Assembly: GCF_003201475.1 (NCBI RefSeq)
Contig: NZ_QJJK01000003.1
Span: 310,001-374,000 of the forward strand
Reading direction: 5' to 3'
DNA length: 64,000 bases
Origin: Chelatococcus asaccharovorans
Lineage (GTDB): Bacteria > Pseudomonadota > Alphaproteobacteria > Rhizobiales > Beijerinckiaceae
Part shown: positions 1 through 64,000 of the stretch, in pieces
Layout: each line of letters begins with the position of its first letter
How positions within the stretch are numbered: position 1 is the stretch's first letter
Program-made: the position numbers and the translations under genes
The notes under the pieces: model-generated
What the model was told of the DNA's origin: nothing
The model's database searches: none
Seen by the model: the letters and a program-made list of their open reading frames with translations, nothing else

Positions 1-579
1 CTCGTATCCGGCGTGGCGGGCGTCGCGATGGGGCTCATCGGCGGCTATTACGGCGGCAAGGCCGATGCGGTGATCCTGCGGTTGATCGACATCCAGCTCG
101 CCTTTCCGCTGGTGCTGCTCGTCATCGCGGTCGTCGCCGTCGTCGGCCCGTCGCTGACCAATCTCATCATCATCATGGGGCTGTCGGGATGGCCGCGCTT
201 TGCGCGGGTGGTGCGCGGCTCGGTACTCTCCGTCCGCAACAAGGAATTCGTCGAGGCCGCGCGGGCGATCGGTGTGAAGACGCCGCGTATCATGCTGCAG
301 CATATCCTCCCCAATGTCCTCTCGGCGGTGATCGTCTACGCGAGCTTCGATCTCGCCCGCATGATCCTCTTGGAAGCAACGCTTAGCTTCCTCGGGCTCG
401 GCGTGCAGCCGCCATCCCCCACCTGGGGCGGGATGATCAGCGACGGGGCCAAATACATGAGCCTGTCCTGGTCGGTCTCGCTCAGCCCCGGCATCGCCAT
501 CGCGCTTCTGATCCTGGCCTTCAACATTCTCGGCGACGAGCTCCGCGACGCGCTCGACCCGCAGATTTCCGACAACTGA
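1..579 (+). CDS. ABC transporter permease, DppC/OppC type (5' end outside window)
   Basis: This is the C-terminal 192 residues of an inner-membrane permease for a peptide- or nickel-type ABC importer. The reading frame is open from base 1, so the gene begins upstream. The binding-protein-dependent transport domain is clear. The EAA loop that docks the ATPase reads EAARAIGVKTPRIMLQHILP, followed by hydrophobic segments, the conserved FLGLGVQPPSPTWGGMI stretch and a C-terminal DELRDALDP motif. It closely resembles the permease at 17037-17903. The tautomerase gene begins 34 bp downstream, so both may share a transcript. The substrate cannot be told from sequence. Confidence 0.95.
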   Translation, partial: LVSGVAGVAMGLIGGYYGGKADAVILRLIDIQLAFPLVLLVIAVVAVVGPSLTNLIIIMGLSGWPRFARVVRGSVLSVRNKEFVEAARAIGVKTPRIMLQHILPNVLSAVIVYASFDLARMILLEATLSFLGLGVQPPSPTWGGMISDGAKYMSLSWSVSLSPGIAIALLILAFNILGDELRDALDPQISDN

Positions 580-613
580 CGTCGCGAACGATCCGGCCCG
601 GGAGGGCTCGACC

Positions 614-835
614 ATGATCATTTCCATTCAATTCGAGAACAGCCGCACCGACGATACCAAGCGCGCCGGTGCCAAGGCGATGACGGAGGCCGCGGTTGCG
701 ACCCTCGGCGTCAAGCCCGAATGGGTCACCGTGCTCTACGAGAATTACGACAAGGAGAACTGGGCGATCGGCGGGGAACTGCTGCTCGATCGCCATGCCG
801 CGCGCGAAAAGGCAGCAAAGGCCGGGAAGCCCTAA
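614..835 (+). CDS. Tautomerase-like protein 1 (no Pro-1)
   Basis: A 73-residue protein of the 4-oxalocrotonate tautomerase (4-OT) superfamily. These small beta-alpha-beta subunits form hexamers and normally use an N-terminal proline, exposed by Met removal, as the catalytic base. Recognition rests on the length, the opening MIISIQFE strand and the WAIGGELLLDR segment that matches the family FGIGGEL motif. The second residue is Ile, not Pro, so the usual catalytic base is absent. GGAGGG about 8 bp upstream supports this ATG. It is the first of three tandem paralogues (614, 1030, 1292). It may be a non-catalytic or structural partner of the middle copy; that is inference. Confidence 0.8.
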   Translation: MIISIQFENSRTDDTKRAGAKAMTEAAVATLGVKPEWVTVLYENYDKENWAIGGELLLDRHAAREKAAKAGKP

Positions 836-894
836 TCCACCGCCGTGTCAGGTGGCGTGGACAGTTGTTCGCGTCGGCCTTGCCGAAGGTCGCG

Positions 895-966
895 GTCATT
901 CCGGGCTCGGGCCTCTCGGCCCGCCCCGGAATGACGACGGAGGTTCCCATGGCTTCACCGCGGCAA
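895..966. repeat. Palindromic intergenic repeat, copy 1
   Basis: GTCATTCCGGG at 895 pairs with CCCCGGAATGAC ending at 935, giving a long hairpin with a GC-rich centre. The flanking bases up to 966 recur in reverse complement at 1521-1594. This looks like the short palindromic intergenic repeats common in Rhizobiales genomes. The two copies lie in opposite orientation on either side of the second and third tautomerase genes. Confidence 0.7.
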
Positions 967-1029
967 CTGTCGTCCTAGGCCGCACATCTGCAATCACCCA
1001 ACCAACGACCATTGAGACAGGGACATGTC

Positions 1030-1245
1030 ATGCCCATCATCACCATTCAGTTCGACAAGGGCCGCTCCGTCGAGAAGAAGCGGGAAGTCGCCAAGGCCGT
1101 CACCGATGCCATCGTCGCGACGCTGGGCGGCGAGCGCGACTGGGTCACCATCCTGTTCCGCGACTACGAGCGGACGGACTGGGCGATCGGCGGCAACCTG
1201 CAACTCGACCGCCACGGCCCGCTGAAACCCGGCCACCACGGCTGA
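1030..1245 (+). CDS. 4-oxalocrotonate tautomerase family protein 2 (with Pro-1)
   Basis: A 71-residue 4-OT-superfamily enzyme. The ATG at 1030 gives MPIITIQFDKGRS, placing the canonical catalytic Pro directly after Met and an Arg at the position expected for substrate binding. An earlier start at 1012 would add six residues and bury the Pro, so 1030 is chosen. The later WAIGGNLQLDR segment matches the active-site FGIGG motif with Trp in place of Phe. The equivalent of 4-OT Arg39 appears to be Thr (VTILF). It is the only one of the three tandem copies that looks catalytically complete. The substrate is unknown; the family isomerises or dehalogenates 2-oxo acids. Confidence 0.85.
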   Translation: MPIITIQFDKGRSVEKKREVAKAVTDAIVATLGGERDWVTILFRDYERTDWAIGGNLQLDRHGPLKPGHHG

Positions 1246-1291
1246 AGGCCACGCAACATCCGTTCTCGTCACGAACAAGGACATCACGACA

Positions 1292-1510
1292 GTGATCATC
1301 ACCATCCAGATGGAAAGAGGCCGCAACGTCGATACCAAGCGGCGCGCGGCCAAGGCCTTTACCGACGCGGCCATCGCGACCCTCGGCGCCAAGGCCGAAT
1401 GGGTGACTGTGCTGTTCGAGGACTACGAGCGCACGGACTGGGCGATCGGCGGCAATCTGCAGCTCGATCGCCATGGCCCGGGGCTCGTCACGCTCGGCAA
1501 CAAGGACTAG
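1292..1510 (+). CDS. Tautomerase-like protein 3 (no Pro-1)
   Basis: A 72-residue third 4-OT paralogue. Translation apparently begins at GTG 1292, giving MIITIQMERGRN; no in-frame start supplies a proline as second residue. The core is very close to copy 2, including a shared ERTDWAIGGNLQLDRHGP stretch, so the two probably arose by recent duplication. The C-terminus diverges (GLVTLGNKD). As in copy 1, the missing Pro-1 argues for altered chemistry or a structural role in a hetero-oligomer. The GTG start and lack of a strong Shine-Dalgarno sequence make the exact start less certain than for copy 2. Confidence 0.75.
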   Translation: MIITIQMERGRNVDTKRRAAKAFTDAAIATLGAKAEWVTVLFEDYERTDWAIGGNLQLDRHGPGLVTLGNKD

Positions 1511-1820
1511 CCTAGCGCGTGTGGACCGTTGCCGCGGTGAAGCCACCGGAACCACCGTGTCATTCCGGGGCGGGCCGAAAGGCCCGAGCCAGGAACCCAA
1601 GAATACCAGGTTCAACAACACCACGCTTAACCGGGGAGGCACAGTCCGATGCGCCTTCTTCTCAGACCTCGTGTTCATGGATTCCGGGCTCCTCGCTGAC
1701 GCGAGGCCCGGGAATGACGGCGGGATTCCATCCAAATACAGCATGCTCTCAACAAGAATGGGCCGGGAGAGTTCATCTTCCCGGCCCCCGATTATGTCCG
1801 AAGACAAGGATCGGCGCTTA
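1511..1820. repeat. Gene-free stretch with palindromic repeats and a candidate terminator
   Basis: About 310 bases without a convincing gene. Bases 1521-1594 are an inverted copy of the repeat at 895-966. A further palindrome spans 1679-1717, with an ATTCCGGG arm and a CCCGGGAATGAC arm. A stem at 1760-1787 (GGGCCGGGA pairing with TCCCGGCCC) lies just past the 3' end of the minus-strand binding-protein gene and may end its transcript, although the following T-run is weak. Confidence 0.6.
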
Positions 1821-3332
1821 CTACTTGAGCGATGTATTGTAAAAATAGAAGCGCTGGTCGCCGCTTGGCTTGAAGTTCTCCAGCTTGTTGGTCGTGCCGT
1901 AGAATTCAACGCCGGCGAAGAGGAAGATGATCGGCGCTTCGTCATGCATGATGCGCATCGCCTTTTTGTAGATGGCGTCCCGCTTGGCGCGGTCGGTCTC
2001 GCGCGCGCCCGCGTCGATCAAGGCGTCAAGTTCGGCGTTCTTGATATAGGAATAGCGATAGTCCGACCGGTAGGCTGCGATCGCGAAACCTGGATCATCG
2101 GGAACCCCGAGGCCGATCAGGCCGAGCGGCGCGAGCTCGCGGGCGATGAACTGGCGCAGGAACTCGCCGGACTCGAGCGAGGTGATCTTGGTCCTCACGC
2201 CCACCTTGTCGAGCATGCCGGCGATGGCCTCGCAGAGCTCGCGATCGTTCGGATAGCGGTTCGACGGGCATTTGAAGCCGACCTCGAAGCCGTTGGGGTA
2301 GCCGGCTTCGGCGAGCAGAGCCTTGGCCTTGGCCGGATCATAGGGATAGTCGTCGATCGCCGGGTCGAAACCGAGCTGGTTCTTCCGCAGGATCTGGCCA
2401 TGCAACATCCCGCCCTTGCCGAAGAAGAGGTTGTCGATGATGAGCTTCTTGTCGATGGCGTAGTTCAAGGCCTGGCGGACGCGCTTGTCCTGGATCGGCC
2501 CCGGGTGGGTCTCAAGCGAGGACTGCACCACCTGGAACACCCGGTAGCTGTCGACACCGATCAGCTTCAGATCGGGGCGGCGCTCCAGTTCGATCGCGGT
2601 GGTCACAGGCAGGTTGACGGCAAGCCCGTATTCGCCCGTGGTGAGCCCCGCGGCGCGCGCGGTGTCATCCGGCACCGCCTTCCACACCAGCCGGTCGATG
2701 CCTTCCGGCAGCTTGCCCCAGTATCCCGTATTCTTGTCCATCACCAGCCGGTCGTCCTTGACCCACTCGGTGAGCTTGAACAGGCCGGTGCCGATCGGCT
2801 TCTGGCCGAAGCCCTTCGGGCCGACCTCGGCCCAATAGGCCGGCGGCGTCACCAGCACCTGGGCGAGCATCAGCTCGAGCGCGGGGTAGGGGTGTTTCAG
2901 GCGCAGGCGAACGGTCAGGTCGTCAACCTTCTCCGCGCCCGCGAGACCCGTCGAGTAGACCGTATAGGCCGAGGCGATCTTCGGATCCATGAAGACACGG
3001 AGGCTGTGCACCACCGCATCCGCGTTCATCGGTTCGCCATTGGTGAAGCTGACCCCTTTGCGCAGCTTGATCAGGATCTCCGTCTCGGAAATCTTGTCGA
3101 AGCTCTCGGCCAGAAGCGGTTCGATCTTGCCGCTGAGCGGATTGTTGAAGAACAGCGGCTCGAGGATCGCGAAAGACGGATTATTGGTCGACAGGGTGCC
3201 GAACAAATCCGCCGGGTCGTAAGGCTGGGCGATGGTCAAGGTCGCCGCCGCGGCACTGCCGGACAAAGACGCTGTAGACGCGATGAAAGGCAGCGACACC
3301 GCAAGCGCGAGTGCACGCAGGTTGGGGCGCAT
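1821..3332 (-). CDS. Family-5 extracellular solute-binding protein
   Basis: A 503-residue periplasmic binding protein of the DppA/OppA type (SBP_bac_5), which delivers a peptide-like or other small solute to an ABC permease. The N-terminus has a signal peptide (RALALAVSLPFIAST then an AAA-ATL cleavage region). Family motifs are visible: LRKGVSFTNGEPMNADAVVH, PIGTGLFKL and RQALNYAIDKK. It is a clear paralogue of the protein at 6719-8248; C-terminal segments such as ELDALIDAGARETDRAKR are almost identical. It is divergently transcribed from the XRE-cupin regulator at 3454, the likely controller. No permease is directly downstream; the partner may be the permease ending at 579. Confidence 0.93.
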   Translation of the reverse strand: MRPNLRALALAVSLPFIASTASLSGSAAAATLTIAQPYDPADLFGTLSTNNPSFAILEPLFFNNPLSGKIEPLLAESFDKISETEILIKLRKGVSFTNGEPMNADAVVHSLRVFMDPKIASAYTVYSTGLAGAEKVDDLTVRLRLKHPYPALELMLAQVLVTPPAYWAEVGPKGFGQKPIGTGLFKLTEWVKDDRLVMDKNTGYWGKLPEGIDRLVWKAVPDDTARAAGLTTGEYGLAVNLPVTTAIELERRPDLKLIGVDSYRVFQVVQSSLETHPGPIQDKRVRQALNYAIDKKLIIDNLFFGKGGMLHGQILRKNQLGFDPAIDDYPYDPAKAKALLAEAGYPNGFEVGFKCPSNRYPNDRELCEAIAGMLDKVGVRTKITSLESGEFLRQFIARELAPLGLIGLGVPDDPGFAIAAYRSDYRYSYIKNAELDALIDAGARETDRAKRDAIYKKAMRIMHDEAPIIFLFAGVEFYGTTNKLENFKPSGDQRFYFYNTSLK

Positions 3333-3344
3333 CGGGTTCTCCTC

Positions 3345-3360
3345 GGATTTAAATTATGTC
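3345..3360. promoter_or_regulatory. Candidate operator of the XRE-cupin regulator
   Basis: GGATTTAAATTATGTC lies 12 bp upstream of the solute-binding-protein start on the minus strand. It resembles GGATTTGAAATTCGTC and its inverted partner upstream of the dipeptidase gene at 6490, allowing a one-base indel. The assignment to the neighbouring regulator is inference. Confidence 0.35.
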
Positions 3361-3453
3361 GAGCGTATCGTCATTTTTTGAATTTACAAAAGAAAATTTC
3401 ACAAATATCGTCGCGATCGGACTTTCCGTTACAAGCGATCAAAGGTAACACCC

Positions 3454-4059
3454 ATTCCTGCCCTCGCCAGCAATCCAGCCGCCCTCGACCGTGAAACAGA
3501 TATCTCCGTCGGCGATCGTATCCGCCAGCTCCGCCTGGCGCGCGGTCGTTCGCTGAAAGAGGTCGCGGAACGGGCCGGGCTGTCGATCGCCCTGATCAGC
3601 CAGGTCGAACGCGGCCTGTCCTCCGCGTCGGTGCGTGTACTCGCGCGGCTGGCGCATGGTCTTGATGTCGACATCGCGGACCTGTTCGAGCCGCCCTTCG
3701 ACGAGGGCGATAGCGAGCGGCCCATCGCGCGCGTCAAGGATCGCAAGCGTATCGAGCTGGCGCAGACGGGCATCACGAAGGAGCTCCTGACGCCCTTTCG
3801 CCGGTTGCCGCGGCTCGACATCTACATGATGACCATCGAACCCAACGGGAAATCGGGCGACGAGAGCTTTGTCCATGACGGCGAGGAGGCCGGCGTTATC
3901 CTGGAGGGGAGCCTCGATTTCTTCGTCGATGGCCGGCGCTACGTGCTCGGGCAGGGCGACTGCTTTCGCTTCGCGAGCCAGCGCCCCCACAAATATTACA
4001 ATGCAGGCCCGATCCCCACGAAAGTGATGTGGGTCCTGTTTCGCAGCGACGCAAAATAG
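3454..4059 (+). CDS. XRE-family regulator with C-terminal cupin domain (non-canonical start)
   Basis: A one-component DNA-binding regulator. An N-terminal helix-turn-helix (VGDRIRQLRLARGRSLKEVA, then AGLSIALISQVERG) is followed by a cupin fold (EEAGVILEGSLDFFVDGRRY, RPHKYYNAGP) that probably senses a small ligand. The first ATG/GTG/TTG in frame is GTG 3631, inside the helix-turn-helix, so the true start must be upstream. The frame is open back to a stop at 3379 with no standard start codon. ATT at 3454 follows AAAGG by 8 bp and gives 201 residues, a usual size for the family. A frameshift or sequencing error is the alternative. It probably regulates the adjacent binding-protein and dipeptidase genes. 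Confidence 0.8.
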   Translation: MPALASNPAALDRETDISVGDRIRQLRLARGRSLKEVAERAGLSIALISQVERGLSSASVRVLARLAHGLDVDIADLFEPPFDEGDSERPIARVKDRKRIELAQTGITKELLTPFRRLPRLDIYMMTIEPNGKSGDESFVHDGEEAGVILEGSLDFFVDGRRYVLGQGDCFRFASQRPHKYYNAGPIPTKVMWVLFRSDAK

Positions 4060-4076
4060 AAACCGGGATCGGCCGC

Positions 4077-4246
4077 CTAGTGGTTCGTTTCCAGCATTTG
4101 CATCCCATTTGTATCGGCCCCGAGGGCAAATGTTGGAAACAGGAGAACCACTGGGATGTTTATGATTCGAGTGGAATTGCCGAATTTGACATTCGGTCTC
4201 GAGGTCGACATCGGGCGGGTACCGAATGTCAAATTCATTCCACTAG
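4077..4246. repeat. Two-hairpin structured repeat, copy A
   Basis: Hairpin 1: outer arm AGTGGTTC (4079-4086) pairs with GAACCACT (4145-4152). Its inner arm 4087-4101 pairs with 4126-4140, and AGGA bulges out on the 3' side. Hairpin 2: outer arm AGTGGAAT (4170-4177) pairs with ATTCCACT (4237-4244). Its inner arm 4182-4197 pairs with 4221-4236, and TGCC bulges out on the 5' side. The same arrangement occurs at 51063-51231 with pair-preserving differences. It lies between the XRE-cupin gene and the M19 homologue. Confidence 0.85.
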
Positions 4247-4324
4247 CGTCCGCGCGCCGGCCCTGGTTTGAAGCCCGACCGACGCCGTTTTCAGCGACCG
4301 TACAAGCGCACAGGGAGTCCAGAG

Positions 4325-5323
4325 GTGTCCGAACTGTCCCATATCGTCATAGACGGCCTGAACTGCGCCTCGATGAACCGCGACCAGATGGTGCGCACCC
4401 ATGCGGGCGGCATCACCGCGCTCAACTATACCTGCCTGCCGGTGCTTGGGGATCTCGTTGCGTCCCTGACGCGCCTGCAGGCCGTGCGCGACACCATCGA
4501 GGCCATGCCCGATATTGCCCTGATCGTATCCTCGACCGGAGATATCCGCGCGGCCCACGAGTCGGGACGCGTCGGTGTCATCCTCGGCACCCAGAACTCC
4601 ACCATGGTCGAGGCCGACGTGGCCTTGCTCGGCGTATTCCGGACGCTCGGTATACGTATCCTGCAGCCGACCTACAATGAGCAGAACGCCTTTGGCTATG
4701 GTGCATCCTTCGATGCGAGCACGGATCGCGGCATCACCGAGGCCGGACGCGCCTGGCTCGCGGAAATGCACAAGCAGCGCCTGATCGTCGACCTGTCGCA
4801 TTGCGGCCCGACGACGACCGACGACTATCTGGCCGCGGCCCGCGCGCCCGTCGTCATCAGCCATGCGAATGCCTATGCGTTGTGTCCCAACCCGCGCAAC
4901 AAATCGGATGCGCAGGCCCGCGCCGTAGCCGAGACGGGCGGGCTCATCGGCGCCGTGATGTGGTCGCCCCTGGTCAAGATCGAGCGCCGGCCGGTGCTCG
5001 ACGATTATATCGACCATGTCGCGCATTGGGTGAACGTCGCCGGCGTCGACCATGTCTCTTTCGCGACCGACCTTGTCGAGCCGCATCCGGACCCGGTGAA
5101 ATGGGACAAGGCGGTCGGTCCGAACGGCGAATATCCGAACATCACCGGCATCCTCGGCGATTGGTACCGCTACGAGACCCGTCTCAACACCGGCTTCCAG
5201 TCGATGAAGGACACGCCCGGCATCTGGGAGGGCATGCGTCGTCGTGGTTTTGGCGCATCGGACATCGAGAAGATCGCCTCCGGCAACTGGCTACGGGTGA
5301 TGCACGACATCTGGGGCGCGTGA
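4325..5323 (+). CDS. M19 (membrane dipeptidase)-family homologue A with altered metal site
   Basis: A 332-residue TIM-barrel protein of the renal/membrane dipeptidase family, which normally cleaves dipeptides with a two-zinc centre. GTG 4325 is chosen because GGGAG lies 7 bp upstream and it aligns with the start of the paralogue; an ATG at 4268 is possible. Family landmarks are present: LIVDLSHCG (His159), VVISHANA (His180), RNKSD and VSFATD (Asp249). The N-terminal HxD ligand pair (normally DGHxD) reads DGLNC, and the family Glu ligand is Gln90 (GTQNS). No signal peptide is seen, so it is probably cytoplasmic. It is convergent with its paralogue at 5486-6490. The true substrate is unknown. 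Confidence 0.85.
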   Translation: MSELSHIVIDGLNCASMNRDQMVRTHAGGITALNYTCLPVLGDLVASLTRLQAVRDTIEAMPDIALIVSSTGDIRAAHESGRVGVILGTQNSTMVEADVALLGVFRTLGIRILQPTYNEQNAFGYGASFDASTDRGITEAGRAWLAEMHKQRLIVDLSHCGPTTTDDYLAAARAPVVISHANAYALCPNPRNKSDAQARAVAETGGLIGAVMWSPLVKIERRPVLDDYIDHVAHWVNVAGVDHVSFATDLVEPHPDPVKWDKAVGPNGEYPNITGILGDWYRYETRLNTGFQSMKDTPGIWEGMRRRGFGASDIEKIASGNWLRVMHDIWGA

Positions 5324-5364
5324 GGCTCTCCCTTCCCCCAATACGGGGAGCCGATCCGTGCAGG

Positions 5365-5404
5365 GTCCAGTCGGGCTTCCAAGCCCGACTGGACTTTCTT
5401 TTTT
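5365..5404 (+). terminator. Rho-independent terminator
   Basis: A perfect 14-bp stem (5365-5378 with 5381-5394) closed by a 2-base loop is followed by TTTCTTTTTT. It sits 41 bp after the stop of M19 homologue A and separates the two convergent M19 genes. Confidence 0.93.
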
Positions 5405-5485
5405 GGGAAGGATGTGGAACCGCAGATCTGTGTGATCCGACCCTACAGGAGAATCCGTTGGCTCGCCCAAGCGGAGGGGAGGGAG

Positions 5486-6490
5486 CTATTCCCCCCAGAC
5501 CTCGGCATAGACGCGCAGGAGATTTCCGCCCATGACCTTGTCGATGTCCGATGCCCGAAAGCCCTTGCGTTTCAAGGCGTCGCCGAGATGCGGCGTGTCG
5601 GTCAGGCTCTCGAAACCTTCGGTCATGCGACAGGTGAAGATGAACCACGGGCCCATGACACCGGTGACTTCGGGATATAGGCCCCGCGGGCCGAAGGACT
5701 TCTGCCACTGCTCCTCGGACGCATAGGATCCTTCCGACAGGTCACTGCCGAAGGCCACATGGTCGATCCCGATGAGATTGACGACATAGGCGACCTGCTC
5801 CGCCCAGTCATCCAGGGTCGGACGTGTCGCGTGCCGGGTCATCGGCGGCCAGGGCGTCAGGCCGACCGTGCCACCGGTGCGTGCCGCGGCAAGGATGAGA
5901 TCGTCGGGGATGTTGCGCAGGCTGTCGCACAGCGCCCGGGCGTTGGAATGGCTGAAGATGACGGGTCGCTTCGAGCGGGCGAGAACGTCGGCCGCCGTGC
6001 GGTACCCGACATGGGACAGGTCGATCAGCATCCTGAGCTCGTTCATGAGCGCGACCCATCGCTCGCCCTTTTCGGTCAGGCCATCGTCGCCCCCCTTGGC
6101 CAGCACGCCGCAGCCCAGGGTGTTGCGTTCCATATAGGTCGGCTGAAGGATCCTGAAGCCGATGCGCTGCAGGATGCGCAGAAGTTCGAGGTCATCTTCG
6201 ACGACCACCGAATTCTGGGCACCGAGAATGATGGCGAGCTTGCCCGCCGCCTTCGCGGCCTTGATATCGGCGACGCTGCGGGGAATGACGGCGATGTCCT
6301 TGTTTTCGGCGATCACCGCCAGGGTGCGCGCCAGTGCGGGCATGGCTGTTGCGAAATCATGGGGTGGACGGATCGCTGTCAGATTGATGGCCGTCACGCC
6401 GCCTTCCAGCGTGCGCAGCATCTGCTCGCGGCTGACGCGCGCGCAATTCAATCCGTCGACGACAACGGCATCGGGTGAGACTGATGGCAT
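5486..6490 (-). CDS. M19 (membrane dipeptidase)-family homologue B with altered metal site
   Basis: A 334-residue paralogue of the gene at 4325. ATG 6490 is preferred to TTG 6511 because AAGGA lies 5 bp upstream. It shares the same departures from the dipeptidase metal site: DGLNC at residues 12-16 replaces DGHxD, and Gln92 (GAQNS) replaces the family Glu. His160 (LIDLSH), His181 (IFSHSNARAL), RNIPDD and the VAFGSD Asp are kept. No signal peptide. The shared pattern shows that the change predates the duplication and is not a random mutation. Convergent to copy A; its promoter region carries a 16-bp inverted repeat at 6519-6572. Confidence 0.85.
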   Translation of the reverse strand: MPSVSPDAVVVDGLNCARVSREQMLRTLEGGVTAINLTAIRPPHDFATAMPALARTLAVIAENKDIAVIPRSVADIKAAKAAGKLAIILGAQNSVVVEDDLELLRILQRIGFRILQPTYMERNTLGCGVLAKGGDDGLTEKGERWVALMNELRMLIDLSHVGYRTAADVLARSKRPVIFSHSNARALCDSLRNIPDDLILAAARTGGTVGLTPWPPMTRHATRPTLDDWAEQVAYVVNLIGIDHVAFGSDLSEGSYASEEQWQKSFGPRGLYPEVTGVMGPWFIFTCRMTEGFESLTDTPHLGDALKRKGFRASDIDKVMGGNLLRVYAEVWGE

Positions 6491-6518
6491 GATGGTCCTT
6501 GCACTCCCCAAGTGTGGT

Positions 6519-6572
6519 GGATTTGAAATTCGTCACAGAATGGATCGAGTGTGATGGACGAATTTAAAATCC
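6519..6572. promoter_or_regulatory. 16-bp inverted repeat, candidate operator
   Basis: GGATTTGAAATTCGTC (6519-6534) is mirrored by GACGAATTTAAAATCC (6557-6572) with 15 of 16 matches and a 22-base spacer. It lies 29 bp upstream of M19 homologue B. Related bases occur upstream of the binding protein at 3345-3360, so it may be the site of the XRE-cupin regulator. Confidence 0.45.
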
Positions 6573-6599
6573 GAAAACCACACGAGAATTATTAGCTTG

Positions 6600-6674
6600 C
6601 TAGTGTCCTGATCGAATCCGAAATTCGAACGACGCCTCCCGGAAATGATACGAATTTCGGATTCGGGACACTAG
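6600..6674. repeat. Single-hairpin relative of the structured repeat
   Basis: Outer arm CTAGTGTCC (6600-6608) pairs with GGACACTAG (6666-6674). The inner arm 6613-6627 pairs perfectly with 6651-6665. A 4-base TGAT bulge sits on the 5' side between the arms. The CTAGTG ends, 4-base one-sided bulge and 15-bp inner arm match the hairpins at 4077-4246 and 51063-51231. It lies between M19 homologue B and the 3' end of the next binding-protein gene. Confidence 0.75.
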
Positions 6675-6718
6675 TCATACGGAACACGTGGGATAGGCGG
6701 GTTCTTGCGGCAGAACGA

Positions 6719-8248
6719 TCAAGGCTTGAGCGTGACGCCGTAGAAAAAGAAGCGCTGATCGCCGCGCGGCCGGAAGCCTTCGAGCTTCTTCGACACGCCG
6801 TAGAAGTCGAAGCCGCCGTAGAGAAAGACGATCGGCGCCTCTTCATGCATGAGCTGCATCGCTTTGCGATAAATGTCGGTGCGCTTCGCCCTGTCCGTCT
6901 CGCGCGCACCCGCGTCGATCAGCGCGTCGAGTTCCGCGTTGCGCATGTAGGAGTAACGCCAGGAGGAGCGATATTGCGCGACCTGGAAGTCCGGATCATC
7001 GAGCGGCGCAAGCCCCAGGAAAGCCATCGGCTGCAATTCCCGCGCGCGGAGCTGGCGCAGGAACTCTCCGGCCTCGAGCGAGACCATCCTGGCACGGACG
7101 CCGACCTTGGCCAGCATCCCGGCGATGGCCTCGGACACCTCGCGATCCTGGGCATAGCGGCCCGAGGGAAACTTGAAGACGATCTCGAAACCGTCGGGAT
7201 AGCCCGCCTCGCGCAGCAGCGCCTTCGCCTTCTCAGGGTCATAGGGATAGTCGGCGAGCGACGGGTCGAAGCCGAGCTGTTCCTTGCGCAGCACCTGGCC
7301 GTTGAGCGGAAAGGCACGACCGGCAAACAGGGTCTCGATGATGAGCTTCTTGTCGACCGCATAGTTCATCGCCTGCCGGACCTTTTTGTCCTTGAGCGGA
7401 CTTGGATGTTCGTCGAGCGACGACAGGATGAGCTGGAAGATCCGGTAGCTCGGCACCTCAATGACCGCGCGATCGGGCAGGCGCGCGATCTCGCCGATGG
7501 CGGTGATCGGAATATTGGTGGCGATATCGAATTCACCGATGGTGAAACCCGCGACGCGCGCGGCGTCATCGGGCACCGGACGCCAGACGAGACGGTCGAT
7601 ACCCCTGGGGCCGTTACCCTTGGGGCCGTTACCCCAGTATTGGGCGTTCCGCTCCATCACGAGCTGGCTGTCCTTAACCCATTCCTTCAGGACGAAAGGC
7701 CCTGTGCCGATGGGTTTCTGGCCATAGGCCTCCAGTCCGACGCTCGCCCAATAGGCCGGCGGCGTGACATAGACCTGGGTCAGCATCAACTCGAAGGGCG
7801 GGTAGGGGAATTTGGTATGGACCGCGACGCTCATGTCGTCGAGCTTCTCGACGCGATCGATGGCCGCGGCATAGTTGGCGTAGGCGGGCGCCTGTTTCGG
7901 GTCGAGAAAGACCTTGAAACTATGCACCACCGCATCCGCATTGAGCGGCTCGCCATTGGTGAAGCTGACGCCCTTGCGCAGGGTGAGCTTCATGGTCGTG
8001 GGGGCGACGAGTTCCCAGCTCTCCGCGAGGAGGGGTTCGGTCTTGCCTGTCGCGGGGTTGTTCCAGAGCAGGGGCTCGACGATCACGCCGCCGGCATTGA
8101 GATTGTCGGAGGCCGTCGTGCCGTTGGGCCAGAGCGTCTGCGGATCGAAGCCCTGGGCGACGGTCACGGTGTTCGTCTGCGCCGCGGCCACCGTCGTGGA
8201 CGCGGCAAGCGCGAGCGCAATAAAGGCACGGCGCACAGCATGCAGCAT
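6719..8248 (-). CDS. Family-5 extracellular solute-binding protein
   Basis: A 509-residue periplasmic binding protein, paralogous to the one at 1821-3332. ATG 8248 is chosen because GGGGAG lies 8 bp upstream and it is followed at once by a signal peptide (LHAVRRAFIALALAASTTVAAAQ); the longer open frame to 8296 adds an unlikely charged extension. Shared family motifs are LRKGVSFTNGEPLNADAVVH, QKPIGTGPFVLKEWVKD and RQAMNYAVDKK. An in-frame 15-bp tandem duplication near 7606-7633 inserts a repeated GPKGN unit that the paralogue lacks. No permease or ATPase gene is adjacent, so it probably serves a transporter encoded elsewhere, perhaps the one entering at base 1. Confidence 0.93.
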   Translation of the reverse strand: MLHAVRRAFIALALAASTTVAAAQTNTVTVAQGFDPQTLWPNGTTASDNLNAGGVIVEPLLWNNPATGKTEPLLAESWELVAPTTMKLTLRKGVSFTNGEPLNADAVVHSFKVFLDPKQAPAYANYAAAIDRVEKLDDMSVAVHTKFPYPPFELMLTQVYVTPPAYWASVGLEAYGQKPIGTGPFVLKEWVKDSQLVMERNAQYWGNGPKGNGPRGIDRLVWRPVPDDAARVAGFTIGEFDIATNIPITAIGEIARLPDRAVIEVPSYRIFQLILSSLDEHPSPLKDKKVRQAMNYAVDKKLIIETLFAGRAFPLNGQVLRKEQLGFDPSLADYPYDPEKAKALLREAGYPDGFEIVFKFPSGRYAQDREVSEAIAGMLAKVGVRARMVSLEAGEFLRQLRARELQPMAFLGLAPLDDPDFQVAQYRSSWRYSYMRNAELDALIDAGARETDRAKRTDIYRKAMQLMHEEAPIVFLYGGFDFYGVSKKLEGFRPRGDQRFFFYGVTLKP

Positions 8249-8584
8249 GAAGCGAGCTCCCCTTCTGACGTCGCGTGGGCTCGGCCTTCTCGTCATCTCG
8301 ACTTAAATAGAGCCGTATAATGCCGGCAACGCTGAAATTTTAGAGATCGTATTCGCAAAGCGGGCAGTCGAAAAGGAATATTTCACGCGCTTTCACGCCT
8401 CCGCGCAAAGTGTCGACAGAACGCGCGGCCAAAGATGCCCGGCAGGACCCAATTCGGCCAATCCGGCTTCCAGCGAGCCCGGAACGCCCCGACATCCGCT
8501 TTGGCGATCGGCGTTTGTTAAAAAGAACAAGGCGCAGGCGATACCTTCGCCCGCGCCTGCGGATGGCCTCTTAAGGGAGGGCGG
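8249..8584. other. Intergenic: leader of the binding-protein gene and terminator region
   Basis: 336 bases without a gene. The proximal part should carry the promoter of the minus-strand binding-protein gene at 8248, but I see no convincing -35/-10 pair. The distal part contains the terminator of the sugar-permease operon. Confidence 0.5.
8518..8557 (-). terminator. Rho-independent terminator of the sugar ABC operon
   Basis: Read on the minus strand, an 11-bp stem (8547-8557 with 8531-8541, one G-T pair) with a 5-base loop is followed by TTGTTCTTTTT. It lies 28 bp past the stop of the MalG-type permease gene. Confidence 0.85.
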
Positions 8585-9469
8585 TCAGCCTTTGACGGCG
8601 CCCGACGTCAGGCCCGAGACGAGATAGCGCTGGATCACGAGGAAGAAGGCTGCCGCTGGCAGCGCGAAAACGACGGATGCCGCCATCATCTCGTCCCAGG
8701 CCACCGAATACTGGCTTTCGAACGACGTGAGGCCGACCGACAGCACCCAGTTGCTTTGCGTTGCAATGAGTGTCCGCGCCAGGAAGAACTCATCCCAGCC
8801 GGTGATGAAGGAGAAGGCCGTCACCACCACGAGGCCCGGGATCGCGAGCGGCAGGGTCACGCGGTAGAAGGCTCCCATGCGGCTGCAGCCGTCGATCTGC
8901 GCCTGTTCCTCGAGGTCGATGGGAATGCGGTCGAAGAAGCCCTTCATCAGCCAGGTCGCCAGCGGCAGGATGAAGGCCGCGTCGGCGATCGCCAGCCCGA
9001 TCAAGGTGTTATAGAGGCCAAGCTGCCGGAAGATGACATAGAGCGGCACGACGATCAGCGTCGCCGGCAGCATCTGCGAGAACAGGATGAAGATCCCGAA
9101 AGCGCCCGTCATCTTGCCGCGGAAGCGCGACAGGGCGTAGCCCGCGTTGATCGCGACGATGGTGCAGAAGATCGACGTGGCGGAAGCGACGACGGCCGTA
9201 TTCGTCAGCCAGGTCAGAACCGCACGTTCGGTGAAGATCTTCTCATAGGCCTTGAACGAGATGCTGCTCGGGATGATGCGCGGCGGCCATTCGAACAGGG
9301 AGCTGCTGCCGAGGGACGACACGAACATCCAGTAATAGGGAAAGATCACGAGGCCTGCGCACAGGAGGGTGAAGGCGAAGGCCGCCGCGCTCCGGAGGAA
9401 GGCGAGGCGCGCCGAGCCGGCGGCGGAGACCGCGCCCATGGTCCTGGCCGAATTGACGAAGGATCTCAT
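8585..9469 (-). CDS. Carbohydrate ABC transporter permease, MalG type
   Basis: A 294-residue inner-membrane permease for a sugar-type importer. Six hydrophobic segments are visible, beginning with AFAFTLLCAGLVIFPYYW. The EAA loop that contacts the ATPase is EEQAQIDGCSRMGAFYRVTL, typical of the MalG/UgpE branch. Its ATG overlaps the stop of the MalF-type gene by 4 bp (ATGA), showing translational coupling. No MalK/UgpC-type ATPase gene lies in this operon; such importers often share an ATPase encoded elsewhere. A strong terminator follows at 8518-8557. The sugar is not identifiable from sequence. Confidence 0.94.
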   Translation of the reverse strand: MRSFVNSARTMGAVSAAGSARLAFLRSAAAFAFTLLCAGLVIFPYYWMFVSSLGSSSLFEWPPRIIPSSISFKAYEKIFTERAVLTWLTNTAVVASATSIFCTIVAINAGYALSRFRGKMTGAFGIFILFSQMLPATLIVVPLYVIFRQLGLYNTLIGLAIADAAFILPLATWLMKGFFDRIPIDLEEQAQIDGCSRMGAFYRVTLPLAIPGLVVVTAFSFITGWDEFFLARTLIATQSNWVLSVGLTSFESQYSVAWDEMMAASVVFALPAAAFFLVIQRYLVSGLTSGAVKG

Positions 9470-10383
9470 GGCGCCTCGCTCCGGCGTGCGATCAGGAAGA
9501 AATAGGCGAGGCTGAAGCAGAGCAGGATGACGAGGAGAACCGCGCCCACCGCGGCTGCGTAGCCGATCCGCTGATATTGGAATGCGACGTTATAGGTGAG
9601 GATCGACAAGGTTTCCGTCGCGCGGGCCGGCCCGCCGCCCGTCATCGCATAGATCATCGTCACGCGGCGGAAGGAATTGAGGATCAGGATCAGGATGAGG
9701 ATGACGTTGACCGCCCTCAATCCCGGCAGCGTCACATGGATGAAGCGCCGGAAGACGCCCGCACCATCCATCATCGCCGCTTCATACTGCTCGTCGGGGA
9801 TGGTCTGCAGGCCGGCAAGCAGAATGAGCATGGCAAAGGGGAACTGCTGCCAGCTCGTCACGAGCACGAGCGCCGGCATGGCGAGCCCGGCGCTCGTCAG
9901 CCAGGCAGCCGGCGCACTGATGATCCCGGCCTCGACCAGAGCATAATTGATGACGCCATACTGGGCATCGAGCATCCACACGAAGATCATCACGGCGACG
10001 ACCTCGGGAATGGCCCAGGGCATGATGAACAGCGTGCGAATGAAGCCGCGGCCCGGGATCTCGCGGTTGAGCAGCAAGGCGAATCCGAGGCCGAGGCCAT
10101 AGGTGCAGAGCATCGTCGCCAGGCCGTAGGTGAAGGTCACGCTTACCGAGTTCCAAAAGGCCGGATCGCTCCCCAGCGCAACATAGTTCGCAAGGCCGAT
10201 GAACTGTCCCTCGCTATAGCGCAACAACCGGGTGTTGAAGAAGGAGAGCGTGATACCCCGCACAATGGGATAAAATAGAAGCCCCGCCATGATGATTCCG
10301 GCCGGCGCGATGAGCCAGACGGGCATCCAGTCAAAAGGCGTCGCTCGCGACGGCCGTGGGGCCATCGATGGATCGCGCTTCAT
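9466..10383 (-). CDS. Carbohydrate ABC transporter permease, MalF/UgpA type
   Basis: A 305-residue inner-membrane permease, partner of the MalG-type gene with which it overlaps 4 bp. The EAA loop reads EQYEAAMMDGAGVFRRFIHV, and GGPARATETLSILTYNVAFQ near the C-terminus is characteristic of the UgpA/MalF family. A candidate operator, GGTATTAATTGGTATCAT, lies 18 bp upstream of the ATG and resembles one before the binding-protein gene at 11942. Both may therefore answer to the GntR/LacI-type regulator at 12039, and the permeases may have a promoter or internal control of their own. Confidence 0.94.
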   Translation of the reverse strand: MKRDPSMAPRPSRATPFDWMPVWLIAPAGIIMAGLLFYPIVRGITLSFFNTRLLRYSEGQFIGLANYVALGSDPAFWNSVSVTFTYGLATMLCTYGLGLGFALLLNREIPGRGFIRTLFIMPWAIPEVVAVMIFVWMLDAQYGVINYALVEAGIISAPAAWLTSAGLAMPALVLVTSWQQFPFAMLILLAGLQTIPDEQYEAAMMDGAGVFRRFIHVTLPGLRAVNVILILILILNSFRRVTMIYAMTGGGPARATETLSILTYNVAFQYQRIGYAAAVGAVLLVILLCFSLAYFFLIARRSEAP

Positions 10384-10400
10384 GAGATTGCTCGCAAACT

Positions 10401-10418
10401 GGTATTAATTGGTATCAT
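10401..10418. promoter_or_regulatory. Candidate GntR/LacI-type operator before the MalF gene
   Basis: GGTATTAATTGGTATCAT lies 18 bp upstream of the MalF-type start. It shares GGTA-N5/6-GGTATCAT with 11956-11972, the site upstream of the binding-protein gene in the same cluster. Confidence 0.45.
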
Positions 10419-10639
10419 GCCTTCAGACCAACCGGGGCCATTGCGGGTGCGCCCGCGGCGTCCGAGAGCATTCGCGCGCTGCCGGATGCAGGGCGTTCGT
10501 GTCGCGCGCATTGTTGTCGCAAAGGGGGCGCGCATCTCCCAAAGCTGCGCATCCCAACACGCTTCATCCTTCCGGGTTCGGGTCGCCCACGGCACGGGGA
10601 CGATGCGCATTCGGGGAGCGTCCCTCCCGCGTGAGAGGC

Positions 10640-10667
10640 CCCACCGGCATCGCCTGATGCCGGTGGG
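10640..10667 (-). terminator. Intercistronic hairpin after the sugar-binding-protein gene
   Basis: A perfect 12-bp stem (10640-10651 with 10656-10667) with a 4-base loop lies about 30 bp past the binding-protein stop, without a good T-run. It may act as an mRNA 3'-end stabiliser or partial terminator, so that the binding protein is made in excess over the permeases. Confidence 0.6.
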
Positions 10668-10697
10668 ATATCGGCGCCCCCCCCAGGTCGGGGCTGT

Positions 10698-11942
10698 TCA
10701 GCGGGTTTTGGCCCAGGTTTCAAGGGCCTTCTGGGCCTGGTTCAGTCCCTCTTCCACGGTCGCGGTGCCGGCATAGATCTTGGCGAGATGGTCGGTCACG
10801 ATCTGCCGGAATTCCGCGGCATCGACGGCATAGCCGGGGGGCGCATAGCCGAGGCCGCCGGGATATTTCGCCGCGATCTCGACCATCTGGCCAACCCAAG
10901 GGTTCTTGGCGAGGAATTCGGGGCTCAGCTTCACGTCCGTGCCAGGAATCTGCAAGAGCTTCTCGACATAGGAGCGCTGGGCCGGCTCCGCATTGATGAT
11001 CTCGAGATAGTCGCAGGCCTCAGCCTTCAGCTTCGAGCCGGCGGGGATGGTGTAGAAGGCACCGCCCGTGATCGCCGCGTGGGTCGGCGTCGGCATGACG
11101 GCAAAATCCACCTTCTTGACCAGATCCGGATTGGTCGTCGCGACCTGCCCGATCACCCAGGGACCATCGAAGATGAAGGCGACCTTGCCTTCCGCGAACA
11201 TGGTGCGAATCGCATTGGCATCGAGCCCCTTCGGGCTGAGATTTTCATCGAGGAAGCGCTTCGTCCAGGACACGCCCTGGACGGTCAGGGGATCGTTCGC
11301 GGTGATCGTTCCGTCGGGTTTCGACCAGTCCCCGCCGAGCCCGATCACCCACTGCATGCTCTGCAGATAGGGAAAGAGCGCGTTCGACATGTTGTTGGGG
11401 AAGCCATAGCCCCATTGCCCGGTCTTCTCCTTCACGGCTTTGGCCGCGGCATGGAACGCCTCGGGCGTCGTCGGAATGCTGGTCACCCCGGCCTTGTCCA
11501 GGAGGTCCTTGTTCACGATCATGGACTGCGGGCTCATGGTGAGCGGCACGCCGTAGGTCTTGCCGTCCTTCTGCGCGAATTTGATGGAGGGCAGGAGGCG
11601 ATCCTTATAGGACGAGGCGGCGATACAGTCGTCGAGCGGCGCGAGAATGCCGGCATCGATGAGGGGCGCGAGCATATTGGTATAGGCTGGCATCAGATCG
11701 GGCACGTCGCCTGCGGCGATCTGCGTGGTGATGACATTCTCGAAGGTCGCCGGAGACAAGACCGTGGCCTCAACCTTGACCCCGGGATGCTTGGCCTCGA
11801 ACTCGGCCTTGCGCTCCTTATGCCAGGCCCCGACCTGGCCTTCTTCCCACATCCAGCTTGGATATTTGAACGACCTGTCCTGGGCGAGGGCGGCGCCCGA
11901 GAGCGCGACCAGGCAACATGCACCAGCGATGATGGATTTCAT
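10698..11942 (-). CDS. Sugar ABC transporter substrate-binding protein (family 1)
   Basis: A 414-residue periplasmic binding protein of the MalE/UgpB type. ATG 11942 is chosen because AAGGGGG lies just upstream and it is followed by a signal peptide (KSIIAGACCLVALSGAALAQ); the open frame continues further upstream only by chance. Family features include KHPGVKVEATVLSP, YGVPLTMSPQSMIVNKDLLD and FAEGKVAFIFDGPWVIGQ. It is first in a minus-strand operon with two permeases and divergent from the GntR/LacI-type regulator. A candidate operator overlaps its leader at 11956-11972. The adjacent lactonase suggests an aldose or sugar-acid substrate, but this is inference. Confidence 0.94.
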   Translation of the reverse strand: MKSIIAGACCLVALSGAALAQDRSFKYPSWMWEEGQVGAWHKERKAEFEAKHPGVKVEATVLSPATFENVITTQIAAGDVPDLMPAYTNMLAPLIDAGILAPLDDCIAASSYKDRLLPSIKFAQKDGKTYGVPLTMSPQSMIVNKDLLDKAGVTSIPTTPEAFHAAAKAVKEKTGQWGYGFPNNMSNALFPYLQSMQWVIGLGGDWSKPDGTITANDPLTVQGVSWTKRFLDENLSPKGLDANAIRTMFAEGKVAFIFDGPWVIGQVATTNPDLVKKVDFAVMPTPTHAAITGGAFYTIPAGSKLKAEACDYLEIINAEPAQRSYVEKLLQIPGTDVKLSPEFLAKNPWVGQMVEIAAKYPGGLGYAPPGYAVDAAEFRQIVTDHLAKIYAGTATVEEGLNQAQKALETWAKTR

Positions 11943-11955
11943 GGCATCCCCCTTT

Positions 11956-11972
11956 GGTAGTACCGGTATCAT
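11956..11972. promoter_or_regulatory. Candidate GntR/LacI-type operator in the divergent promoter
   Basis: GGTAGTACCGGTATCAT lies in the 96-bp region between the binding-protein gene (minus) and the regulator (plus). It contains the palindrome TACCGGTA and matches the site at 10401-10418 in the pattern GGTA-N5/6-GGTATCAT. Confidence 0.5.
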
Positions 11973-12038
11973 AAATTCAGCTGTTGTTGTCTTTGAAGCC
12001 TTAATATATAATACATGTTCTATGAGGTGACGCAATCC

Positions 12039-13136
12039 ATGACTTCTGACAAGACCGGACTGATGGAGCGCACGTTGCGCGAGGCGATCGAGCAAGGCCG
12101 CTATGAGCCTGGCCATGCGATTCCGTCCGAGCGCCAGCTGATGGAGGAGTACGCCCTGTCGCGCACCACCATTCGCCGGGCGATCGACGCGCTCGTGGAT
12201 GCCGGCCGGCTGGAGCGCCGGCCGGGAAGTGGTACCTTTGTTGTCGACAGGCTGGCGAGCATTCGCCCGGGGACGATTCAGCCTGCCCGTCTGGCGCTGA
12301 TCATCCCCACCTTTTCCAGCCCGTTCTATGGGGAGATGATTGACGGGATGGAGCAGGAGGCGCGCAGCCATGACCTCAAGATCATGGCGAGCCAGTCCGA
12401 GTACCGGTTCGAAAGCGAAAGCGAGCAGCTTGCGGAAGTTGCGAGCGACCCTTTGATCGGTGGTGCGGTGGTCGCCCCGGGTGCCATCGACAGGCCGGCG
12501 CCGGGTGCGCTCAAGGTGATCGAGGCCGGCAAGCCGCTGGTCTATGTCGGCCGCTGGCCGAAGGGACTGAAGATCGACACGATCTCGACCGATTACCTCA
12601 CGGCGGCCAAGCTTGCCGTCGAGCATCTCATCGCACTAGGCCATCGCCGGATCGCCTATGTGGAAGGCGCGCCGCATTTCCATAATTTCTCTCCTTATAG
12701 CGGCTATAGCGAGGCGTTGAAGGAGGCGCGCATAGCGCAGCATGCGGAACTGGTCTGCCTGCCGGATCTTCCCTCCCAGGAGGCCGGCCATGCCGCGGTG
12801 ACCGATCTCATCCATCGCGGCATCGAATTCACGGCGGTGTTCGCGCGCAACGATGTGACCGCCGTCGGCGTCATGCGTGCATTGCGCGAGGCGGGACTCA
12901 GCATTCCCCGCGACGTATCCGTGGCGGCGATCAACAACAGCCTGCTTGCCCGCTCGCTCGATCCGCCCGTCACCACCGTCGACCCTTATCCATCGACGCT
13001 CGGACGCCTCGCGCTCAAGCTTCTGCACGAGAGGATTCTGGGTCAATATGCCGGCCCCCCGATCAGGATCACGCTGGACCCCACCCTGAATATCCGGGCA
13101 TCGAGCGGGCCGCCGCCCAAAGGGGCGCGCAAATGA
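12039..13136 (+). CDS. GntR-type regulator with LacI/periplasmic-binding sensor domain
   Basis: A 365-residue repressor-type regulator. The N-terminal winged helix is of the GntR type (EQGRYEPGHAIPSERQLMEE, SRTTIRRAIDALVDAGRLER, GSGTFV). It is joined to a LacI-like effector domain beginning LALIIPTFSSPFYGEMIDGM, the AraR-type architecture used to sense sugars. ATG 12039 has GAGGTG 8 bp upstream; ATG 12015 lacks a ribosome site. It is divergent from the sugar-binding protein, and two similar candidate operators lie before that gene and before the permeases. It probably represses the transporter until its sugar is present. The next gene, a lactonase, lies downstream on the same strand. Confidence 0.9.
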   Translation: MTSDKTGLMERTLREAIEQGRYEPGHAIPSERQLMEEYALSRTTIRRAIDALVDAGRLERRPGSGTFVVDRLASIRPGTIQPARLALIIPTFSSPFYGEMIDGMEQEARSHDLKIMASQSEYRFESESEQLAEVASDPLIGGAVVAPGAIDRPAPGALKVIEAGKPLVYVGRWPKGLKIDTISTDYLTAAKLAVEHLIALGHRRIAYVEGAPHFHNFSPYSGYSEALKEARIAQHAELVCLPDLPSQEAGHAAVTDLIHRGIEFTAVFARNDVTAVGVMRALREAGLSIPRDVSVAAINNSLLARSLDPPVTTVDPYPSTLGRLALKLLHERILGQYAGPPIRITLDPTLNIRASSGPPPKGARK

Positions 13137-13262
13137 AACACGCGGCCCTCGCCAAGGCGTTCGATGTCTGTCTCTGCGAGCCGAGCACGGCCCCGAGGCG
13201 AGCCATGCGCTCCGGCGCAACCTCGGGCATCGCCCGCAAGACGAGCGTGGGGGCGTGCAGCA

Positions 13263-14321
13263 ATGGCTGAATGTCTCTTCGTCGTCGGCAGCTATACGGA
13301 AAGCTACGCGGAGTTTCGCGCGGCAGGGGAGGGGATCTCCCTGGTGAGGCTCGGCGAGGACGGCGATCTTTCTCTCGTCGACCGTCTCAGCGGCCTGCCG
13401 AACCCATCCTATCTCAAGCCCTTTGCGAAGGACCGCTTTCTTGCGGCCCTTGAAGTCGATGATGCCCGCAACGGCATCGCCACCATCGCGCTTGATCGCG
13501 ATGCCGGGCGCCTGCGCCTTCTGGACCGCGAGGCTGCCCCTGGGCGGGTGCTGTGCCATATCGATCTCGATCCGACCGGCCGGTGGCTCGCGGGTGCATG
13601 CTACCGCAGCGGCCATGTCTTCACGCGCGCCATCGATCCGCAGGGCCGCATCGGAAAGGCAGGATCCGTGGTCGAGCGCCACGGTGCCAGTATCCACCCC
13701 ACCCGCCAGACCGCCCCGCATCCCCACGCGGTTCGGTTCTCGCCGGATGGCCGCTGGGTCGTCGTCCCGGATCTCGGTACGGACGAGATCACGTGCTACC
13801 CCTTCAGCGAAGGGCATCTCGATCGCGCGCCCGCCCTTGCCTGGCGCCCGCCCGCGGGATCGGGGCCGCGGCTCGTCCACTTCAGCCGGGATGGACGCCA
13901 TCTCCTCGTCATCCACGAGCTGGCGAGTGAGGTGTCGTCCCTCCGCTTTCACGATGGCAGGCTGGAGGCCGTTGCCCGTCTTTCCACGCTCTTTACGCCA
14001 TTCCAGCAGGAAAACACCGCCGCGGGGCTGCATTGGCATCCCACTCGGAGTAGCTTTGCCGTCTCGAACCGCGGCGCCAACGCCATCACGGTCTTCGACT
14101 TCGACGAGACGAGCGGCACGATATCGCCCCGGTTCGATATTCCAAGCGGCGGCGACAAGCCGCGGGACTTTGCTTTTTCACCCTGCGGACGCTGGATCGT
14201 CGCGGCGAACCAGAACGATGACACGATCATCCTGTGGGATATCGACTGGAAAGAAGGGCGCGGTCGCGATACAGGTTATCGCGTAGAAGCTGGCACACCA
14301 AGCTGCGTTCGGTTCATATAA
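13263..14321 (+). CDS. Beta-propeller lactonase family protein
   Basis: A 352-residue protein of the YbhE/Pgl-like seven-bladed propeller lactonase family, which includes 6-phosphogluconolactonase and other sugar lactonases. Evidence is the opening FVVGSYTE strand, repeated blade signatures (HIDLDPTGRWLAGACY, AVRFSPDGRWVVVPDLGTDE, DFAFSPCGRWIVAANQNDDT) and the TAPHPHAV segment of the family. No signal peptide is visible. ATG 13263 is used because homology begins here; the frame runs upstream to 13164 without family sequence. It follows the regulator by 126 bp. Hydrolysis of a lactone formed from the imported sugar is a reasonable inference. Another possibility is a propeller protein of different activity. 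Confidence 0.82.
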   Translation: MAECLFVVGSYTESYAEFRAAGEGISLVRLGEDGDLSLVDRLSGLPNPSYLKPFAKDRFLAALEVDDARNGIATIALDRDAGRLRLLDREAAPGRVLCHIDLDPTGRWLAGACYRSGHVFTRAIDPQGRIGKAGSVVERHGASIHPTRQTAPHPHAVRFSPDGRWVVVPDLGTDEITCYPFSEGHLDRAPALAWRPPAGSGPRLVHFSRDGRHLLVIHELASEVSSLRFHDGRLEAVARLSTLFTPFQQENTAAGLHWHPTRSSFAVSNRGANAITVFDFDETSGTISPRFDIPSGGDKPRDFAFSPCGRWIVAANQNDDTIILWDIDWKEGRGRDTGYRVEAGTPSCVRFI

Positions 14322-14397
14322 ATACGTATATAGAGAGAATATAAGATCGAAAAAGTAGACTAATAATTCCTATTACATAGAAAAACGGGGAGAGGTC

Positions 14398-15927
14398 ATG
14401 AAACCTAGATATCATTCCCTTCTGGCTGCGGCCTTGATCGCGCTTCCATTATTTTCCGTGAGCGCTACAGCCGAGCCGAAGCGCGGAGGGATCATCAATG
14501 TGGCGACCGTTGGCGAACCGCCGACCCTCGACCCGATGGTGTCGACGGCGGATCTCGTCGGCATCGTTAGCCAGCACATCTTCGAGACGCTCTACACCTT
14601 CGGCAAGGACTGGGCGATCACCCCGCTTCTGGCCGAGGCCCTGCCTGACATCTCGCCGGACGGCAAGGTCTATACCATCAAGCTGCGCTCAGGGATCCCG
14701 TTCCACGACGGCGGCACGATGACGTCGCGTGACGTGGTCGCCTCGCTGAAGCGGTGGACCGAGAACGCCTCGCGCGGCAAACAGACCGCGACCAATATCG
14801 CCGCGATCGATGCGGTCGACGATCTGACGGTGAAGATCACGCTGAAGGAGGCCTATGCGCCCCTGCTCGCCCTGCTTGCTTTCAACAACTCGGCGGCCAT
14901 CATCCTTGAGGCGGACAACCAGGCCGTGCCGCTGGCCAAGGTGGTGGGCACGGGTCCTTATGCCTTGAAGGAGCGCAAGGCCGATCAGTATATCCAGTTG
15001 ACCCGCTTCGACGGATACAAGTCCCGCGCCGGCGAGGCCGATTTCTACGGCGGCGCGCGCAAGCAATATCTTGACGAGATCCGCTTCGTTCCTGTTCCCG
15101 ATCCGAACACACGCGTCGAAGGGGCTGTCGCCGGACAGTTCGCCTATATCGATTCCTTGCCGGTCGAATCCTTCGAGCGCTTGAAAGGCGGAAAATCCAC
15201 CCCCTCCGTCCTGAAGTCTTTCGGCTGGCCGGTCTTCGTCATGAACACGAAGGAGGGCATCCTGTCGAAACTGGAGGTGCGCCAGGCTGTACAGGCCGCC
15301 CTCGATCCGAATGACATGCTGCTGGCCGCCTTCGGTTCCAAGGACTTCTACGAAGTCGACGGTGCGCTCTATCCGAAGGGCTTCATCTGGCACACCGAGG
15401 CCGGCACGAAGCTCTACAACCAGGCCAACCCGGACAAGGCCAAGGCGCTCCTCGAGAAGGCCGGCTACAAGGGCGAGCCCCTCGTCATCCTGACGAGCCG
15501 CCAATATGAGTTCCACTACAAGATGGCCCAGGTCGCCAAGGCCTATTTCGAACAGGCGGGCTTCAAGGTGGACATGCAGGTGGTGGATTGGGCAACGCTT
15601 ACGCAGCGCCGCGCCGATCCCAAGCTGTGGAGCATCTACATCACCCACAGCCCGTTCCTGCCCGAGCCGGCCCTGTCCAGCTACATGTCGGATGCGTCGC
15701 CGGGCTGGTGGTCGACCCCCGCAAAACACGCGGCCATCGGGCCCTTCAACACGGCCGTCAATGCCGCCGAGCGGGTGAAGCTGTTCGCCAAGGTGCAGGA
15801 GGCGGTCTATGCCGAAGCGCCGCTCTACAAGGTCGGCAATTTCAATGCGCTCTATGCGCAGGCGCCGAACCTCAAGGGCGTCGAGCCAGCACCCTGGCCG
15901 TTCTTCTGGAATGCTTCGCTGGACTGA
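14398..15927 (+). CDS. Family-5 extracellular solute-binding protein
   Basis: A 509-residue DppA/OppA-type periplasmic binding protein. The signal peptide is YHSLLAAALIALPLFSVSAT, with the mature protein starting near AEPKRGG. Family motifs: VGEPPTLDPMVSTAD, LRSGIPFHDGGTMTSRDVV and VVGTGPYAL. GGGGAGAGG directly before ATG 14398 is a strong ribosome site, consistent with high expression. It is first in a gene set followed by DppB and DppC permeases, an amidohydrolase and a SelA-like enzyme. It is not especially similar to the two binding proteins at 1821 and 6719, so it probably binds a different ligand. Confidence 0.94.
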   Translation: MKPRYHSLLAAALIALPLFSVSATAEPKRGGIINVATVGEPPTLDPMVSTADLVGIVSQHIFETLYTFGKDWAITPLLAEALPDISPDGKVYTIKLRSGIPFHDGGTMTSRDVVASLKRWTENASRGKQTATNIAAIDAVDDLTVKITLKEAYAPLLALLAFNNSAAIILEADNQAVPLAKVVGTGPYALKERKADQYIQLTRFDGYKSRAGEADFYGGARKQYLDEIRFVPVPDPNTRVEGAVAGQFAYIDSLPVESFERLKGGKSTPSVLKSFGWPVFVMNTKEGILSKLEVRQAVQAALDPNDMLLAAFGSKDFYEVDGALYPKGFIWHTEAGTKLYNQANPDKAKALLEKAGYKGEPLVILTSRQYEFHYKMAQVAKAYFEQAGFKVDMQVVDWATLTQRRADPKLWSIYITHSPFLPEPALSSYMSDASPGWWSTPAKHAAIGPFNTAVNAAERVKLFAKVQEAVYAEAPLYKVGNFNALYAQAPNLKGVEPAPWPFFWNASLD

Positions 15928-15965
15928 TACCAACCTGGTCAAGCCCGCGCGGCGCCTGCGCGTCG

Positions 15966-16070
15966 CCAAAGCGCGGATGCCTCAGCATCTTCGCGCTTTG
16001 GACTGAGTCCGCCAGGGGGATCGTCTATCGATCGCCCGGGTGCACGGGACCGCGTGGGGGACGCGGTCCC
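15966..16070 (+). other. Two intercistronic hairpins between binding protein and permease
   Basis: Hairpin 1 (15966-16001) has a 15-bp stem with a TT bulge and CTCA loop. Hairpin 2 (16046-16070) has a perfect 10-bp stem, GGGACCGCGT with ACGCGGTCCC. Neither has a T-run. They probably mark the stabilised 3' end of the binding-protein message and reduce permease expression. Confidence 0.6.
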
Positions 16071-16095
16071 TCTTCCCCTGTGAGGGTGTAAAGTT

Positions 16096-17037
16096 ATGGT
16101 CGGCTACGTGCTCAATCGCCTCATCGGCATGATCATCGTCATGTTCATCGTGGCGACGGTGGTGTTCGTCATCGTGCGCGTCACGCCGGGTGATCCCGCC
16201 GCTGTCATGCTCGGTCCCGATGCGACGGCAGCCGACATCGCTGCCTTGCGCGAGCAACTCGGGCTCAACCGACCGATGCTCATCCAGTATGTCGCCTTTC
16301 TCGAACAGGTGGCGCGGGGCGATCTCGGCCGGTCGATCTTTCTGGACCAGACGGTGCTGAGTGCGCTCGCCCAGCGCGCCGAGCCGACGTTCTTCCTCAC
16401 GGTCTTCGCGATGCTGATCGCCTGCGCCATTGCCTTGCCCGTCGGCATCATGGCGGCGTGGAAGCGCGGCACCTGGACGGACCAACTGGTGACGGCGGTC
16501 GCGATGCTGTCGGCGAGCATCCCGAGCTTCTGGCTTGGCCTCCTGTTCATCCAGTTCTTCTCCGTGCGCATGGGCTGGTTCCCGACATCCGGCTACGGCG
16601 GTCCGGGAGAAAGCTTCGCCGGGCGCATGCAGCATCTCGTGCTGCCGGCGGTGACGCTCGGCATCATCAGTTCTGCGCTCATCACGCGCTTCACGCGCAC
16701 CAGCATGATCGAGGTGCTGTCGAGCGACTATATCCGCACGGCGCGCGCCAAGGGCGTCGGCCATATGAAGGTCCTGCTGCAGCATGCCCTGAAGAATGCG
16801 CTCATCCCGATCCTCACCGTCATCGGCCTGACGGCGGCGGTGCTGATTTCGGGCGCGGTCGTCACGGAGACGGTCTTCGGCCTGCCCGGGGTCGGTAATC
16901 TCGTGGTCTCGGCCGTGCTGCGCCGCGACTACCCCGTCATCCAGGGGGCCCTGCTGATCGTCGCAGGTCTCTATGTCCTGCTGAATTTCATCATCGACAT
17001 GCTCTATCTCGTCGTGGATCCGCGGGTGCGCTTCTGA
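16096..17037 (+). CDS. ABC transporter permease, DppB type
   Basis: A 313-residue inner-membrane permease. It opens with the typical DppB pattern YVLNRLIGMIIVMFIVATVV and ends in the family motif LLNFIIDMLYLVVDPRVRF. The loop VTPGDPAAVMLGPDA and the EAA-type segment RTARAKGVGHMKVLLQHAL are present. The TGATG junction at its end overlaps the next gene by one base, so DppB and DppC are translationally coupled. The substrate is unknown. Confidence 0.95.
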   Translation: MVGYVLNRLIGMIIVMFIVATVVFVIVRVTPGDPAAVMLGPDATAADIAALREQLGLNRPMLIQYVAFLEQVARGDLGRSIFLDQTVLSALAQRAEPTFFLTVFAMLIACAIALPVGIMAAWKRGTWTDQLVTAVAMLSASIPSFWLGLLFIQFFSVRMGWFPTSGYGGPGESFAGRMQHLVLPAVTLGIISSALITRFTRTSMIEVLSSDYIRTARAKGVGHMKVLLQHALKNALIPILTVIGLTAAVLISGAVVTETVFGLPGVGNLVVSAVLRRDYPVIQGALLIVAGLYVLLNFIIDMLYLVVDPRVRF

Positions 17038-17903
17038 TGACCACGCTCGACACCCCCACCTTTGCGCCACGCCCGTCGCTGCTCAAGCGGACGATGCAGC
17101 GCAAGACCATGGTGATCGGCATCGCCGTGCTCGCCGTCTTCGTGCTGGCGGGCGCTCTGGCGCCATGGATCACCCCGTTCTCCCCATCGCGGCTGTCGGT
17201 GGCCAACCGGCTGCTGGCGCCCTCCGGCGTTCATTGGTTTGGTACGGACGACTTCGGCCGGGATGTTTTCACCCGCGTCGTCTATTCCGCACGAACGTCG
17301 CTGTTCGTCGGCTTTGCCGTGGTCGTCTTCTCCGCCCTCGTCGGCGTCACGCTTGGATTGCTGGCCGGCTTCTTCCGTCGCCTCGATCCACCGATCTCGC
17401 GGCTTCTCGATGCCATGATGTCCTTCCCCGACATCCTGCTCGCCATCTCGCTCGTCGCAGCACTCGGGCCGACGCTCGTGAATGTCATCGTAGCGCTCGG
17501 CATCGTCTATGCGCCACGCCTGGCGCGCATTGTGCGCGCCTCCACGCTGGTCATCCGCGAGTTGCCCTATGTGGAGGCAGCGCGCGCCATCGGCGTCTCG
17601 ACGCCGCACATCATGGTCATGCATGTGCTGCGCAACATCACATCGCCGATTTTGGTGCAGGGGACGTTCATCTTCGCCAGCGCCATTCTCGCGGAGGCGG
17701 GACTCTCCTTCCTCGGCGTCGGCGTGTCGCCCGACGTGCCGACCTGGGGAACAATGATCAGCCTTGGCCGCCAGTACATGGACCAGGCCTGGTGGATCAT
17801 GCTGTTCCCCGGCTTGGCGGTCGTCATCGCCGTGCTCTCGCTGCAACTCGTGGGCGACGGTCTGCGCGACCTGCTCGATCCACGCTTCTCCAAAGATTTG
17901 TAA
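17037..17903 (+). CDS. ABC transporter permease, DppC type
   Basis: A 288-residue inner-membrane partner of the DppB permease. The N-terminal TM is followed by the family sequence HWFGTDDFGRDVFTRVVYSA. The ATPase-docking loop is EAARAIGVSTPHIMVMHVL, and the C-terminus contains GLSFLGVGVSPDVPTWGTMI and LRDLLDPRF. Start and DppB stop overlap by one base. No DppD/DppF ATPase gene follows; instead the amidohydrolase begins 20 bp downstream. The importer must borrow an ATPase from another locus or from genes outside the window. Confidence 0.95.
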   Translation: MTTLDTPTFAPRPSLLKRTMQRKTMVIGIAVLAVFVLAGALAPWITPFSPSRLSVANRLLAPSGVHWFGTDDFGRDVFTRVVYSARTSLFVGFAVVVFSALVGVTLGLLAGFFRRLDPPISRLLDAMMSFPDILLAISLVAALGPTLVNVIVALGIVYAPRLARIVRASTLVIRELPYVEAARAIGVSTPHIMVMHVLRNITSPILVQGTFIFASAILAEAGLSFLGVGVSPDVPTWGTMISLGRQYMDQAWWIMLFPGLAVVIAVLSLQLVGDGLRDLLDPRFSKDL

Positions 17904-17922
17904 TCACGCAAGGACGATTTCG

Positions 17923-19158
17923 ATGTTGGAACATTGGGCCCAGGAAGCCGGAGGACGCGCGCGCATCCTTGTGCGCGACGTGAAACCGGTGGCCTTCGGT
18001 GGCAGCTTGCCCGAAGCCCAAGTGGATATCTTGATCGACGAGGGCGGCAAGATCGCGGCTGTCGGACGCGGTCTCAAGGCTGATGCCGAGACGCGCGTCA
18101 TCGAAGGCAAGAATGCCTATGTGTCGCCTGGTTGGGTCGATCTTCACGCGCATGTCTGGCATGGCGGCACGGACATCTCGATCCGGCCGGCGCAGGCCGG
18201 CCTGCAGCGTGGCGTGACGACGATCGTCGACGCCGGCTCGGCCGGCGAGGCGAATTTCCACGGCTTCCGCGAATATGTGATCGATCGGGCGCCGGAACGC
18301 ATCCTTGCCTTCCTCAACGTCGGCTCGATCGGTCTCGTCGCCTGCAACCGCGTGAGCGAGCTCATCGATACCCGGTCGATCGATATGGACCGCTCGCTGG
18401 CCGTCATCGAGGCCAACCGCGACGTCATCGTCGGCATCAAATGCCGTGCCAGCGGCGTCATCGTCGGCAGTTGGGGCATCACCCCGCTGAAGATCGCGAA
18501 GAAGATGGCGCGGATCGCCGGCCTGCCGATGATGGTTCATGTCGGCGAAGCGCCGCCGACCTATGACGAGGTGCTGGCGGTCCTCGATCCCGGCGATATC
18601 GTCACCCATTGCTTCAATGGCAAGGCCGGCTCGTCGATCACCGAGGACCAACATCTGTGGGATCTCGTGGTGAAATGCGCGGAGCGTGGCATTCGCCTCG
18701 ACATCGGGCACGGCGGCGCGTCGTTTTCTTTCAAGGTCGCCGAGGTTGCCATCAGGCGCGGGCTCAAACCCTTCTCGATCTCGACGGACCTGCATTTGCG
18801 GTGCCTGGATACGACGGTGTGGGACCTTGCAACGACCATGTCGAAGCTCCTGTCCGTGGGCCTGCCCTTCGACGATGTGGTGACAGCGTCCACGACCGCG
18901 CCGATGACCGCCGTGGGCCTGCCTGTCGCCAATCTTCTCGCCGTTGGACAAAACGCCGAATTGACCGTCTTCGATCTCGTCGACGACGATCTGACGGTGA
19001 CGGATTCGCTGGGGCAGATCGCGCATCTCACCCGGATGTTCGAACCGCGCTTTGCCATTCGCAATGGCCATGTGGCGGAGGCGTCGCGCTACAGGCCGCG
19101 GCAACGTGCGCCAATGCCACGCTGCGGTTTCGACGGGTGCGGCGCACAACAGGATTAG
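17923..19158 (+). CDS. Amidohydrolase/deacetylase family metallohydrolase
   Basis: A 411-residue TIM-barrel amidohydrolase of the dihydroorotase-like deacetylase group. All the ligands expected for a carboxy-lysine binuclear metal site are visible: His75 and His77 (DLHAHVW), Lys173 (GIKCRASG), His206 (MMVHVGEAPP), His229 (VTHCFNGK) and Asp289 (SISTDLH). ATG 17923 follows AAGGA and lies 20 bp after the permease stop; the longer open frame to 17764 overlaps DppC and is rejected. Related enzymes deacetylate N-acyl amino or hydroxy acids; the substrate here is unknown. The position after an importer suggests it acts on the imported compound. Confidence 0.88.
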   Translation: MLEHWAQEAGGRARILVRDVKPVAFGGSLPEAQVDILIDEGGKIAAVGRGLKADAETRVIEGKNAYVSPGWVDLHAHVWHGGTDISIRPAQAGLQRGVTTIVDAGSAGEANFHGFREYVIDRAPERILAFLNVGSIGLVACNRVSELIDTRSIDMDRSLAVIEANRDVIVGIKCRASGVIVGSWGITPLKIAKKMARIAGLPMMVHVGEAPPTYDEVLAVLDPGDIVTHCFNGKAGSSITEDQHLWDLVVKCAERGIRLDIGHGGASFSFKVAEVAIRRGLKPFSISTDLHLRCLDTTVWDLATTMSKLLSVGLPFDDVVTASTTAPMTAVGLPVANLLAVGQNAELTVFDLVDDDLTVTDSLGQIAHLTRMFEPRFAIRNGHVAEASRYRPRQRAPMPRCGFDGCGAQQD

Positions 19159-19425
19159 CAGGGCTGCCGGGGGGCGGAGGTGATCCATGGGGACTTCGCA
19201 GGAGAGGGGAAGCTTGCTGTTGCGAGGGATGGGCTCCGCCTGTCCATCGCGCAGCAATATCTCTCATCGGAGTTCCCATGGATCCGCATTCTTAATGGAT
19301 CTGCGCGGCGGCGGGCATAGCGGATCAATGCGCGGATCGATCTCACGGGGACCGCGGGCGCGCAAGCCTGTGACACCTCGCCAGGCAATACCAGATCGGT
19401 TGGGAAAGGCTCCCAGGAGAACGAC

Positions 19426-20622
19426 ATGATGACTGACATCCGGACCACACTCGGAGTTCGCCCGATCATCAACGTATCCGGCACGATGACCGGCCTTGGC
19501 GCCTCGATCGTGGTGCCTGAGGCGGTCGATACGATCGCCCGGATGCTGCCGCAGTTCGTCGAGATCAATGATCTGCAGCGTCGCGCGAGTGAGGTGATCG
19601 CACGGCTCACCGGCGGTGAAACCGGGTTCGTGACGGCCTCCTGTGCGGCAGGGATCACCCTGGCCATCGCCGGCGCGATGACGGGCACCGACCTTGCCGC
19701 CATCGAACGGCTGCCCGATGCACGAGGCCTGAAGGATGAGGTGGTCGTCCTCAGCGGACATCTCGTCAGTTTCGGTGCGCCGGTCGAACAAAGCGTTCGC
19801 ATCGCCGGAGCGAGGGTCGTGCCCGTCGGCCAGGTGACGAGCGCCTATGGCTACCAGCTCGCCGGCGCGATCACGGAGCGCACCGCGGCGGCGCTCTATG
19901 TGGTCTCGCACCATACGGTCCAGTTCGGCCAGATCCCGCTCGATGAATTCGCCGCGGTTGCCCATGAAAAGGGCGTGCCGGTTATCGTCGACGCAGCTTC
20001 CGAATATGACCTCAAGGGTTTCCTGGCGGCCGGCGCCGATGTGGTCGTCTATTCCTCCCACAAGTTCCTCGGCGGACCGACCGGCGGTATCGTCGCCGGC
20101 CGCAAGGATCTCGTGCGCGCGGCCTTCCTGCAGAACATCGGCATCGGCCGCGGCATGAAGGTCGGCAAGGAAGGGATCGCTGGAACGATCGCGGCCCTGA
20201 AAGCCTGGGAGCGGCGCGATCATGAGGGCATCAGGGCGCGCGAGCTGCGGGCGCTCGAGCTCTGGAAGATCGGCCTGGCGGCCCGTCCGGGCATCACTGC
20301 GACGATCGTGGCGGATCCAACCGACAATCCCCTGGATCGTCTGCAGGTCAATGTCGATCGGGAATTGGCCCATATCACCGCCTGGGATCTGGCCGACGCC
20401 CTGGCAGCGGGCAATCCGCCCGTCATCGTGCGCGACCACGAAGTCGAGCACGGCTATTTCTTCATGGACCCGTGCAACCTGCATCCTGATCAGGAGCATC
20501 AGGTGCTGGCGCGACTCAATGAGGAACTGGACAAGGCACAGCAATCCAACAGCATCATCGCAACGCCGCTCGCCGACAGGCGCAAGCGCCGGGTTGCATC
20601 GCTGCTGCGCTGGCCGGACTAG
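19426..20622 (+). CDS. SelA-like PLP-dependent enzyme
   Basis: A 398-residue fold-type I PLP enzyme related to selenocysteine synthase SelA and to D-glucosaminate-6-phosphate ammonia-lyase-type proteins. The PLP lysine is Lys213 in [15 protein letters not shown], and Asp189 in VIVDAAS binds the ring nitrogen. The N-terminus [18 protein letters not shown] is typical of the SelA-like branch. AGGAG precedes ATG 19426; the next codon is also ATG. No selB or selC is nearby and the gene sits with an amidohydrolase and importer, so a catabolic role such as amino-group elimination is more likely than selenocysteine synthesis. Such pairs of amidohydrolase plus SelA-like enzyme are known; the substrate is not predictable. 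Confidence 0.85.
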
Positions 20623-21036
20623 CCGGAGATAAAGGGACCGGATCGCGCCAGAAGCGACGGGCGAGAACCGGTATGGCGCATCATGACGTCGCCGGAGCGG
20701 TCGGCGAGGGGATCGCATCCGGCGCGGTGACGAGACAAGGAGGCCGGCGAATGGTGCCTCGTTCGCCGGTTGTGCGCGCACTGAAATAATCGAGGATGCA
20801 ATATTGCCGTAACGGCACAGGAGGCGACATGTATCAATGAAAATTGCGAAATGTCTGACGGCAGTTGTTGCCACGCCCTAAATTGTAAACAAATATAGTT
20901 AACGACGAAAACTGACGAAAATTTAGTAATAAATATTGACGTTTGACCGTAACCTTGAATAGACTTGTTGATCATGGAGCAATTTCCATGTGCGCGGGGA
21001 AGCGCTTGACGTTGGTAACCTTGGGGAAGGTGAGCC
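20623..21036. other. Intergenic region before the FAD oxidoreductase
   Basis: 414 bases with no convincing gene. The first half is GC-rich and the second half strongly AT-rich (about 20870-20960), marking a composition boundary at the start of the atypical oxidoreductase gene. It should hold that gene's promoter; TTGACG at 20936 is a possible -35 box but no good -10 follows. A 14-codon frame at 20837 (MKIAKCLTAVVATP) resembles the start of a signal peptide and then stops; it may be a remnant. Confidence 0.4.
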
Positions 21037-22668
21037 ATGTCCACATGTCTTTTCAGAGAAGGTGACGCCATTACGCCCTCCGACCGGCAGGGATTTGATC
21101 GCCGCTGGAGCGCGCCGAATCTGGAGCGTGTCTATACGCCCTTGACAGCCGATGACGCGCTCAACGCGGCCGAGAATTTCATTCATATGTACAATCATGA
21201 TGAAGTTCAAATTGTCAGCGGTCGCCATTGCTACGAGAATTTCATCTATAGCGCCAAGACGAAATGCATCGTTGACGTGACCGGGTTGAGAGATTTCGGC
21301 CACGACAGGGACAAAGGATATTATATCGGCACCGGCAATGCCAATTGGGATATGTATCAAATTCTCAACAATGTCTTCGGGAAGACGCTGCCGGCGGGCT
21401 CGTGCTATTCCGTAGGCCTTGGCGGGCATGTCACGGGCGGCGGCTACGGCCTTCTGTCTCGGCTCTACGGTTTGACCGTCGACTGGATCACCGGCGTCCG
21501 TATCGTGGTCATCCGCAACAACAGGGCGGAATTGCTGTACTGCGATGCGTCCAACCACGCCGACCTGTTCTGGGCCGTGCGTGGCGGCGGTGGTGGAAAT
21601 TTTGGAATTATCACCCACTACTACTTCCAGGATCTGCCGCGATCTCCTGATTATATGTACATCAGCACGATCACGCTTCCGTGGGAAGGCATCACGCCGG
21701 ATGTATTGTTCCAGTACTTTCAGACATTCGCCGAGTATGAATGCTCACAATCGGAGCTGACATGGAACAATTTCAACATTATACATATTAATCACAAATA
21801 TACAGGCGCTCTGTCTCTTTCGTCATTCACTTATTACGATAAGACTCGACAAGGCGACATCAATAGTTTTGAACGATCGTTGATCGCCACGACCAATCAG
21901 CGCAAGCAGCGTTACGCCAGTATCGGCAAAGTGTCCAATACGCCTGCCCCCCATATCGGCCATCCCGTCTGGCTTGCGGATAATGGTCTCTTTCTGACGG
22001 CGGATGATGCGCTGCCGTATCGGAAATATACCTATCTCGAAGGCACGCAGAACGTTAATGGATCAGGGCCAAATCGTTACGGGAAGTATAAATCAGCTTA
22101 TCTCAAACAGGCGGTCCCGCGCGATCAAAGCGATAAGTATTTTCATTATATGACCGAGCAGCCCGAAGGTGCGGATCTAAGCGCCACACTCTTTCAGCTG
22201 GATTCCTACGGGGGAAGAATCAACAGGGTCTCCTCGAAAGAGACAGCGATTGCCCAGCGTTCATCGATCGCGAAAGTTCAGTACGGAACCTATTGGTACG
22301 AAGATTCGCAAGATCCCGCCGCCAATGAGGCCCGTGCCGCCGCCAATATAAAATGGCTGCAGGATATGTATAGCGACGTCTATGCGAGATGGAATGGCAT
22401 TCCCTCGCCGACGGCCTTTTCGGATCCACTCGTCGATGGGTGCTATTTCAATTACTGCGATACCGACATCGGCGTCAATAACAGTGACTACTCCATGAAC
22501 GGCGCCCACTATCCTATCGACAAGGCGATGAGCGCCTATTTCCGTGATAACTACGTCGGCTCGTTCTCTCACCCGAGTGTTTTCATGGTCAAGCAGACAT
22601 GGAACCCGCAGAACTGGTTCGCCAGCAGTCAGTCCATTCCTGCGGTGGACGCTAACAAAGCCGCATGA
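21037..22668 (+). CDS. FAD-linked oxidoreductase, berberine-bridge type (bicovalent flavin)
   Basis: A 543-residue oxidoreductase with an N-terminal FAD_binding_4 domain and a C-terminal BBE segment (CYFNYCDTD). His64 in VSGRHCYENF and Cys123 in GSCYSVGLGGHVTGGGYG are spaced 59 apart. This matches the His/Cys pair that doubly tethers FAD in glucooligosaccharide oxidase and berberine bridge enzyme. Such enzymes oxidise sugars or secondary metabolites with O2. No signal peptide. GC content is visibly lower than in neighbouring genes, and the gene sits at the 3' end of the trp-moa block, suggesting horizontal transfer. AAGGTGA gives a good ribosome site. Its tail overlaps moeA by 17 bp on the other strand. 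Confidence 0.9.
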   Translation: MSTCLFREGDAITPSDRQGFDRRWSAPNLERVYTPLTADDALNAAENFIHMYNHDEVQIVSGRHCYENFIYSAKTKCIVDVTGLRDFGHDRDKGYYIGTGNANWDMYQILNNVFGKTLPAGSCYSVGLGGHVTGGGYGLLSRLYGLTVDWITGVRIVVIRNNRAELLYCDASNHADLFWAVRGGGGGNFGIITHYYFQDLPRSPDYMYISTITLPWEGITPDVLFQYFQTFAEYECSQSELTWNNFNIIHINHKYTGALSLSSFTYYDKTRQGDINSFERSLIATTNQRKQRYASIGKVSNTPAPHIGHPVWLADNGLFLTADDALPYRKYTYLEGTQNVNGSGPNRYGKYKSAYLKQAVPRDQSDKYFHYMTEQPEGADLSATLFQLDSYGGRINRVSSKETAIAQRSSIAKVQYGTYWYEDSQDPAANEARAAANIKWLQDMYSDVYARWNGIPSPTAFSDPLVDGCYFNYCDTDIGVNNSDYSMNGAHYPIDKAMSAYFRDNYVGSFSHPSVFMVKQTWNPQNWFASSQSIPAVDANKAA

Positions 22669-23896
22669 TGCGGCAGCGCGCGCCGGCCTTCGCGGCCGGC
22701 GCGTGCGGCGGGCGCAGGACAAGCGCGCCTGAGGCGGCCAGCGTGCTCAGCATCGAGCTGTCCTGGCGGCCGAAGGGACGAACGAGCGGGACGCCGTCCG
22801 GCCGGTCGATGAGTTCGGCGCGCAGGTAATCCTGGCGGAAATCATTAGCCGGCACATCGGCGGCGAGTTCCGCCTCTTCGCTGCGCTCCCTGAGCGCCGC
22901 AGGATCGCCGCCGAAGTGCCGCAGCAGCGGGACGAGGAACAGAAGGGCGCAGACGATGGCCGAAACCGGGTTGCCGGGCAGGCCGAGGATCGCCATGGCG
23001 CCCAGCCGGCCGTGCATCAAAGGCTTGCCCGGGCGCATGGCGATGCGCCAGAAGCCAAGCTCCATCCCCTGGGCGGTCAGGGCCGACTGCACGAGATCAT
23101 GATCGCCGACGGAAGCGCCGCCGAGCGTCACCAGCACATCGGCTTCGGCCGCCCGGGCCGCGTTGATGGCGGCCTCAAGGGCCGCGAAGCTGTCGCCGGC
23201 GATGCCGAGATCGATCACCGCCGCGCCCTCATCCTCGGCCATCGCCGCCACCGCATAGCTGTTGGACGTCACGATCTGATCCGGCCCCATGGGCTCGCCC
23301 GGGCGAACGAGCTCATCACCGGTCGCCAGGATGGCCACGCGCGGACGCCGATGGACCGTCAGAGCGCCGTGACCCATGGCCGCCGCCAGCGCCAGCAGCC
23401 GCGCATCAAGCCGGGAGCCCGCGGGAATGAGCCTCTGCCCATCGGAGAAATCGAGCCCGGCGGCCCGAATATTGGTCGATGACGACGACCGGGCCGTCAC
23501 GACCACATCCTGGCCGTCGCGCGACGTGTCCTCCTGAATGACCACGCGGTCGGCGCCTTCAGGCACGGGCGCGCCGGTGAAGATGCGGACGGCCTCGCCG
23601 GCGCCGAGGGGGCCGGCAAAGCGATGGCCGGCCGCGCTGGTGCCGATGACGCGAAGCGTGGCGGGCAGGGCGGCGACATCGGCGTCGCGAACGGCGTAAC
23701 CATCCATGGCCGAGGCGTTGAAGGGCGGCTGCGTCCTCAAGGCCGCAAGATCCTGCGCCAGATAGCGGCCGCGGCAGCGGGCAAGCGGGAGCGTCTCCGC
23801 GGCCAGGGCCGGACCCGCCATGCCGACGATCGTCGCGAGGGCGTCCTCCACCGAGGTCAGACCCGCTCCGGCCGGTTTCCTGGCCTCTCCGCTCAC
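22652..23896 (-). CDS. moeA: Molybdopterin molybdenumtransferase MoeA
   Basis: A 414-residue enzyme that inserts molybdate into adenylylated molybdopterin, the last common step of molybdenum cofactor synthesis. Evidence: [12 protein letters not shown], the [20 protein letters not shown] stretch, [27 protein letters not shown] and the [13 protein letters not shown] loop. Length is normal. Its start overlaps the moaC stop by 4 bp, so it ends a coupled trpC-moaC-moeA run. The last codons lie inside a GC-rich hairpin (22679-22703). The C-terminus overlaps the convergent FAD oxidoreductase by 17 bp. Confidence 0.96.
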
Positions 23897-24393
23897 GGCT
23901 TCTCCTCCGTACCGGCCTCGTCCCTGCGGAAATCGCCGGACTGTCCGCCGCTCTTGGCGAGAAGGCGAATCGCGCCGATCTCCATGCCGCGGTCCACAGC
24001 CTTCACCATGTCATAGATGGTGAGGCAGGCGACGCTGACCGCCGTCAGGGCCTCCATCTCCACCCCCGTCTGCCCGCTGACCTTCGCCGTCGCCGTCACG
24101 CGCACGCCGGGAAGGGCATCGTCCAGGGCGAGATCGACCGTGATCTTCGACAGGGCGAGCGGATGGCAGAGCGGGATGAGGTCATGGGTTTTCTTGGCCG
24201 CCATGATGCCGGCGAGGCGCGCGGTGCCGAGCACGTCGCCCTTCTTGGCGTCACCTGCACGGATGAGCGCGAGCGTCTCCGCGCGCATGCGCACCACGCC
24301 CTCGGCGGTCGCCATGCGGCTCGTGGCGGGCTTTGCCGACACGTCGACCATATGGGCCTGGCCGGCGGCGTCGAGATGGGTGAGGCCCTTCAT
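23893..24393 (-). CDS. moaC: Cyclic pyranopterin monophosphate synthase MoaC
   Basis: A 166-residue enzyme that converts the MoaA product 3',8-cyclo-7,8-dihydro-GTP to cyclic pyranopterin monophosphate. Diagnostic motifs: [18 protein letters not shown] near the N-terminus, [17 protein letters not shown] and [20 protein letters not shown]. Length is typical. It overlaps trpC upstream and moeA downstream by 4 bp each. Linkage of moaC-moeA to trpC is a common alphaproteobacterial arrangement. Confidence 0.97.
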
Positions 24394-25223
24394 GGCCGCG
24401 CCATCTCGCCGAACAGCAGCGCGCGGGTCGCCGCTGCCACATCCGCCTGCCGCATCAGGCTCTCGCCGACGAGCAGGGCGTGAATGTTGGACCGCGCCAG
24501 ACGGTCCACATCCGCATGGGTGAAGATGCCGCTTTCGCCGACGACGATGCGATCGTCGGGAATGCGCGGTGCGAGGCTCTCGCAGACGGTGAGCGATGTC
24601 TCGAAGGTGCGCAGATTGCGGTTGTTGATGCCGATCAGCGGCGTGCCGAGCGGCAGGGCGCGGTCGAGTTCAGCGCCGTCATGCACCTCGACCAGCACGT
24701 CCATGCCAAGGTCGCGGGCGGTATCGACGAGCGCGCGCGCCTCATCATCGCTCACGCTCGCCATGATCACGAGAATGCAGTCGGCGCCCCAGGCGCGCGC
24801 CTCGAAGACCTGATAAGGCTCGAACATGAAGTCCTTGCGCAGCACGGGCAGCCCGGATGCGGCGCGCGCGGCTTCCAGATAGGCGGGCTGTCCCTGGAAG
24901 GAGGGGCCGTCCGTCAAGACGGACAGGCAGGTGGCGCCGCCGTCCGCATAGGCCCGCGCCAGCGCCGGCGGATCAAAATCGGCACGGATCAAGCCTTTGG
25001 AAGGGCTCGCTTTCTTGATTTCGGCGATCAGCGCGGGCCGTCCCTGCGCGACATGGCCGGCAATGGCCTGCCCGAAGGGGCGGACAGGCGCGGCCGCCCG
25101 GGCGCGGCGCTCCATCTCCGCAGGTGGTACGCTCGCCTTGGCGGCCGCGATCTCGCCGCGCTTGTAGGCTTCGATATGGGCGAGGATGTCTCCCGCCGGG
25201 GCCGTCTCGGCGACACGCATCAC
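24390..25223 (-). CDS. trpC: Indole-3-glycerol phosphate synthase
   Basis: A 277-residue TIM-barrel enzyme that closes the indole ring from CdRP in tryptophan synthesis. Motifs seen: [14 protein letters not shown] (catalytic Lys), [36 protein letters not shown] and [11 protein letters not shown]. It is monofunctional, without the TrpF domain found in enterics. Its start overlaps the trpD stop by 4 bp and its stop overlaps moaC by 4 bp, so expression is coupled through the operon. Confidence 0.97.
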
Positions 25224-26251
25224 TGTTGCTCCTCTGGAGCCGCATTCGAGACGGCTATGAGATTGTCCAGAACGCTGCGAGCCGCGCCGCTGTCGACTGC
25301 CTTGGCCGCGAGCACGAGGCCCTCCTTGAGATCGTTCGCCTTGTCCGCGACGACAAGGCCGGCGGCGGCATTGAGCAAGGCAATATCGCGATAGGCGCCG
25401 GGCTTGCCGTCGAGCACGTCGCGCAGAGCCTGCGCATTATGCTCGGGATCGCCGCCCTTCAGGTCCTCCGGACGCGCGAGCGCCAGCCCGAGTTCCTCCG
25501 GATTCACCGAGAAGCGGCGGATCTGGCCATTCTCCAGGGCCACCACGTCCGTTCGGGCGGCAACGGTGAGTTCATCGAGGCCGTCGGTGCCATAGACGGC
25601 CCAGACTTTTTCCGACCCCAGCGTCTTCAACACCGTGACGAGAGGTTCCAGCCAGCTCTCGGCGAAGACGCCGAGCACCTGGCGCTTCACCCCCGCGGGA
25701 TTGGCGAGCGGTCCGACCAGATTGAACAGCGTGCGCGTGCCAAGTTCCGCGCGAACGGCCGCGACATGGCGCATCGAGCCGTGATGGGTCGGCGCGAACA
25801 TGAAGCCGACCCCGGCCTCGCGGATGGTGCGCGCAATGCCCGGCGCGTCCTGCCCGACCTTGACGCCGAGCGCCATCAGCACGTCCGCCGCGCCCGATTT
25901 CGACGAGGCGGCACGGTTGCCGTGCTTGGCGACGACGACACCCGCGGCCGCCGCGATAATGGAGGCAAGCGTCGACACATTGTAGCTGCCGGAATTGTCA
26001 CCTCCGGTGCCGACAATGTCGATGGCCTCCGGCGGGGCGGTGACGCGCAGCATCCGGGCGCGCATGGCCGATACCGCGCCGACGATCTCGTCGACCGTTT
26101 CTCCGCGAACGCGCAGCGCCATGAGAAAGGCGCCGCCCTGGGCGGGCGTCACTTCGCCGGAGAGCAGGGTGTCGAAGGCAGCCCGCGCTTCATCGCGGCT
26201 CAGCGGGGCGCCGGTGGCGACTTTGGCGATGAAAGGCTTGAAGGCATCCAT
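25220..26251 (-). CDS. trpD: Anthranilate phosphoribosyltransferase
   Basis: A 343-residue enzyme that joins anthranilate to PRPP. Motifs: [17 protein letters not shown] (PRPP site), [18 protein letters not shown] and [17 protein letters not shown] 26251 is preferred over the frame opening at 26377 because it begins the conserved domain and has GGGAA upstream. The GDNSGSYN spelling differs slightly from the enteric GTGGDGxxTFNIST but is common in Rhizobiales. It lies 10 bp after trpG and overlaps trpC by 4 bp. Confidence 0.97.
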
Positions 26252-26261
26252 GGCGTTCCCG

Positions 26262-26870
26262 TCAGTTATGGTTGTGGCGTTGCGTCTCGTTCCAGACGGC
26301 CGCCAGGTCGAGGAAGTTGCGCATGATCGTCGCGCCATGCTCGGACAGAATACTCTCCGGATGGAACTGGACGCCATGCACAGGATGGCTCTTGTGCGAC
26401 AGGGCCATGATCACGCCGTCATCGCTCTCGGCCGTGATATCGAAAACCGTCGGGCAGGTCGCGCGGTCGACGACGAGCGAGTGGTAGCGCGTCGCCTTGA
26501 ACGGCCCGTTGATGCCCCGGAACAGGCCGTCCCCGTGATGGCGAACCGTGGAGATCTTGCCATGCATGGGGGCCGGCGCGCGCACCACCTGGCCGCCATA
26601 GGCCTGGCCCATGGCCTGCATGCCGAGGCACACGCCGAAGATCGGAATGGACGGCCCTGCCTCCGTGATGAGGCCGAGGCAGATGCCCGCTTCGTTCGGT
26701 GTGCACGGTCCGGGTGACAGCACGATGGCATCCGGCCCGCTGGCGAGGACCTCCGTGACGCTCAGCGCGTCATTGCGATGAACCTCGACCTCGGCACCCG
26801 AGCCCGCGACGAGATGCACGAGGTTCCAGGTGAAGGAATCGTAGTTGTCGATCAGGACGATACGCGTCAT
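26262..26870 (-). CDS. trpG: Anthranilate synthase component II (glutamine amidotransferase)
   Basis: A 202-residue class I glutamine amidotransferase that supplies ammonia to TrpE. The triad is visible: Cys in [13 protein letters not shown], His in [10 protein letters not shown] and the following Glu. N-terminus [17 protein letters not shown] is typical. ATG 26870 is set by a strong AGGAGGT; the frame continues upstream into trpE by chance. It follows trpE by 11 bp and precedes trpD by 10 bp. It may also serve folate synthesis as PabA, which cannot be judged here. Confidence 0.97.
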
Positions 26871-26881
26871 GGCGGAACCTC

Positions 26882-28399
26882 CTACTGCCCGCGCCGGGCC
26901 GTCGCGGCGAAGCGCACGGCTTCCTCCGCGGCCCGGAAGGCGGCCTTCGCCTTGTTGACGCATTCGACCTGTTCGGACTGAGGGTCGGAATCGTAGACGA
27001 TGCCGGCCCCTGCCTGGACGGACATGCGTCCGTTCTTCACCAGCGCGGTGCGCAGGACGATGCAGGTGTCCATCTCGCCGTCCGCGCCGAAATAGCCGAT
27101 GCATCCGGCATAGGGGCCGCGCTTGTCCCGCTCCAGTTCGTCGATGATCTCCATGGCGCGGACCTTCGGCGCGCCCGAGACCGTGCCGGCGGGGAAGGCC
27201 GCGACCAGCGCGTCGAGAGCATCGTGCTTGGGATCGAGCGTCCCCTCGACATGGGAGACGATGTGCATCACCTGGCTGTAGTACTCCAGGAAATAGCTGT
27301 CGGTGACGCTGACGCTGCCGATCGCCGAAACCCGGCCCGCATCGTTGCGGCCGAGATCAAGCAGCATCAGATGCTCCGCACGCTCCTTGGGATCCGCCAG
27401 CAATTCCGCGGCAAGAGCCCGATCCTCGGCCGGTGTGGCGCCCCGCCGCCGCGTGCCGGCGATCGGACGCACCGTGACCTTGCCCTCGCGCACCCGCACC
27501 AGGATTTCCGGGCTCGAACAGACGATCTGGAAATCCAGGAAGTCGAGGAAGCACAGGTAAGGGGAGGGGTTCACGCGCCGCAATGCCCGGTAAAGCGACA
27601 AGGCCGGCAAAGTGAAGGGTGCGTCGAAGCGTTGGGACAGCACGACCTGGAAGATATCGCCGGCGCGGATATAGTCCTTCGCCCTCTCCACCATTGCCTT
27701 GAAGCGCTCCGGCGCGGTGTTGGACACCGGCGTCGGGGCGGGCAGCGTCGTGACATCCGGTCCGCTATCGCGGGGGAGAGGCTCATCGAGTGCCGCCAGC
27801 GCCTCCTCGATACGCTCGACCGCGGCTTCATAGGCGACCTTGGCCGATATGGCCTTGGCCGGCCGGACGGGCGTGATGAGCGAGAGTTCGTCCCTGACGG
27901 AATCGAACACCACCATCAGGGTCGGTCGCAGGAGGATGGCATCGTCCAGATCGAGCGCGTCCTGCGGAGCGCCGGGAAGACGCTCCATCTGCCGGACCAT
28001 GTCATAACCGAGATAGCCGAAGATGCCGGCCGCCATCGGCGGCAATCCCGGCGGCAAGGCGATGGCGCTTTCGGCGATCAGCGCACGCAGGCTGTCCAGC
28101 GGCGCGCGATCATCCGCAGCGAAGACCGAGGCGCGTTGCGCAGCGCGGTTGATCTCGGCCCTGCCATCGCGGCATCGCCAGATCAGGTCCGGCTTCAGCC
28201 CGATCATGGAATAGCGGCCGCGGGTCGCACCGCCTTCGACCGATTCGAGAAGAAAGGTGGGAAGGGTGCCGCCGGCGCTGAGCTTCAGATAGGCGGCGAC
28301 CGGGGTTTCGAGATCAGCGACCAGACTTGCGCTGAGAACGCTGGCTTCGCCCTTATCATAGGTGGCGGCGAAGTCTTCGAAAGACGGTGAAAACAGCAT
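26882..28399 (-). CDS. trpE: Anthranilate synthase component I
   Basis: A 505-residue chorismate-using enzyme that, with TrpG, makes anthranilate, the first committed step to tryptophan. Evidence: the N-terminal LLESVEGGATRGRYSMIGL (tryptophan feedback site region), PSPYLCFLDF, VRPIAGTRRRGATPAEDRAL, LLDLGRNDAGRV and TVSGAPKVRAMEIIDELE. The separate trpE and trpG contrast with the fused trpE(G) of Rhizobium/Sinorhizobium. It is the first gene of a minus-strand trpEGDC-moaC-moeA block. No Trp-rich leader peptide was seen upstream. Confidence 0.97.
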   Translation of the reverse strand: MLFSPSFEDFAATYDKGEASVLSASLVADLETPVAAYLKLSAGGTLPTFLLESVEGGATRGRYSMIGLKPDLIWRCRDGRAEINRAAQRASVFAADDRAPLDSLRALIAESAIALPPGLPPMAAGIFGYLGYDMVRQMERLPGAPQDALDLDDAILLRPTLMVVFDSVRDELSLITPVRPAKAISAKVAYEAAVERIEEALAALDEPLPRDSGPDVTTLPAPTPVSNTAPERFKAMVERAKDYIRAGDIFQVVLSQRFDAPFTLPALSLYRALRRVNPSPYLCFLDFLDFQIVCSSPEILVRVREGKVTVRPIAGTRRRGATPAEDRALAAELLADPKERAEHLMLLDLGRNDAGRVSAIGSVSVTDSYFLEYYSQVMHIVSHVEGTLDPKHDALDALVAAFPAGTVSGAPKVRAMEIIDELERDKRGPYAGCIGYFGADGEMDTCIVLRTALVKNGRMSVQAGAGIVYDSDPQSEQVECVNKAKAAFRAAEEAVRFAATARRGQ

Positions 28400-28808
28400 G
28401 GCTTGTACTGAGGTCCGAACCGACCGTTTGGAACCGGGCGGGAAACCTCACCTTTTCAGTTAGGGAGCGTGATCAGCGCGAGGGGTGAAGTCGCGTGATA
28501 CGTCCGGATCACCGTACCTCCGGACAGATTTGCCCAGAGGGTCGACAAGCCCGCTTCCCAGAGGAAACAGGCACCCCGAGGAACAGGCACCCCGAGGAAA
28601 CGGGCACCTCAGGTACACAGGCACCTCGGTAAAGTGGCACCTTTTAGGGGCGAGGGCCGCAAGCTGGGCCTTTCGCCCGGCTGAAGGTTCCTCATACCCT
28701 CACGGGTTTGCGGGCTATACCCGACCCGTCGCGGCAACGCCAGTGGCTTGATGCGATCGGCCTCGGCAAGGGCGGCCGGACCGCGGCGTCACCGGCGCGC
28801 CGGCCCGA
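28400..28808. other. Intergenic region with tandem repeat, ppiD to trpE
   Basis: About 409 bases without a gene. It separates the 3' end of the ppiD-like gene from trpE and should contain the trpE promoter. A tandem array at 28563-28642 has roughly 17-bp units around GGAAACAGGCACCCCGA, four to five degenerate copies. No clear terminator or attenuator was identified. Confidence 0.5.
28563..28642. repeat. Tandem repeat, unit about 17 bp
   Basis: Units begin at 28563, 28580, 28596 and 28613, with a weaker fifth at 28630. The consensus is near GGAAACAGGCACCCCGA, with later copies drifting to GCACCTC. Confidence 0.75.
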
Positions 28809-30722
28809 TCAGAGGTCGGTGTTGCCGAAGGCGTTGTTGATCGCCCGCTGGTTGATGGTGACGCCGAGTTCGCTGCGCAGCTTGGTGCTATATTCGCTGA
28901 TCAGGTCTTCTTCGACAGCCGTCCGCATCTGGTCGCGAATGCGCGCCGCATCACCGGTGGAGGTGATATAGGGGGGAACGGTCGCCTCGGTCACGACAAA
29001 GACCACGCGCGCGTCACCATTCGTCCCGGCCGCCACGGATCCGGCCTTGCCGGCCGGCACGGCGAAGATCTGGGCGACGACCGGGACGGCCAGATTGCCG
29101 CTCGCCGCACCCCGGGCAAGGCCCGTGGCTGTCTCGACCGGCAGCGACAGCTCGGCCGCGACGGCGTCGAGGGCCTCGCCCTTGTTGAGGCGCTCGACCA
29201 ACGCGCGCGCCTTATCCGACAGGGCCTTCGCTATGGCATCCTCGCGCCATCGCACCAGCACCTGGTCACGGACGTCGGCCAGGGGGCGCTCGTGGGCGGG
29301 ATCGACGCCGCGGACGTCGAACCACTCATAGCCGCCATCGCTCAGGCGGATCGCCTCGTTGTCGGCGCCGACATCGGACGCGAAAATCGCGTTGAGGAGC
29401 GCCGTGTTTCCGGCCACGCCGGGAACGGGCTGACCGTTCTTGTCATTGCCGGCCTGGTCCACCGCGGCAATCGTCTGCGCGCTGAGGCCGAGCGCCGTCG
29501 CGATCTCGGCGAGGGGCTTGGCCGCCAGCCGGTCGTCCTCGATGCGATCGTGGACATCGTTGATCTGGTTTTGCGCCGCCGAGCGGGCAAGCCCTTGGCG
29601 AATCTCGGCAGAGACCGCCTCGAGGGGCTTCACCGATGCCGGCTCGATGGCGGTGACGCGGACGATAACCGGCCCGAAACGGCCCTCGACCGCTCCGCTC
29701 GCCACGCCTTGCGCGAGCGAGAACACCGCATCGGCGACCGCTGCATCGATCAGTTCGCTCTTCGCGAAGGTGCCGAAGGCGATGTCCTTCTCGGCGAGCC
29801 CGCGCTCGGCGGCAAGGGCCTCGAAGGTCGTGCCGGCCGCGATTTTCGCCGCGGCGGCCTGGGCGTCGGCCAGATTGGGGAAGGTGATGCGCTCAACCGT
29901 GCGACGCTCCGGCGTGCCGAAACGGGTCGCCTTGTCAGCCTCATAGACACGGCGAACATCCGCGTCAGACACGGCATCAGGCTTGGCCAGCGTCTCCGGG
30001 GTCAATGTCAGCGTGACGACACTGCGATATTCCGGAGCGCGGAAGATGGCCTTGCGCGCATCGAACCAGCTTTGCAGCGCCGTCTCGTCGGGATCCGCGA
30101 TGGTGCCCACGCTCGCCGCCGGCAGCACCACATAGGACGCCGCGCGGCGCTCGGCCCCATAGCGATAGACCGCCTCCTGCAGCGCAATCGGCGTTTCGAG
30201 CGCGCCCATCACGCCCTCGAGCAACTGGCGGCGAATGATGACCGCACGCTGGTCGCGCAGATAGGAGGCCTCGGTCAGGCCGTTGTAACGCAGCAACTCG
30301 TCGAAGCGGCGGCGGTCGAACTGGCCCGCGGCGTTGCGGAAAACCGGGTCGTCCATGACCGCACGCGCCAGGTCCGCGTCCGAAATGGCGAGGCCGAGCT
30401 CCCGGGCGCGCGCATCGAGCGCCGCTTCGTTGATCAGCCGGTTCAGGACCTGCTGCTCCAGACCGATCCGACGCGCCATTTCAGCGCTGATGGGCTGGCG
30501 GAGCTGCTGCTGCAGGCGCTGGAGTTCGTTCTGATAGGCGTTGCGCAGCGCCTGGACCGTGATTTCCGTCTTGCCCACATTGGCGGCGGTGTTGGCCGCA
30601 TAGCCGCGGAAAATGTCGCCGACGCCCCACAGACCGAAGGACAGGATGAGGAAGCCGAACATGATGGCGATGATGGCGCGGCCAATGAGCGACTGTCCGG
30701 CGTTGCGAAAACTGTTCAACAT
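28809..30722 (-). CDS. SurA N-terminal domain / peptidylprolyl isomerase, PpiD-like
   Basis: A 637-residue membrane-anchored periplasmic folding factor. One N-terminal TM helix (GRAIIAIMFGFLILSFGLWG) is followed by a SurA-like chaperone region with EQQVLNRLINEAALDARARE. A parvulin-type region lies around residues 250-350 (RRTVERITFPNLADAQAAAA) and a long C-terminal domain follows. Layout and length match PpiD, which helps outer-membrane and periplasmic proteins fold at the Sec exit. The parvulin catalytic residues are not obvious, so it may act mainly as a chaperone. Divergent from tpiA, as in related genomes. Confidence 0.88.
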   Translation of the reverse strand: MLNSFRNAGQSLIGRAIIAIMFGFLILSFGLWGVGDIFRGYAANTAANVGKTEITVQALRNAYQNELQRLQQQLRQPISAEMARRIGLEQQVLNRLINEAALDARARELGLAISDADLARAVMDDPVFRNAAGQFDRRRFDELLRYNGLTEASYLRDQRAVIIRRQLLEGVMGALETPIALQEAVYRYGAERRAASYVVLPAASVGTIADPDETALQSWFDARKAIFRAPEYRSVVTLTLTPETLAKPDAVSDADVRRVYEADKATRFGTPERRTVERITFPNLADAQAAAAKIAAGTTFEALAAERGLAEKDIAFGTFAKSELIDAAVADAVFSLAQGVASGAVEGRFGPVIVRVTAIEPASVKPLEAVSAEIRQGLARSAAQNQINDVHDRIEDDRLAAKPLAEIATALGLSAQTIAAVDQAGNDKNGQPVPGVAGNTALLNAIFASDVGADNEAIRLSDGGYEWFDVRGVDPAHERPLADVRDQVLVRWREDAIAKALSDKARALVERLNKGEALDAVAAELSLPVETATGLARGAASGNLAVPVVAQIFAVPAGKAGSVAAGTNGDARVVFVVTEATVPPYITSTGDAARIRDQMRTAVEEDLISEYSTKLRSELGVTINQRAINNAFGNTDL

Positions 30723-31038
30723 GAGAAGCGGGGTCCGGTCTTAATCAGCGTAAGGCATTTGCGGTGACGTGGCACAGCCGAACTCGACCCGACCAGGCAC
30801 GCCTGACCGAGCAAGGTGGCGGATCATAGAGAGGGCGCCCCTGGGCCGCAATGGACAAAGGCAATCTGCAGCGTCAGCTCCATGTGAAGGATCATAGTGA
30901 AGGATCATTTCAAGAAGGATCATTTGTAATGGATACGCCGATCAGGTCCGCCGCTCGCGGCCGAGCCCTCTAGGCTATCCCGCCCGTACGGGTTAAGGAA
31001 CGAATCGATCGAAACACCAACGACAAGGGTCATGCTTC
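30723..31038. other. Divergent promoter region ppiD-like / tpiA with short tandem repeat
   Basis: 316 bases between divergent genes. It contains three imperfect copies of a 13-15-bp unit (GTGAAGGATCAT) at 30884-30925. No RNA gene or clear -35/-10 boxes were recognised. Confidence 0.5.
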
Positions 31039-31803
31039 ATGGCGAGTGGTCATTTGCGTCATCTCGTGGCTGGAAACTGGAAGATGAATGGCCTGAAGGC
31101 TTCCACGGACGTGCTGGATGCGGTGATCAAGGGCCATGATGCCGTGCTGGCGGCACGAGCCGACCTGATGGTGTGTCCGCCGGCCACCCTGCTGGCGGCC
31201 TTCGCGGCGAGAGCCGGCGGCTCGACCGTCGCCGTTGGCGCCCAGGATTGCCACGCGGCGGCCGCCGGTGCGTTCACCGGCGATATCGCGGCCGAGATGA
31301 TCGCCGATGCCGGCGGCAAGGCCGTGATCGTCGGCCATTCCGAGCGGCGCACCCTCCATGGCGAGAGCGACGCCGACGTCCGCGCCAAGGCGGAAGCGGC
31401 CTGGCGCGCGGGGCTTTTCCCCATCGTCTGCGTCGGAGAAACGCGCGCGGAGCGCGATGCGGGGCATGCGCTCGCTATCGTCGCACGCCAGATCGCGGGC
31501 TCGCTCCCGGACAGCCTGCCCGGTGATCTGGTCGTGGCCTATGAGCCTGTCTGGGCGATCGGCACGGGGCTTACACCGACCGTGGCCGATGTGGCCGAAA
31601 TGCATGGGGCCATTCGCCGCCAGCTCGTCGAACGCTACGGCGGGGCAGGGCAAGCCGTGCGCCTGCTCTACGGCGGCTCGGTCAAGCCCTCCAATGCCGC
31701 CGAACTCATGGCCATCGCTGATGTGAACGGCGCGCTTGTCGGTGGCGCGAGCCTCGTGGCCGACGACTTCCTGGCGATCGCCAAGGCTTGCGGCACCTCC
31801 TGA
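31039..31803 (+). CDS. tpiA: Triosephosphate isomerase
   Basis: A 254-residue glycolytic TIM-barrel enzyme that interconverts dihydroxyacetone phosphate and glyceraldehyde 3-phosphate. Catalytic residues are visible: Lys15 (GNWKMN), His100 (VGHSERR) and Glu169 ([11 protein letters not shown]). Phosphate-binding [12 protein letters not shown] and GALVGGASL follow. Length is normal. It is the first plus-strand gene after the divergent ppiD-like gene and is followed by secG about 200 bp on, a common alphaproteobacterial order. Confidence 0.98.
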
Positions 31804-32002
31804 GGGACCGATTGCGGCCATCGAGCCGCCCTTGATCTTGCGTCGCACCACCACGATCTGCCATTCCGGCAGGGAAGCTCTGCATGGGACGCGGGCAATT
31901 CTCCCGCGCTATGGTCTTTCCTCGCGGACCGGGACTGTGTTAGAGCGGCACAAATGAATCGAGCCTGGCCGGTCGTGCCCGCGCCGGGCGTTGGATGTTG
32001 AC

Positions 32003-32425
32003 ATGCAAACCGTAATTATCGTCATCCACCTCATTGTTGTCATCGCGCTTGTCGGTGTGGTGCTCCTGCAGCGCTCCGAAGGCGGCGGCCTTGGCATGGG
32101 CGGCGGCGGTGTTTCCGGATTCATGACAGGCCGCGGGCAGACCAACGCGCTGACCCGCACGACAGCCATCCTCGCCACCATTTTCTTCCTGACGAGCCTC
32201 GGGCTGTCGGTCCTGGCGGGCATTCAGCGCGGTCAGCGTTCCATTTTCGATTCCATGCCGGGGGGCGCGCCTGGCGCCGTTCCGGGTGCGCCTGTCGCAC
32301 CGGGCGCCGGCGGTGGCGTTCTCGACCAGCTTCGCCAGATCCAGGGCAGCCAGCCCACGGCGCCAGCGCCGCCTGCGCCTGCGCCCGCCGCGCCGTCGAC
32401 GCCTCAGGTGCCCGGTTCGCAGTGA
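32003..32425 (+). CDS. secG: Preprotein translocase subunit SecG
   Basis: A 140-residue SecYEG accessory subunit. Two TM helices are visible (VIIVIHLIVVIALVGVVLL and TTAILATIFFLTSLGLSVLA) joined by the conserved LLQRSEGGGLGMGGG loop. The C-terminus is a Pro/Ala/Gly-rich tail typical of alphaproteobacterial SecG. ATG 32003 gives the family N-terminus MQTVIIVIHL; TTG 31991 would add four residues. It lies between tpiA and pyrG. Confidence 0.95.
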   Translation: MQTVIIVIHLIVVIALVGVVLLQRSEGGGLGMGGGGVSGFMTGRGQTNALTRTTAILATIFFLTSLGLSVLAGIQRGQRSIFDSMPGGAPGAVPGAPVAPGAGGGVLDQLRQIQGSQPTAPAPPAPAPAAPSTPQVPGSQ

Positions 32426-32601
32426 GCCGGTTACGAAGGCGCCGCAGCGCTTTCTCTGATCACCCGTGACCGGCTGGGCCTGAATAAAGGCCCGGCACGA
32501 TGCGCCGAATGCGCATGCGCAATGCTGGATTGCGTGGGTCGCCCATATTTTCGCCTGGATTGGTCCTATGACCACTCCCCGAATCGATCGCGATAGAGTA
32601 A

Positions 32602-34241
<1,640 letters not shown>

Positions 34242-34242
<1 letters not shown>

Positions 34243-35132
34243 TGGTCGGCCAGCCCCGCGGGATCGACCATCTCGTCGTCACTGTTCGCGATCTCGACGC
34301 CGCAGGGGCCTTCTACGAATCCCTCGGTTTCACGGTCGGTGCGCGCAATCGCCATCCCTGGGGAACCGCGAACCGTATCGTGCAGTTCGATGGGTCCTTC
34401 ATCGAGCTCATCACGGTCGGCGAGGGCGCTGCCATCGCCCCGCATGGCGAACGGACATTCAGCTTCGGCGCCTTCGTCCGTGACAGCCTGGCGCGCGGCG
34501 AGGGCTTGACCATGCTGGTGCTCGAAAGCCGCGACGCCCCCGGCGATGCGCTTGATTTCGCCGCCTCAGGCATCGGTGATTTCGAGACTTTCTTTTTTGA
34601 ACGGCATGCGCGCCGCCCCGATGGGGCTGAGACGACGGTCGCCTTCACGCTCGCCTTCGCGCGCGACGACCGTGCCCCGCAGTGCGGCTTCTTCGTCTGC
34701 CAGCAGCATTTCCCGGAGAATTTCTGGAATCCCGCATTCCAGCGCCATGCCAACGGGGCAAGGGGCGTCGCTGCGGCTGTCATGACCGCGGACAATCCGA
34801 CCGATCATCACATCTTCCTGTCGGCCTTCACCGGGCAGCGCGACCTGCACGCGACATCGCTCGGCGTGAGCGCGGAATTGCCGCGCGGCCGGCTCGACAT
34901 TCTCTCGACCGATGCGTTCCGCAGCCTCTATGGCGCAGCGGGCGCGGTGGAAGAGGAAGTCTTCGTCGCCTATGGGATCGCGGTTGACGACCTTGCCGTC
35001 GTCGCCGAACGATTGGCCAGGGCCGGAATCGCCGCGCGCATGATCGGCCCTCGGCTGGTCGTTGCCGCCGAGGATGCCTACGGCGTCACGATCGCATTCG
35101 AGACCGCGGCGCGCGGTGGCGGAAAGACATAG
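34242..35132 (+). CDS. VOC-family (glyoxalase-like) protein
   Basis: A 296-residue protein of the vicinal oxygen chelate superfamily, with two beta-alpha-beta-beta-beta modules. The N-terminus GIDHLVVTVRDLDAAGAFYE and GSFIELI fit the glyoxalase-like domain. The middle stretch QCGFFVCQQHFPENFWNPAF and the later DNPTDHHIFLSAF are also seen. His and Glu residues suited to metal binding are present but I cannot assign activity. The TGATG overlap with pyrG shows translational coupling. Substrate unknown. Confidence 0.82.
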
Positions 35133-35167
35133 CGCCTGGACAACAGAGCGCCAAAGCGGGGGCAAGG

Positions 35168-35572
35168 ATGGACGGTATCCTTCTGGTCAATTTCATCGAC
35201 TTTCTCGTCGATTTCGTCATATCGGTCATCCTCGTTGCGCTCTATCTCGCCGTTTATACCTTCGCGACGACCCACAACGAGTTCGAGCTCATCCGCCGCA
35301 ACGTCATCTCCGCGGCACTGTCGCTGGGGCTCAGCCTCATCGGTTTCGCGTTGCCGCTGTCGAGCGCGATCGTCAATACGACGACCGTTCTGGCGCTGGT
35401 GCTATGGGGTATCATCGCGCTCGTCGTGCAGATCATCGTGTATTGGCTCGTGCGCATTCTCGTTCCGAATTTGACGGGACGCATTGCGCAGGGCGAGATC
35501 GCCGCAGCATGCCTGCTCGGCGCGGCCTCGCTCTCGGCCGGCATCATCAACGCGGCCTGCATGACCTTCTAG
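35168..35572 (+). CDS. DUF350 family membrane protein
   Basis: A 134-residue inner-membrane protein with four hydrophobic segments (FLVDFVISVILVALYLAVY; NVISAALSLGLSLIGFALPL; TTTVLALVLWGIIALVVQII; AAACLLGAASLSAGIINAAC). The pattern, with a short polar THNEFELIRR loop and charged residues near TM3-4, matches the DUF350/YjfL family, whose function is not established. It starts 36 bp after the VOC gene and may share its transcript. Confidence 0.75.
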   Translation: MDGILLVNFIDFLVDFVISVILVALYLAVYTFATTHNEFELIRRNVISAALSLGLSLIGFALPLSSAIVNTTTVLALVLWGIIALVVQIIVYWLVRILVPNLTGRIAQGEIAAACLLGAASLSAGIINAACMTF

Positions 35573-35765
35573 TGGGTTGAACGGTGTTCTAGGACCAATC
35601 GACATTCGAGAATTGCCAAGAGATACCAACGTCATCACCGGGCTTGTCCCGGTGATCCCGACCGGAAAGGCGCCTCGGTTAATCGGGATGGCCGGGACAA
35701 GCCCGGCCATGACAGCTGAAAGCGCTGAATGTTGATCGGTCCAAATGGGTTGAACGGCGTTCTAG
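35573..35765. repeat. Nested direct/inverted repeat element
   Basis: TGGGTTGAACGGTGTTCTAG (35573-35592) recurs as a direct repeat at 35746-35765 with 19 of 20 matches. Inside it, the arm 35592-35607 and its inverted partner 35727-35742 match at 14 of 16 positions. Near the centre lies a palindromic repeat with CACCGGGCTTGTCCCGGTG (35636-35654) and GCCGGGACAAGCCCGGC (35690-35706). No coding potential was seen. The gene-free stretch continues to the riboswitch at 35838. Confidence 0.7.
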
Positions 35766-35837
35766 CGGGATAAATGACGTTCAGACGCGATACATGAGGG
35801 TTGCGGTTGACACCGGGACGCTCCATTTTAGGAAGAC

Positions 35838-35919
35838 ATGGCTTGGGGTGCCTCGCGTTCCGCGGGGCTGAGATCATACCCATCGAACCTGTCTGGGTCA
35901 TGCCAGCGTAGGGAGCCTC
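35838..35919 (+). promoter_or_regulatory. TPP riboswitch (THI element)
   Basis: The conserved thi-box segments appear in order: GGGGTGCC, GGGGCTGAGA, ACCC, GAACCTGTCTGGGTCATGCC and GCGTAGGGAG. This is the thiamine-pyrophosphate aptamer. The purine-rich AGGGAG at its 3' end also serves as the ribosome site 6 bp before thiO, so TPP binding probably blocks translation directly. It controls thiOSGE. Confidence 0.96.
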
Positions 35920-35921
35920 GA

Positions 35922-37076
35922 ATGGTTCAAGATAATCGCGCAGGTCAGGGCAGGGTTGCCGTGATCGGCGCCGGCGTGATCGGCCTGTCGATCGCCTGGC
36001 GCCTCGCCCAGCGCGGCCTCACCGTCACGGTTTTCGACAAGGGGGAAGCCGGCCAGGGGGCGAGCCACGCCGCCGCCGGCATGCTGGCCGCCTGCGCGGA
36101 AATCGAGCCGTCCGAAGAGCGGCTGCTGACCCTCAACAGGGCAAGCCAGGCGCTCTGGCCCGACTTCGCCGCCGAGCTCGAGGCGGCAAGCGGCGAGCCC
36201 ATTGAGCTGCGCACCGAGGGCACCTTGATGGTGGCGCTCACGGCCGACGACGCGGCGAAGCTGCGCAACCATGCGGATCTGCAGGCGCGGCTCGGCCTGC
36301 CCGTGTCGTGGCTGACCGGTCGCGACATCAGGCGGCTCGAGCCGGCGCTGGCCCCCGGCGTCGCGGGTGGCGTGTCCTCGCCGGAGGATCATCAGGTCGA
36401 CAACCGAAAGCTCGCCAAGGCGTTGCGGATCGCGGCCCTGCGGGCCGGTGTCACGTTGTCCGAGAATACGCCGGTCGAAGGCCTTTCCATCAGGGACGGC
36501 CGCATCGAGGGCGTTCTTACCGCAGGCGGCCTCTGTGAGGCGGACAGCGTGGTGCTGGCGGCCGGCCCCTGGTCCCGCGGCATTCCCGGCCTTCCGGCTG
36601 AAGCGCGCCCGGCCGTTCGGCCGATCAAGGGCCAGATGCTCTCCCTCGCCATGGATCCGGCGGCGCCACTATTGCGGCATGTGGTATGGGCGCCTGGCGT
36701 CTATCTCGTGCCACGCCTGGACGGCCGCCTCATCATCGGCGCGACCGTCGAGGAAAAGGGCTTCGATACCGCAATGACCGCCGGCGGCCTGCTCTCGCTG
36801 CTGCATGCGGCGTGGCGCGCACTCCCCGGCATCGAGGAATTGCCGGTCCTCGAAACCTGGGTCGGCCATCGTCCCGGCAGCCGCGATGACGCACCGATCT
36901 TCGGTGCCGGCCCGGTCGAGGGGCTCGTCTATGCCACGGGACACCATCGCAACGGCATCCTGCTGACGCCGATCACGGCTGATCTCATCAGCGATTTCGT
37001 CGTGAGCGGCCGGCTCGATCCCTTGGCCGCACCCTTTGGCTTCGGACGCTTCGCGCGTCCCGCGGCGGCGGCCTGA
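35922..37076 (+). CDS. thiO: Glycine oxidase ThiO
   Basis: A 384-residue FAD-dependent amine oxidase that turns glycine into iminoglycine for the thiazole half of thiamine. Evidence: the Rossmann motif VAVIGAGVIGLSIAWRLAQR, the GASHAAAGMLAACAEIEPSE segment, VLAAGPWSRG, RPIKGQM and the C-terminal YATGHHRNGILLTPITA. ATG 35922 lies just after the riboswitch; the frame runs into the aptamer only by chance. First gene of thiO-thiS-thiG-thiE. thiC, often first in this operon in Rhizobiales, is absent. Confidence 0.96.
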   Translation: MVQDNRAGQGRVAVIGAGVIGLSIAWRLAQRGLTVTVFDKGEAGQGASHAAAGMLAACAEIEPSEERLLTLNRASQALWPDFAAELEAASGEPIELRTEGTLMVALTADDAAKLRNHADLQARLGLPVSWLTGRDIRRLEPALAPGVAGGVSSPEDHQVDNRKLAKALRIAALRAGVTLSENTPVEGLSIRDGRIEGVLTAGGLCEADSVVLAAGPWSRGIPGLPAEARPAVRPIKGQMLSLAMDPAAPLLRHVVWAPGVYLVPRLDGRLIIGATVEEKGFDTAMTAGGLLSLLHAAWRALPGIEELPVLETWVGHRPGSRDDAPIFGAGPVEGLVYATGHHRNGILLTPITADLISDFVVSGRLDPLAAPFGFGRFARPAAAA

Positions 37077-37177
37077 TCATGGGCGCGTTGATTGGGCGCG
37101 GACCGGATCCCGCTCGCCGGGATGATCGTCATGGAGTGTGCGGAGGGCACGAGAGGCTGCCCCCTGGAGTGGAAATG

Positions 37178-37384
37178 ATGTCTGAACTCATCCGCGTGAA
37201 CGGCGAGGAAGCGGCCCTCGCGGTCGCAACCGTCGCGGAACTCGTGGCGTCCCGCCTTGCGCCCGATGCGCGCGGCGTCGCGGTGGCGCTGAACGGTGCC
37301 GTCCTGCCCAGGGCCAAGTGGCCGGAGACGCGCCTTGCCGCAGGTGACCGCGTGGAAATCGTCCGCGCCCGGCAGGGAGGCTGA
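37178..37384 (+). CDS. thiS: Sulfur carrier protein ThiS
   Basis: A 68-residue ubiquitin-like carrier whose C-terminal Gly-Gly (RARQGG) is adenylated and thiocarboxylated to donate sulfur to the thiazole. SELIRVNGEE, VAVALNGAVLPRAKWPETRL and GDRVEIV fit the family. Start at 37178 (or the adjacent ATG 37175) is supported by GGAG upstream and by length; the frame from 37079 adds unrelated residues. It is 3 bp from thiG. Confidence 0.95.
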   Translation: MSELIRVNGEEAALAVATVAELVASRLAPDARGVAVALNGAVLPRAKWPETRLAAGDRVEIVRARQGG

Positions 37385-37387
37385 GCC

Positions 37388-38185
37388 ATGCATACCGTCT
37401 ACACACCTCCGACCTCCGATGATCCCCTGGTCATCGCCGGTCGCGCCTTCACCTCGCGCCTCTTCCTCGGCACGGCCGGCTATCCCAACCAGCAGGCCAT
37501 GCTGGATGCGGTGGCCGCGAGCGGAACCCAGTTCGTGACCGCCTCCTTGCGGCGTATCAGCCTCGACGGCTATGAGGAAAGCCTCATCGACGTGCTTGGG
37601 GACCGTGTCGGGTTCCTTCCCAATACGGCGGGTTGCCAGACGGCGCGCGATGCGATCCTCACCGCGGAGCTCGGGCGCGAGGCACTCGAGACTCATTGGG
37701 TGAAACTGGAGATCATCGGCGACCGCGAGCTGCAATATCCCGATGTCGAGGAGCTCCTGATCGCGACCGCCGAGCTCACGGCCAAGGGCTTCATCGTGCT
37801 GCCCTATTGCACCGAGGATCCGGTCGCCTGCCGCAAGCTCGCGGATGCGGGTGCGGCGGCGGTGATGCCGCTCGGTTCGCCGATCGGCTCGGGTCTCGGC
37901 ATTTCCAACCCCCATCTCATCGAGCTCGTCTGCAGCCGCAGCCCGGTACCGGTGGTGCTCGACGCCGGCATCGGCACGGCCTCGGATGCCGCTTTCGCCA
38001 TGGAGCTCGGCTGTGCGGCGGTGCTGCTCAACACCGCCGTATCGCGCGCCGACGATCCCGTGCGCATGGCTCGCGCCATGCGCTACGCGGTGGAGGCCGG
38101 GCGGCTCGCCCATCTCGCCGGGCGGATTCCACGCCGCCGCTATGCCGAACCGTCGAGCCCGCAACTCGGCCTCGTCGAGAGCTGA
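37388..38185 (+). CDS. thiG: Thiazole synthase ThiG
   Basis: A 265-residue TIM-barrel enzyme that assembles the thiazole phosphate ring from deoxyxylulose phosphate, ThiS thiocarboxylate and iminoglycine. Schiff-base Lys106 lies in [12 protein letters not shown]. Other motifs: [45 protein letters not shown] and [20 protein letters not shown]. The TGATG overlap with thiE couples their translation. Confidence 0.97.
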
Positions 38186-38808
38186 TGCTCCCGCAGCCCC
38201 CCCTGCTGGTCGTCAGCGATCGCCGACAGGCCGTGCGGCCACTGCCGGAGATCGCTGCGGAAATCTTCGCCGGCGGATGTCGGTGGTTCAGCTTGCGCGA
38301 GAAAGACTTATCGAGAGATGCTCAGATAGCACTTTTGCTTGAGATCAAGGCGTCGGCTCACACGTTCGGCGCTGTGGTGAGCGTCCACGGGGACCTGGCG
38401 GTGGCCGAGGCGGCCGGTGTCGGCGTGCACCTTGCCGCGGCCGGAGATGCGCAGGCCGCGCGTGACCGGCTCGGGCCGGATGTGCTCGTCGGGCAATCGG
38501 TGCACAATCCAGCCGAGGCGGCAGCAGCGCCGGCCGCCGCGCTGGACTATGTCGTCGCGGGGCCTGCCTTCCCAACGGCCAGCAAACCGGGCTACGGACC
38601 CGCACTCGGTCCCGAGGGTCTCGCAGCGATCGTGGCGGCGACCACGCTGCCTGTCATCGCCATCGGCGGCATCGACGCCGCCGCGATCCCCTCCTGCCGC
38701 CGCGCGGGTGTCGCCGGTGTCGCCGTCATGGGCGGCGTGATGCGGGCCGAGGATCCCGCAACTGAGGTGCGTGAGCTCCTCCGCGCTTGGAACAGCGCGA
38801 CGCCATAG
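38185..38808 (+). CDS. thiE: Thiamine phosphate synthase ThiE
   Basis: A 207-residue TIM-barrel enzyme that couples the pyrimidine and thiazole halves of thiamine. Evidence: WFSLREKDLS, VSVHGDLAVAEAAGVGVHLA, LVGQSVHN, VVAGPAFPTASKPGYG and PVIAIGGIDAA. ATG 38185 overlaps the thiG stop by one base; the frame upstream is inside thiG. The branch is shared with the TenI regulator, but the operon context favours ThiE. It is last in the operon; no terminator was recognised. Confidence 0.94.
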   Translation: MLPQPPLLVVSDRRQAVRPLPEIAAEIFAGGCRWFSLREKDLSRDAQIALLLEIKASAHTFGAVVSVHGDLAVAEAAGVGVHLAAAGDAQAARDRLGPDVLVGQSVHNPAEAAAAPAAALDYVVAGPAFPTASKPGYGPALGPEGLAAIVAATTLPVIAIGGIDAAAIPSCRRAGVAGVAVMGGVMRAEDPATEVRELLRAWNSATP

Positions 38809-38840
38809 CTGGGCCCCTCGGGCGAGCATTCTCAACCTTC

Positions 38841-38912
38841 ACGCCAAGCGATCCCCACACGCCAAGCGATCCCCACACGCCGAGTGATTCCCACACTCCA
38901 AGTGATTCCCGG
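38841..38912. repeat. Tandem repeat, four 18-bp units
   Basis: Units begin at 38841, 38859, 38877 and 38895. The consensus is ACGCCAAGCGATCCCCAC; the first two are identical and the last two have drifted. Confidence 0.9.
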
Positions 38913-38955
38913 GCTGCTATGCAGCCCGCCGGGGATTGACACCAGGACAGCCCCC

Positions 38956-39137
38956 GCGCCGATCCCTCCCCTTCAGGGGAGGGTGGCCTCGCGTGAGCGA
39001 GGTCGGGTGGGGGACACGAGGCAAGAGGCGCTGCCCCGTGGCCAGTACGTGTTCCTGCCTTTCGGTCGGGTCAGCGTCAGGTGGGCCCCACCCGGCGCCT
39101 GCGGCGCCACCCTCCCCTGAAGGGGAGGGATCGGCGC
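38956..39137. repeat. 182-bp MITE-like element with perfect 32-bp terminal inverted repeats
   Basis: Bases 38956-38987 are the exact reverse complement of 39106-39137 (32 of 32). Each end is itself palindromic around CCCTCCCCTTCAGGGGAGGG. The 118-base interior has no open frame of note and contains a further GC-rich palindrome near 39080-39095. Confidence 0.8.
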
Positions 39138-39236
39138 GGCGCGTCTCCCGCGTGTCTTCTCCGGCCTCGCGTAGCGACGGGAAGGGGATCCCGACGGTCA
39201 ACCTGCACAGACTGGGAGGAAGACCATGCCTCGCGC

Positions 39237-39701
39237 CTACCCGCGCGCGCGATAGGGCGGCACGCCCTGGTCGGGCAGGAACAGGCCCTCGGGTGGCGCG
39301 CCGGTCTGCCAGAACACGTCGATCGGAATGCCGCCGCGCGGATACCAATAGCCGCCGATGCGAAGCCATTGCGGTTCGAGAAGACTGGCGAGCCGAAGGC
39401 CGATCGAGACGGTGCAGTCCTCATGGAACGCCCCGTGATTGCGGAAGGCGTGCAGATAGAGCTTCAGGGATTTCGATTCGACGAGCCATTCACCCGGCGC
39501 ATAGTCAATGACGAGTATGCCGAAATCCGGCTGGCCGGTGACCGGGCACAGCGAGGTGAATTCCGGGCAGGTGAAGCGCGCGACATAGCGTGTACCGATC
39601 TGCGGATTGGGCACCCGGTCGAGGTCCGCCTCGTCGGGCGAGGCGGGCAGGGCGCTGGGCCTGCCCAGTTGCAGGTTCCGGGATTTGAGGTCTCTTGTCA
39701 T
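39237..39701 (-). CDS. queF: NADPH-dependent preQ0 reductase QueF
   Basis: A 154-residue type-I QueF, which reduces the nitrile preQ0 to the amine preQ1 for queuosine in tRNA. The nucleophile is Cys52 in [12 protein letters not shown], with Asp59 as acid. The substrate-binding [18 protein letters not shown] carries the family E-S-K-S-L-K signature. Length matches the short single-domain form. It stands alone and is convergent to thiE; no other queuosine gene is in the window. Confidence 0.96.
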
Positions 39702-41295
<1,594 letters not shown>

Positions 41296-41353
41296 GCCCG
41301 AAGCACAGCTTCGCACTTGCGACATTCGCATTTGCAATATTCGCAGTTGCAAC

Positions 41354-41385
41354 AATGGCCGGGCAAGTCCCGGCCATTTTTATTT
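41354..41385 (+). terminator. Rho-independent terminator after eno
   Basis: AATGGCCGGG (41354-41363) pairs with CCCGGCCATT (41369-41378) over a 5-base loop and is followed by TTTATTT. It separates eno from the ftsB-pdh genes. Confidence 0.88.
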
Positions 41386-41446
41386 AACATCCCCCGAAAC
41401 CAAGCCTCCTAACTGCTTTTTAACCACGACCGCTCAAGATGATCGC

Positions 41447-41821
41447 ATGGTTGTTCGCAAACGTCGCCGCGCTGTCCTCATCCCCCTCGTGCTCTATGCG
41501 ATATCGAGTGCGGTCGTGGGCTATTTCGTCTTTCACGCGCATCACGGTGCGCGGGGCCTTGAGGCCAAGCGCGAGCTCAAGCGCGAGATGTTTGCCCTCA
41601 ACGATGAGTTGGCAACGCTGAAGGCCGAGCGCGCGTCCTGGGAAAAGCGTGCCTCGATGCTGCGCTCCGACACGATCGACTACGACGTTCTCGACGGTCA
41701 GGTCCGTCAGACGCTTGGATTTGTGCATAAGAACGAAGTCGTTATACTTCTTAACGCTGACGGGGACGGTGCCTCCAAGTCCTTCGCATCGCCTGTCACG
41801 CGTGGGTCGCCATCCCCTTAA
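41447..41821 (+). CDS. FtsB/DivIC-type septum formation initiator
   Basis: A 124-residue bitopic division protein. A basic N-terminus (VVRKRRR) leads into one TM helix (AVLIPLVLYAISSAVVGYFV), then a coiled coil (GLEAKRELKREMFALNDELA, TLKAERASWEKRASML) and the conserved DVLDGQVRQTLGFVHKNEVV. This matches FtsB, which links FtsL and FtsQ in the divisome. It lies between eno and pdhA, the standard alphaproteobacterial position. ATG 41447 is set by the protein family; the ribosome site is weak. Confidence 0.92.
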   Translation: MVVRKRRRAVLIPLVLYAISSAVVGYFVFHAHHGARGLEAKRELKREMFALNDELATLKAERASWEKRASMLRSDTIDYDVLDGQVRQTLGFVHKNEVVILLNADGDGASKSFASPVTRGSPSP

Positions 41822-41964
41822 CTGAAATCCGGTTAAGTTCAAAAAGACGCGCGTTTTCAGGCTGTTAGTTGCAGTTGTATCTAATATTTATGCGGTTTGG
41901 GGCTCGCCAATAGCGCGGGGGTACGTTACATATTCTCCCAAGAACTCGCTTCGGGAGGATGCAG

Positions 41965-43089
41965 ATGTCCCTAGCTGCTCGAAAATCTTCGCGCTCGGAC
42001 GCCAAGATTGACTCCGTGACCTCAGAGGCCGCCGGCTCCCGCCGCGGCAGCCGCGCCGGCAAGGCGCCGGCGAAGAAGACAGCCGCCGCCGCGCGCAATT
42101 CCGCCAGGGCAGGCTCCGCATCTCCAGCCGATTTCACCAAGGACCAGGACCTCGCCGCCTTCCGCGAGATGCTCCTTATCCGCCGCTTCGAGGAAAAGGC
42201 CGGCCAGATGTATGGCATGGGCCTGATCGGCGGCTTCTGCCATCTCTACATCGGCCAGGAGGCCGTCGTCGTCGGCATGCAGGCCGCCGCGAAGGAGGGC
42301 GACCAGGTCATTACCGGCTATCGCGACCATGGCCACATGCTGGCCGCCGGTATGGATGCCAAAGGCGTCATGGCCGAGCTCACGGGCCGCCGCGGAGGCT
42401 ACTCCAAGGGCAAGGGCGGCTCGATGCACATGTTCTCCAAGGAGAAGAACTTCTACGGCGGCCATGGCATCGTCGGCGCGCAGGTATCGCTCGGCACCGG
42501 GCTCGCCTTCGCCAACCGCTATCGTGGCGAAAAGCGCGTCAGCATGACCTATTTCGGCGATGGCGCAGCCAACCAGGGCCAGGTCTACGAGAGCTTCAAC
42601 ATGGCGGAGCTGTGGAAGCTCCCCGTGGTCTATGTCATCGAGAACAACCGCTACGCGATGGGCACCTCGGTGGTGCGCTCCTCCGCCCAGACGGATTTCT
42701 CCAAGCGCGGCTCGTCGTTCAACATCCCGGGCGAGCAGGTGGACGGCATGGACGTCCGCGCGGTCAAGGCAGCCGGCGAACGCGCCCTGGAATGGGCACG
42801 GTCCGGCAATGGCCCGTATATCCTGGAAATGCAGACCTACCGCTATCGCGGCCACTCCATGTCCGACCCGGCCAAATATCGGTCGAAGGACGAGGTCCAG
42901 CGGATGCGCGAAGAGCATGATCCGATCGAGCAGGTCCGTCGCCGCCTCCTGACGGACTGGAACGTGCCGGAAGACGAACTGAAGGCCATCGACGCGCGGG
43001 TGCGCGAGATCGTCAACGAGGCAGCGGACTTCGCGACCCATGATCCCGAGCCCGATCCGTCCGAGCTGTGGGCGGACGTGCTGAAGTAA
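41965..43089 (+). CDS. pdhA: Pyruvate dehydrogenase E1 component, alpha subunit
   Basis: A 374-residue thiamine-diphosphate enzyme subunit that decarboxylates pyruvate with PdhB. The ThDP motif begins [20 protein letters not shown] and continues to ENN. Other motifs: [20 protein letters not shown] and the phosphorylation-loop-like [15 protein letters not shown]. An Ala/Lys-rich N-terminal extension of about 50 residues precedes the domain, as in other alphaproteobacteria. ATG 41965 has GGGAGG 6 bp upstream; ATG 41959 is too close to it. It begins the pdhA-pdhB-pdhC-lpd run. Confidence 0.97.
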
Positions 43090-43177
43090 TCCGTCGGCGA
43101 TCCCGTCCCGGCCCCGGCGCATCGTGCCGGCAGGCCGCCCTCGAAGCGCCCTCAGACCGTTCGCGAAAGTCCATCCC

Positions 43178-44599
<1,422 letters not shown>

Positions 44600-44606
44600 G
44601 GACGAC

Positions 44607-44846
44607 GTGAAGAAGACCGATCTACCCGATCTCGTCATAGAAGCTCTGCGCCATTTGGGTGGCCAAGACGAGATTGTCCCTATCGCTCGGTATATTTGGG
44701 AACGCTACGAAGCTCAGCTCAAGGCGTCGGGAGATCTCTACTACACGTGGCAATACGACATTCGATGGGCTGCGCAGAAGCTCCAAGATTCGGGAACGCT
44801 GCTCAAAACTCGTCGTGGTGCCCGTTCCATCTGGAAACTTACTTGA
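44607..44846 (+). CDS. Small winged-helix protein inserted between pdhB and pdhC
   Basis: A 79-residue protein. The sequence PDLVIEALRHLGGQDEIVPI, WQYDIRWAAQKLQDSGTLLK and RRGARSIWKL resembles the winged-helix domain found at the N-terminus of Mrr-type restriction enzymes, but here it stands alone. It starts 7 bp after pdhB and ends 60 bp before pdhC. Its codon use looks less GC-biased than the flanking pdh genes. It could be a DNA-binding regulator of the operon or an unrelated acquired gene. No catalytic domain is present. Its function is not known to me. Confidence 0.7.
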   Translation: MKKTDLPDLVIEALRHLGGQDEIVPIARYIWERYEAQLKASGDLYYTWQYDIRWAAQKLQDSGTLLKTRRGARSIWKLT

Positions 44847-44906
44847 GGCCGCGCTGAGGCGCATGACCGCAGACAGGCCGGCCGACCGGTTTTTGAGGAA
44901 ACGACC

Positions 44907-46316
44907 ATGCCCGCCAATATCCTGATGCCAGCATTGTCGCCCACGATGGAGAAGGGCAACCTCGCCAAGTGGCTGAAAAAGGAAGGCGACAAGGTCTCGT
45001 CCGGCGACGTGCTCGCCGAGATCGAGACCGATAAAGCAACGATGGAGGTCGAGGCGGTCGACGAGGGCATCCTCGCCAAGATCGTCGTTCCCGAAGGCAC
45101 CGCGGACGTGCCGGTGAACGAGCTCATCGCGGTGATCGCCAGCGACGGCGAAGACCCCAAGGCCGTCGCCGCCAGCGCAGGCACGGGTGGTGCAGCGGCT
45201 GCGCCCGCGAAGAGCGAGGCGCCCAAAGCCGAGCCGCCGAAGAAGACCGAGCCGCCCCAGGACGCCCCGGCCTCGGCTCCGGCCGAAGCCAAGGCATCCC
45301 CCGCGCCGCAGCCGGTCGCGCAACCGCAACCGGCGGGCAAGCCCGCAGCCGGCGAGGGTGGTCGGGTGTTCGCTTCGCCGCTCGCCAGGCGCCTTGCCCG
45401 CGAAGGCGGCCTCGACATCGCCGCGATCCAGGGCTCCGGCCCGCATGGCCGTATCGTCGAGCGTGACGTCAAGGCGGCGCTCGTCGGAGGAACGGCCAAG
45501 GCCGCGCCGGCCCAGCCGGCGGCAGCGCAGGCGGCCGCGCCTGCTCCCGCGCCCGAGGCGGCGCTCGCCACCGGCCCCAGCGACGAGGCGGTGAAGAAAC
45601 TGTTCGAGCCGGGCAGCTACGAGGAAGTGCCGCATGACCAGATGCGCAAGATCATCGCGCGCCGGCTGGTCGAATCCAAGCAGACCGTCCCGCATTTCTA
45701 CCTGACGGTCGATTGCGAGCTCGACGCGCTGCTGGCGCTGCGTGAGCAGATCAACAAGGCCGCCCCGACGGACAAGGACGGCAAGCCCGCCTACAAGATC
45801 TCGGTGAACGACTTCGTCATCAAGGCGCTGGCACTGGCGCTGATGCGCGTGCCGGAGGCCAATGTCGCCTGGACGGAGAGCGTCATGCTCAAGTTCAAGC
45901 AGGCCGACGTCGGCGTCGCGGTCTCGATCCCGGGCGGGCTGATCACGCCGGTCGTGCGCAAGGCCGAAACCAAGTCCTTGTCCACCATCTCCAACGAGAT
46001 GAAGGACTATGCGGCGCGGGCGCGGACGCGCAAGCTGAAGCCCGAGGAATATCAGGGCGGTTCGACCGCCGTGTCCAATCTCGGCATGTTCGGCATCAAG
46101 GACTTCGCCGCCGTGATCAATCCGCCCCATGCCACCATCCTGGCGGTCGGGGCCGGCGAGAAGCGCGTCGTCGTCAAGAACGACGCCCCGGCCATTGCCA
46201 CCATCATGTCGGTGACCTTGTCGACCGACCACCGCGCCGTCGATGGCGCGCTCGGCGCCGAACTCATCTCGGCCTTCAAGCAGCTCATCGAGAACCCGAT
46301 GGGCATGCTGGTGTGA
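44907..46316 (+). CDS. pdhC: Dihydrolipoamide acetyltransferase (E2) of pyruvate dehydrogenase
   Basis: A 469-residue E2 core protein. It has one N-terminal lipoyl domain ([18 protein letters not shown]), a long Ala/Pro/Glu linker, a peripheral subunit-binding domain ([37 protein letters not shown]) and a catalytic domain ending in [15 protein letters not shown] with the active-site His and Asp. The lipoyl domain is nearly identical to that of pdhB, suggesting domain copying. About 190 bp separates it from lpd. Confidence 0.97.
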
Positions 46317-46503
46317 GGCCCGCGGCGCCACGCCCGCGCTTGCAGCGCGGAGGCGCCGTGCGCTTGACATCGGCGCGGGACGCGGCCCTCCACTGAGACT
46401 TGGGGCCGTTTCTCGCTCAAAGACCTCTCCCGAGTGGAGAGAGCATGGAGTTTCACTACGCTCGCCCCGCATCCGGATGGAGCGGGGGCATCTGGAGGCG
46501 TGA

Positions 46504-47943
46504 ATGGCCGATCAATACGACATCATCGTCATCGGTGGCGGTCCCGGCGGGTATGTGGCCGCGATCCGCGCCGCCCAGCTTGGCTTCAAGACGGCCGTCG
46601 TGGAGCGCGAGCATCTCGGCGGCATCTGCCTGAACTGGGGCTGCATCCCGACCAAGGCCTTGCTGCGCTCGGCGGAGATCTACCACTACGCCACCCATGC
46701 CAAGGACTACGGCCTCGTGCTCGAAGGCACGATCCGGCCCGATCCGGCCGCCGTCGTGAAGCGTTCACGCGGGGTATCGACCCAGTTGAACAATGGCGTC
46801 GCGTTCCTCATGAAGAAGAACAAGATCGACGTCATCTGGGGTCAGGCAACCGTCACGAAGCCCGGCGAAATCGTCGTCAAGGATGCGGCCAAGCCGCGTG
46901 ACGGAACCGCCGCAGCGCCCAAGGGCACCAAGGGCGCCGGCACCTATGCGGCCAAGCACATCATCGTCGCGACCGGTGCGCGCCCGCGCGTCCTGCCCGG
47001 GCTCGAGCCGGACGGCAAACTGGTCTGGACCTATTTCGAGGCCATGGTGCCGGAGACCATGCCGAAGTCGCTGCTGGTCGTCGGCTCCGGCGCCATCGGC
47101 ATCGAATTCGCGTCCTTCTACCGCACGCTCGGCGCGGAGGTGACGGTCGTCGAGGTGCTGCCGCAGATCCTGCCGGTGGAAGACGCCGAGATCGCCGCAC
47201 TGGCGCGCAAGCGCTTCGAGAAGCAGGGCATCAAGGTGATGACCGGCGCCAAGGTGACCAAGCTCGACAAGAAGGCGGACAGCGTCACCGCGACGATCGA
47301 CGACGGCAAGGGCGGCACCCAGAGCCTCACCGTCGATCGCGTCATTTCGGCGGTGGGCGTGGTCGGCAATGTCGAGAATCTCGGCCTGGAGGCGCTTGGC
47401 GTCACCCTCGACCGCGGGACGATCAAGACCGACGGTTTCGGCAAGACGTCTGTCGCGGGCATCTATGCGATCGGCGACGTCGCCGGCCCGCCGATGCTGG
47501 CCCACAAGGCCGAGCATGAGGGCGTCATCTGTGTCGAGGCCATCAAGGGCCTTCACCCGCATGCCATGGACAAGCTGATGATCCCCGGCTGCACCTATTG
47601 TCACCCGCAGATCGCCTCGGTCGGCCTGACGGAAGCCAAGGCCAAGGAGGCGGGCTACGACATCCGCGTCGGCCGCTTCCCCTTCATCGGCAACGGCAAG
47701 GCGATTGCGCTCGGGGAGCCGGACGGCCTCGTCAAGACCATCTTCGACAGGAAGACCGGCAAGCTCCTCGGCGCGCATATGGTGGGCGCCGAGGTGACGG
47801 AGCTGATCCAGGGCTTCGTCATCGCCATGAACCTGGAAACGACCGAGGAAGAGCTGATCAACGCCGTCTTCCCGCATCCGACCCTGTCCGAGATGATGCA
47901 TGAAAGCGTCATGGACGCCTACGGACGCGTGATCCACACGTGA
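46504..47943 (+). CDS. lpdA: Dihydrolipoamide dehydrogenase (E3)
   Basis: A 479-residue FAD disulfide oxidoreductase that reoxidises E2 lipoyl groups with NAD+. Evidence: the FAD motif YDIIVIGGGPGGYVAAIRAA, the redox disulfide GGICLNWGCIPTKALL, the NAD motif LLVVGSGAIGIEFASF, YAIGDVAGPPMLAHKAEHEG and the C-terminal His-Glu in FPHPTLSEMMHE. A small insertion near residues 120-140 (KPRDGTAAAPKGTKGAGTY) is Ala/Lys/Gly rich. It is last in the pdh block. Confidence 0.97.
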   Translation: MADQYDIIVIGGGPGGYVAAIRAAQLGFKTAVVEREHLGGICLNWGCIPTKALLRSAEIYHYATHAKDYGLVLEGTIRPDPAAVVKRSRGVSTQLNNGVAFLMKKNKIDVIWGQATVTKPGEIVVKDAAKPRDGTAAAPKGTKGAGTYAAKHIIVATGARPRVLPGLEPDGKLVWTYFEAMVPETMPKSLLVVGSGAIGIEFASFYRTLGAEVTVVEVLPQILPVEDAEIAALARKRFEKQGIKVMTGAKVTKLDKKADSVTATIDDGKGGTQSLTVDRVISAVGVVGNVENLGLEALGVTLDRGTIKTDGFGKTSVAGIYAIGDVAGPPMLAHKAEHEGVICVEAIKGLHPHAMDKLMIPGCTYCHPQIASVGLTEAKAKEAGYDIRVGRFPFIGNGKAIALGEPDGLVKTIFDRKTGKLLGAHMVGAEVTELIQGFVIAMNLETTEEELINAVFPHPTLSEMMHESVMDAYGRVIHT

Positions 47944-47968
47944 TCGGCGTGGCACGCAGGCCCGGCGC

Positions 47969-48217
47969 GTGAGCGGCTGGCTGCCCGTCGTCACCGTGCT
48001 GCTCGCCGTTGTCGGCACGGGCCTTGTCTACGGCCGGGCGGCGTCGTGGCCGTGGAGGCTTGCTCAGTCGCTCGTCGGGGCGGTGATCGGCATCGGCGTC
48101 GTCATGCTGGCCCTGGAGGCCCCGCTCGGGCCCTGGCTCAGCCCGGTCATGGCGCTCGCCCTTTCGGCGGTCGTCGTTGGCCTCTCGTTCTATCTCAAGG
48201 CACGCGGCCCGAAGTAG
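47969..48217 (+). CDS. Hypothetical small membrane protein
   Basis: An 82-residue protein with three predicted TM segments (WLPVVTVLLAVVGTGLVYG, QSLVGAVIGIGVVMLALEA, MALALSAVVVGLSFYL) and a short basic C-terminus. I do not recognise a family. It starts at GTG 25 bp after lpdA on the same strand, so cotranscription is likely. A membrane protein of unknown function is all that can be supported. Confidence 0.55.
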   Translation: MSGWLPVVTVLLAVVGTGLVYGRAASWPWRLAQSLVGAVIGIGVVMLALEAPLGPWLSPVMALALSAVVVGLSFYLKARGPK

Positions 48218-48343
48218 CGCGCCAGATGCAGCCCACCGGCATTGTCCACCCCTGATTTCCTGGCTTGAGCGGAACCGTTTGCGTCCGGTCGCGTTTCATT
48301 GGCAACGTGTGCGGAACACATGTCAAAGCAAGGGGCAGGACAT

Positions 48344-48598
48344 ATGCAGGGTGTTGGCATCATCGGGGCGATCATCGTCGGTATCCTGGCCGGATATATC
48401 GCCGAAAAGGTCATGAGCCGAAGCCATGGGCTTCTGACCAATCTTATCGTGGGCCTGATCGGCGCCTTCATCGGCCCCTTCATTCTCAACGTGCTCAATC
48501 TCATGCCGACGAGTGCCGGGTTCTGGCCGAGCCTGGTGGTCTCGACCGTCGGCGCCGTTGTCTTGCTCTTTATTCTGGGGCTCTTCCAGAAGCGGTGA
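48344..48598 (+). CDS. GlsB/YeaQ/YmgE family stress-response membrane protein
   Basis: An 84-residue inner-membrane protein of the transglycosylase-associated family. Typical glycine-rich TM segments are visible: GIIGAIIVGILAGYIAEKVM, NLIVGLIGAFIGPFILNVLN and VVSTVGAVVLLFILGLFQ. Members are induced by acid or general stress, but their molecular role is unclear. ATG 48344 fits the family N-terminus and follows GCAGGA; ATG 48299 would add an unlikely extension. It is convergent with the acyltransferase gene ending at 48609. Confidence 0.85.
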   Translation: MQGVGIIGAIIVGILAGYIAEKVMSRSHGLLTNLIVGLIGAFIGPFILNVLNLMPTSAGFWPSLVVSTVGAVVLLFILGLFQKR

Positions 48599-48608
48599 GG
48601 CTGCCCGC

Positions 48609-49775
48609 CTATTTCGTCGCCGGCAGATCACGGCCGGCGACCCCGTTGGCGAGGTCCGCGGGAGATGTTCTGCGCGACCATTCGCGCAGCGGTCGCTCGA
48701 TCAGGCGATAGGAGAGGGCGGCGGCGATCACGCTTCCGCCGAGATAGGCCGCGAGCAGGCCGTGGGCGGCGAGCGCCTGCACAAAGGCGGATTGCCCGCT
48801 CGCCTCCATCCCCGCGCTGAGCGGCCGGTAGAGCACCCAGCCGACGCATTTCGCCGCGATGAGATGCCAGAGATAGATGCCGTAGGACAAAGCGCCGAGC
48901 TTCACCAGAGCCGGGCTCTGAAGGGCGCGTGAGATGATCCCGCCCTGATGGGCGAAGACGATGACCATCGCGGGAAACAGCGCGACGATCCCGAACACGG
49001 CCGGCGTCGTATTGTCGATCAGGGCAAGCCCCGCCAGCAGCAGGGCGACGAGCCCGATTTCGACGAGGCTCATCAGCCCGGCGGACCGCCAGAGCCGGGC
49101 CCGGCGTGTGACCTCGAACAGCCGCCAGGCCAGGACGCCGGCGAAGAAGCCGAAGAGCCCGCGGCCGATGCCAAGCCCCGTGACGGAGAGGAAGGTGTCG
49201 CGCCCGGGATCCGCAGGGCTTGAAAAGACGATCGCCAGGCCAAGACAGCCGAGCGCCCCATAGAGAGCGACGCGCAGGCGATCATGGCTGCCGGTGACGA
49301 GCACCACGCTGGCGAAGACGAGATAGCTCCAGATTTCCGCGGAGATGCTCCAGCTCGGCCAGTTGAAGATGTCGATGGCGGTTGTCCCGAAGGCATGGAG
49401 CAGGGCGGCCATGCGCAGGAAATCACCGAGTGTCGCATCCGCCTGGTGACCGCTGCCGTTCGCGCCCGCCCGCTGCATCGCCAGAACCATGAGGCCGAAG
49501 ACGGCAAGCGTGGTGATATGCAGGGGATAGAGGCGCCAGAAGCGTCGCCACGCAAAGCGCGTCACCTCGCGCGGTCCCGACAACCGGCTCTCGTAGTTCA
49601 TCGCGATGACGAAGCCGGACAAGACCAGGAAGAAGTCCACCGCCAGGTAGAACGACTGCACGAAGGCCGTCTCGCTGCCCAGGAAGGGCACCGGCGCATG
49701 CAGGAGGGCGACCGCCAGGGCGAAGATGCCGCGCCAACTGTCGAGCGCGGCAATCTGTGCGGCCTCGCCGCGCAT
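48609..49775 (-). CDS. Acyltransferase 3 family protein (OafA/YrhL-like), copy 1
   Basis: A 388-residue multi-TM protein of the Acyltransferase_3 family, which O-acetylates or acylates surface sugars. It begins with the family pattern LDSWRGIFALAVALLHAPVP (conserved His) followed by DFFLVLSGFVIAMNYESRL and RFWRLYPLHI. About ten hydrophobic segments follow. It ends with the typical basic tail RLIERPLREWSRR. The start overlaps the stop of copy 2 (ATG 49775, or GTG 49778), so both are translated together. The polymer modified is unknown. Confidence 0.9.
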   Translation of the reverse strand: MRGEAAQIAALDSWRGIFALAVALLHAPVPFLGSETAFVQSFYLAVDFFLVLSGFVIAMNYESRLSGPREVTRFAWRRFWRLYPLHITTLAVFGLMVLAMQRAGANGSGHQADATLGDFLRMAALLHAFGTTAIDIFNWPSWSISAEIWSYLVFASVVLVTGSHDRLRVALYGALGCLGLAIVFSSPADPGRDTFLSVTGLGIGRGLFGFFAGVLAWRLFEVTRRARLWRSAGLMSLVEIGLVALLLAGLALIDNTTPAVFGIVALFPAMVIVFAHQGGIISRALQSPALVKLGALSYGIYLWHLIAAKCVGWVLYRPLSAGMEASGQSAFVQALAAHGLLAAYLGGSVIAAALSYRLIERPLREWSRRTSPADLANGVAGRDLPATK

Positions 49776-50941
49776 CACGAGGTCTGCCCTTCGGGGATGG
49801 GGTCAAGCTGCGGCACGCTGCGGGATGCGCCCCGGGGCTTCAGGGCGAGCGCCGGCTTCTCGATGAGGAGCCACGAGGCCAGGGTCACCATGAGGACCAC
49901 GGGCAGGACCGCGACGATCAGGAGCCAGGGACTTGAGGGCCGCAGGAACTGGAAGACGGCCTGCTCGAGGGGAAAGCCATAGAGATAGATGCCGTAGGAG
50001 AAATCGGCGCCGGCGAGCAACGTCAGCGGCCCCTTCGTCAGCCCGGCCCCCCCTGTCAATTCCGCTCCCATGAAAGAAAGAGGGCCGTTCAGCCAGGTTG
50101 TCGGCAGGAACGCGAGCCAAAGCGCGCCGTAGCATTCCGCAAGGATCATGACCGGCAGCCCGAATAGCGTTTTGGCGAGGGCGAGCGACAGCAGGATGCC
50201 GCCGATAACGAAGCGGCCGTCCAGCGGCATCCGGCTGCGATAGCGCCAGGCTCCAACGCCCAGCGCGAAACACATGCCGAGCCGCGCGAAGGAATGAACC
50301 GAGTCCGGCAGGACGATCCGGGAGGGCAGGCTCATCAGGACAAAACCCAGCGCGCAGGCTCCAAGCACGACCGCCGGGCGGCGCTTCAACAGGCCAGCGC
50401 CGCCAAGGGCGAGGAGGGCGTAGCAGGCAATCTCGTATTTGATGGTCCAGATGGTGATCATGGCCTCGTGGGCCGGCAGGCCGTCGAACACGCCGGGCAA
50501 GGTCGCATGGCCGTTGAAGCGGGGGACAATCTCGAGGAGGAAAAGCCAGGTGCGGCTGTCGCGCAGATAGGCCCCGAGCGGCAGGGCCGTGACGAGCGGC
50601 CCGATGATGAAGGCCGTGAAAAGCGTCGCCGCGACAAGGCCCGGCAGAAGCCGCAGGGCGCGCGCCTTCGCATAGGCCGCGGTACCCCTGCGCTCCAGGC
50701 TTTGTACGACGAGAAAGCCGGACAGCGCGAAAAACAGGTTCACGGCATGCTGTCCGAGATCGAGGCCGGTCTCGTCAAGGAGCGGTTCGCTCACGCCACC
50801 GCCGCGGAAGACGAAAAAGGCATGGCTGACGAGCACACAGCCGGCAAGGACGTGCCGTAACGACAGGAAATTGTCCCGGCCCCGGGCCAGGCCGTCAGAA
50901 ACCGTCGCAATAGGGGACATCCATTCCCGTCCTTGGGACAT
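49775..50941 (-). CDS. Acyltransferase 3 family protein (OafA/YrhL-like), copy 2
   Basis: A 388-residue paralogue-type acyltransferase. NFLSLRHVLAGCVLVSHAFF carries the conserved His, then LFFALSGFLVVQSLERRG and about ten TM segments; it ends SWLLIEKPALALKPRG. ATG 50941 and ATG 50920 both have AAGGA-type ribosome sites; I list the longer form. Sequence similarity to copy 1 is limited, so the two may modify different sites of one polysaccharide. The pair is inserted between the pdh block and lipA. Confidence 0.88.
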   Translation of the reverse strand: MSQGREWMSPIATVSDGLARGRDNFLSLRHVLAGCVLVSHAFFVFRGGGVSEPLLDETGLDLGQHAVNLFFALSGFLVVQSLERRGTAAYAKARALRLLPGLVAATLFTAFIIGPLVTALPLGAYLRDSRTWLFLLEIVPRFNGHATLPGVFDGLPAHEAMITIWTIKYEIACYALLALGGAGLLKRRPAVVLGACALGFVLMSLPSRIVLPDSVHSFARLGMCFALGVGAWRYRSRMPLDGRFVIGGILLSLALAKTLFGLPVMILAECYGALWLAFLPTTWLNGPLSFMGAELTGGAGLTKGPLTLLAGADFSYGIYLYGFPLEQAVFQFLRPSSPWLLIVAVLPVVLMVTLASWLLIEKPALALKPRGASRSVPQLDPIPEGQTS

Positions 50942-51062
50942 AGTGAGCTCATCCTTCAATGCTCGCGCAGGATACATGCCAACGACAGGATATAGACCAA
51001 CTATGAGCCGAACCTTCCTTGTGACGGACGGCCAAGCTCTATATGTAGGAGCGACCGGTGTG

Positions 51063-51231
51063 CTAGTGGTTCGACTCCGACATTTGCATCCGCCTGACAC
51101 GGGCCTTTGAGCAAATGTCGGAGTCAAGAGAACCACTAGCAAGTTATTGGTTCTAGTGGAGCTTTTGAATTTGACATTTGATCTGGAGCTCGATGTCGGG
51201 CGGGACTCAAATGTCAAATTCGCTCCACTAG
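51063..51231. repeat. Two-hairpin structured repeat, copy B
   Basis: Hairpin 1: outer arm CTAGTGGTTC (51063-51072) pairs with GAACCACTAG (51130-51139). The inner arm 51073-51087 pairs perfectly with 51111-51125, with an AAGA 3' bulge. Hairpin 2: CTAGTGGAGC (51153-51162) pairs with GCTCCACTAG (51222-51231). The inner arm 51167-51181 pairs with 51207-51221, with a TTTT 5' bulge. The loop of hairpin 2 shares TCGGGCGGG with copy A (4077-4246). It ends 20 bp before the lipA start. Confidence 0.88.
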
Positions 51232-51251
51232 CGACGCAGAGCGAGGCCCTT

Positions 51252-52247
51252 ATGGCGGTTGTATTGGATCTCATCAACGGCAAGGATCGCCGCGCCAAGC
51301 TCGGCGCGTCGGGCGACGTCGAGGCCAAGCGCCACCCGGAGAAGGCTCATCGGCCGGACCAGCCGGTCCTGCGCAAGCCGGAGTGGATTCGCGTCAAGGC
51401 CCCCGGCTCGCCGAAATGGGCCGAGACCAACCGCATCGTCCGGGACAACAAACTCGTCACGGTCTGCGAGGAAGCCGGCTGCCCCAATATCGGCGAATGC
51501 TGGGAGAAGAAGCACGCCACCTTCATGATCATGGGCGACACCTGCACGCGGGCCTGCGCCTTCTGCAACGTGAAGACCGGCCTGCCTCAGGCGCTCGATC
51601 CCACCGAGCCGGAGAGTGTCGCGACGGCCGTCGCAAAGCTCGGCCTCCAGCATGTCGTCATCACGTCCGTGGACCGCGACGACCTGGCCGATGGCGGCGC
51701 TGCGCATTTCGCGGCCGTCATCCGTGCGATCCGCGCGCGCTCGCCCAAGACGACCATCGAGATCCTGACGCCGGACTTCCTGCGCAAGAAGGGGGCGCTC
51801 GAGGTTGTGGTCGCGGCGCGACCGGACGTCTTCAACCATAATCTCGAGACGGTGCCGTCAAAATATCTCAAGGTCCGGCCCGGGGCGCGGTACTTCCACT
51901 CCATCCGCCTGTTGCAGCAGGTCAAGGAGCTCGATCCGTCCATCTTCACGAAATCCGGCATCATGGTCGGCCTCGGCGAGGAGCGGAACGAGGTTCTGCA
52001 GCTCATGGACGATCTGCGCTCGGCCGAGGTCGATTTCATCACCATCGGCCAGTACCTGCAGCCCACGAAAAAGCACCATCCCATCCTCCGCTTCGTGACG
52101 CCGGATGAGTTCAAGGCCTATGAGACGACAGCCTATGCCAAGGGCTTCCTCATGGTATCGTCGAGCCCGCTGACGCGTTCCTCCCATCATGCCGGCGAGG
52201 ATTTCGAACGGCTGAAGGCTGCGCGGAGCCTCAAGCTTGGCTTGTAA
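51252..52247 (+). CDS. lipA: Lipoyl synthase
   Basis: A 331-residue radical-SAM enzyme that inserts two sulfurs into protein-bound octanoyl groups, making the lipoyl cofactor needed by the pdh proteins. Both iron-sulfur sites are visible: auxiliary cluster cysteines 72, 77 and 83 ([14 protein letters not shown]) and the radical-SAM triad 98, 102 and 105 ([10 protein letters not shown]). The C-terminal [15 protein letters not shown] contains the conserved Arg-Ser-Ser. ATG 51252 is chosen; the frame from 51147 runs through the structured repeat. The repeat therefore lies in or next to the lipA leader. coq10-like gene follows. Confidence 0.97.
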
Positions 52248-52368
52248 CGCTCTGACTGGAACGGCATTGCCGGCGCGTTCGTGCCAGGCTGCGCGCGCGG
52301 CTTGCGGCGACGGCCATCGCGGCAACGGTCATCGCGGCAACGGTCCTGCCTCGTCATAAGTTTGCGCC

Positions 52369-52845
52369 ATGCCCTCATTCCGTGACAGTCGTACGGTTCC
52401 GCAGTCGCCAGAGGCTATGTTCGCCCTGGTGGCGGATGTGGAGCGGTACCCCGAGTTTCTGCCACTCTGCGAGAGCCTGAAGATTCGCCGGCGCGCCCAG
52501 AGCGGGGAGGGGGTGGAAACCCTCGTCGCCGATATGGGTGTCGGCTACAAATCGATCCGCGAGAATTTCACGAGCCGCGTGACCCTGGATCGCCCACGCC
52601 TGAAGATCCTCGTGGAATATGTCGACGGCCCGTTCCGCTATCTCGAGAATCGCTGGACCTTCCGCCCCATCGAGGGGGGCGGATGTACGGTCGATTTCTA
52701 CATCACGTACGAGTTCAAGAGTTTCGCGCTGAAACTCCTGATGGGCGCCCTGTTCGACAAGGCCTTCGCGCGTTTCGCCGACGCCTTCGTCGCCCGCGCT
52801 GCGAGCATCTATGGCAAGGGCGGGCCGCTGACTGCACCCGTATAA
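52369..52845 (+). CDS. Coq10/RatA-type START-domain ubiquinone-binding protein
   Basis: A 158-residue single START-like (SRPBCC) domain protein. Evidence: SPEAMFALVADVERYPEFLP, SYKSIRENFTS-type strand (YKSIRENFTSRVTLDRP), ENRWTFRPIEGGGCTVDFYI and the C-terminal helix LMGALFDKAFARFADAFVAR. Homologues bind ubiquinone and support respiration, although enteric members have been called RatA toxins. Its place after lipA is conserved in alphaproteobacteria and favours the Coq10-like role. No signal peptide. Confidence 0.9.
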   Translation: MPSFRDSRTVPQSPEAMFALVADVERYPEFLPLCESLKIRRRAQSGEGVETLVADMGVGYKSIRENFTSRVTLDRPRLKILVEYVDGPFRYLENRWTFRPIEGGGCTVDFYITYEFKSFALKLLMGALFDKAFARFADAFVARAASIYGKGGPLTAPV

Positions 52846-52877
52846 GGTCGGTTCGCCCGCTGCGGCGTGACGGTCGC

Positions 52878-53405
52878 TCAGGCCACCAGCGGCTGCCGGG
52901 CGATCTCCGTGAGAAGATCGAGGGCCTGCTCGACCGACCGGCGCCGAATGACGCCGCGTCCGATATCTCCGAAGCGCTGCTCCACATGGAGCGTTGCGAA
53001 GCCGCGCCGCGCGGCTGCGAAATGCACCAGACCGACGGGCTTGGCCTCGCTGCCCCCGCCCGGCCCGGCAACGCCGGTGATGGCCACGGCGACGTCGGCC
53101 AGCGAATGGGCGAGCGCCCCCTCGGCCATGGCGCGGGCCACCGGCTCGCTCACGGCACCGTGCGCGGCCAGCAATGCCTCGCGAACGCCAATGGCACTGC
53201 GCTTGGCATCGTTGGAATAGGTGACGAACCCGCCCTCGACGGTCTCCGAGGATCCCGGCGCCTCCGTCAGCACGGCCGCGACGAGGCCGCCCGTGCAGGA
53301 CTCGGCGGTGACGATGCGCAGACCGAGCCCGCGGCACAGATCAAGCACGGCTTTGGCCTGCAGGACCAGGTCCCGGTCGATGCGCGTGAACTCGATATCG
53401 GTCAT
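52878..53405 (-). CDS. CinA C-terminal domain protein (nicotinamide-nucleotide amidase type)
   Basis: A 175-residue protein made only of the CinA C-terminal domain. Evidence: GLRIVTAESCTGGLVAAVLT, the GSSETVEGGFVTYSNDAK segment and AVAITGVAGPGGGSEAKPVG. Stand-alone members (PncC/YgaD type) hydrolyse nicotinamide mononucleotide to nicotinate mononucleotide in pyridine-nucleotide recycling. The N-terminal MoCF-like domain of full CinA is missing, as is usual for this subgroup. It lies 64 bp after ispDF on the same strand and convergent with the coq10-like gene. Confidence 0.92.
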   Translation of the reverse strand: MTDIEFTRIDRDLVLQAKAVLDLCRGLGLRIVTAESCTGGLVAAVLTEAPGSSETVEGGFVTYSNDAKRSAIGVREALLAAHGAVSEPVARAMAEGALAHSLADVAVAITGVAGPGGGSEAKPVGLVHFAAARRGFATLHVEQRFGDIGRGVIRRRSVEQALDLLTEIARQPLVA

Positions 53406-53469
53406 GCCCCTGTGCTCCCTGCCTGCGCTTCTCAGACGATAACCCGTTTCAACCCGACCGGATCCGGCG

Positions 53470-54672
53470 TCATGCGCCCTCCGGTATCCGGACGCTGGCC
53501 ACCGCCTGCGCCGCGATGCCTTCGCGCCGCCCTGTGAAGCCGAGTTGCTCGGAGGTGGTCGCCTTCACCGAAACGCACGAGATCGGCACGTCGACGATCG
53601 CGGCGATGCGGGCGCGCATGGCGGCGCGATGCGGGCCGATCTTCGGCGCCTCGCAGATGATCGTGAGGTCGAGATGATCGAGCCGGCCGCCCCGTGCGCG
53701 CAGAAGCCGCATCGCATGGGCCAGGAACTGGTCCGACGCGGCCCCCCGCCATTGCGGATCGCTTGGCGGGAAATGGCTGCCGATATCGCCCTCCGCCAGC
53801 GCCCCCAGGATGGCATCGGTCAGCGCGTGCAAGGCCACGTCGCCGTCCGAATGGGCGACGACGCCCTGGTCATGCGGCAGGCGCAGGCCGCCGATCCAGA
53901 TATGGTCGCCCGGGCCGAAGGCATGCACATCGTAGCCGATGCCCGCGCGCGCGATGAGCTGAACCGAAGGCGCAAGGCGGCGTTCGGCCTCCGCGATATC
54001 CTCGCCGCTGGTGATTTTCATGTTCCCGGCCTCGCCGTCGAAGATATGCACCACATGGCCTGCCCATTCGGCGAGCGTGCCGTCGTCGGTGAAGCCCGTC
54101 AAACCCGCGGCGACCGCACGACGGTGGGCAGTGAGCAGCGGCATGAAGGCGAAGACCTGGGGCGTCTGCACGCGCCGCAGCACATCGCGGTCCGGCGTCT
54201 CGCAGATGCGCCCGGTGTCGTCGACGCGCTTGATGGTATCGGCGATCCTGACGCCCGGCACGGCCGCCGCATGCGCGATTCCCGCGGCCACCGCCCGTCC
54301 GACCAGTTCCCGTGAGACGAAGGGGCGGGCCGCGTCATGCACCAGCACGAAACGCGGCGTATCCTGCGCCGCGTCGGCGAGCCACTCGAGCCCCGCCATC
54401 ACCGAGAGCTGGCGCGTTGCGCCGCCATGGACGGGAGGCGCAAGCCGCTCGACCACAGGGGCGGGCAGGGCCGCGACAACCTCACGGAAATGCAGGCTGT
54501 CGTCGGGGTGGATCACGACGACGATGCGCTCGATATCGGCCTGGGCGGCCATCGCGACCAGTGTGTGGCCCAGAACGGTCCGCCCGGCGATCATGCGATA
54601 TTGCTTCGCAATCTCGCCGCCCAATCGCGTACCGCGCCCCGCTGCCACGATGATCGCTACAACTTTCGACAT
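53470..54672 (-). CDS. ispDF: Bifunctional IspD/IspF (MEP isoprenoid pathway)
   Basis: A 400-residue fusion. The N-terminal IspD half (about residues 1-235) is the CTP:methylerythritol 4-phosphate cytidylyltransferase, with [20 protein letters not shown] and [11 protein letters not shown]. The C-terminal IspF half (about 240-400) is the cyclodiphosphate synthase, with [17 protein letters not shown] (Asp/His metal ligands), [17 protein letters not shown] and [18 protein letters not shown]. The fused form is typical of alphaproteobacteria. ATG 54672 is chosen because homology begins there; the open frame to 54807 carries no family sequence. It is divergent from dusB. Confidence 0.97.
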
Positions 54673-54830
54673 GCGTACCCTGTCCGCTTTGAGTGACTGG
54701 GCCTGATAGGCCGCGGATCCGTCACATACAATGCTCTTGTGACGGATCCGCGCATCCCTTTCGTGGTCGCTCACGAACCCTTTATTCCTGCAATAAGGGC
54801 GGGACAAAGACTTTTGTTTAATTTATAAGC

Positions 54831-55874
54831 ATGGCCATGAATGATGCGGAAATGGGCACCATCGCTGAAACACCCCAATGGCGCCCGGATCTTGCGATGG
54901 GCGCTGTGCTCGCGCCCATGTCAGGTATCACGGATGTCGCGTTCCGGCGGATCGCCCATCGATTCGGCGCGTCGCTGGTCGTATCGGAAATGGTGGCGAG
55001 CCAGGAGCTCGTTGACGGATCGCAGGAGGCCGTCCTGCGCGCGGAAGGCACGGGCATAACCCCGCATGTCGTCCAACTGGCTGGCTGCGACGCCCGCTGG
55101 ATGGGTGAAGCGGCGCGCGTGGCCGAGGCGTCCGGCGCCGCCATGATCGACATCAATATGGGATGTCCCGCCAAACGCGTGATTGGCGGATGGGCTGGAT
55201 CAGCCCTGATGCGCGATCTCGATCACGCCACGTCACTGATCGAGGCCGTGGTGAGTGCCGTGGCTGTTCCGGTGTCGGTGAAGATGCGCCTCGGCTGGGA
55301 CGAGACAAGCGTGAACGCCGACGCGCTCGCCCGCCGGGCCGAGGCAGCGGGCGCCGTCCTCATCACCGTCCACGGCCGCACACGGCAGCAGTTCTACAAA
55401 GGCACGGCCAGCTGGGCGGCCGTGCGGCGGGTGCGGGATGCCACAGCGCTGCCGCTTGTCGTCAATGGCGACATGGCCGATGCCACAGATGCCCGCAAGG
55501 CCCTCGACCAGTCCGGCGCCGATGCGGTGATGATCGGCCGTGCGGCCCTGGGACAGCCGTGGCTGGTGGGCCAGGTGGCGGCGGAACTGCGCTCCGGGCA
55601 AGCCGCCCCGGCGCCATCGCCGCCTGAGAAAACAGATGCAATCACAGAGCATTATACGACTCTTCTCACCATTTACGGAAAGAGGGTCGGGTTGCGGCAT
55701 GCCCGCAAGCATCTGGCTGCCTATTGCGCTGACGCTGAACGGCACGGCAGCGCCGCTGCTGCTCAATGTCGCGCCGAACTCGTGACCAGCGAGGATCCCG
55801 ATCGCGTCCTGGCTCTCATCCAGAGGCTCTATGATGGAAGCACGGACAGCCCCCTCCAGAAAGAAGCGGCCTGA
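54831..55874 (+). CDS. dusB: tRNA-dihydrouridine synthase DusB (NifR3 family)
   Basis: A 347-residue FMN enzyme that reduces uridines in the tRNA D-loop. Evidence: GAVLAPMSGITDVAFRRIAH, MIDINMGCPAKRVIGGWAGS (catalytic Cys), VSVKMRLGWDE, ITVHGRTRQQFYKGTA and MIGRAALGQPWLV. It is first in the dusB-ntrBC cluster, the classic nifR3-ntr arrangement. About 165 bp containing a degenerate tandem repeat separates it from ntrB. Confidence 0.97.
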   Translation: MAMNDAEMGTIAETPQWRPDLAMGAVLAPMSGITDVAFRRIAHRFGASLVVSEMVASQELVDGSQEAVLRAEGTGITPHVVQLAGCDARWMGEAARVAEASGAAMIDINMGCPAKRVIGGWAGSALMRDLDHATSLIEAVVSAVAVPVSVKMRLGWDETSVNADALARRAEAAGAVLITVHGRTRQQFYKGTASWAAVRRVRDATALPLVVNGDMADATDARKALDQSGADAVMIGRAALGQPWLVGQVAAELRSGQAAPAPSPPEKTDAITEHYTTLLTIYGKRVGLRHARKHLAAYCADAERHGSAAAAQCRAELVTSEDPDRVLALIQRLYDGSTDSPLQKEAA

Positions 55875-55960
55875 CGCTATCGATCCGCCTTCGCATGAAG
55901 CCTGTCCCTTGCGCACGCATCGCATGATCGGGTCGGACACGAGACTGGCGCCACGCACAG

Positions 55961-56040
55961 GACTTTGGACACGTACAAGACCTTAGACACGACAAGACCT
56001 GAACACCACAAGACTTGAACCCGACACGATCTGGACACGC
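55961..56040. repeat. Tandem repeat forming the ntrB leader, unit 16-18 bp
   Basis: Units begin near 55961, 55979, 55996, 56012 and 56028 with a shared GAC(C/T)TNNACAC...ACAA pattern. The last unit runs directly into the ntrB ATG, and no normal ribosome site is visible there. Confidence 0.65.
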
Positions 56041-57180
56041 ATGCGCGAGACGAAGATCCCAAGTGCTTCCGCGGGCAGCGCACCTGGTTTCGACCAGGGG
56101 CTCATTCTCAACGCGCTCCCTGTCCCGATCCTGGTGGTGGGGCAGGGCGATGCCATCCTCCACGCCAATAGCGCCGCTGAGGCCTTCTTCGAGGCGAGCC
56201 TCCCCGTTCTCAGGCGGCAGAGGCTGGTCGACGTGCTGCCCTTCGGCTCACCGGTGCTGGCGCTGGCGGAGGAGGCGCGTCGCCGCAATGCGAGCGTGAG
56301 CGAATATCGCATCGAGATCGGTACCCCTCGCATAGGACATGAGCGGATTGTCGATATTTTCGCCGTCCCGCTCGGTGACGAGAACAGATCCGTGGCATTG
56401 ATGCTGCAAGAACGGACAATTGCTGAAAAAATGGACAGGCAATTGACGCACCGTGGCGCAGCCCGCTCGATTACGGCACTCGGCGCGATGCTTGCCCATG
56501 AGATCAAGAATCCCCTCTCCGGGATCAGGGGCGCGGCGCAGCTTCTCGAAGGCTCGGCCAGCGACGAGGATCGCCTGCTGACCCAGCTCATCTGCGATGA
56601 GACCGATCGAATCGTAAAGATCGTCGAGAGGATGGAGCTTTTTGGTGACGAGCGGCCCGTGGAGCGGGGGCCGGTCAATATCCATGGCATCTTCGACCAT
56701 GTGAAGCGTCTGGCGCAGTCGGGCTTCGCCCGGCATATCCGCTTCGTCGAGGACTACGACCCCTCGCTGCCGCCCCTGCTCGGCAACCGCGACCAGCTCG
56801 TCCAAGTGTTCCTCAATCTCATCAAGAACGCCGCCGAAGCCATCGGCCGCGACGCGCTCGACGGGGAAATCACCCTGTCGACGGCGTTCCGGCCAGGCAT
56901 GCGGTTGCAATTGCCAGGCTCGGGCCAGCGCGTCAGCCTGCCCCTTGAAATCTGCGTTCGCGACAATGGGCCCGGCGTTCCTCCGGATCTCGTGCCCAAC
57001 CTGTTCGACCCCTTCGTCACCACCAAGGCGTCCGGCAGTGGCCTTGGTCTTGCTTTGGTGGCGAAGATCATCGGTGACCATGGTGGCGTCGTGGAATGCG
57101 ACGCAGGTGTGCACCGGACGACGTTTCGGGTGTTGATGCCCATGTATCTGGCCCGCGATGGGCGTGGCTCGGAGGAATGA
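56041..57180 (+). CDS. ntrB: Nitrogen regulation sensor kinase NtrB
   Basis: A 379-residue soluble histidine kinase that controls NtrC phosphorylation in response to nitrogen status through PII. An N-terminal PAS domain (about 20-120) is followed by the phospho-acceptor His153 in [20 protein letters not shown]. Then come the N-box [16 protein letters not shown] and the G-boxes DNGPGVPP and [18 protein letters not shown]. No TM segments, as expected. The start is directly after a tandem repeat without a clear ribosome site, so the exact start is less sure; ATG 56041 gives a normal length. Confidence 0.95.
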
Positions 57181-57185
57181 GTACA

Positions 57186-58631
<1,446 letters not shown>

Positions 58632-58787
58632 AGGCCGCCGGGGCGGGCCTCAGCACCACGCCTGACTGCAGGGGGCTGTCGTGGCTACGACATCCGGGCC
58701 CGCTCAGACGATGGGCCCGGGGTGGGGCGGGTGGCCCGAGGGCGATGCGGGCCTCCCCGTCATGCCCTCGTCACGGAGACCATCGCG

Positions 58788-59189
58788 ATGAATGATCACC
58801 AGAAGGAAGCGGCCCGGGCCTGCCTCGAGGGGGCGGAAACGAATAGAATGACCTTCCCAGAGATCGTCGGTGCCCTGATGGAAGCCGGGTTCGAGGGCTA
58901 TGCGATCGACTTCCGGCGGGCGACGGCAACCTATTATCTGGCTGAGGGAGAGAGCCTCGAACTGCCGGCCCACGGCGTGGATGCGGCCGTCGCGCCGACA
59001 TTCGACAGCGCGCGCCTGCAGCTCGCGATCCGCGAGGCGCAGCAGCTGGTTCCCGGCTATACGTACAAAGGCTTCTGCGAGAAAGCCGTAGCGGCCGGAT
59101 GCGCCGGCTATATCGTCTCGTTTTCAGGTCGCCGGGCTCTCTATTTCGGCCGGACGGCCGAAACCCACGTCGAGCATTTTCCGGATTAA
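58788..59189 (+). CDS. DUF1398 family protein between ntrC and ntrY
   Basis: A 133-residue soluble protein. The pattern NRMTFPEIVGALMEAGFEGY, YAIDFRRATATYYLAEGES and GYIVSFSGRRALYFGRTAET fits the DUF1398 family (E. coli YbcV type), whose function is not known. ATG 58788 follows GGAG. It sits in the gap that normally joins ntrBC to ntrYX and has its own flanking spacers, so it is probably a later insert. A role in nitrogen control is possible but unsupported. Confidence 0.7.
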   Translation: MNDHQKEAARACLEGAETNRMTFPEIVGALMEAGFEGYAIDFRRATATYYLAEGESLELPAHGVDAAVAPTFDSARLQLAIREAQQLVPGYTYKGFCEKAVAAGCAGYIVSFSGRRALYFGRTAETHVEHFPD

Positions 59190-59613
59190 GGCGATCGACA
59201 ATCGAGGTTTTGGGCGGCCTGCCATAACCCCCGTGGAAACAGGATAGCCGATCGTGCTGCGATTGTTGCGTTTTGGCCATGTGCTTTCCCTGCACCAAGC
59301 CGGGCCACGCGAAGGCCCAAATTGCCGAAAGGCTCTCCCGCTTCACAGCTTCCAGCTGTTCGTGAAGAAAATTCTATATTACATTGTATCACATATAAAA
59401 TTATCGATTTCGCACGAACAATTAGCCGTATTTATCTCGGGCATAGGGGCATTCCGGCCATTTCCCCTGCCTTGGGATTGTCGTAATTCGACAACAGTGT
59501 TGTAGCTTCGCATCATTGTCGGATGCTATTCAATCGATTCGACCTGGGAGCGGGTCCGTCTGCTGCGGACAAGCTCTGCCTGGGCATGGACGCGAAACGG
59601 CAGGCCATTCTTC
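59190..59613. other. Intergenic region before ntrY
   Basis: 424 bases without a gene. Bases 59365-59440 are markedly AT-rich and probably contain the ntrYX promoter. A short palindrome TTGTCGTAATTCGACAA at 59477-59493, with TTGTCG again near 59515, may be a regulator site. Nothing else was recognised. Confidence 0.4.
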
Positions 59614-61857
59614 GTGAGCTTAACGACGGATCTTCCCAAAGAGCGCAAGTCCCGCGTGTCCGGCATCATCGGCACGGTCGCGGTCACGCTCGCCCTGATC
59701 TCGGCGCTGGTGACCTTCGTTGTGCTCGCCGGCATGACGCCGATCCTGCCGACGCATATCGTCGTCGTCTGGGCGCTGTTCATCAACGGCATCCTCGTCC
59801 TGCTCCTCGTGTCGGTGATCCTGTGGGAGACGTACAGCCTGTTCAGGGCGAGGCGAGAGGGGGCCGCGGCCGCGGGCCTCCATGTCCGCATCGTATCCCT
59901 GTTCAGCCTGGTCGCCGCGCTACCGGCCATCCTCGTCGCGATCGTCGCGTCGATCACGCTCGAGCGCGGGCTCGACCCCTGGTTCACGAGTTCCCTGAAG
60001 GGGCTCATCACAAATACGGTTGAGATCGCCCACGCCTACCGCGACAGCCAGTGCCGCAACATGGTGCGCGAAACGGAACTGATGGCCGCCGACCTCAACC
60101 GGGCCAAGGTCCTGTTCAGCGCCGATCGCAAGCTGTTCCACGACTTCATGTTGTCGCGGTCGGTGTTCCTGGGCTTTCCCTCTGCCATGCTCGTCAACGA
60201 GGGAGGCCAGGTGCTGGAGCGCATCGAGCAGAAGCCGCTCGAGAATCTCTCGCCGCCGTCCGATGAGGATATCAAGGACGCGAACACGACCGATCCCGTC
60301 TGCCTGATCCCGCAGACCGGCAACCTGTTCCGCTCGCTCATCAAGCTGGATTGGCCGGAGCCGACACTGCTCTATGTGGCACGGCCGGTCGATCCGCGCG
60401 CCGTCGAATTTCCGGCCGCCGCACAGACCGGCGTCGCCTATTATCAGGCGCTCGAGGAAAAGAAGCTCGGCATCCAGATCGCCTTCGCATCGATGTTCGC
60501 GCTGGTCGCGTTGATCGTGCTTCTGTCTGCGGTGTGGTTCGGGCTCAGCTTCGCCAACCGGCTCGTCATGCCCGTCCGCCGGCTGATCCATGCGACCGAT
60601 CAGGTCGCGAGCGGCAATTTCTACGTGCAGGTGCCGATCCGTCGAGCCGAGGGCGACCTCGCCCATCTCGGCGCGACATTCAACAAGATGACCAGCGAGC
60701 TCAGGCAGCAGCACGACGGTCTGGTCGCGGCGAGCGATGTGATCGACAAGCGCCGACGTTTCAACGAAGCCGTTCTGGCCGGCGTGTCCGCGGGCGTCAT
60801 CGGCACGGATGCGGCCGGCATGATCACCATCGTCAACCCCTCGGCCGAGGCGATCCTGCAGACGGACAGCGCCGCGGTGATCGGCAAGCCGATCACCGAA
60901 GCCCTTCCGGAAGTGGCGCCCCTGCTCGATGAGGTGATCGGAGGCCGCCAGCGCTTCCTGATCCGCGGGCAGATCACGCTCAACCGCGACGGACGCGAGC
61001 GCATGCTCAACGTGCGCGTCACCAGTGAACAGGCCGCCGGCCAGGACAAGGGCCTTGTCGTCACGCTCGACGACATTACCGACCTCGTCTCCGCGCAGCG
61101 CACCTCCGCCTGGGCGGATGTTGCTCGGCGCATCGCCCACGAAATCAAGAATCCGCTCACGCCGATCCAGCTCTCCGCAGAGCGCATCCGTCGCAAATAC
61201 GGCAAGGTGATCGTCGAGGATCGGGCGATTTTCGACCAATGCGTCGCCACGATCGTCCGTCAGGTCGACGATATCAAGCGCATGGTCGACGAGTTCTCGT
61301 CCTTCGCGCGGATGCCGAAGCCGACCCATGCGACGGACGACGTCGTCGACACCGTGCGCCAGGTCGTCTTCCTGATGCGTGTGGGCACGCCGGACATCAC
61401 CTTCAACGAGGACCTCCCGGCAGAGGGGATCACCGCCTATTTCGACCGCCGCCTCATCTCCCAGGCCGTCACGAATATCGTGAAGAACGCGACCGAGGCG
61501 GTGATGGCGGTGGAGGGCAATACGCGCGGCATCGGCGAGATCGATATCAGCGTCCGCGATGTGGACGGCATCGTGACGATCGACGTCAGCGACAACGGCA
61601 AGGGTTTTCCCAAGGAGCACAGGCAGCGATTGCTTGAGCCTTACATGACGACCCGCGAGGGCGGTACGGGCCTCGGCCTCGCCATCGTCGGCAAAATTCT
61701 CGAGGACCACGGCGGCGGCATCGAGCTTCTCGACCATCCCGGCGTTCGCGCGGGCGGGCCGGGGGCGCGTGTGCGCATGTGGTTTCCCAAGTCTGGTAGT
61801 GGTGGCGTTGCGGCAGTGGACAGCAAAGACGACATCAAACAAAGGGCAATTGGATGA
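59614..61857 (+). CDS. ntrY: Nitrogen regulation sensor kinase NtrY
   Basis: A 747-residue membrane histidine kinase. Three N-terminal TM segments (GTVAVTLALISALVTFVVLA, VVWALFINGILVLLLVSVIL, VSLFSLVAALPAILVAIVAS) precede a large extracytoplasmic region, followed by a fourth TM near residue 290-310. A HAMP linker (FANRLVMPVRRLIHATDQVA), a PAS domain, the phospho-acceptor His in [20 protein letters not shown] and a GTGLGLAIVGKILEDHGGG ATPase motif follow. The GTG start at 59614 gives a normal length. It pairs with NtrX and has been linked to nitrogen, nitrate and redox sensing in relatives. Overlaps ntrX by 4 bp. Confidence 0.95.
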   Translation: MSLTTDLPKERKSRVSGIIGTVAVTLALISALVTFVVLAGMTPILPTHIVVVWALFINGILVLLLVSVILWETYSLFRARREGAAAAGLHVRIVSLFSLVAALPAILVAIVASITLERGLDPWFTSSLKGLITNTVEIAHAYRDSQCRNMVRETELMAADLNRAKVLFSADRKLFHDFMLSRSVFLGFPSAMLVNEGGQVLERIEQKPLENLSPPSDEDIKDANTTDPVCLIPQTGNLFRSLIKLDWPEPTLLYVARPVDPRAVEFPAAAQTGVAYYQALEEKKLGIQIAFASMFALVALIVLLSAVWFGLSFANRLVMPVRRLIHATDQVASGNFYVQVPIRRAEGDLAHLGATFNKMTSELRQQHDGLVAASDVIDKRRRFNEAVLAGVSAGVIGTDAAGMITIVNPSAEAILQTDSAAVIGKPITEALPEVAPLLDEVIGGRQRFLIRGQITLNRDGRERMLNVRVTSEQAAGQDKGLVVTLDDITDLVSAQRTSAWADVARRIAHEIKNPLTPIQLSAERIRRKYGKVIVEDRAIFDQCVATIVRQVDDIKRMVDEFSSFARMPKPTHATDDVVDTVRQVVFLMRVGTPDITFNEDLPAEGITAYFDRRLISQAVTNIVKNATEAVMAVEGNTRGIGEIDISVRDVDGIVTIDVSDNGKGFPKEHRQRLLEPYMTTREGGTGLGLAIVGKILEDHGGGIELLDHPGVRAGGPGARVRMWFPKSGSGGVAAVDSKDDIKQRAIG

Positions 61858-63224
61858 GCGCCGACATCCTCATCGTCGACGACGAAGCGGATATCCGTGA
61901 ACTCGTAGGCGGCATACTCGATGACGAGGGGCACAGGACGCGGACAGCGGGTGGTTCGGACGAAGCTTTGGCGTCGATCGAAGCACGCCGGCCGCAGCTG
62001 GTCTTTCTCGACATCTGGCTGCAAGGCAGCCGGCTCGACGGCCTGCAAGTGCTGGACGTGATCAAGGAGCAGAATCCGGAAGTGCCGGTCGTCATGATTT
62101 CCGGGCATGGCAATATCGAAACTGCGGTCTCGGCGATCAAGCGCGGTGCGTATGATTTCATCGAAAAGCCGTTCAAGGCTGATCGGCTGGTTCTCGTCGC
62201 CGAACGCGCGCTCGAAGCATCGCGCCTGAAGCGCGAGGTCCGGGAACTCAGGACGCGGTCCGGGCAGACCAGTCGCATGGTGGGCCGTTCGCCGATCATC
62301 AACCAGTTGCGGCAGAGCATCGAACGCGTCGGCCCGACCAACGCACGCGTGCTCATCAGCGGCCCGTCAGGCTCCGGCAAGGAGTTGGCGGCGCGGGCCC
62401 TGCATATGAGCTCGCAGCGGGCCAGCGGCCCGTTCATCGTCATCAATGCGGCGGCGATCACGCCCGAGACGATGGAGAGCGAACTTTTCGGCGTGGAGGC
62501 AACCGATGGGCGCGGCCGGCGCATCGGCGCCCTGGAGGAAGCCCACGGCGGCACGCTCTATATCGACGAGGTCGGCGACATGCCCCGGGAGACGCAGAAT
62601 CGCATCCTGCGCGTGCTGGTCGACCAGAACTTCCAGCGGGTAGGGGGCACGACCCGCGTTCACGTCGATGTGCGTATCATCTCCTCGACAAGCCGCGATC
62701 TCACGCAGGAGATCGCCGACGGTCATTTTCGCGAGGACCTGTTCCATCGGCTGGGTGTCGTGCCGATCCGCGTGCCGTCCGTCGCCGAGCGGCGGGAGGA
62801 CGTCCCGGAACTCATCAGCTTCTTCATGGAGCAGATTTCAGCAGCGACGGGGCTTGCGAAGCGCGTCATCGCCGACGATGCCATGGCCGTGCTCCAATCG
62901 CACGATTGGCCGGGCAATGTGCGCCAGCTGCGTAACAATGTCGAACGATTGATGATATTGACCGGCGGTGATCCCGACGCGGCGATTACCGCTGACCTTC
63001 TGCCTGCCGAGATCGGGACGCTCGTACCTACGACGCCGGCAGGGAGCGGAGGCGAGAAGCTGATGAGCCTGTCGTTGCGTGATGCACGCGAAATTTTCGA
63101 GCGCGAGTATCTGGTGGCCCAGATCAACCGATTCTCGGGCAATATCTCGCGTACGGCGGAATTTATCGGTATGGAGCGATCCGCATTGCACAGGAAGCTG
63201 AAGTCGCTCGGCATAGGCTCCTGA
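61854..63224 (+). CDS. ntrX: Response regulator NtrX
   Basis: A 456-residue regulator with receiver domain (phospho-acceptor Asp53 in LVFLDIWLQGSRLDG), AAA+ domain (Walker A GPSGSGKE at 170-177; Walker B LYIDEVGDMP) and C-terminal helix-turn-helix (FSGNISRTAEFIGMERSALH). Where NtrC has GAFTGA, the sequence reads GVEATDGRGRRIGA. Contact with sigma-54 is therefore not expected, and it probably works with sigma-70, as proposed for other NtrX. It overlaps ntrY by 4 bp. About 250 bp separates it from hfq. Confidence 0.96.
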   Translation: MSADILIVDDEADIRELVGGILDDEGHRTRTAGGSDEALASIEARRPQLVFLDIWLQGSRLDGLQVLDVIKEQNPEVPVVMISGHGNIETAVSAIKRGAYDFIEKPFKADRLVLVAERALEASRLKREVRELRTRSGQTSRMVGRSPIINQLRQSIERVGPTNARVLISGPSGSGKELAARALHMSSQRASGPFIVINAAAITPETMESELFGVEATDGRGRRIGALEEAHGGTLYIDEVGDMPRETQNRILRVLVDQNFQRVGGTTRVHVDVRIISSTSRDLTQEIADGHFREDLFHRLGVVPIRVPSVAERREDVPELISFFMEQISAATGLAKRVIADDAMAVLQSHDWPGNVRQLRNNVERLMILTGGDPDAAITADLLPAEIGTLVPTTPAGSGGEKLMSLSLRDAREIFEREYLVAQINRFSGNISRTAEFIGMERSALHRKLKSLGIGS

Positions 63225-63471
63225 CCCTCGCGTGTGACAGCCTTCCGCCCATCAAGCGCGAGGCTGCTCGACAGCCCGCCTCGCGCCCTGAAATCAATCG
63301 GGGCGGACGTGGTGCTTGCGTTTGAAGCAATTCTCCCATTGTAATGCATTGATCGGTCTATGAGCGTCCCGCGTCTGCACAACCTTCGGGCTGTGGAGGC
63401 AAAGGCAACAACAGGAGCCGTGTAAGCGAACAAGGACCGATGAGCACGGCGCAAGAAGAAGGTTTAACAAG

Positions 63472-63729
63472 ATGGCGGGCGAACGCGCGCAAAACCTGCA
63501 AGACACCTTTCTCAACCACCTTCGCAAGAACAAGGTTCCGCTGACGATCTTTCTCGTCAACGGCGTCAAGCTTCAGGGTGTTGTGACTTGGTTCGACAAC
63601 TTTTGTGTATTGCTGCGCCGCGATGGGCACTCGCAGCTAGTTTACAAGCACGCCATATCAACGATCATGCCCGGACATCCGATTCAGTTGTTCGAGCCGA
63701 CCGACGATATGGGGTCAGAAAAGGTCTGA
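63472..63729 (+). CDS. hfq: RNA chaperone Hfq
   Basis: An 85-residue Sm-like hexameric RNA chaperone that pairs small RNAs with targets. The Sm1 region is [20 protein letters not shown] and [10 protein letters not shown]; Sm2 is [12 protein letters not shown]. Length and lack of a long C-terminal tail are typical of alphaproteobacteria. AGAAGG precedes the ATG. It is followed by hflX with a 1-bp gap, the conserved ntrYX-hfq-hflX order. Confidence 0.98.
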
Positions 63730-63730
63730 A

Positions 63731-64000
63731 TTGACTGAACCCGATAAGCGTAAGGACGTCTTTCAACCATCGGCGCCTTCCTCTGCTGATGAGGAGGGCA
63801 AGAATACCCGCGTTCTCGTGATCGGGCCTTACCTGGCGACACGCGGCCCACCCGAGCGCAGCGGCGATCACGCGGCACGCGACGTGGCTGCGCGTCTCGA
63901 TGAAGCCGTGGGGCTGGCGCGGGCGATCGATCTCATGATCGTCCGTGCGATGCCGCTCGGCCTCACGGCCATCCGGCCCGCAACCTATCTCGGTTCGGGC
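63731..64000 (+). CDS. hflX: GTPase HflX (3' end outside window)
   Basis: The first 90 residues of HflX, a ribosome-associated GTPase that splits stalled 70S ribosomes. Only the N-terminal domain is inside the window: VLVIGPYLATRGPPERS, ARLDEAVGLARAIDLMI and IRPATYLGSG match the family region that precedes the GTPase domain. The likely start is TTG 63731, preceded by AAAAGG within the end of hfq, so translation is probably coupled. No stop occurs before base 64000. Confidence 0.9.
   Translation, partial: MTEPDKRKDVFQPSAPSSADEEGKNTRVLVIGPYLATRGPPERSGDHAARDVAARLDEAVGLARAIDLMIVRAMPLGLTAIRPATYLGSG

Follow-up and report, generated by a model that had tools for sequence, protein, structure and literature searches.

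Two-hairpin palindromes inserted at CTAG in Chelatococcus asaccharovorans and other Alphaproteobacteria are probable MITEs of an IS630-family transposase

The window analyzed here, a stretch of 64,000 nucleotides of the Chelatococcus asaccharovorans genome (contig NZ_QJJK01000003.1, positions 310,001 to 374,000), holds three complete copies of an element composed of two hairpins (H1 and H2). The layout is CTAG, hairpin 1, about 13 nt, hairpin 2 and CTAG, giving a length of approximately 165 bp plus the second CTAG (Table 1). Two of these copies, assigned to subfamilies A and B and 74% identical to each other, lie exactly where an earlier note on this DNA had described two-hairpin structures with 4-base bulges. 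The gene after the subfamily B copy carries a peptidase M19 domain, in agreement with the M19 gene that the note had placed beside one copy, and the gene after the subfamily A copy, the putative lipA of the note, carries a radical SAM domain. In the B copy, the two internal CTAGs are altered to CTGG and CGAG, while the left flank of the subfamily C copy has CAAG in place of CTAG. The segment 6600-6674, previously listed as a related copy, does belong to the same family, but it represents only one half of the complete subfamily C element. The loop sequence TCGGGCGGG, which had been proposed to be kept, is not conserved across the family.

Table 1. Positions of the two-hairpin elements and of their bulges and outer ends within the window
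Feature	Position	Strand	Description
Complete element, subfamily A	51063..51231	+	H1 51063-51139, spacer 51140-51152, H2 51153-51231
Complete element, subfamily B	4077..4246	+	H1 4077-4154, spacer 4155-4167, H2 4168-4246
Third complete element, subfamily C	6509..6674	-	H1 6600-6674, spacer 6587-6599, H2 6509-6586
Bulge AGGA	4141..4144	+	Inner (3') arm of H1, element 4077-4246
Bulge TGCC	4178..4181	+	Inner (5') arm of H2, element 4077-4246
Bulge AAGA	51126..51129	+	In H1, on the inner (3') arm; places CTAG and motif 16 nt apart there
Bulge TTTT	51163..51166	+	In H2, on the inner (5') arm; places CTAG and motif 16 nt apart there
Outer end 1	51063..51086	+	CTAG + 12 nt + GACATTTG; IS630 (IS870/ISAr1-group)-like
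Outer end 2	51208..51231	-	CTAG + 12 nt + GACATTTG

Further copies, sought as a test of the earlier note's claim, revealed a high-copy family in this genome, and a chance origin of the resemblance between the two copies is excluded. The subfamily A copy has at least 42 other full-length counterparts in the genome, at 90 to 96% identity (40 of 116 candidates scored); at least 14 further near-full-length places were found for subfamily B, at 80 to 95% identity (40 of 327 candidates scored), and at least 6 for subfamily C. Matches to CTAGTG-N50..80-CACTAG number 115 in this genome, versus 0, 2, and 1 in three genomes of the same genus; the reversed control, which contains the common GATC, matches 50 times here. 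A stricter 22-nt end pattern yielded 49 matches in this genome, and its control yielded none in 149 genomes. The family is also present in many other Alphaproteobacteria, mostly Hyphomicrobiales. A recurrent neighbor gene was sought at the 107 named loci and rejected: the largest cluster of neighbors comprises 11 loci, the one member listed looking like an ABC transporter ATPase, and the other 13 clusters listed comprise 2 loci each.

Among fetched loci (overlapping loci counted), H1 and H2 are separated by 12 to 20 nt in all 174 pairs, and no gene lies between them in any; an autonomous form carrying a gene between its two hairpins was rejected (0/174). Among the open reading frames listed upstream of six copies that are truncated or otherwise odd, the part inspected by eye contained no recognizable transposase.

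Insertion of the element into CTAG is shown by empty orthologous sites and by two nested insertions. The site of the subfamily C copy is empty in three same-genus genomes (G001, G002, and G003), which read CTCCC-ATAG-TC versus CTCCC-CAAG-element-CTAG-TC here. The subfamily B site is also empty in all three, with no CTAG present, one of them (G003) being too diverged at this site for the exact insertion point to be aligned. At locus L003, a type A copy interrupts a type C copy at its internal CTAG, with the halves of the latter on either side, CTAG kept on both sides, and a net gain of 165 bp; a second, independent nested insertion occurs in a Rhodobiaceae metagenome-assembled genome (L221). 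Compared against empty and nested sites, the target is duplicated at TA (CTAG), the duplicated length being either TA or CTAG. CTAG is found at 134 of 162 left ends and 140 of 162 right ends. The bases just inside the TA are the most constant, with G on the left in 160 of 162 copies versus 154 of 162 for the flanking C; on the right, the C inside the TA is present in 161 of 162, the right end of named loci having been part of the retrieval pattern. Of the two possibilities raised by the earlier note, a mobile bipartite palindrome or a structured RNA, the first is thus borne out by the many copies, the empty orthologous sites, the nested CTAG insertions, and ends resembling those of the IS630 family; the second is not.

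The resemblance to IS630 concerns the outer 24 nt of the element. A complete 1152-bp IS630 element of Nitrobacter winogradskyi is bounded by CTAG+TGGATCGCGTCT+GACATTTG and CTAG+TGGATGGAATCT+AACACTTG, and of 12 further IS copies, the left end is CTAGTGG in 11, while a group-type CTAG right end is likewise found in 11. Outside CTAG, the six A and B ends match at 15 to 17 of 20 positions (best over 20 chosen IS ends); outer end 2 of the subfamily A copy, for instance, best matches IS630 left ends of N. hamburgensis (16/20) and B. elkanii (17/20). Over the same 20 chosen ends, one end of type C matches at 16 of 20 positions and the other at only 13 to 14. None of 20,000 shuffles reached the best end matches (three of ten ends tested). 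When the A and B ends were compared with all 22 first-batch IS ends, the match ranged from 10 to 16 of 20 with IS right ends and from 8 to 17 of 20 with IS left ends, and exact GACATTTG is found in only 2 of 11 first-batch left ends (Nitrobacter and Bradyrhizobium), the others varying. The terminal inverted repeats are thus like those of an autonomous IS630 element, less clearly so for the second end of C. Types A and B carry ends resembling those of the IS870/ISAr1 group, and one C end resembles a second IS630 group, even if a Rhodococcus IS copy matches that end as well as its supposed group does.

A GANTC lies within the element ends, and control by the CcrM methylase was considered and rejected, GANTC being found also in the IS ends of other bacteria: it occupies nucleotides 11 to 15 of both ends in two Streptomyces IS as well as in those of Rhodococcus, Pseudonocardia, and Pseudomonas luteola. 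It is more likely, therefore, to be part of transposase recognition. The P. syringae IS does not share this placement at both ends, and no CTAG end was seen in Cupriavidus.

Since each element consists of two inverted hairpins, it carries four end-like arms, two outer and two inner, which obey a spacing rule. In outer arms, the motif lies 12 nt from CTAG in 260 of 260 scorable cases (64 of 324 arms, without the exact motif, were left out), which is the IS spacing. The 3- to 5-nt bulges sit on the two inner arms, where the distance is 14 to 17 nt in 238 of 242 scorable cases (15 to 17 nt in 237 and 14 nt in one) and 12 nt in only four (75 of 317 arms left out likewise).

Taken together, we consider it very likely that these elements are non-autonomous MITEs of approximately 165 bp that insert at CTAG and are moved in trans by an IS630-family transposase. 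They are short, repeated, and devoid of a transposase gene, as MITEs are; no intact transposase to match them was found in this genome. We infer mobilization by cut and paste at TA: a transposase of this family (Tc1/mariner superfamily) would bind, on the two outermost arms, CTAG plus the motif GAMATTYG 12 nt further inward, cut the element out, and insert it at the TA inside CTAG, duplicating the target. Such a reading would account for a class of intergenic palindromes that is abundant and taxonomically broad and that can pass for structured RNAs or REPs, and would link it to IS630-family transposases.

This arrangement of the arms points to a role for the bulges. By placing the inner motif 14 to 17 nt from CTAG, they would block the inner ends, so that the outer pair alone probably works and the two hairpins would move as a single unit. 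We tentatively speculate, with somewhat more doubt than conviction, that the element is a MITE with a built-in choice of ends: of four copies of a transposase end, the inner two would be paired with the outer two yet held off-register by conserved 3- to 5-nt insertions, and both hairpins would then travel together. The pairing and the shifted spacing would each be preserved in different genera as well as in the A/B and C lineages, which apparently respond to different IS630 transposases. The spacing rule offers a simple test of how IS630/mariner transposases choose their ends.

The nature of the helper leaves room for another, rather unlikely, explanation, namely that the elements are MITEs of some other transposase, their IS630-like ends reflecting common descent and the IS870/ISAr1 group not being the helper. 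In this genome, a search with the N. winogradskyi transposase recovered a fragment, with G at the aspartate taken as the first catalytic one, and no intact matching transposase. With the Pfam family DDE_3, 7 of 10 genomes gave matches and this genome gave none; its fragment was recovered by the later protein search. That search covered 13 element-bearing genomes and 2 element-poor relatives, and among the former a close intact transposase was found only in its source, N. winogradskyi. Elsewhere, it recovered a copy 46% identical whose end differs (G017), one 80% identical but split in two (G068), and, in A. vitis (G063), stretches of 41 residues at the starts of two contigs. The helper is thus absent or broken in most of the genomes covered, and the lack of a close transposase in many genomes that bear the element favors this explanation. 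In an order-wide sample of 149 genomes, the element pattern occurred in 7, the transposase in 18, and both in 3 (Fisher P = 0.038); without the window's own genome P rises to 0.14, and co-occurrence is therefore not established. Moreover, in one of the three genomes with both (G165), all 8 fetched IS copies have another end, CTAGTGCACTGACGCAAACATAGG, and that IS is thus no matched helper. Against a different transposase stand the CTAG target, the 12-nt spacing, and the best ends, at 15 to 17 of 20 positions, all of which fit the IS870/ISAr1 group, and the fit extends within Nitrobacter, where N. winogradskyi carries both the intact transposase and the element.

In this IS group, the CTAG at the right end supplies the TAG stop codon of the transposase (10 of 10 first-batch copies with annotation and 2 of 2 group copies added later). 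This is the property named in the title of Fournier et al. (1993).

The pair-preserving differences reported earlier between the two copies are genuine: H1 shows three two-sided changes plus a G-T to A-T change, and H2 shows two changes in its outer arm and two in its inner arm. Across the family alignment, 17 of 50 pairs show two-sided changes (pair-count test) and 97.9% of the cells are paired. This is what would be expected if the hairpins were terminators, small RNAs, or mRNA stabilizers and selection for RNA folding had produced the covariation, and the window copies do flank the Pfam-supported domains tested rather than interrupt them. We nevertheless find a structured or regulatory RNA very improbable. 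Half-changed pairs comprise 114 G-T versus 108 A-C, without the G-T excess expected of RNA, which tolerates G-U only; this count includes the decay of young copies and is accordingly a moderate argument. In addition, no curated Rfam family reached its gathering score on the element, and genomes of the same genus lack an insertion at the two sites of the window that were compared. One covariation measure counted 36 further pair types versus 36.1 in shuffles, that is, no excess. The covariation, although real, seems to be a property that inverted arms have as DNA, their pairing being probably kept at that level, and pair-preserving changes alone do not prove an RNA function. The hairpins may have a secondary effect on transcripts.

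Least credible of all, and largely refuted, is a REPIN-like origin, in which an inverted pair of REP hairpins would be moved single-stranded by a Y1/HUH transposase (RAYT) reading the bulged hairpin plus CTAG: the moving unit is indeed an inverted pair of bulged hairpins, with ordered tandem clusters and a tetranucleotide at the foot, features that the parts of the literature covered describe for REPs and REPINs, but Y1_Tnp (PF01797) was found neither in this genome nor in the 12 other element-bearing genomes (0/13; control search positive in 5 and 6 of 14 named genomes). The target is, moreover, duplicated at nested sites, and the ends look like those of IS with DDE transposases. A RAYT or IS200 helper was rejected on the same absence. 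The REP tag GTAG (or CGTC) does not mark these elements, GTAG occurring at one left end among those listed.

The two-hairpin MITEs share traits with several known systems, compared here through parts of the open-licence literature (PMC8266576, PMC2573895, PMC2170065, PMC3733652, PMC2229807, PMC3116915, PMC11578231, and PMC6471742), in which no description of this family was found. The RUP of Streptococcus pneumoniae, a 107-bp repeat proposed to be mobilized by IS630-Spn1, is in these sources also small, gene-less, present in about 100 copies, and equipped with IS630-like ends and a TA-containing target. However, the listing there is of one repeat unit in one species, whereas the element has two hairpins, four end-like arms, spacing-shifted inner arms, and a distribution over many genera. 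With the IS870/ISAr1 group it shares CTAG at both ends, a similar end sequence, and the motif at the same 12-nt distance, but the IS has a transposase gene where the element has hairpins and no gene. In REPINs, as described in the portions covered, an inverted pair of hairpin-forming repeats is likewise the replicative unit and forms tandem clusters; the element differs by the absence of a detected RAYT, its DDE-type ends, its target duplication, and hairpins of about 77 nt, versus 20 to 40 bp for REPs. Correia/NEMIS and other bacterial MITEs are similarly reported, in the parts covered, to have terminal inverted repeats, a terminal TA, and target duplication, yet, CIR apart, such repeats appear there as one stem-loop formed by pairing ends, without arms and a linker.

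Closest in layout is CIR, described in the sections covered as two stem-loops joined by a linker and lying between genes, but of about 110 bp; RIMEs, too, are given there as repeated sequences between rhizobial genes. An indirect comparison with CIR and RIME1, made on 250 kb of S. meliloti pSymB, was negative: the H1 profile found nothing and the H2 and whole-element profiles gave chance-level matches only (E values of 0.3 to 0.9). The same 250 kb holds another repeat of about 105 bp, which we take to be RIME1.

The element is a high-copy family in the genome of Chelatococcus asaccharovorans (7.25 Mb, 40 contigs), in which the window spans 310001-374000 of contig C3. When 40 of 116 candidates were scored, at least 42 other full-length places matched the type A copy of the window (51063-51231) at 90 to 96% identity. 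Scoring 40 of 327 candidates gave at least 14 further near-full-length places for type B (the kind at 4077-4246) and at least 6 for type C (the kind at 6509-6674). The homology of C to A and B extends over the full length, but its orientation is reversed, spacer included. The pattern CTAGTG-N50..80-CACTAG has 115 matches in this genome versus 0, 2, and 1 in three other genomes of the genus, and those matches do not resemble the family. A 22-nt end pattern matched at least 107 stretches in the genome_contigs collection, several from one genome; judging by their titles, we take the 107 listed to comprise 95 from Hyphomicrobiales, 4 from Caulobacterales, 2 from Rhodobacteraceae, 1 from Telmatospirillum, and 5 unplaced. 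In an order-wide sample, the exact pattern occurred in 7 of 149 genomes and its reversed control in none of the 149.

The sites of 4077-4246 and 6509-6674 are both empty in the three congeneric genomes. At the latter, these carry a single ATAG where the element lies between CAAG and CTAG; at the former, none of the three has a CTAG, so that the absence of the element is visible and its target is not. In addition, the internal CTAG of one type C copy is the precise insertion point of a type A copy. A Rhodobiaceae metagenome-assembled genome shows a second nesting of this kind, with both C halves present. Elements also form tandem arrays with a 165-bp period and a CTAG shared between units, and two contigs (C23 and C35) terminate within such arrays. 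The mobility of the element is well supported.

Re-reading the sequence bore out the coordinates, layout, and bulges that the earlier note had described for 4077-4246 and 51063-51231, as well as the pair-preserving differences between these copies, which are 74% identical. The general layout is CTAG-H1-CTAG-about 13 nt (CAAnnTATGATT-like)-CTAG-H2-CTAG, H1 and H2 being hairpins. Our alignment comprises 37 elements: two window copies, one from G017, a genome of the same bacterial family, and 34 that were left after 66 from named genomes had been reduced at 90% identity. Two-sided changes occur in 17 of 50 pairs, and 115 cells carry one versus 30.2 in shuffled alignments; further pair types show no excess (36 versus 36.1). 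Pairing is 97.9% in register and falls to at most 41% once the partner is slid by 1 to 3 columns. H1, the unbiased half because the retrieval pattern had fixed the H2 outer arm, alone has two-sided changes in 13 of 25 pairs.

The earlier note had left open a mobile palindrome or a structured RNA. Empty sites and nested insertions uphold the former. An RNA function is not supported: across 162 sequence-distinct copies, 60 of them A or B elements of this genome and the other 102 from elsewhere, half-changed pairs comprise 114 G-T and 108 A-C cells. Since RNA selection would favor G-U, this near equality points to pairing at the DNA level, although the count also includes decay of young copies.

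The arms differ in spacing. The distance from CTAG to the end motif GAMATTYG is 12 nt in all 260 scorable outer arms (of 324), as in the best-matching insertion sequence (IS) ends. In inner arms it is 15 to 17 nt in 237 of 242 scorable cases (of 317; 14 in one, 12 in four) because of the bulges, which measure 3 to 5 nt in 155 of 158 H1 and 156 of 159 H2 hairpins. The type C copy of the window follows the same rule (outer 12 and 12, inner 16 and 15). We infer from this spacing that the bulges would stop the inner arms from acting as transposon ends. Genome G165 also has forms with a single hairpin, 68 and 79 bp long (loci L312 and L317); each keeps one H1 and one H2 outer end, and they may be deletion products.

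Neither this genome nor 12 others that carry the element yielded a Y1 transposase. A CTAGTG scan of IS630 loci identified a complete IS with element-like ends in N. winogradskyi, whose transposase has DDE_3 and HTH domains and relatives in 709 plasmid records (E ≤1e-20); those listed are mostly annotated as IS630 family, including ISAr1 and IS870. Among 12 first-batch copies, 11 have the CTAGTGG left end (not that of A. vitis) and 11 the CTAG right end of the group (not Sphingobium V4). The six A and B ends agree with their best partners among 20 chosen IS ends at 15 to 17 of 20 positions outside CTAG; when all 22 first-batch ends are compared, the range is 10 to 16 for right and 8 to 17 for left ends. 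One C end matches the A. vitis/S. meliloti/Sphingobium group at 16 of 20 positions, and a Rhodococcus copy equally; the other reaches 13 to 14. Two of the 11 first-batch left ends contain GACATTTG exactly. CTAG is reportedly required for making the IS870 stop codon, and the TAG of the right-end CTAG is the transposase stop in all 10 annotated first-batch copies and in both later-added group copies (L328 and L329); five of nine annotated IS630 copies outside the group share this feature. Most IS630 right ends (L272-L283, L321-L333) carry GANTC at nt 11 to 15 from CTAG; as Streptomyces, Rhodococcus, Pseudonocardia, and P. luteola ends have it too, CcrM methylation does not account for it. A 126-bp CTAG-bounded piece with an IS870/ISAr1-type right end (L201, 1305-1430, in G017) may have arisen from such an IS by internal deletion.

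The C. asaccharovorans genome contains the transposase as a fragment only, a close intact copy is missing from most of the element-bearing genomes searched, and all eight IS copies fetched from G165 have other ends. Co-occurrence across the order is weak: the transposase is present in 3 of 7 element-positive versus 15 of 142 other genomes (P = 0.038), or, once the window's own genome is removed, in 2 of 6 versus 15 of 142 (P = 0.14). The elements may persist longer than the helper that moves them, or other IS630 members may serve in its place.

IS630-type MITEs are already known, RUP being an example, and the element is a variant of them. Its four-armed out-of-register design and taxonomic breadth were not found in the literature searched. 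A repeat of about 105 bp and different sequence on S. meliloti pSymB (L284, 30058-30161), with two palindromic stretches, is perhaps RIME1. Within the window, the CTAG-rich stretch looks like another palindromic repeat, outside the element family.

Other features in the window
Feature	Position	Strand	Remarks
TPP riboswitch	35834-35931	+	score above gathering threshold; ordinary
CTAG-rich stretch	35569-35765		GGGTTGAACGGYGTTCTAG repeated on either flank of a 31-bp inverted repeat
Inverted repeat	38945-39148		63-nt arms, 81% complementary
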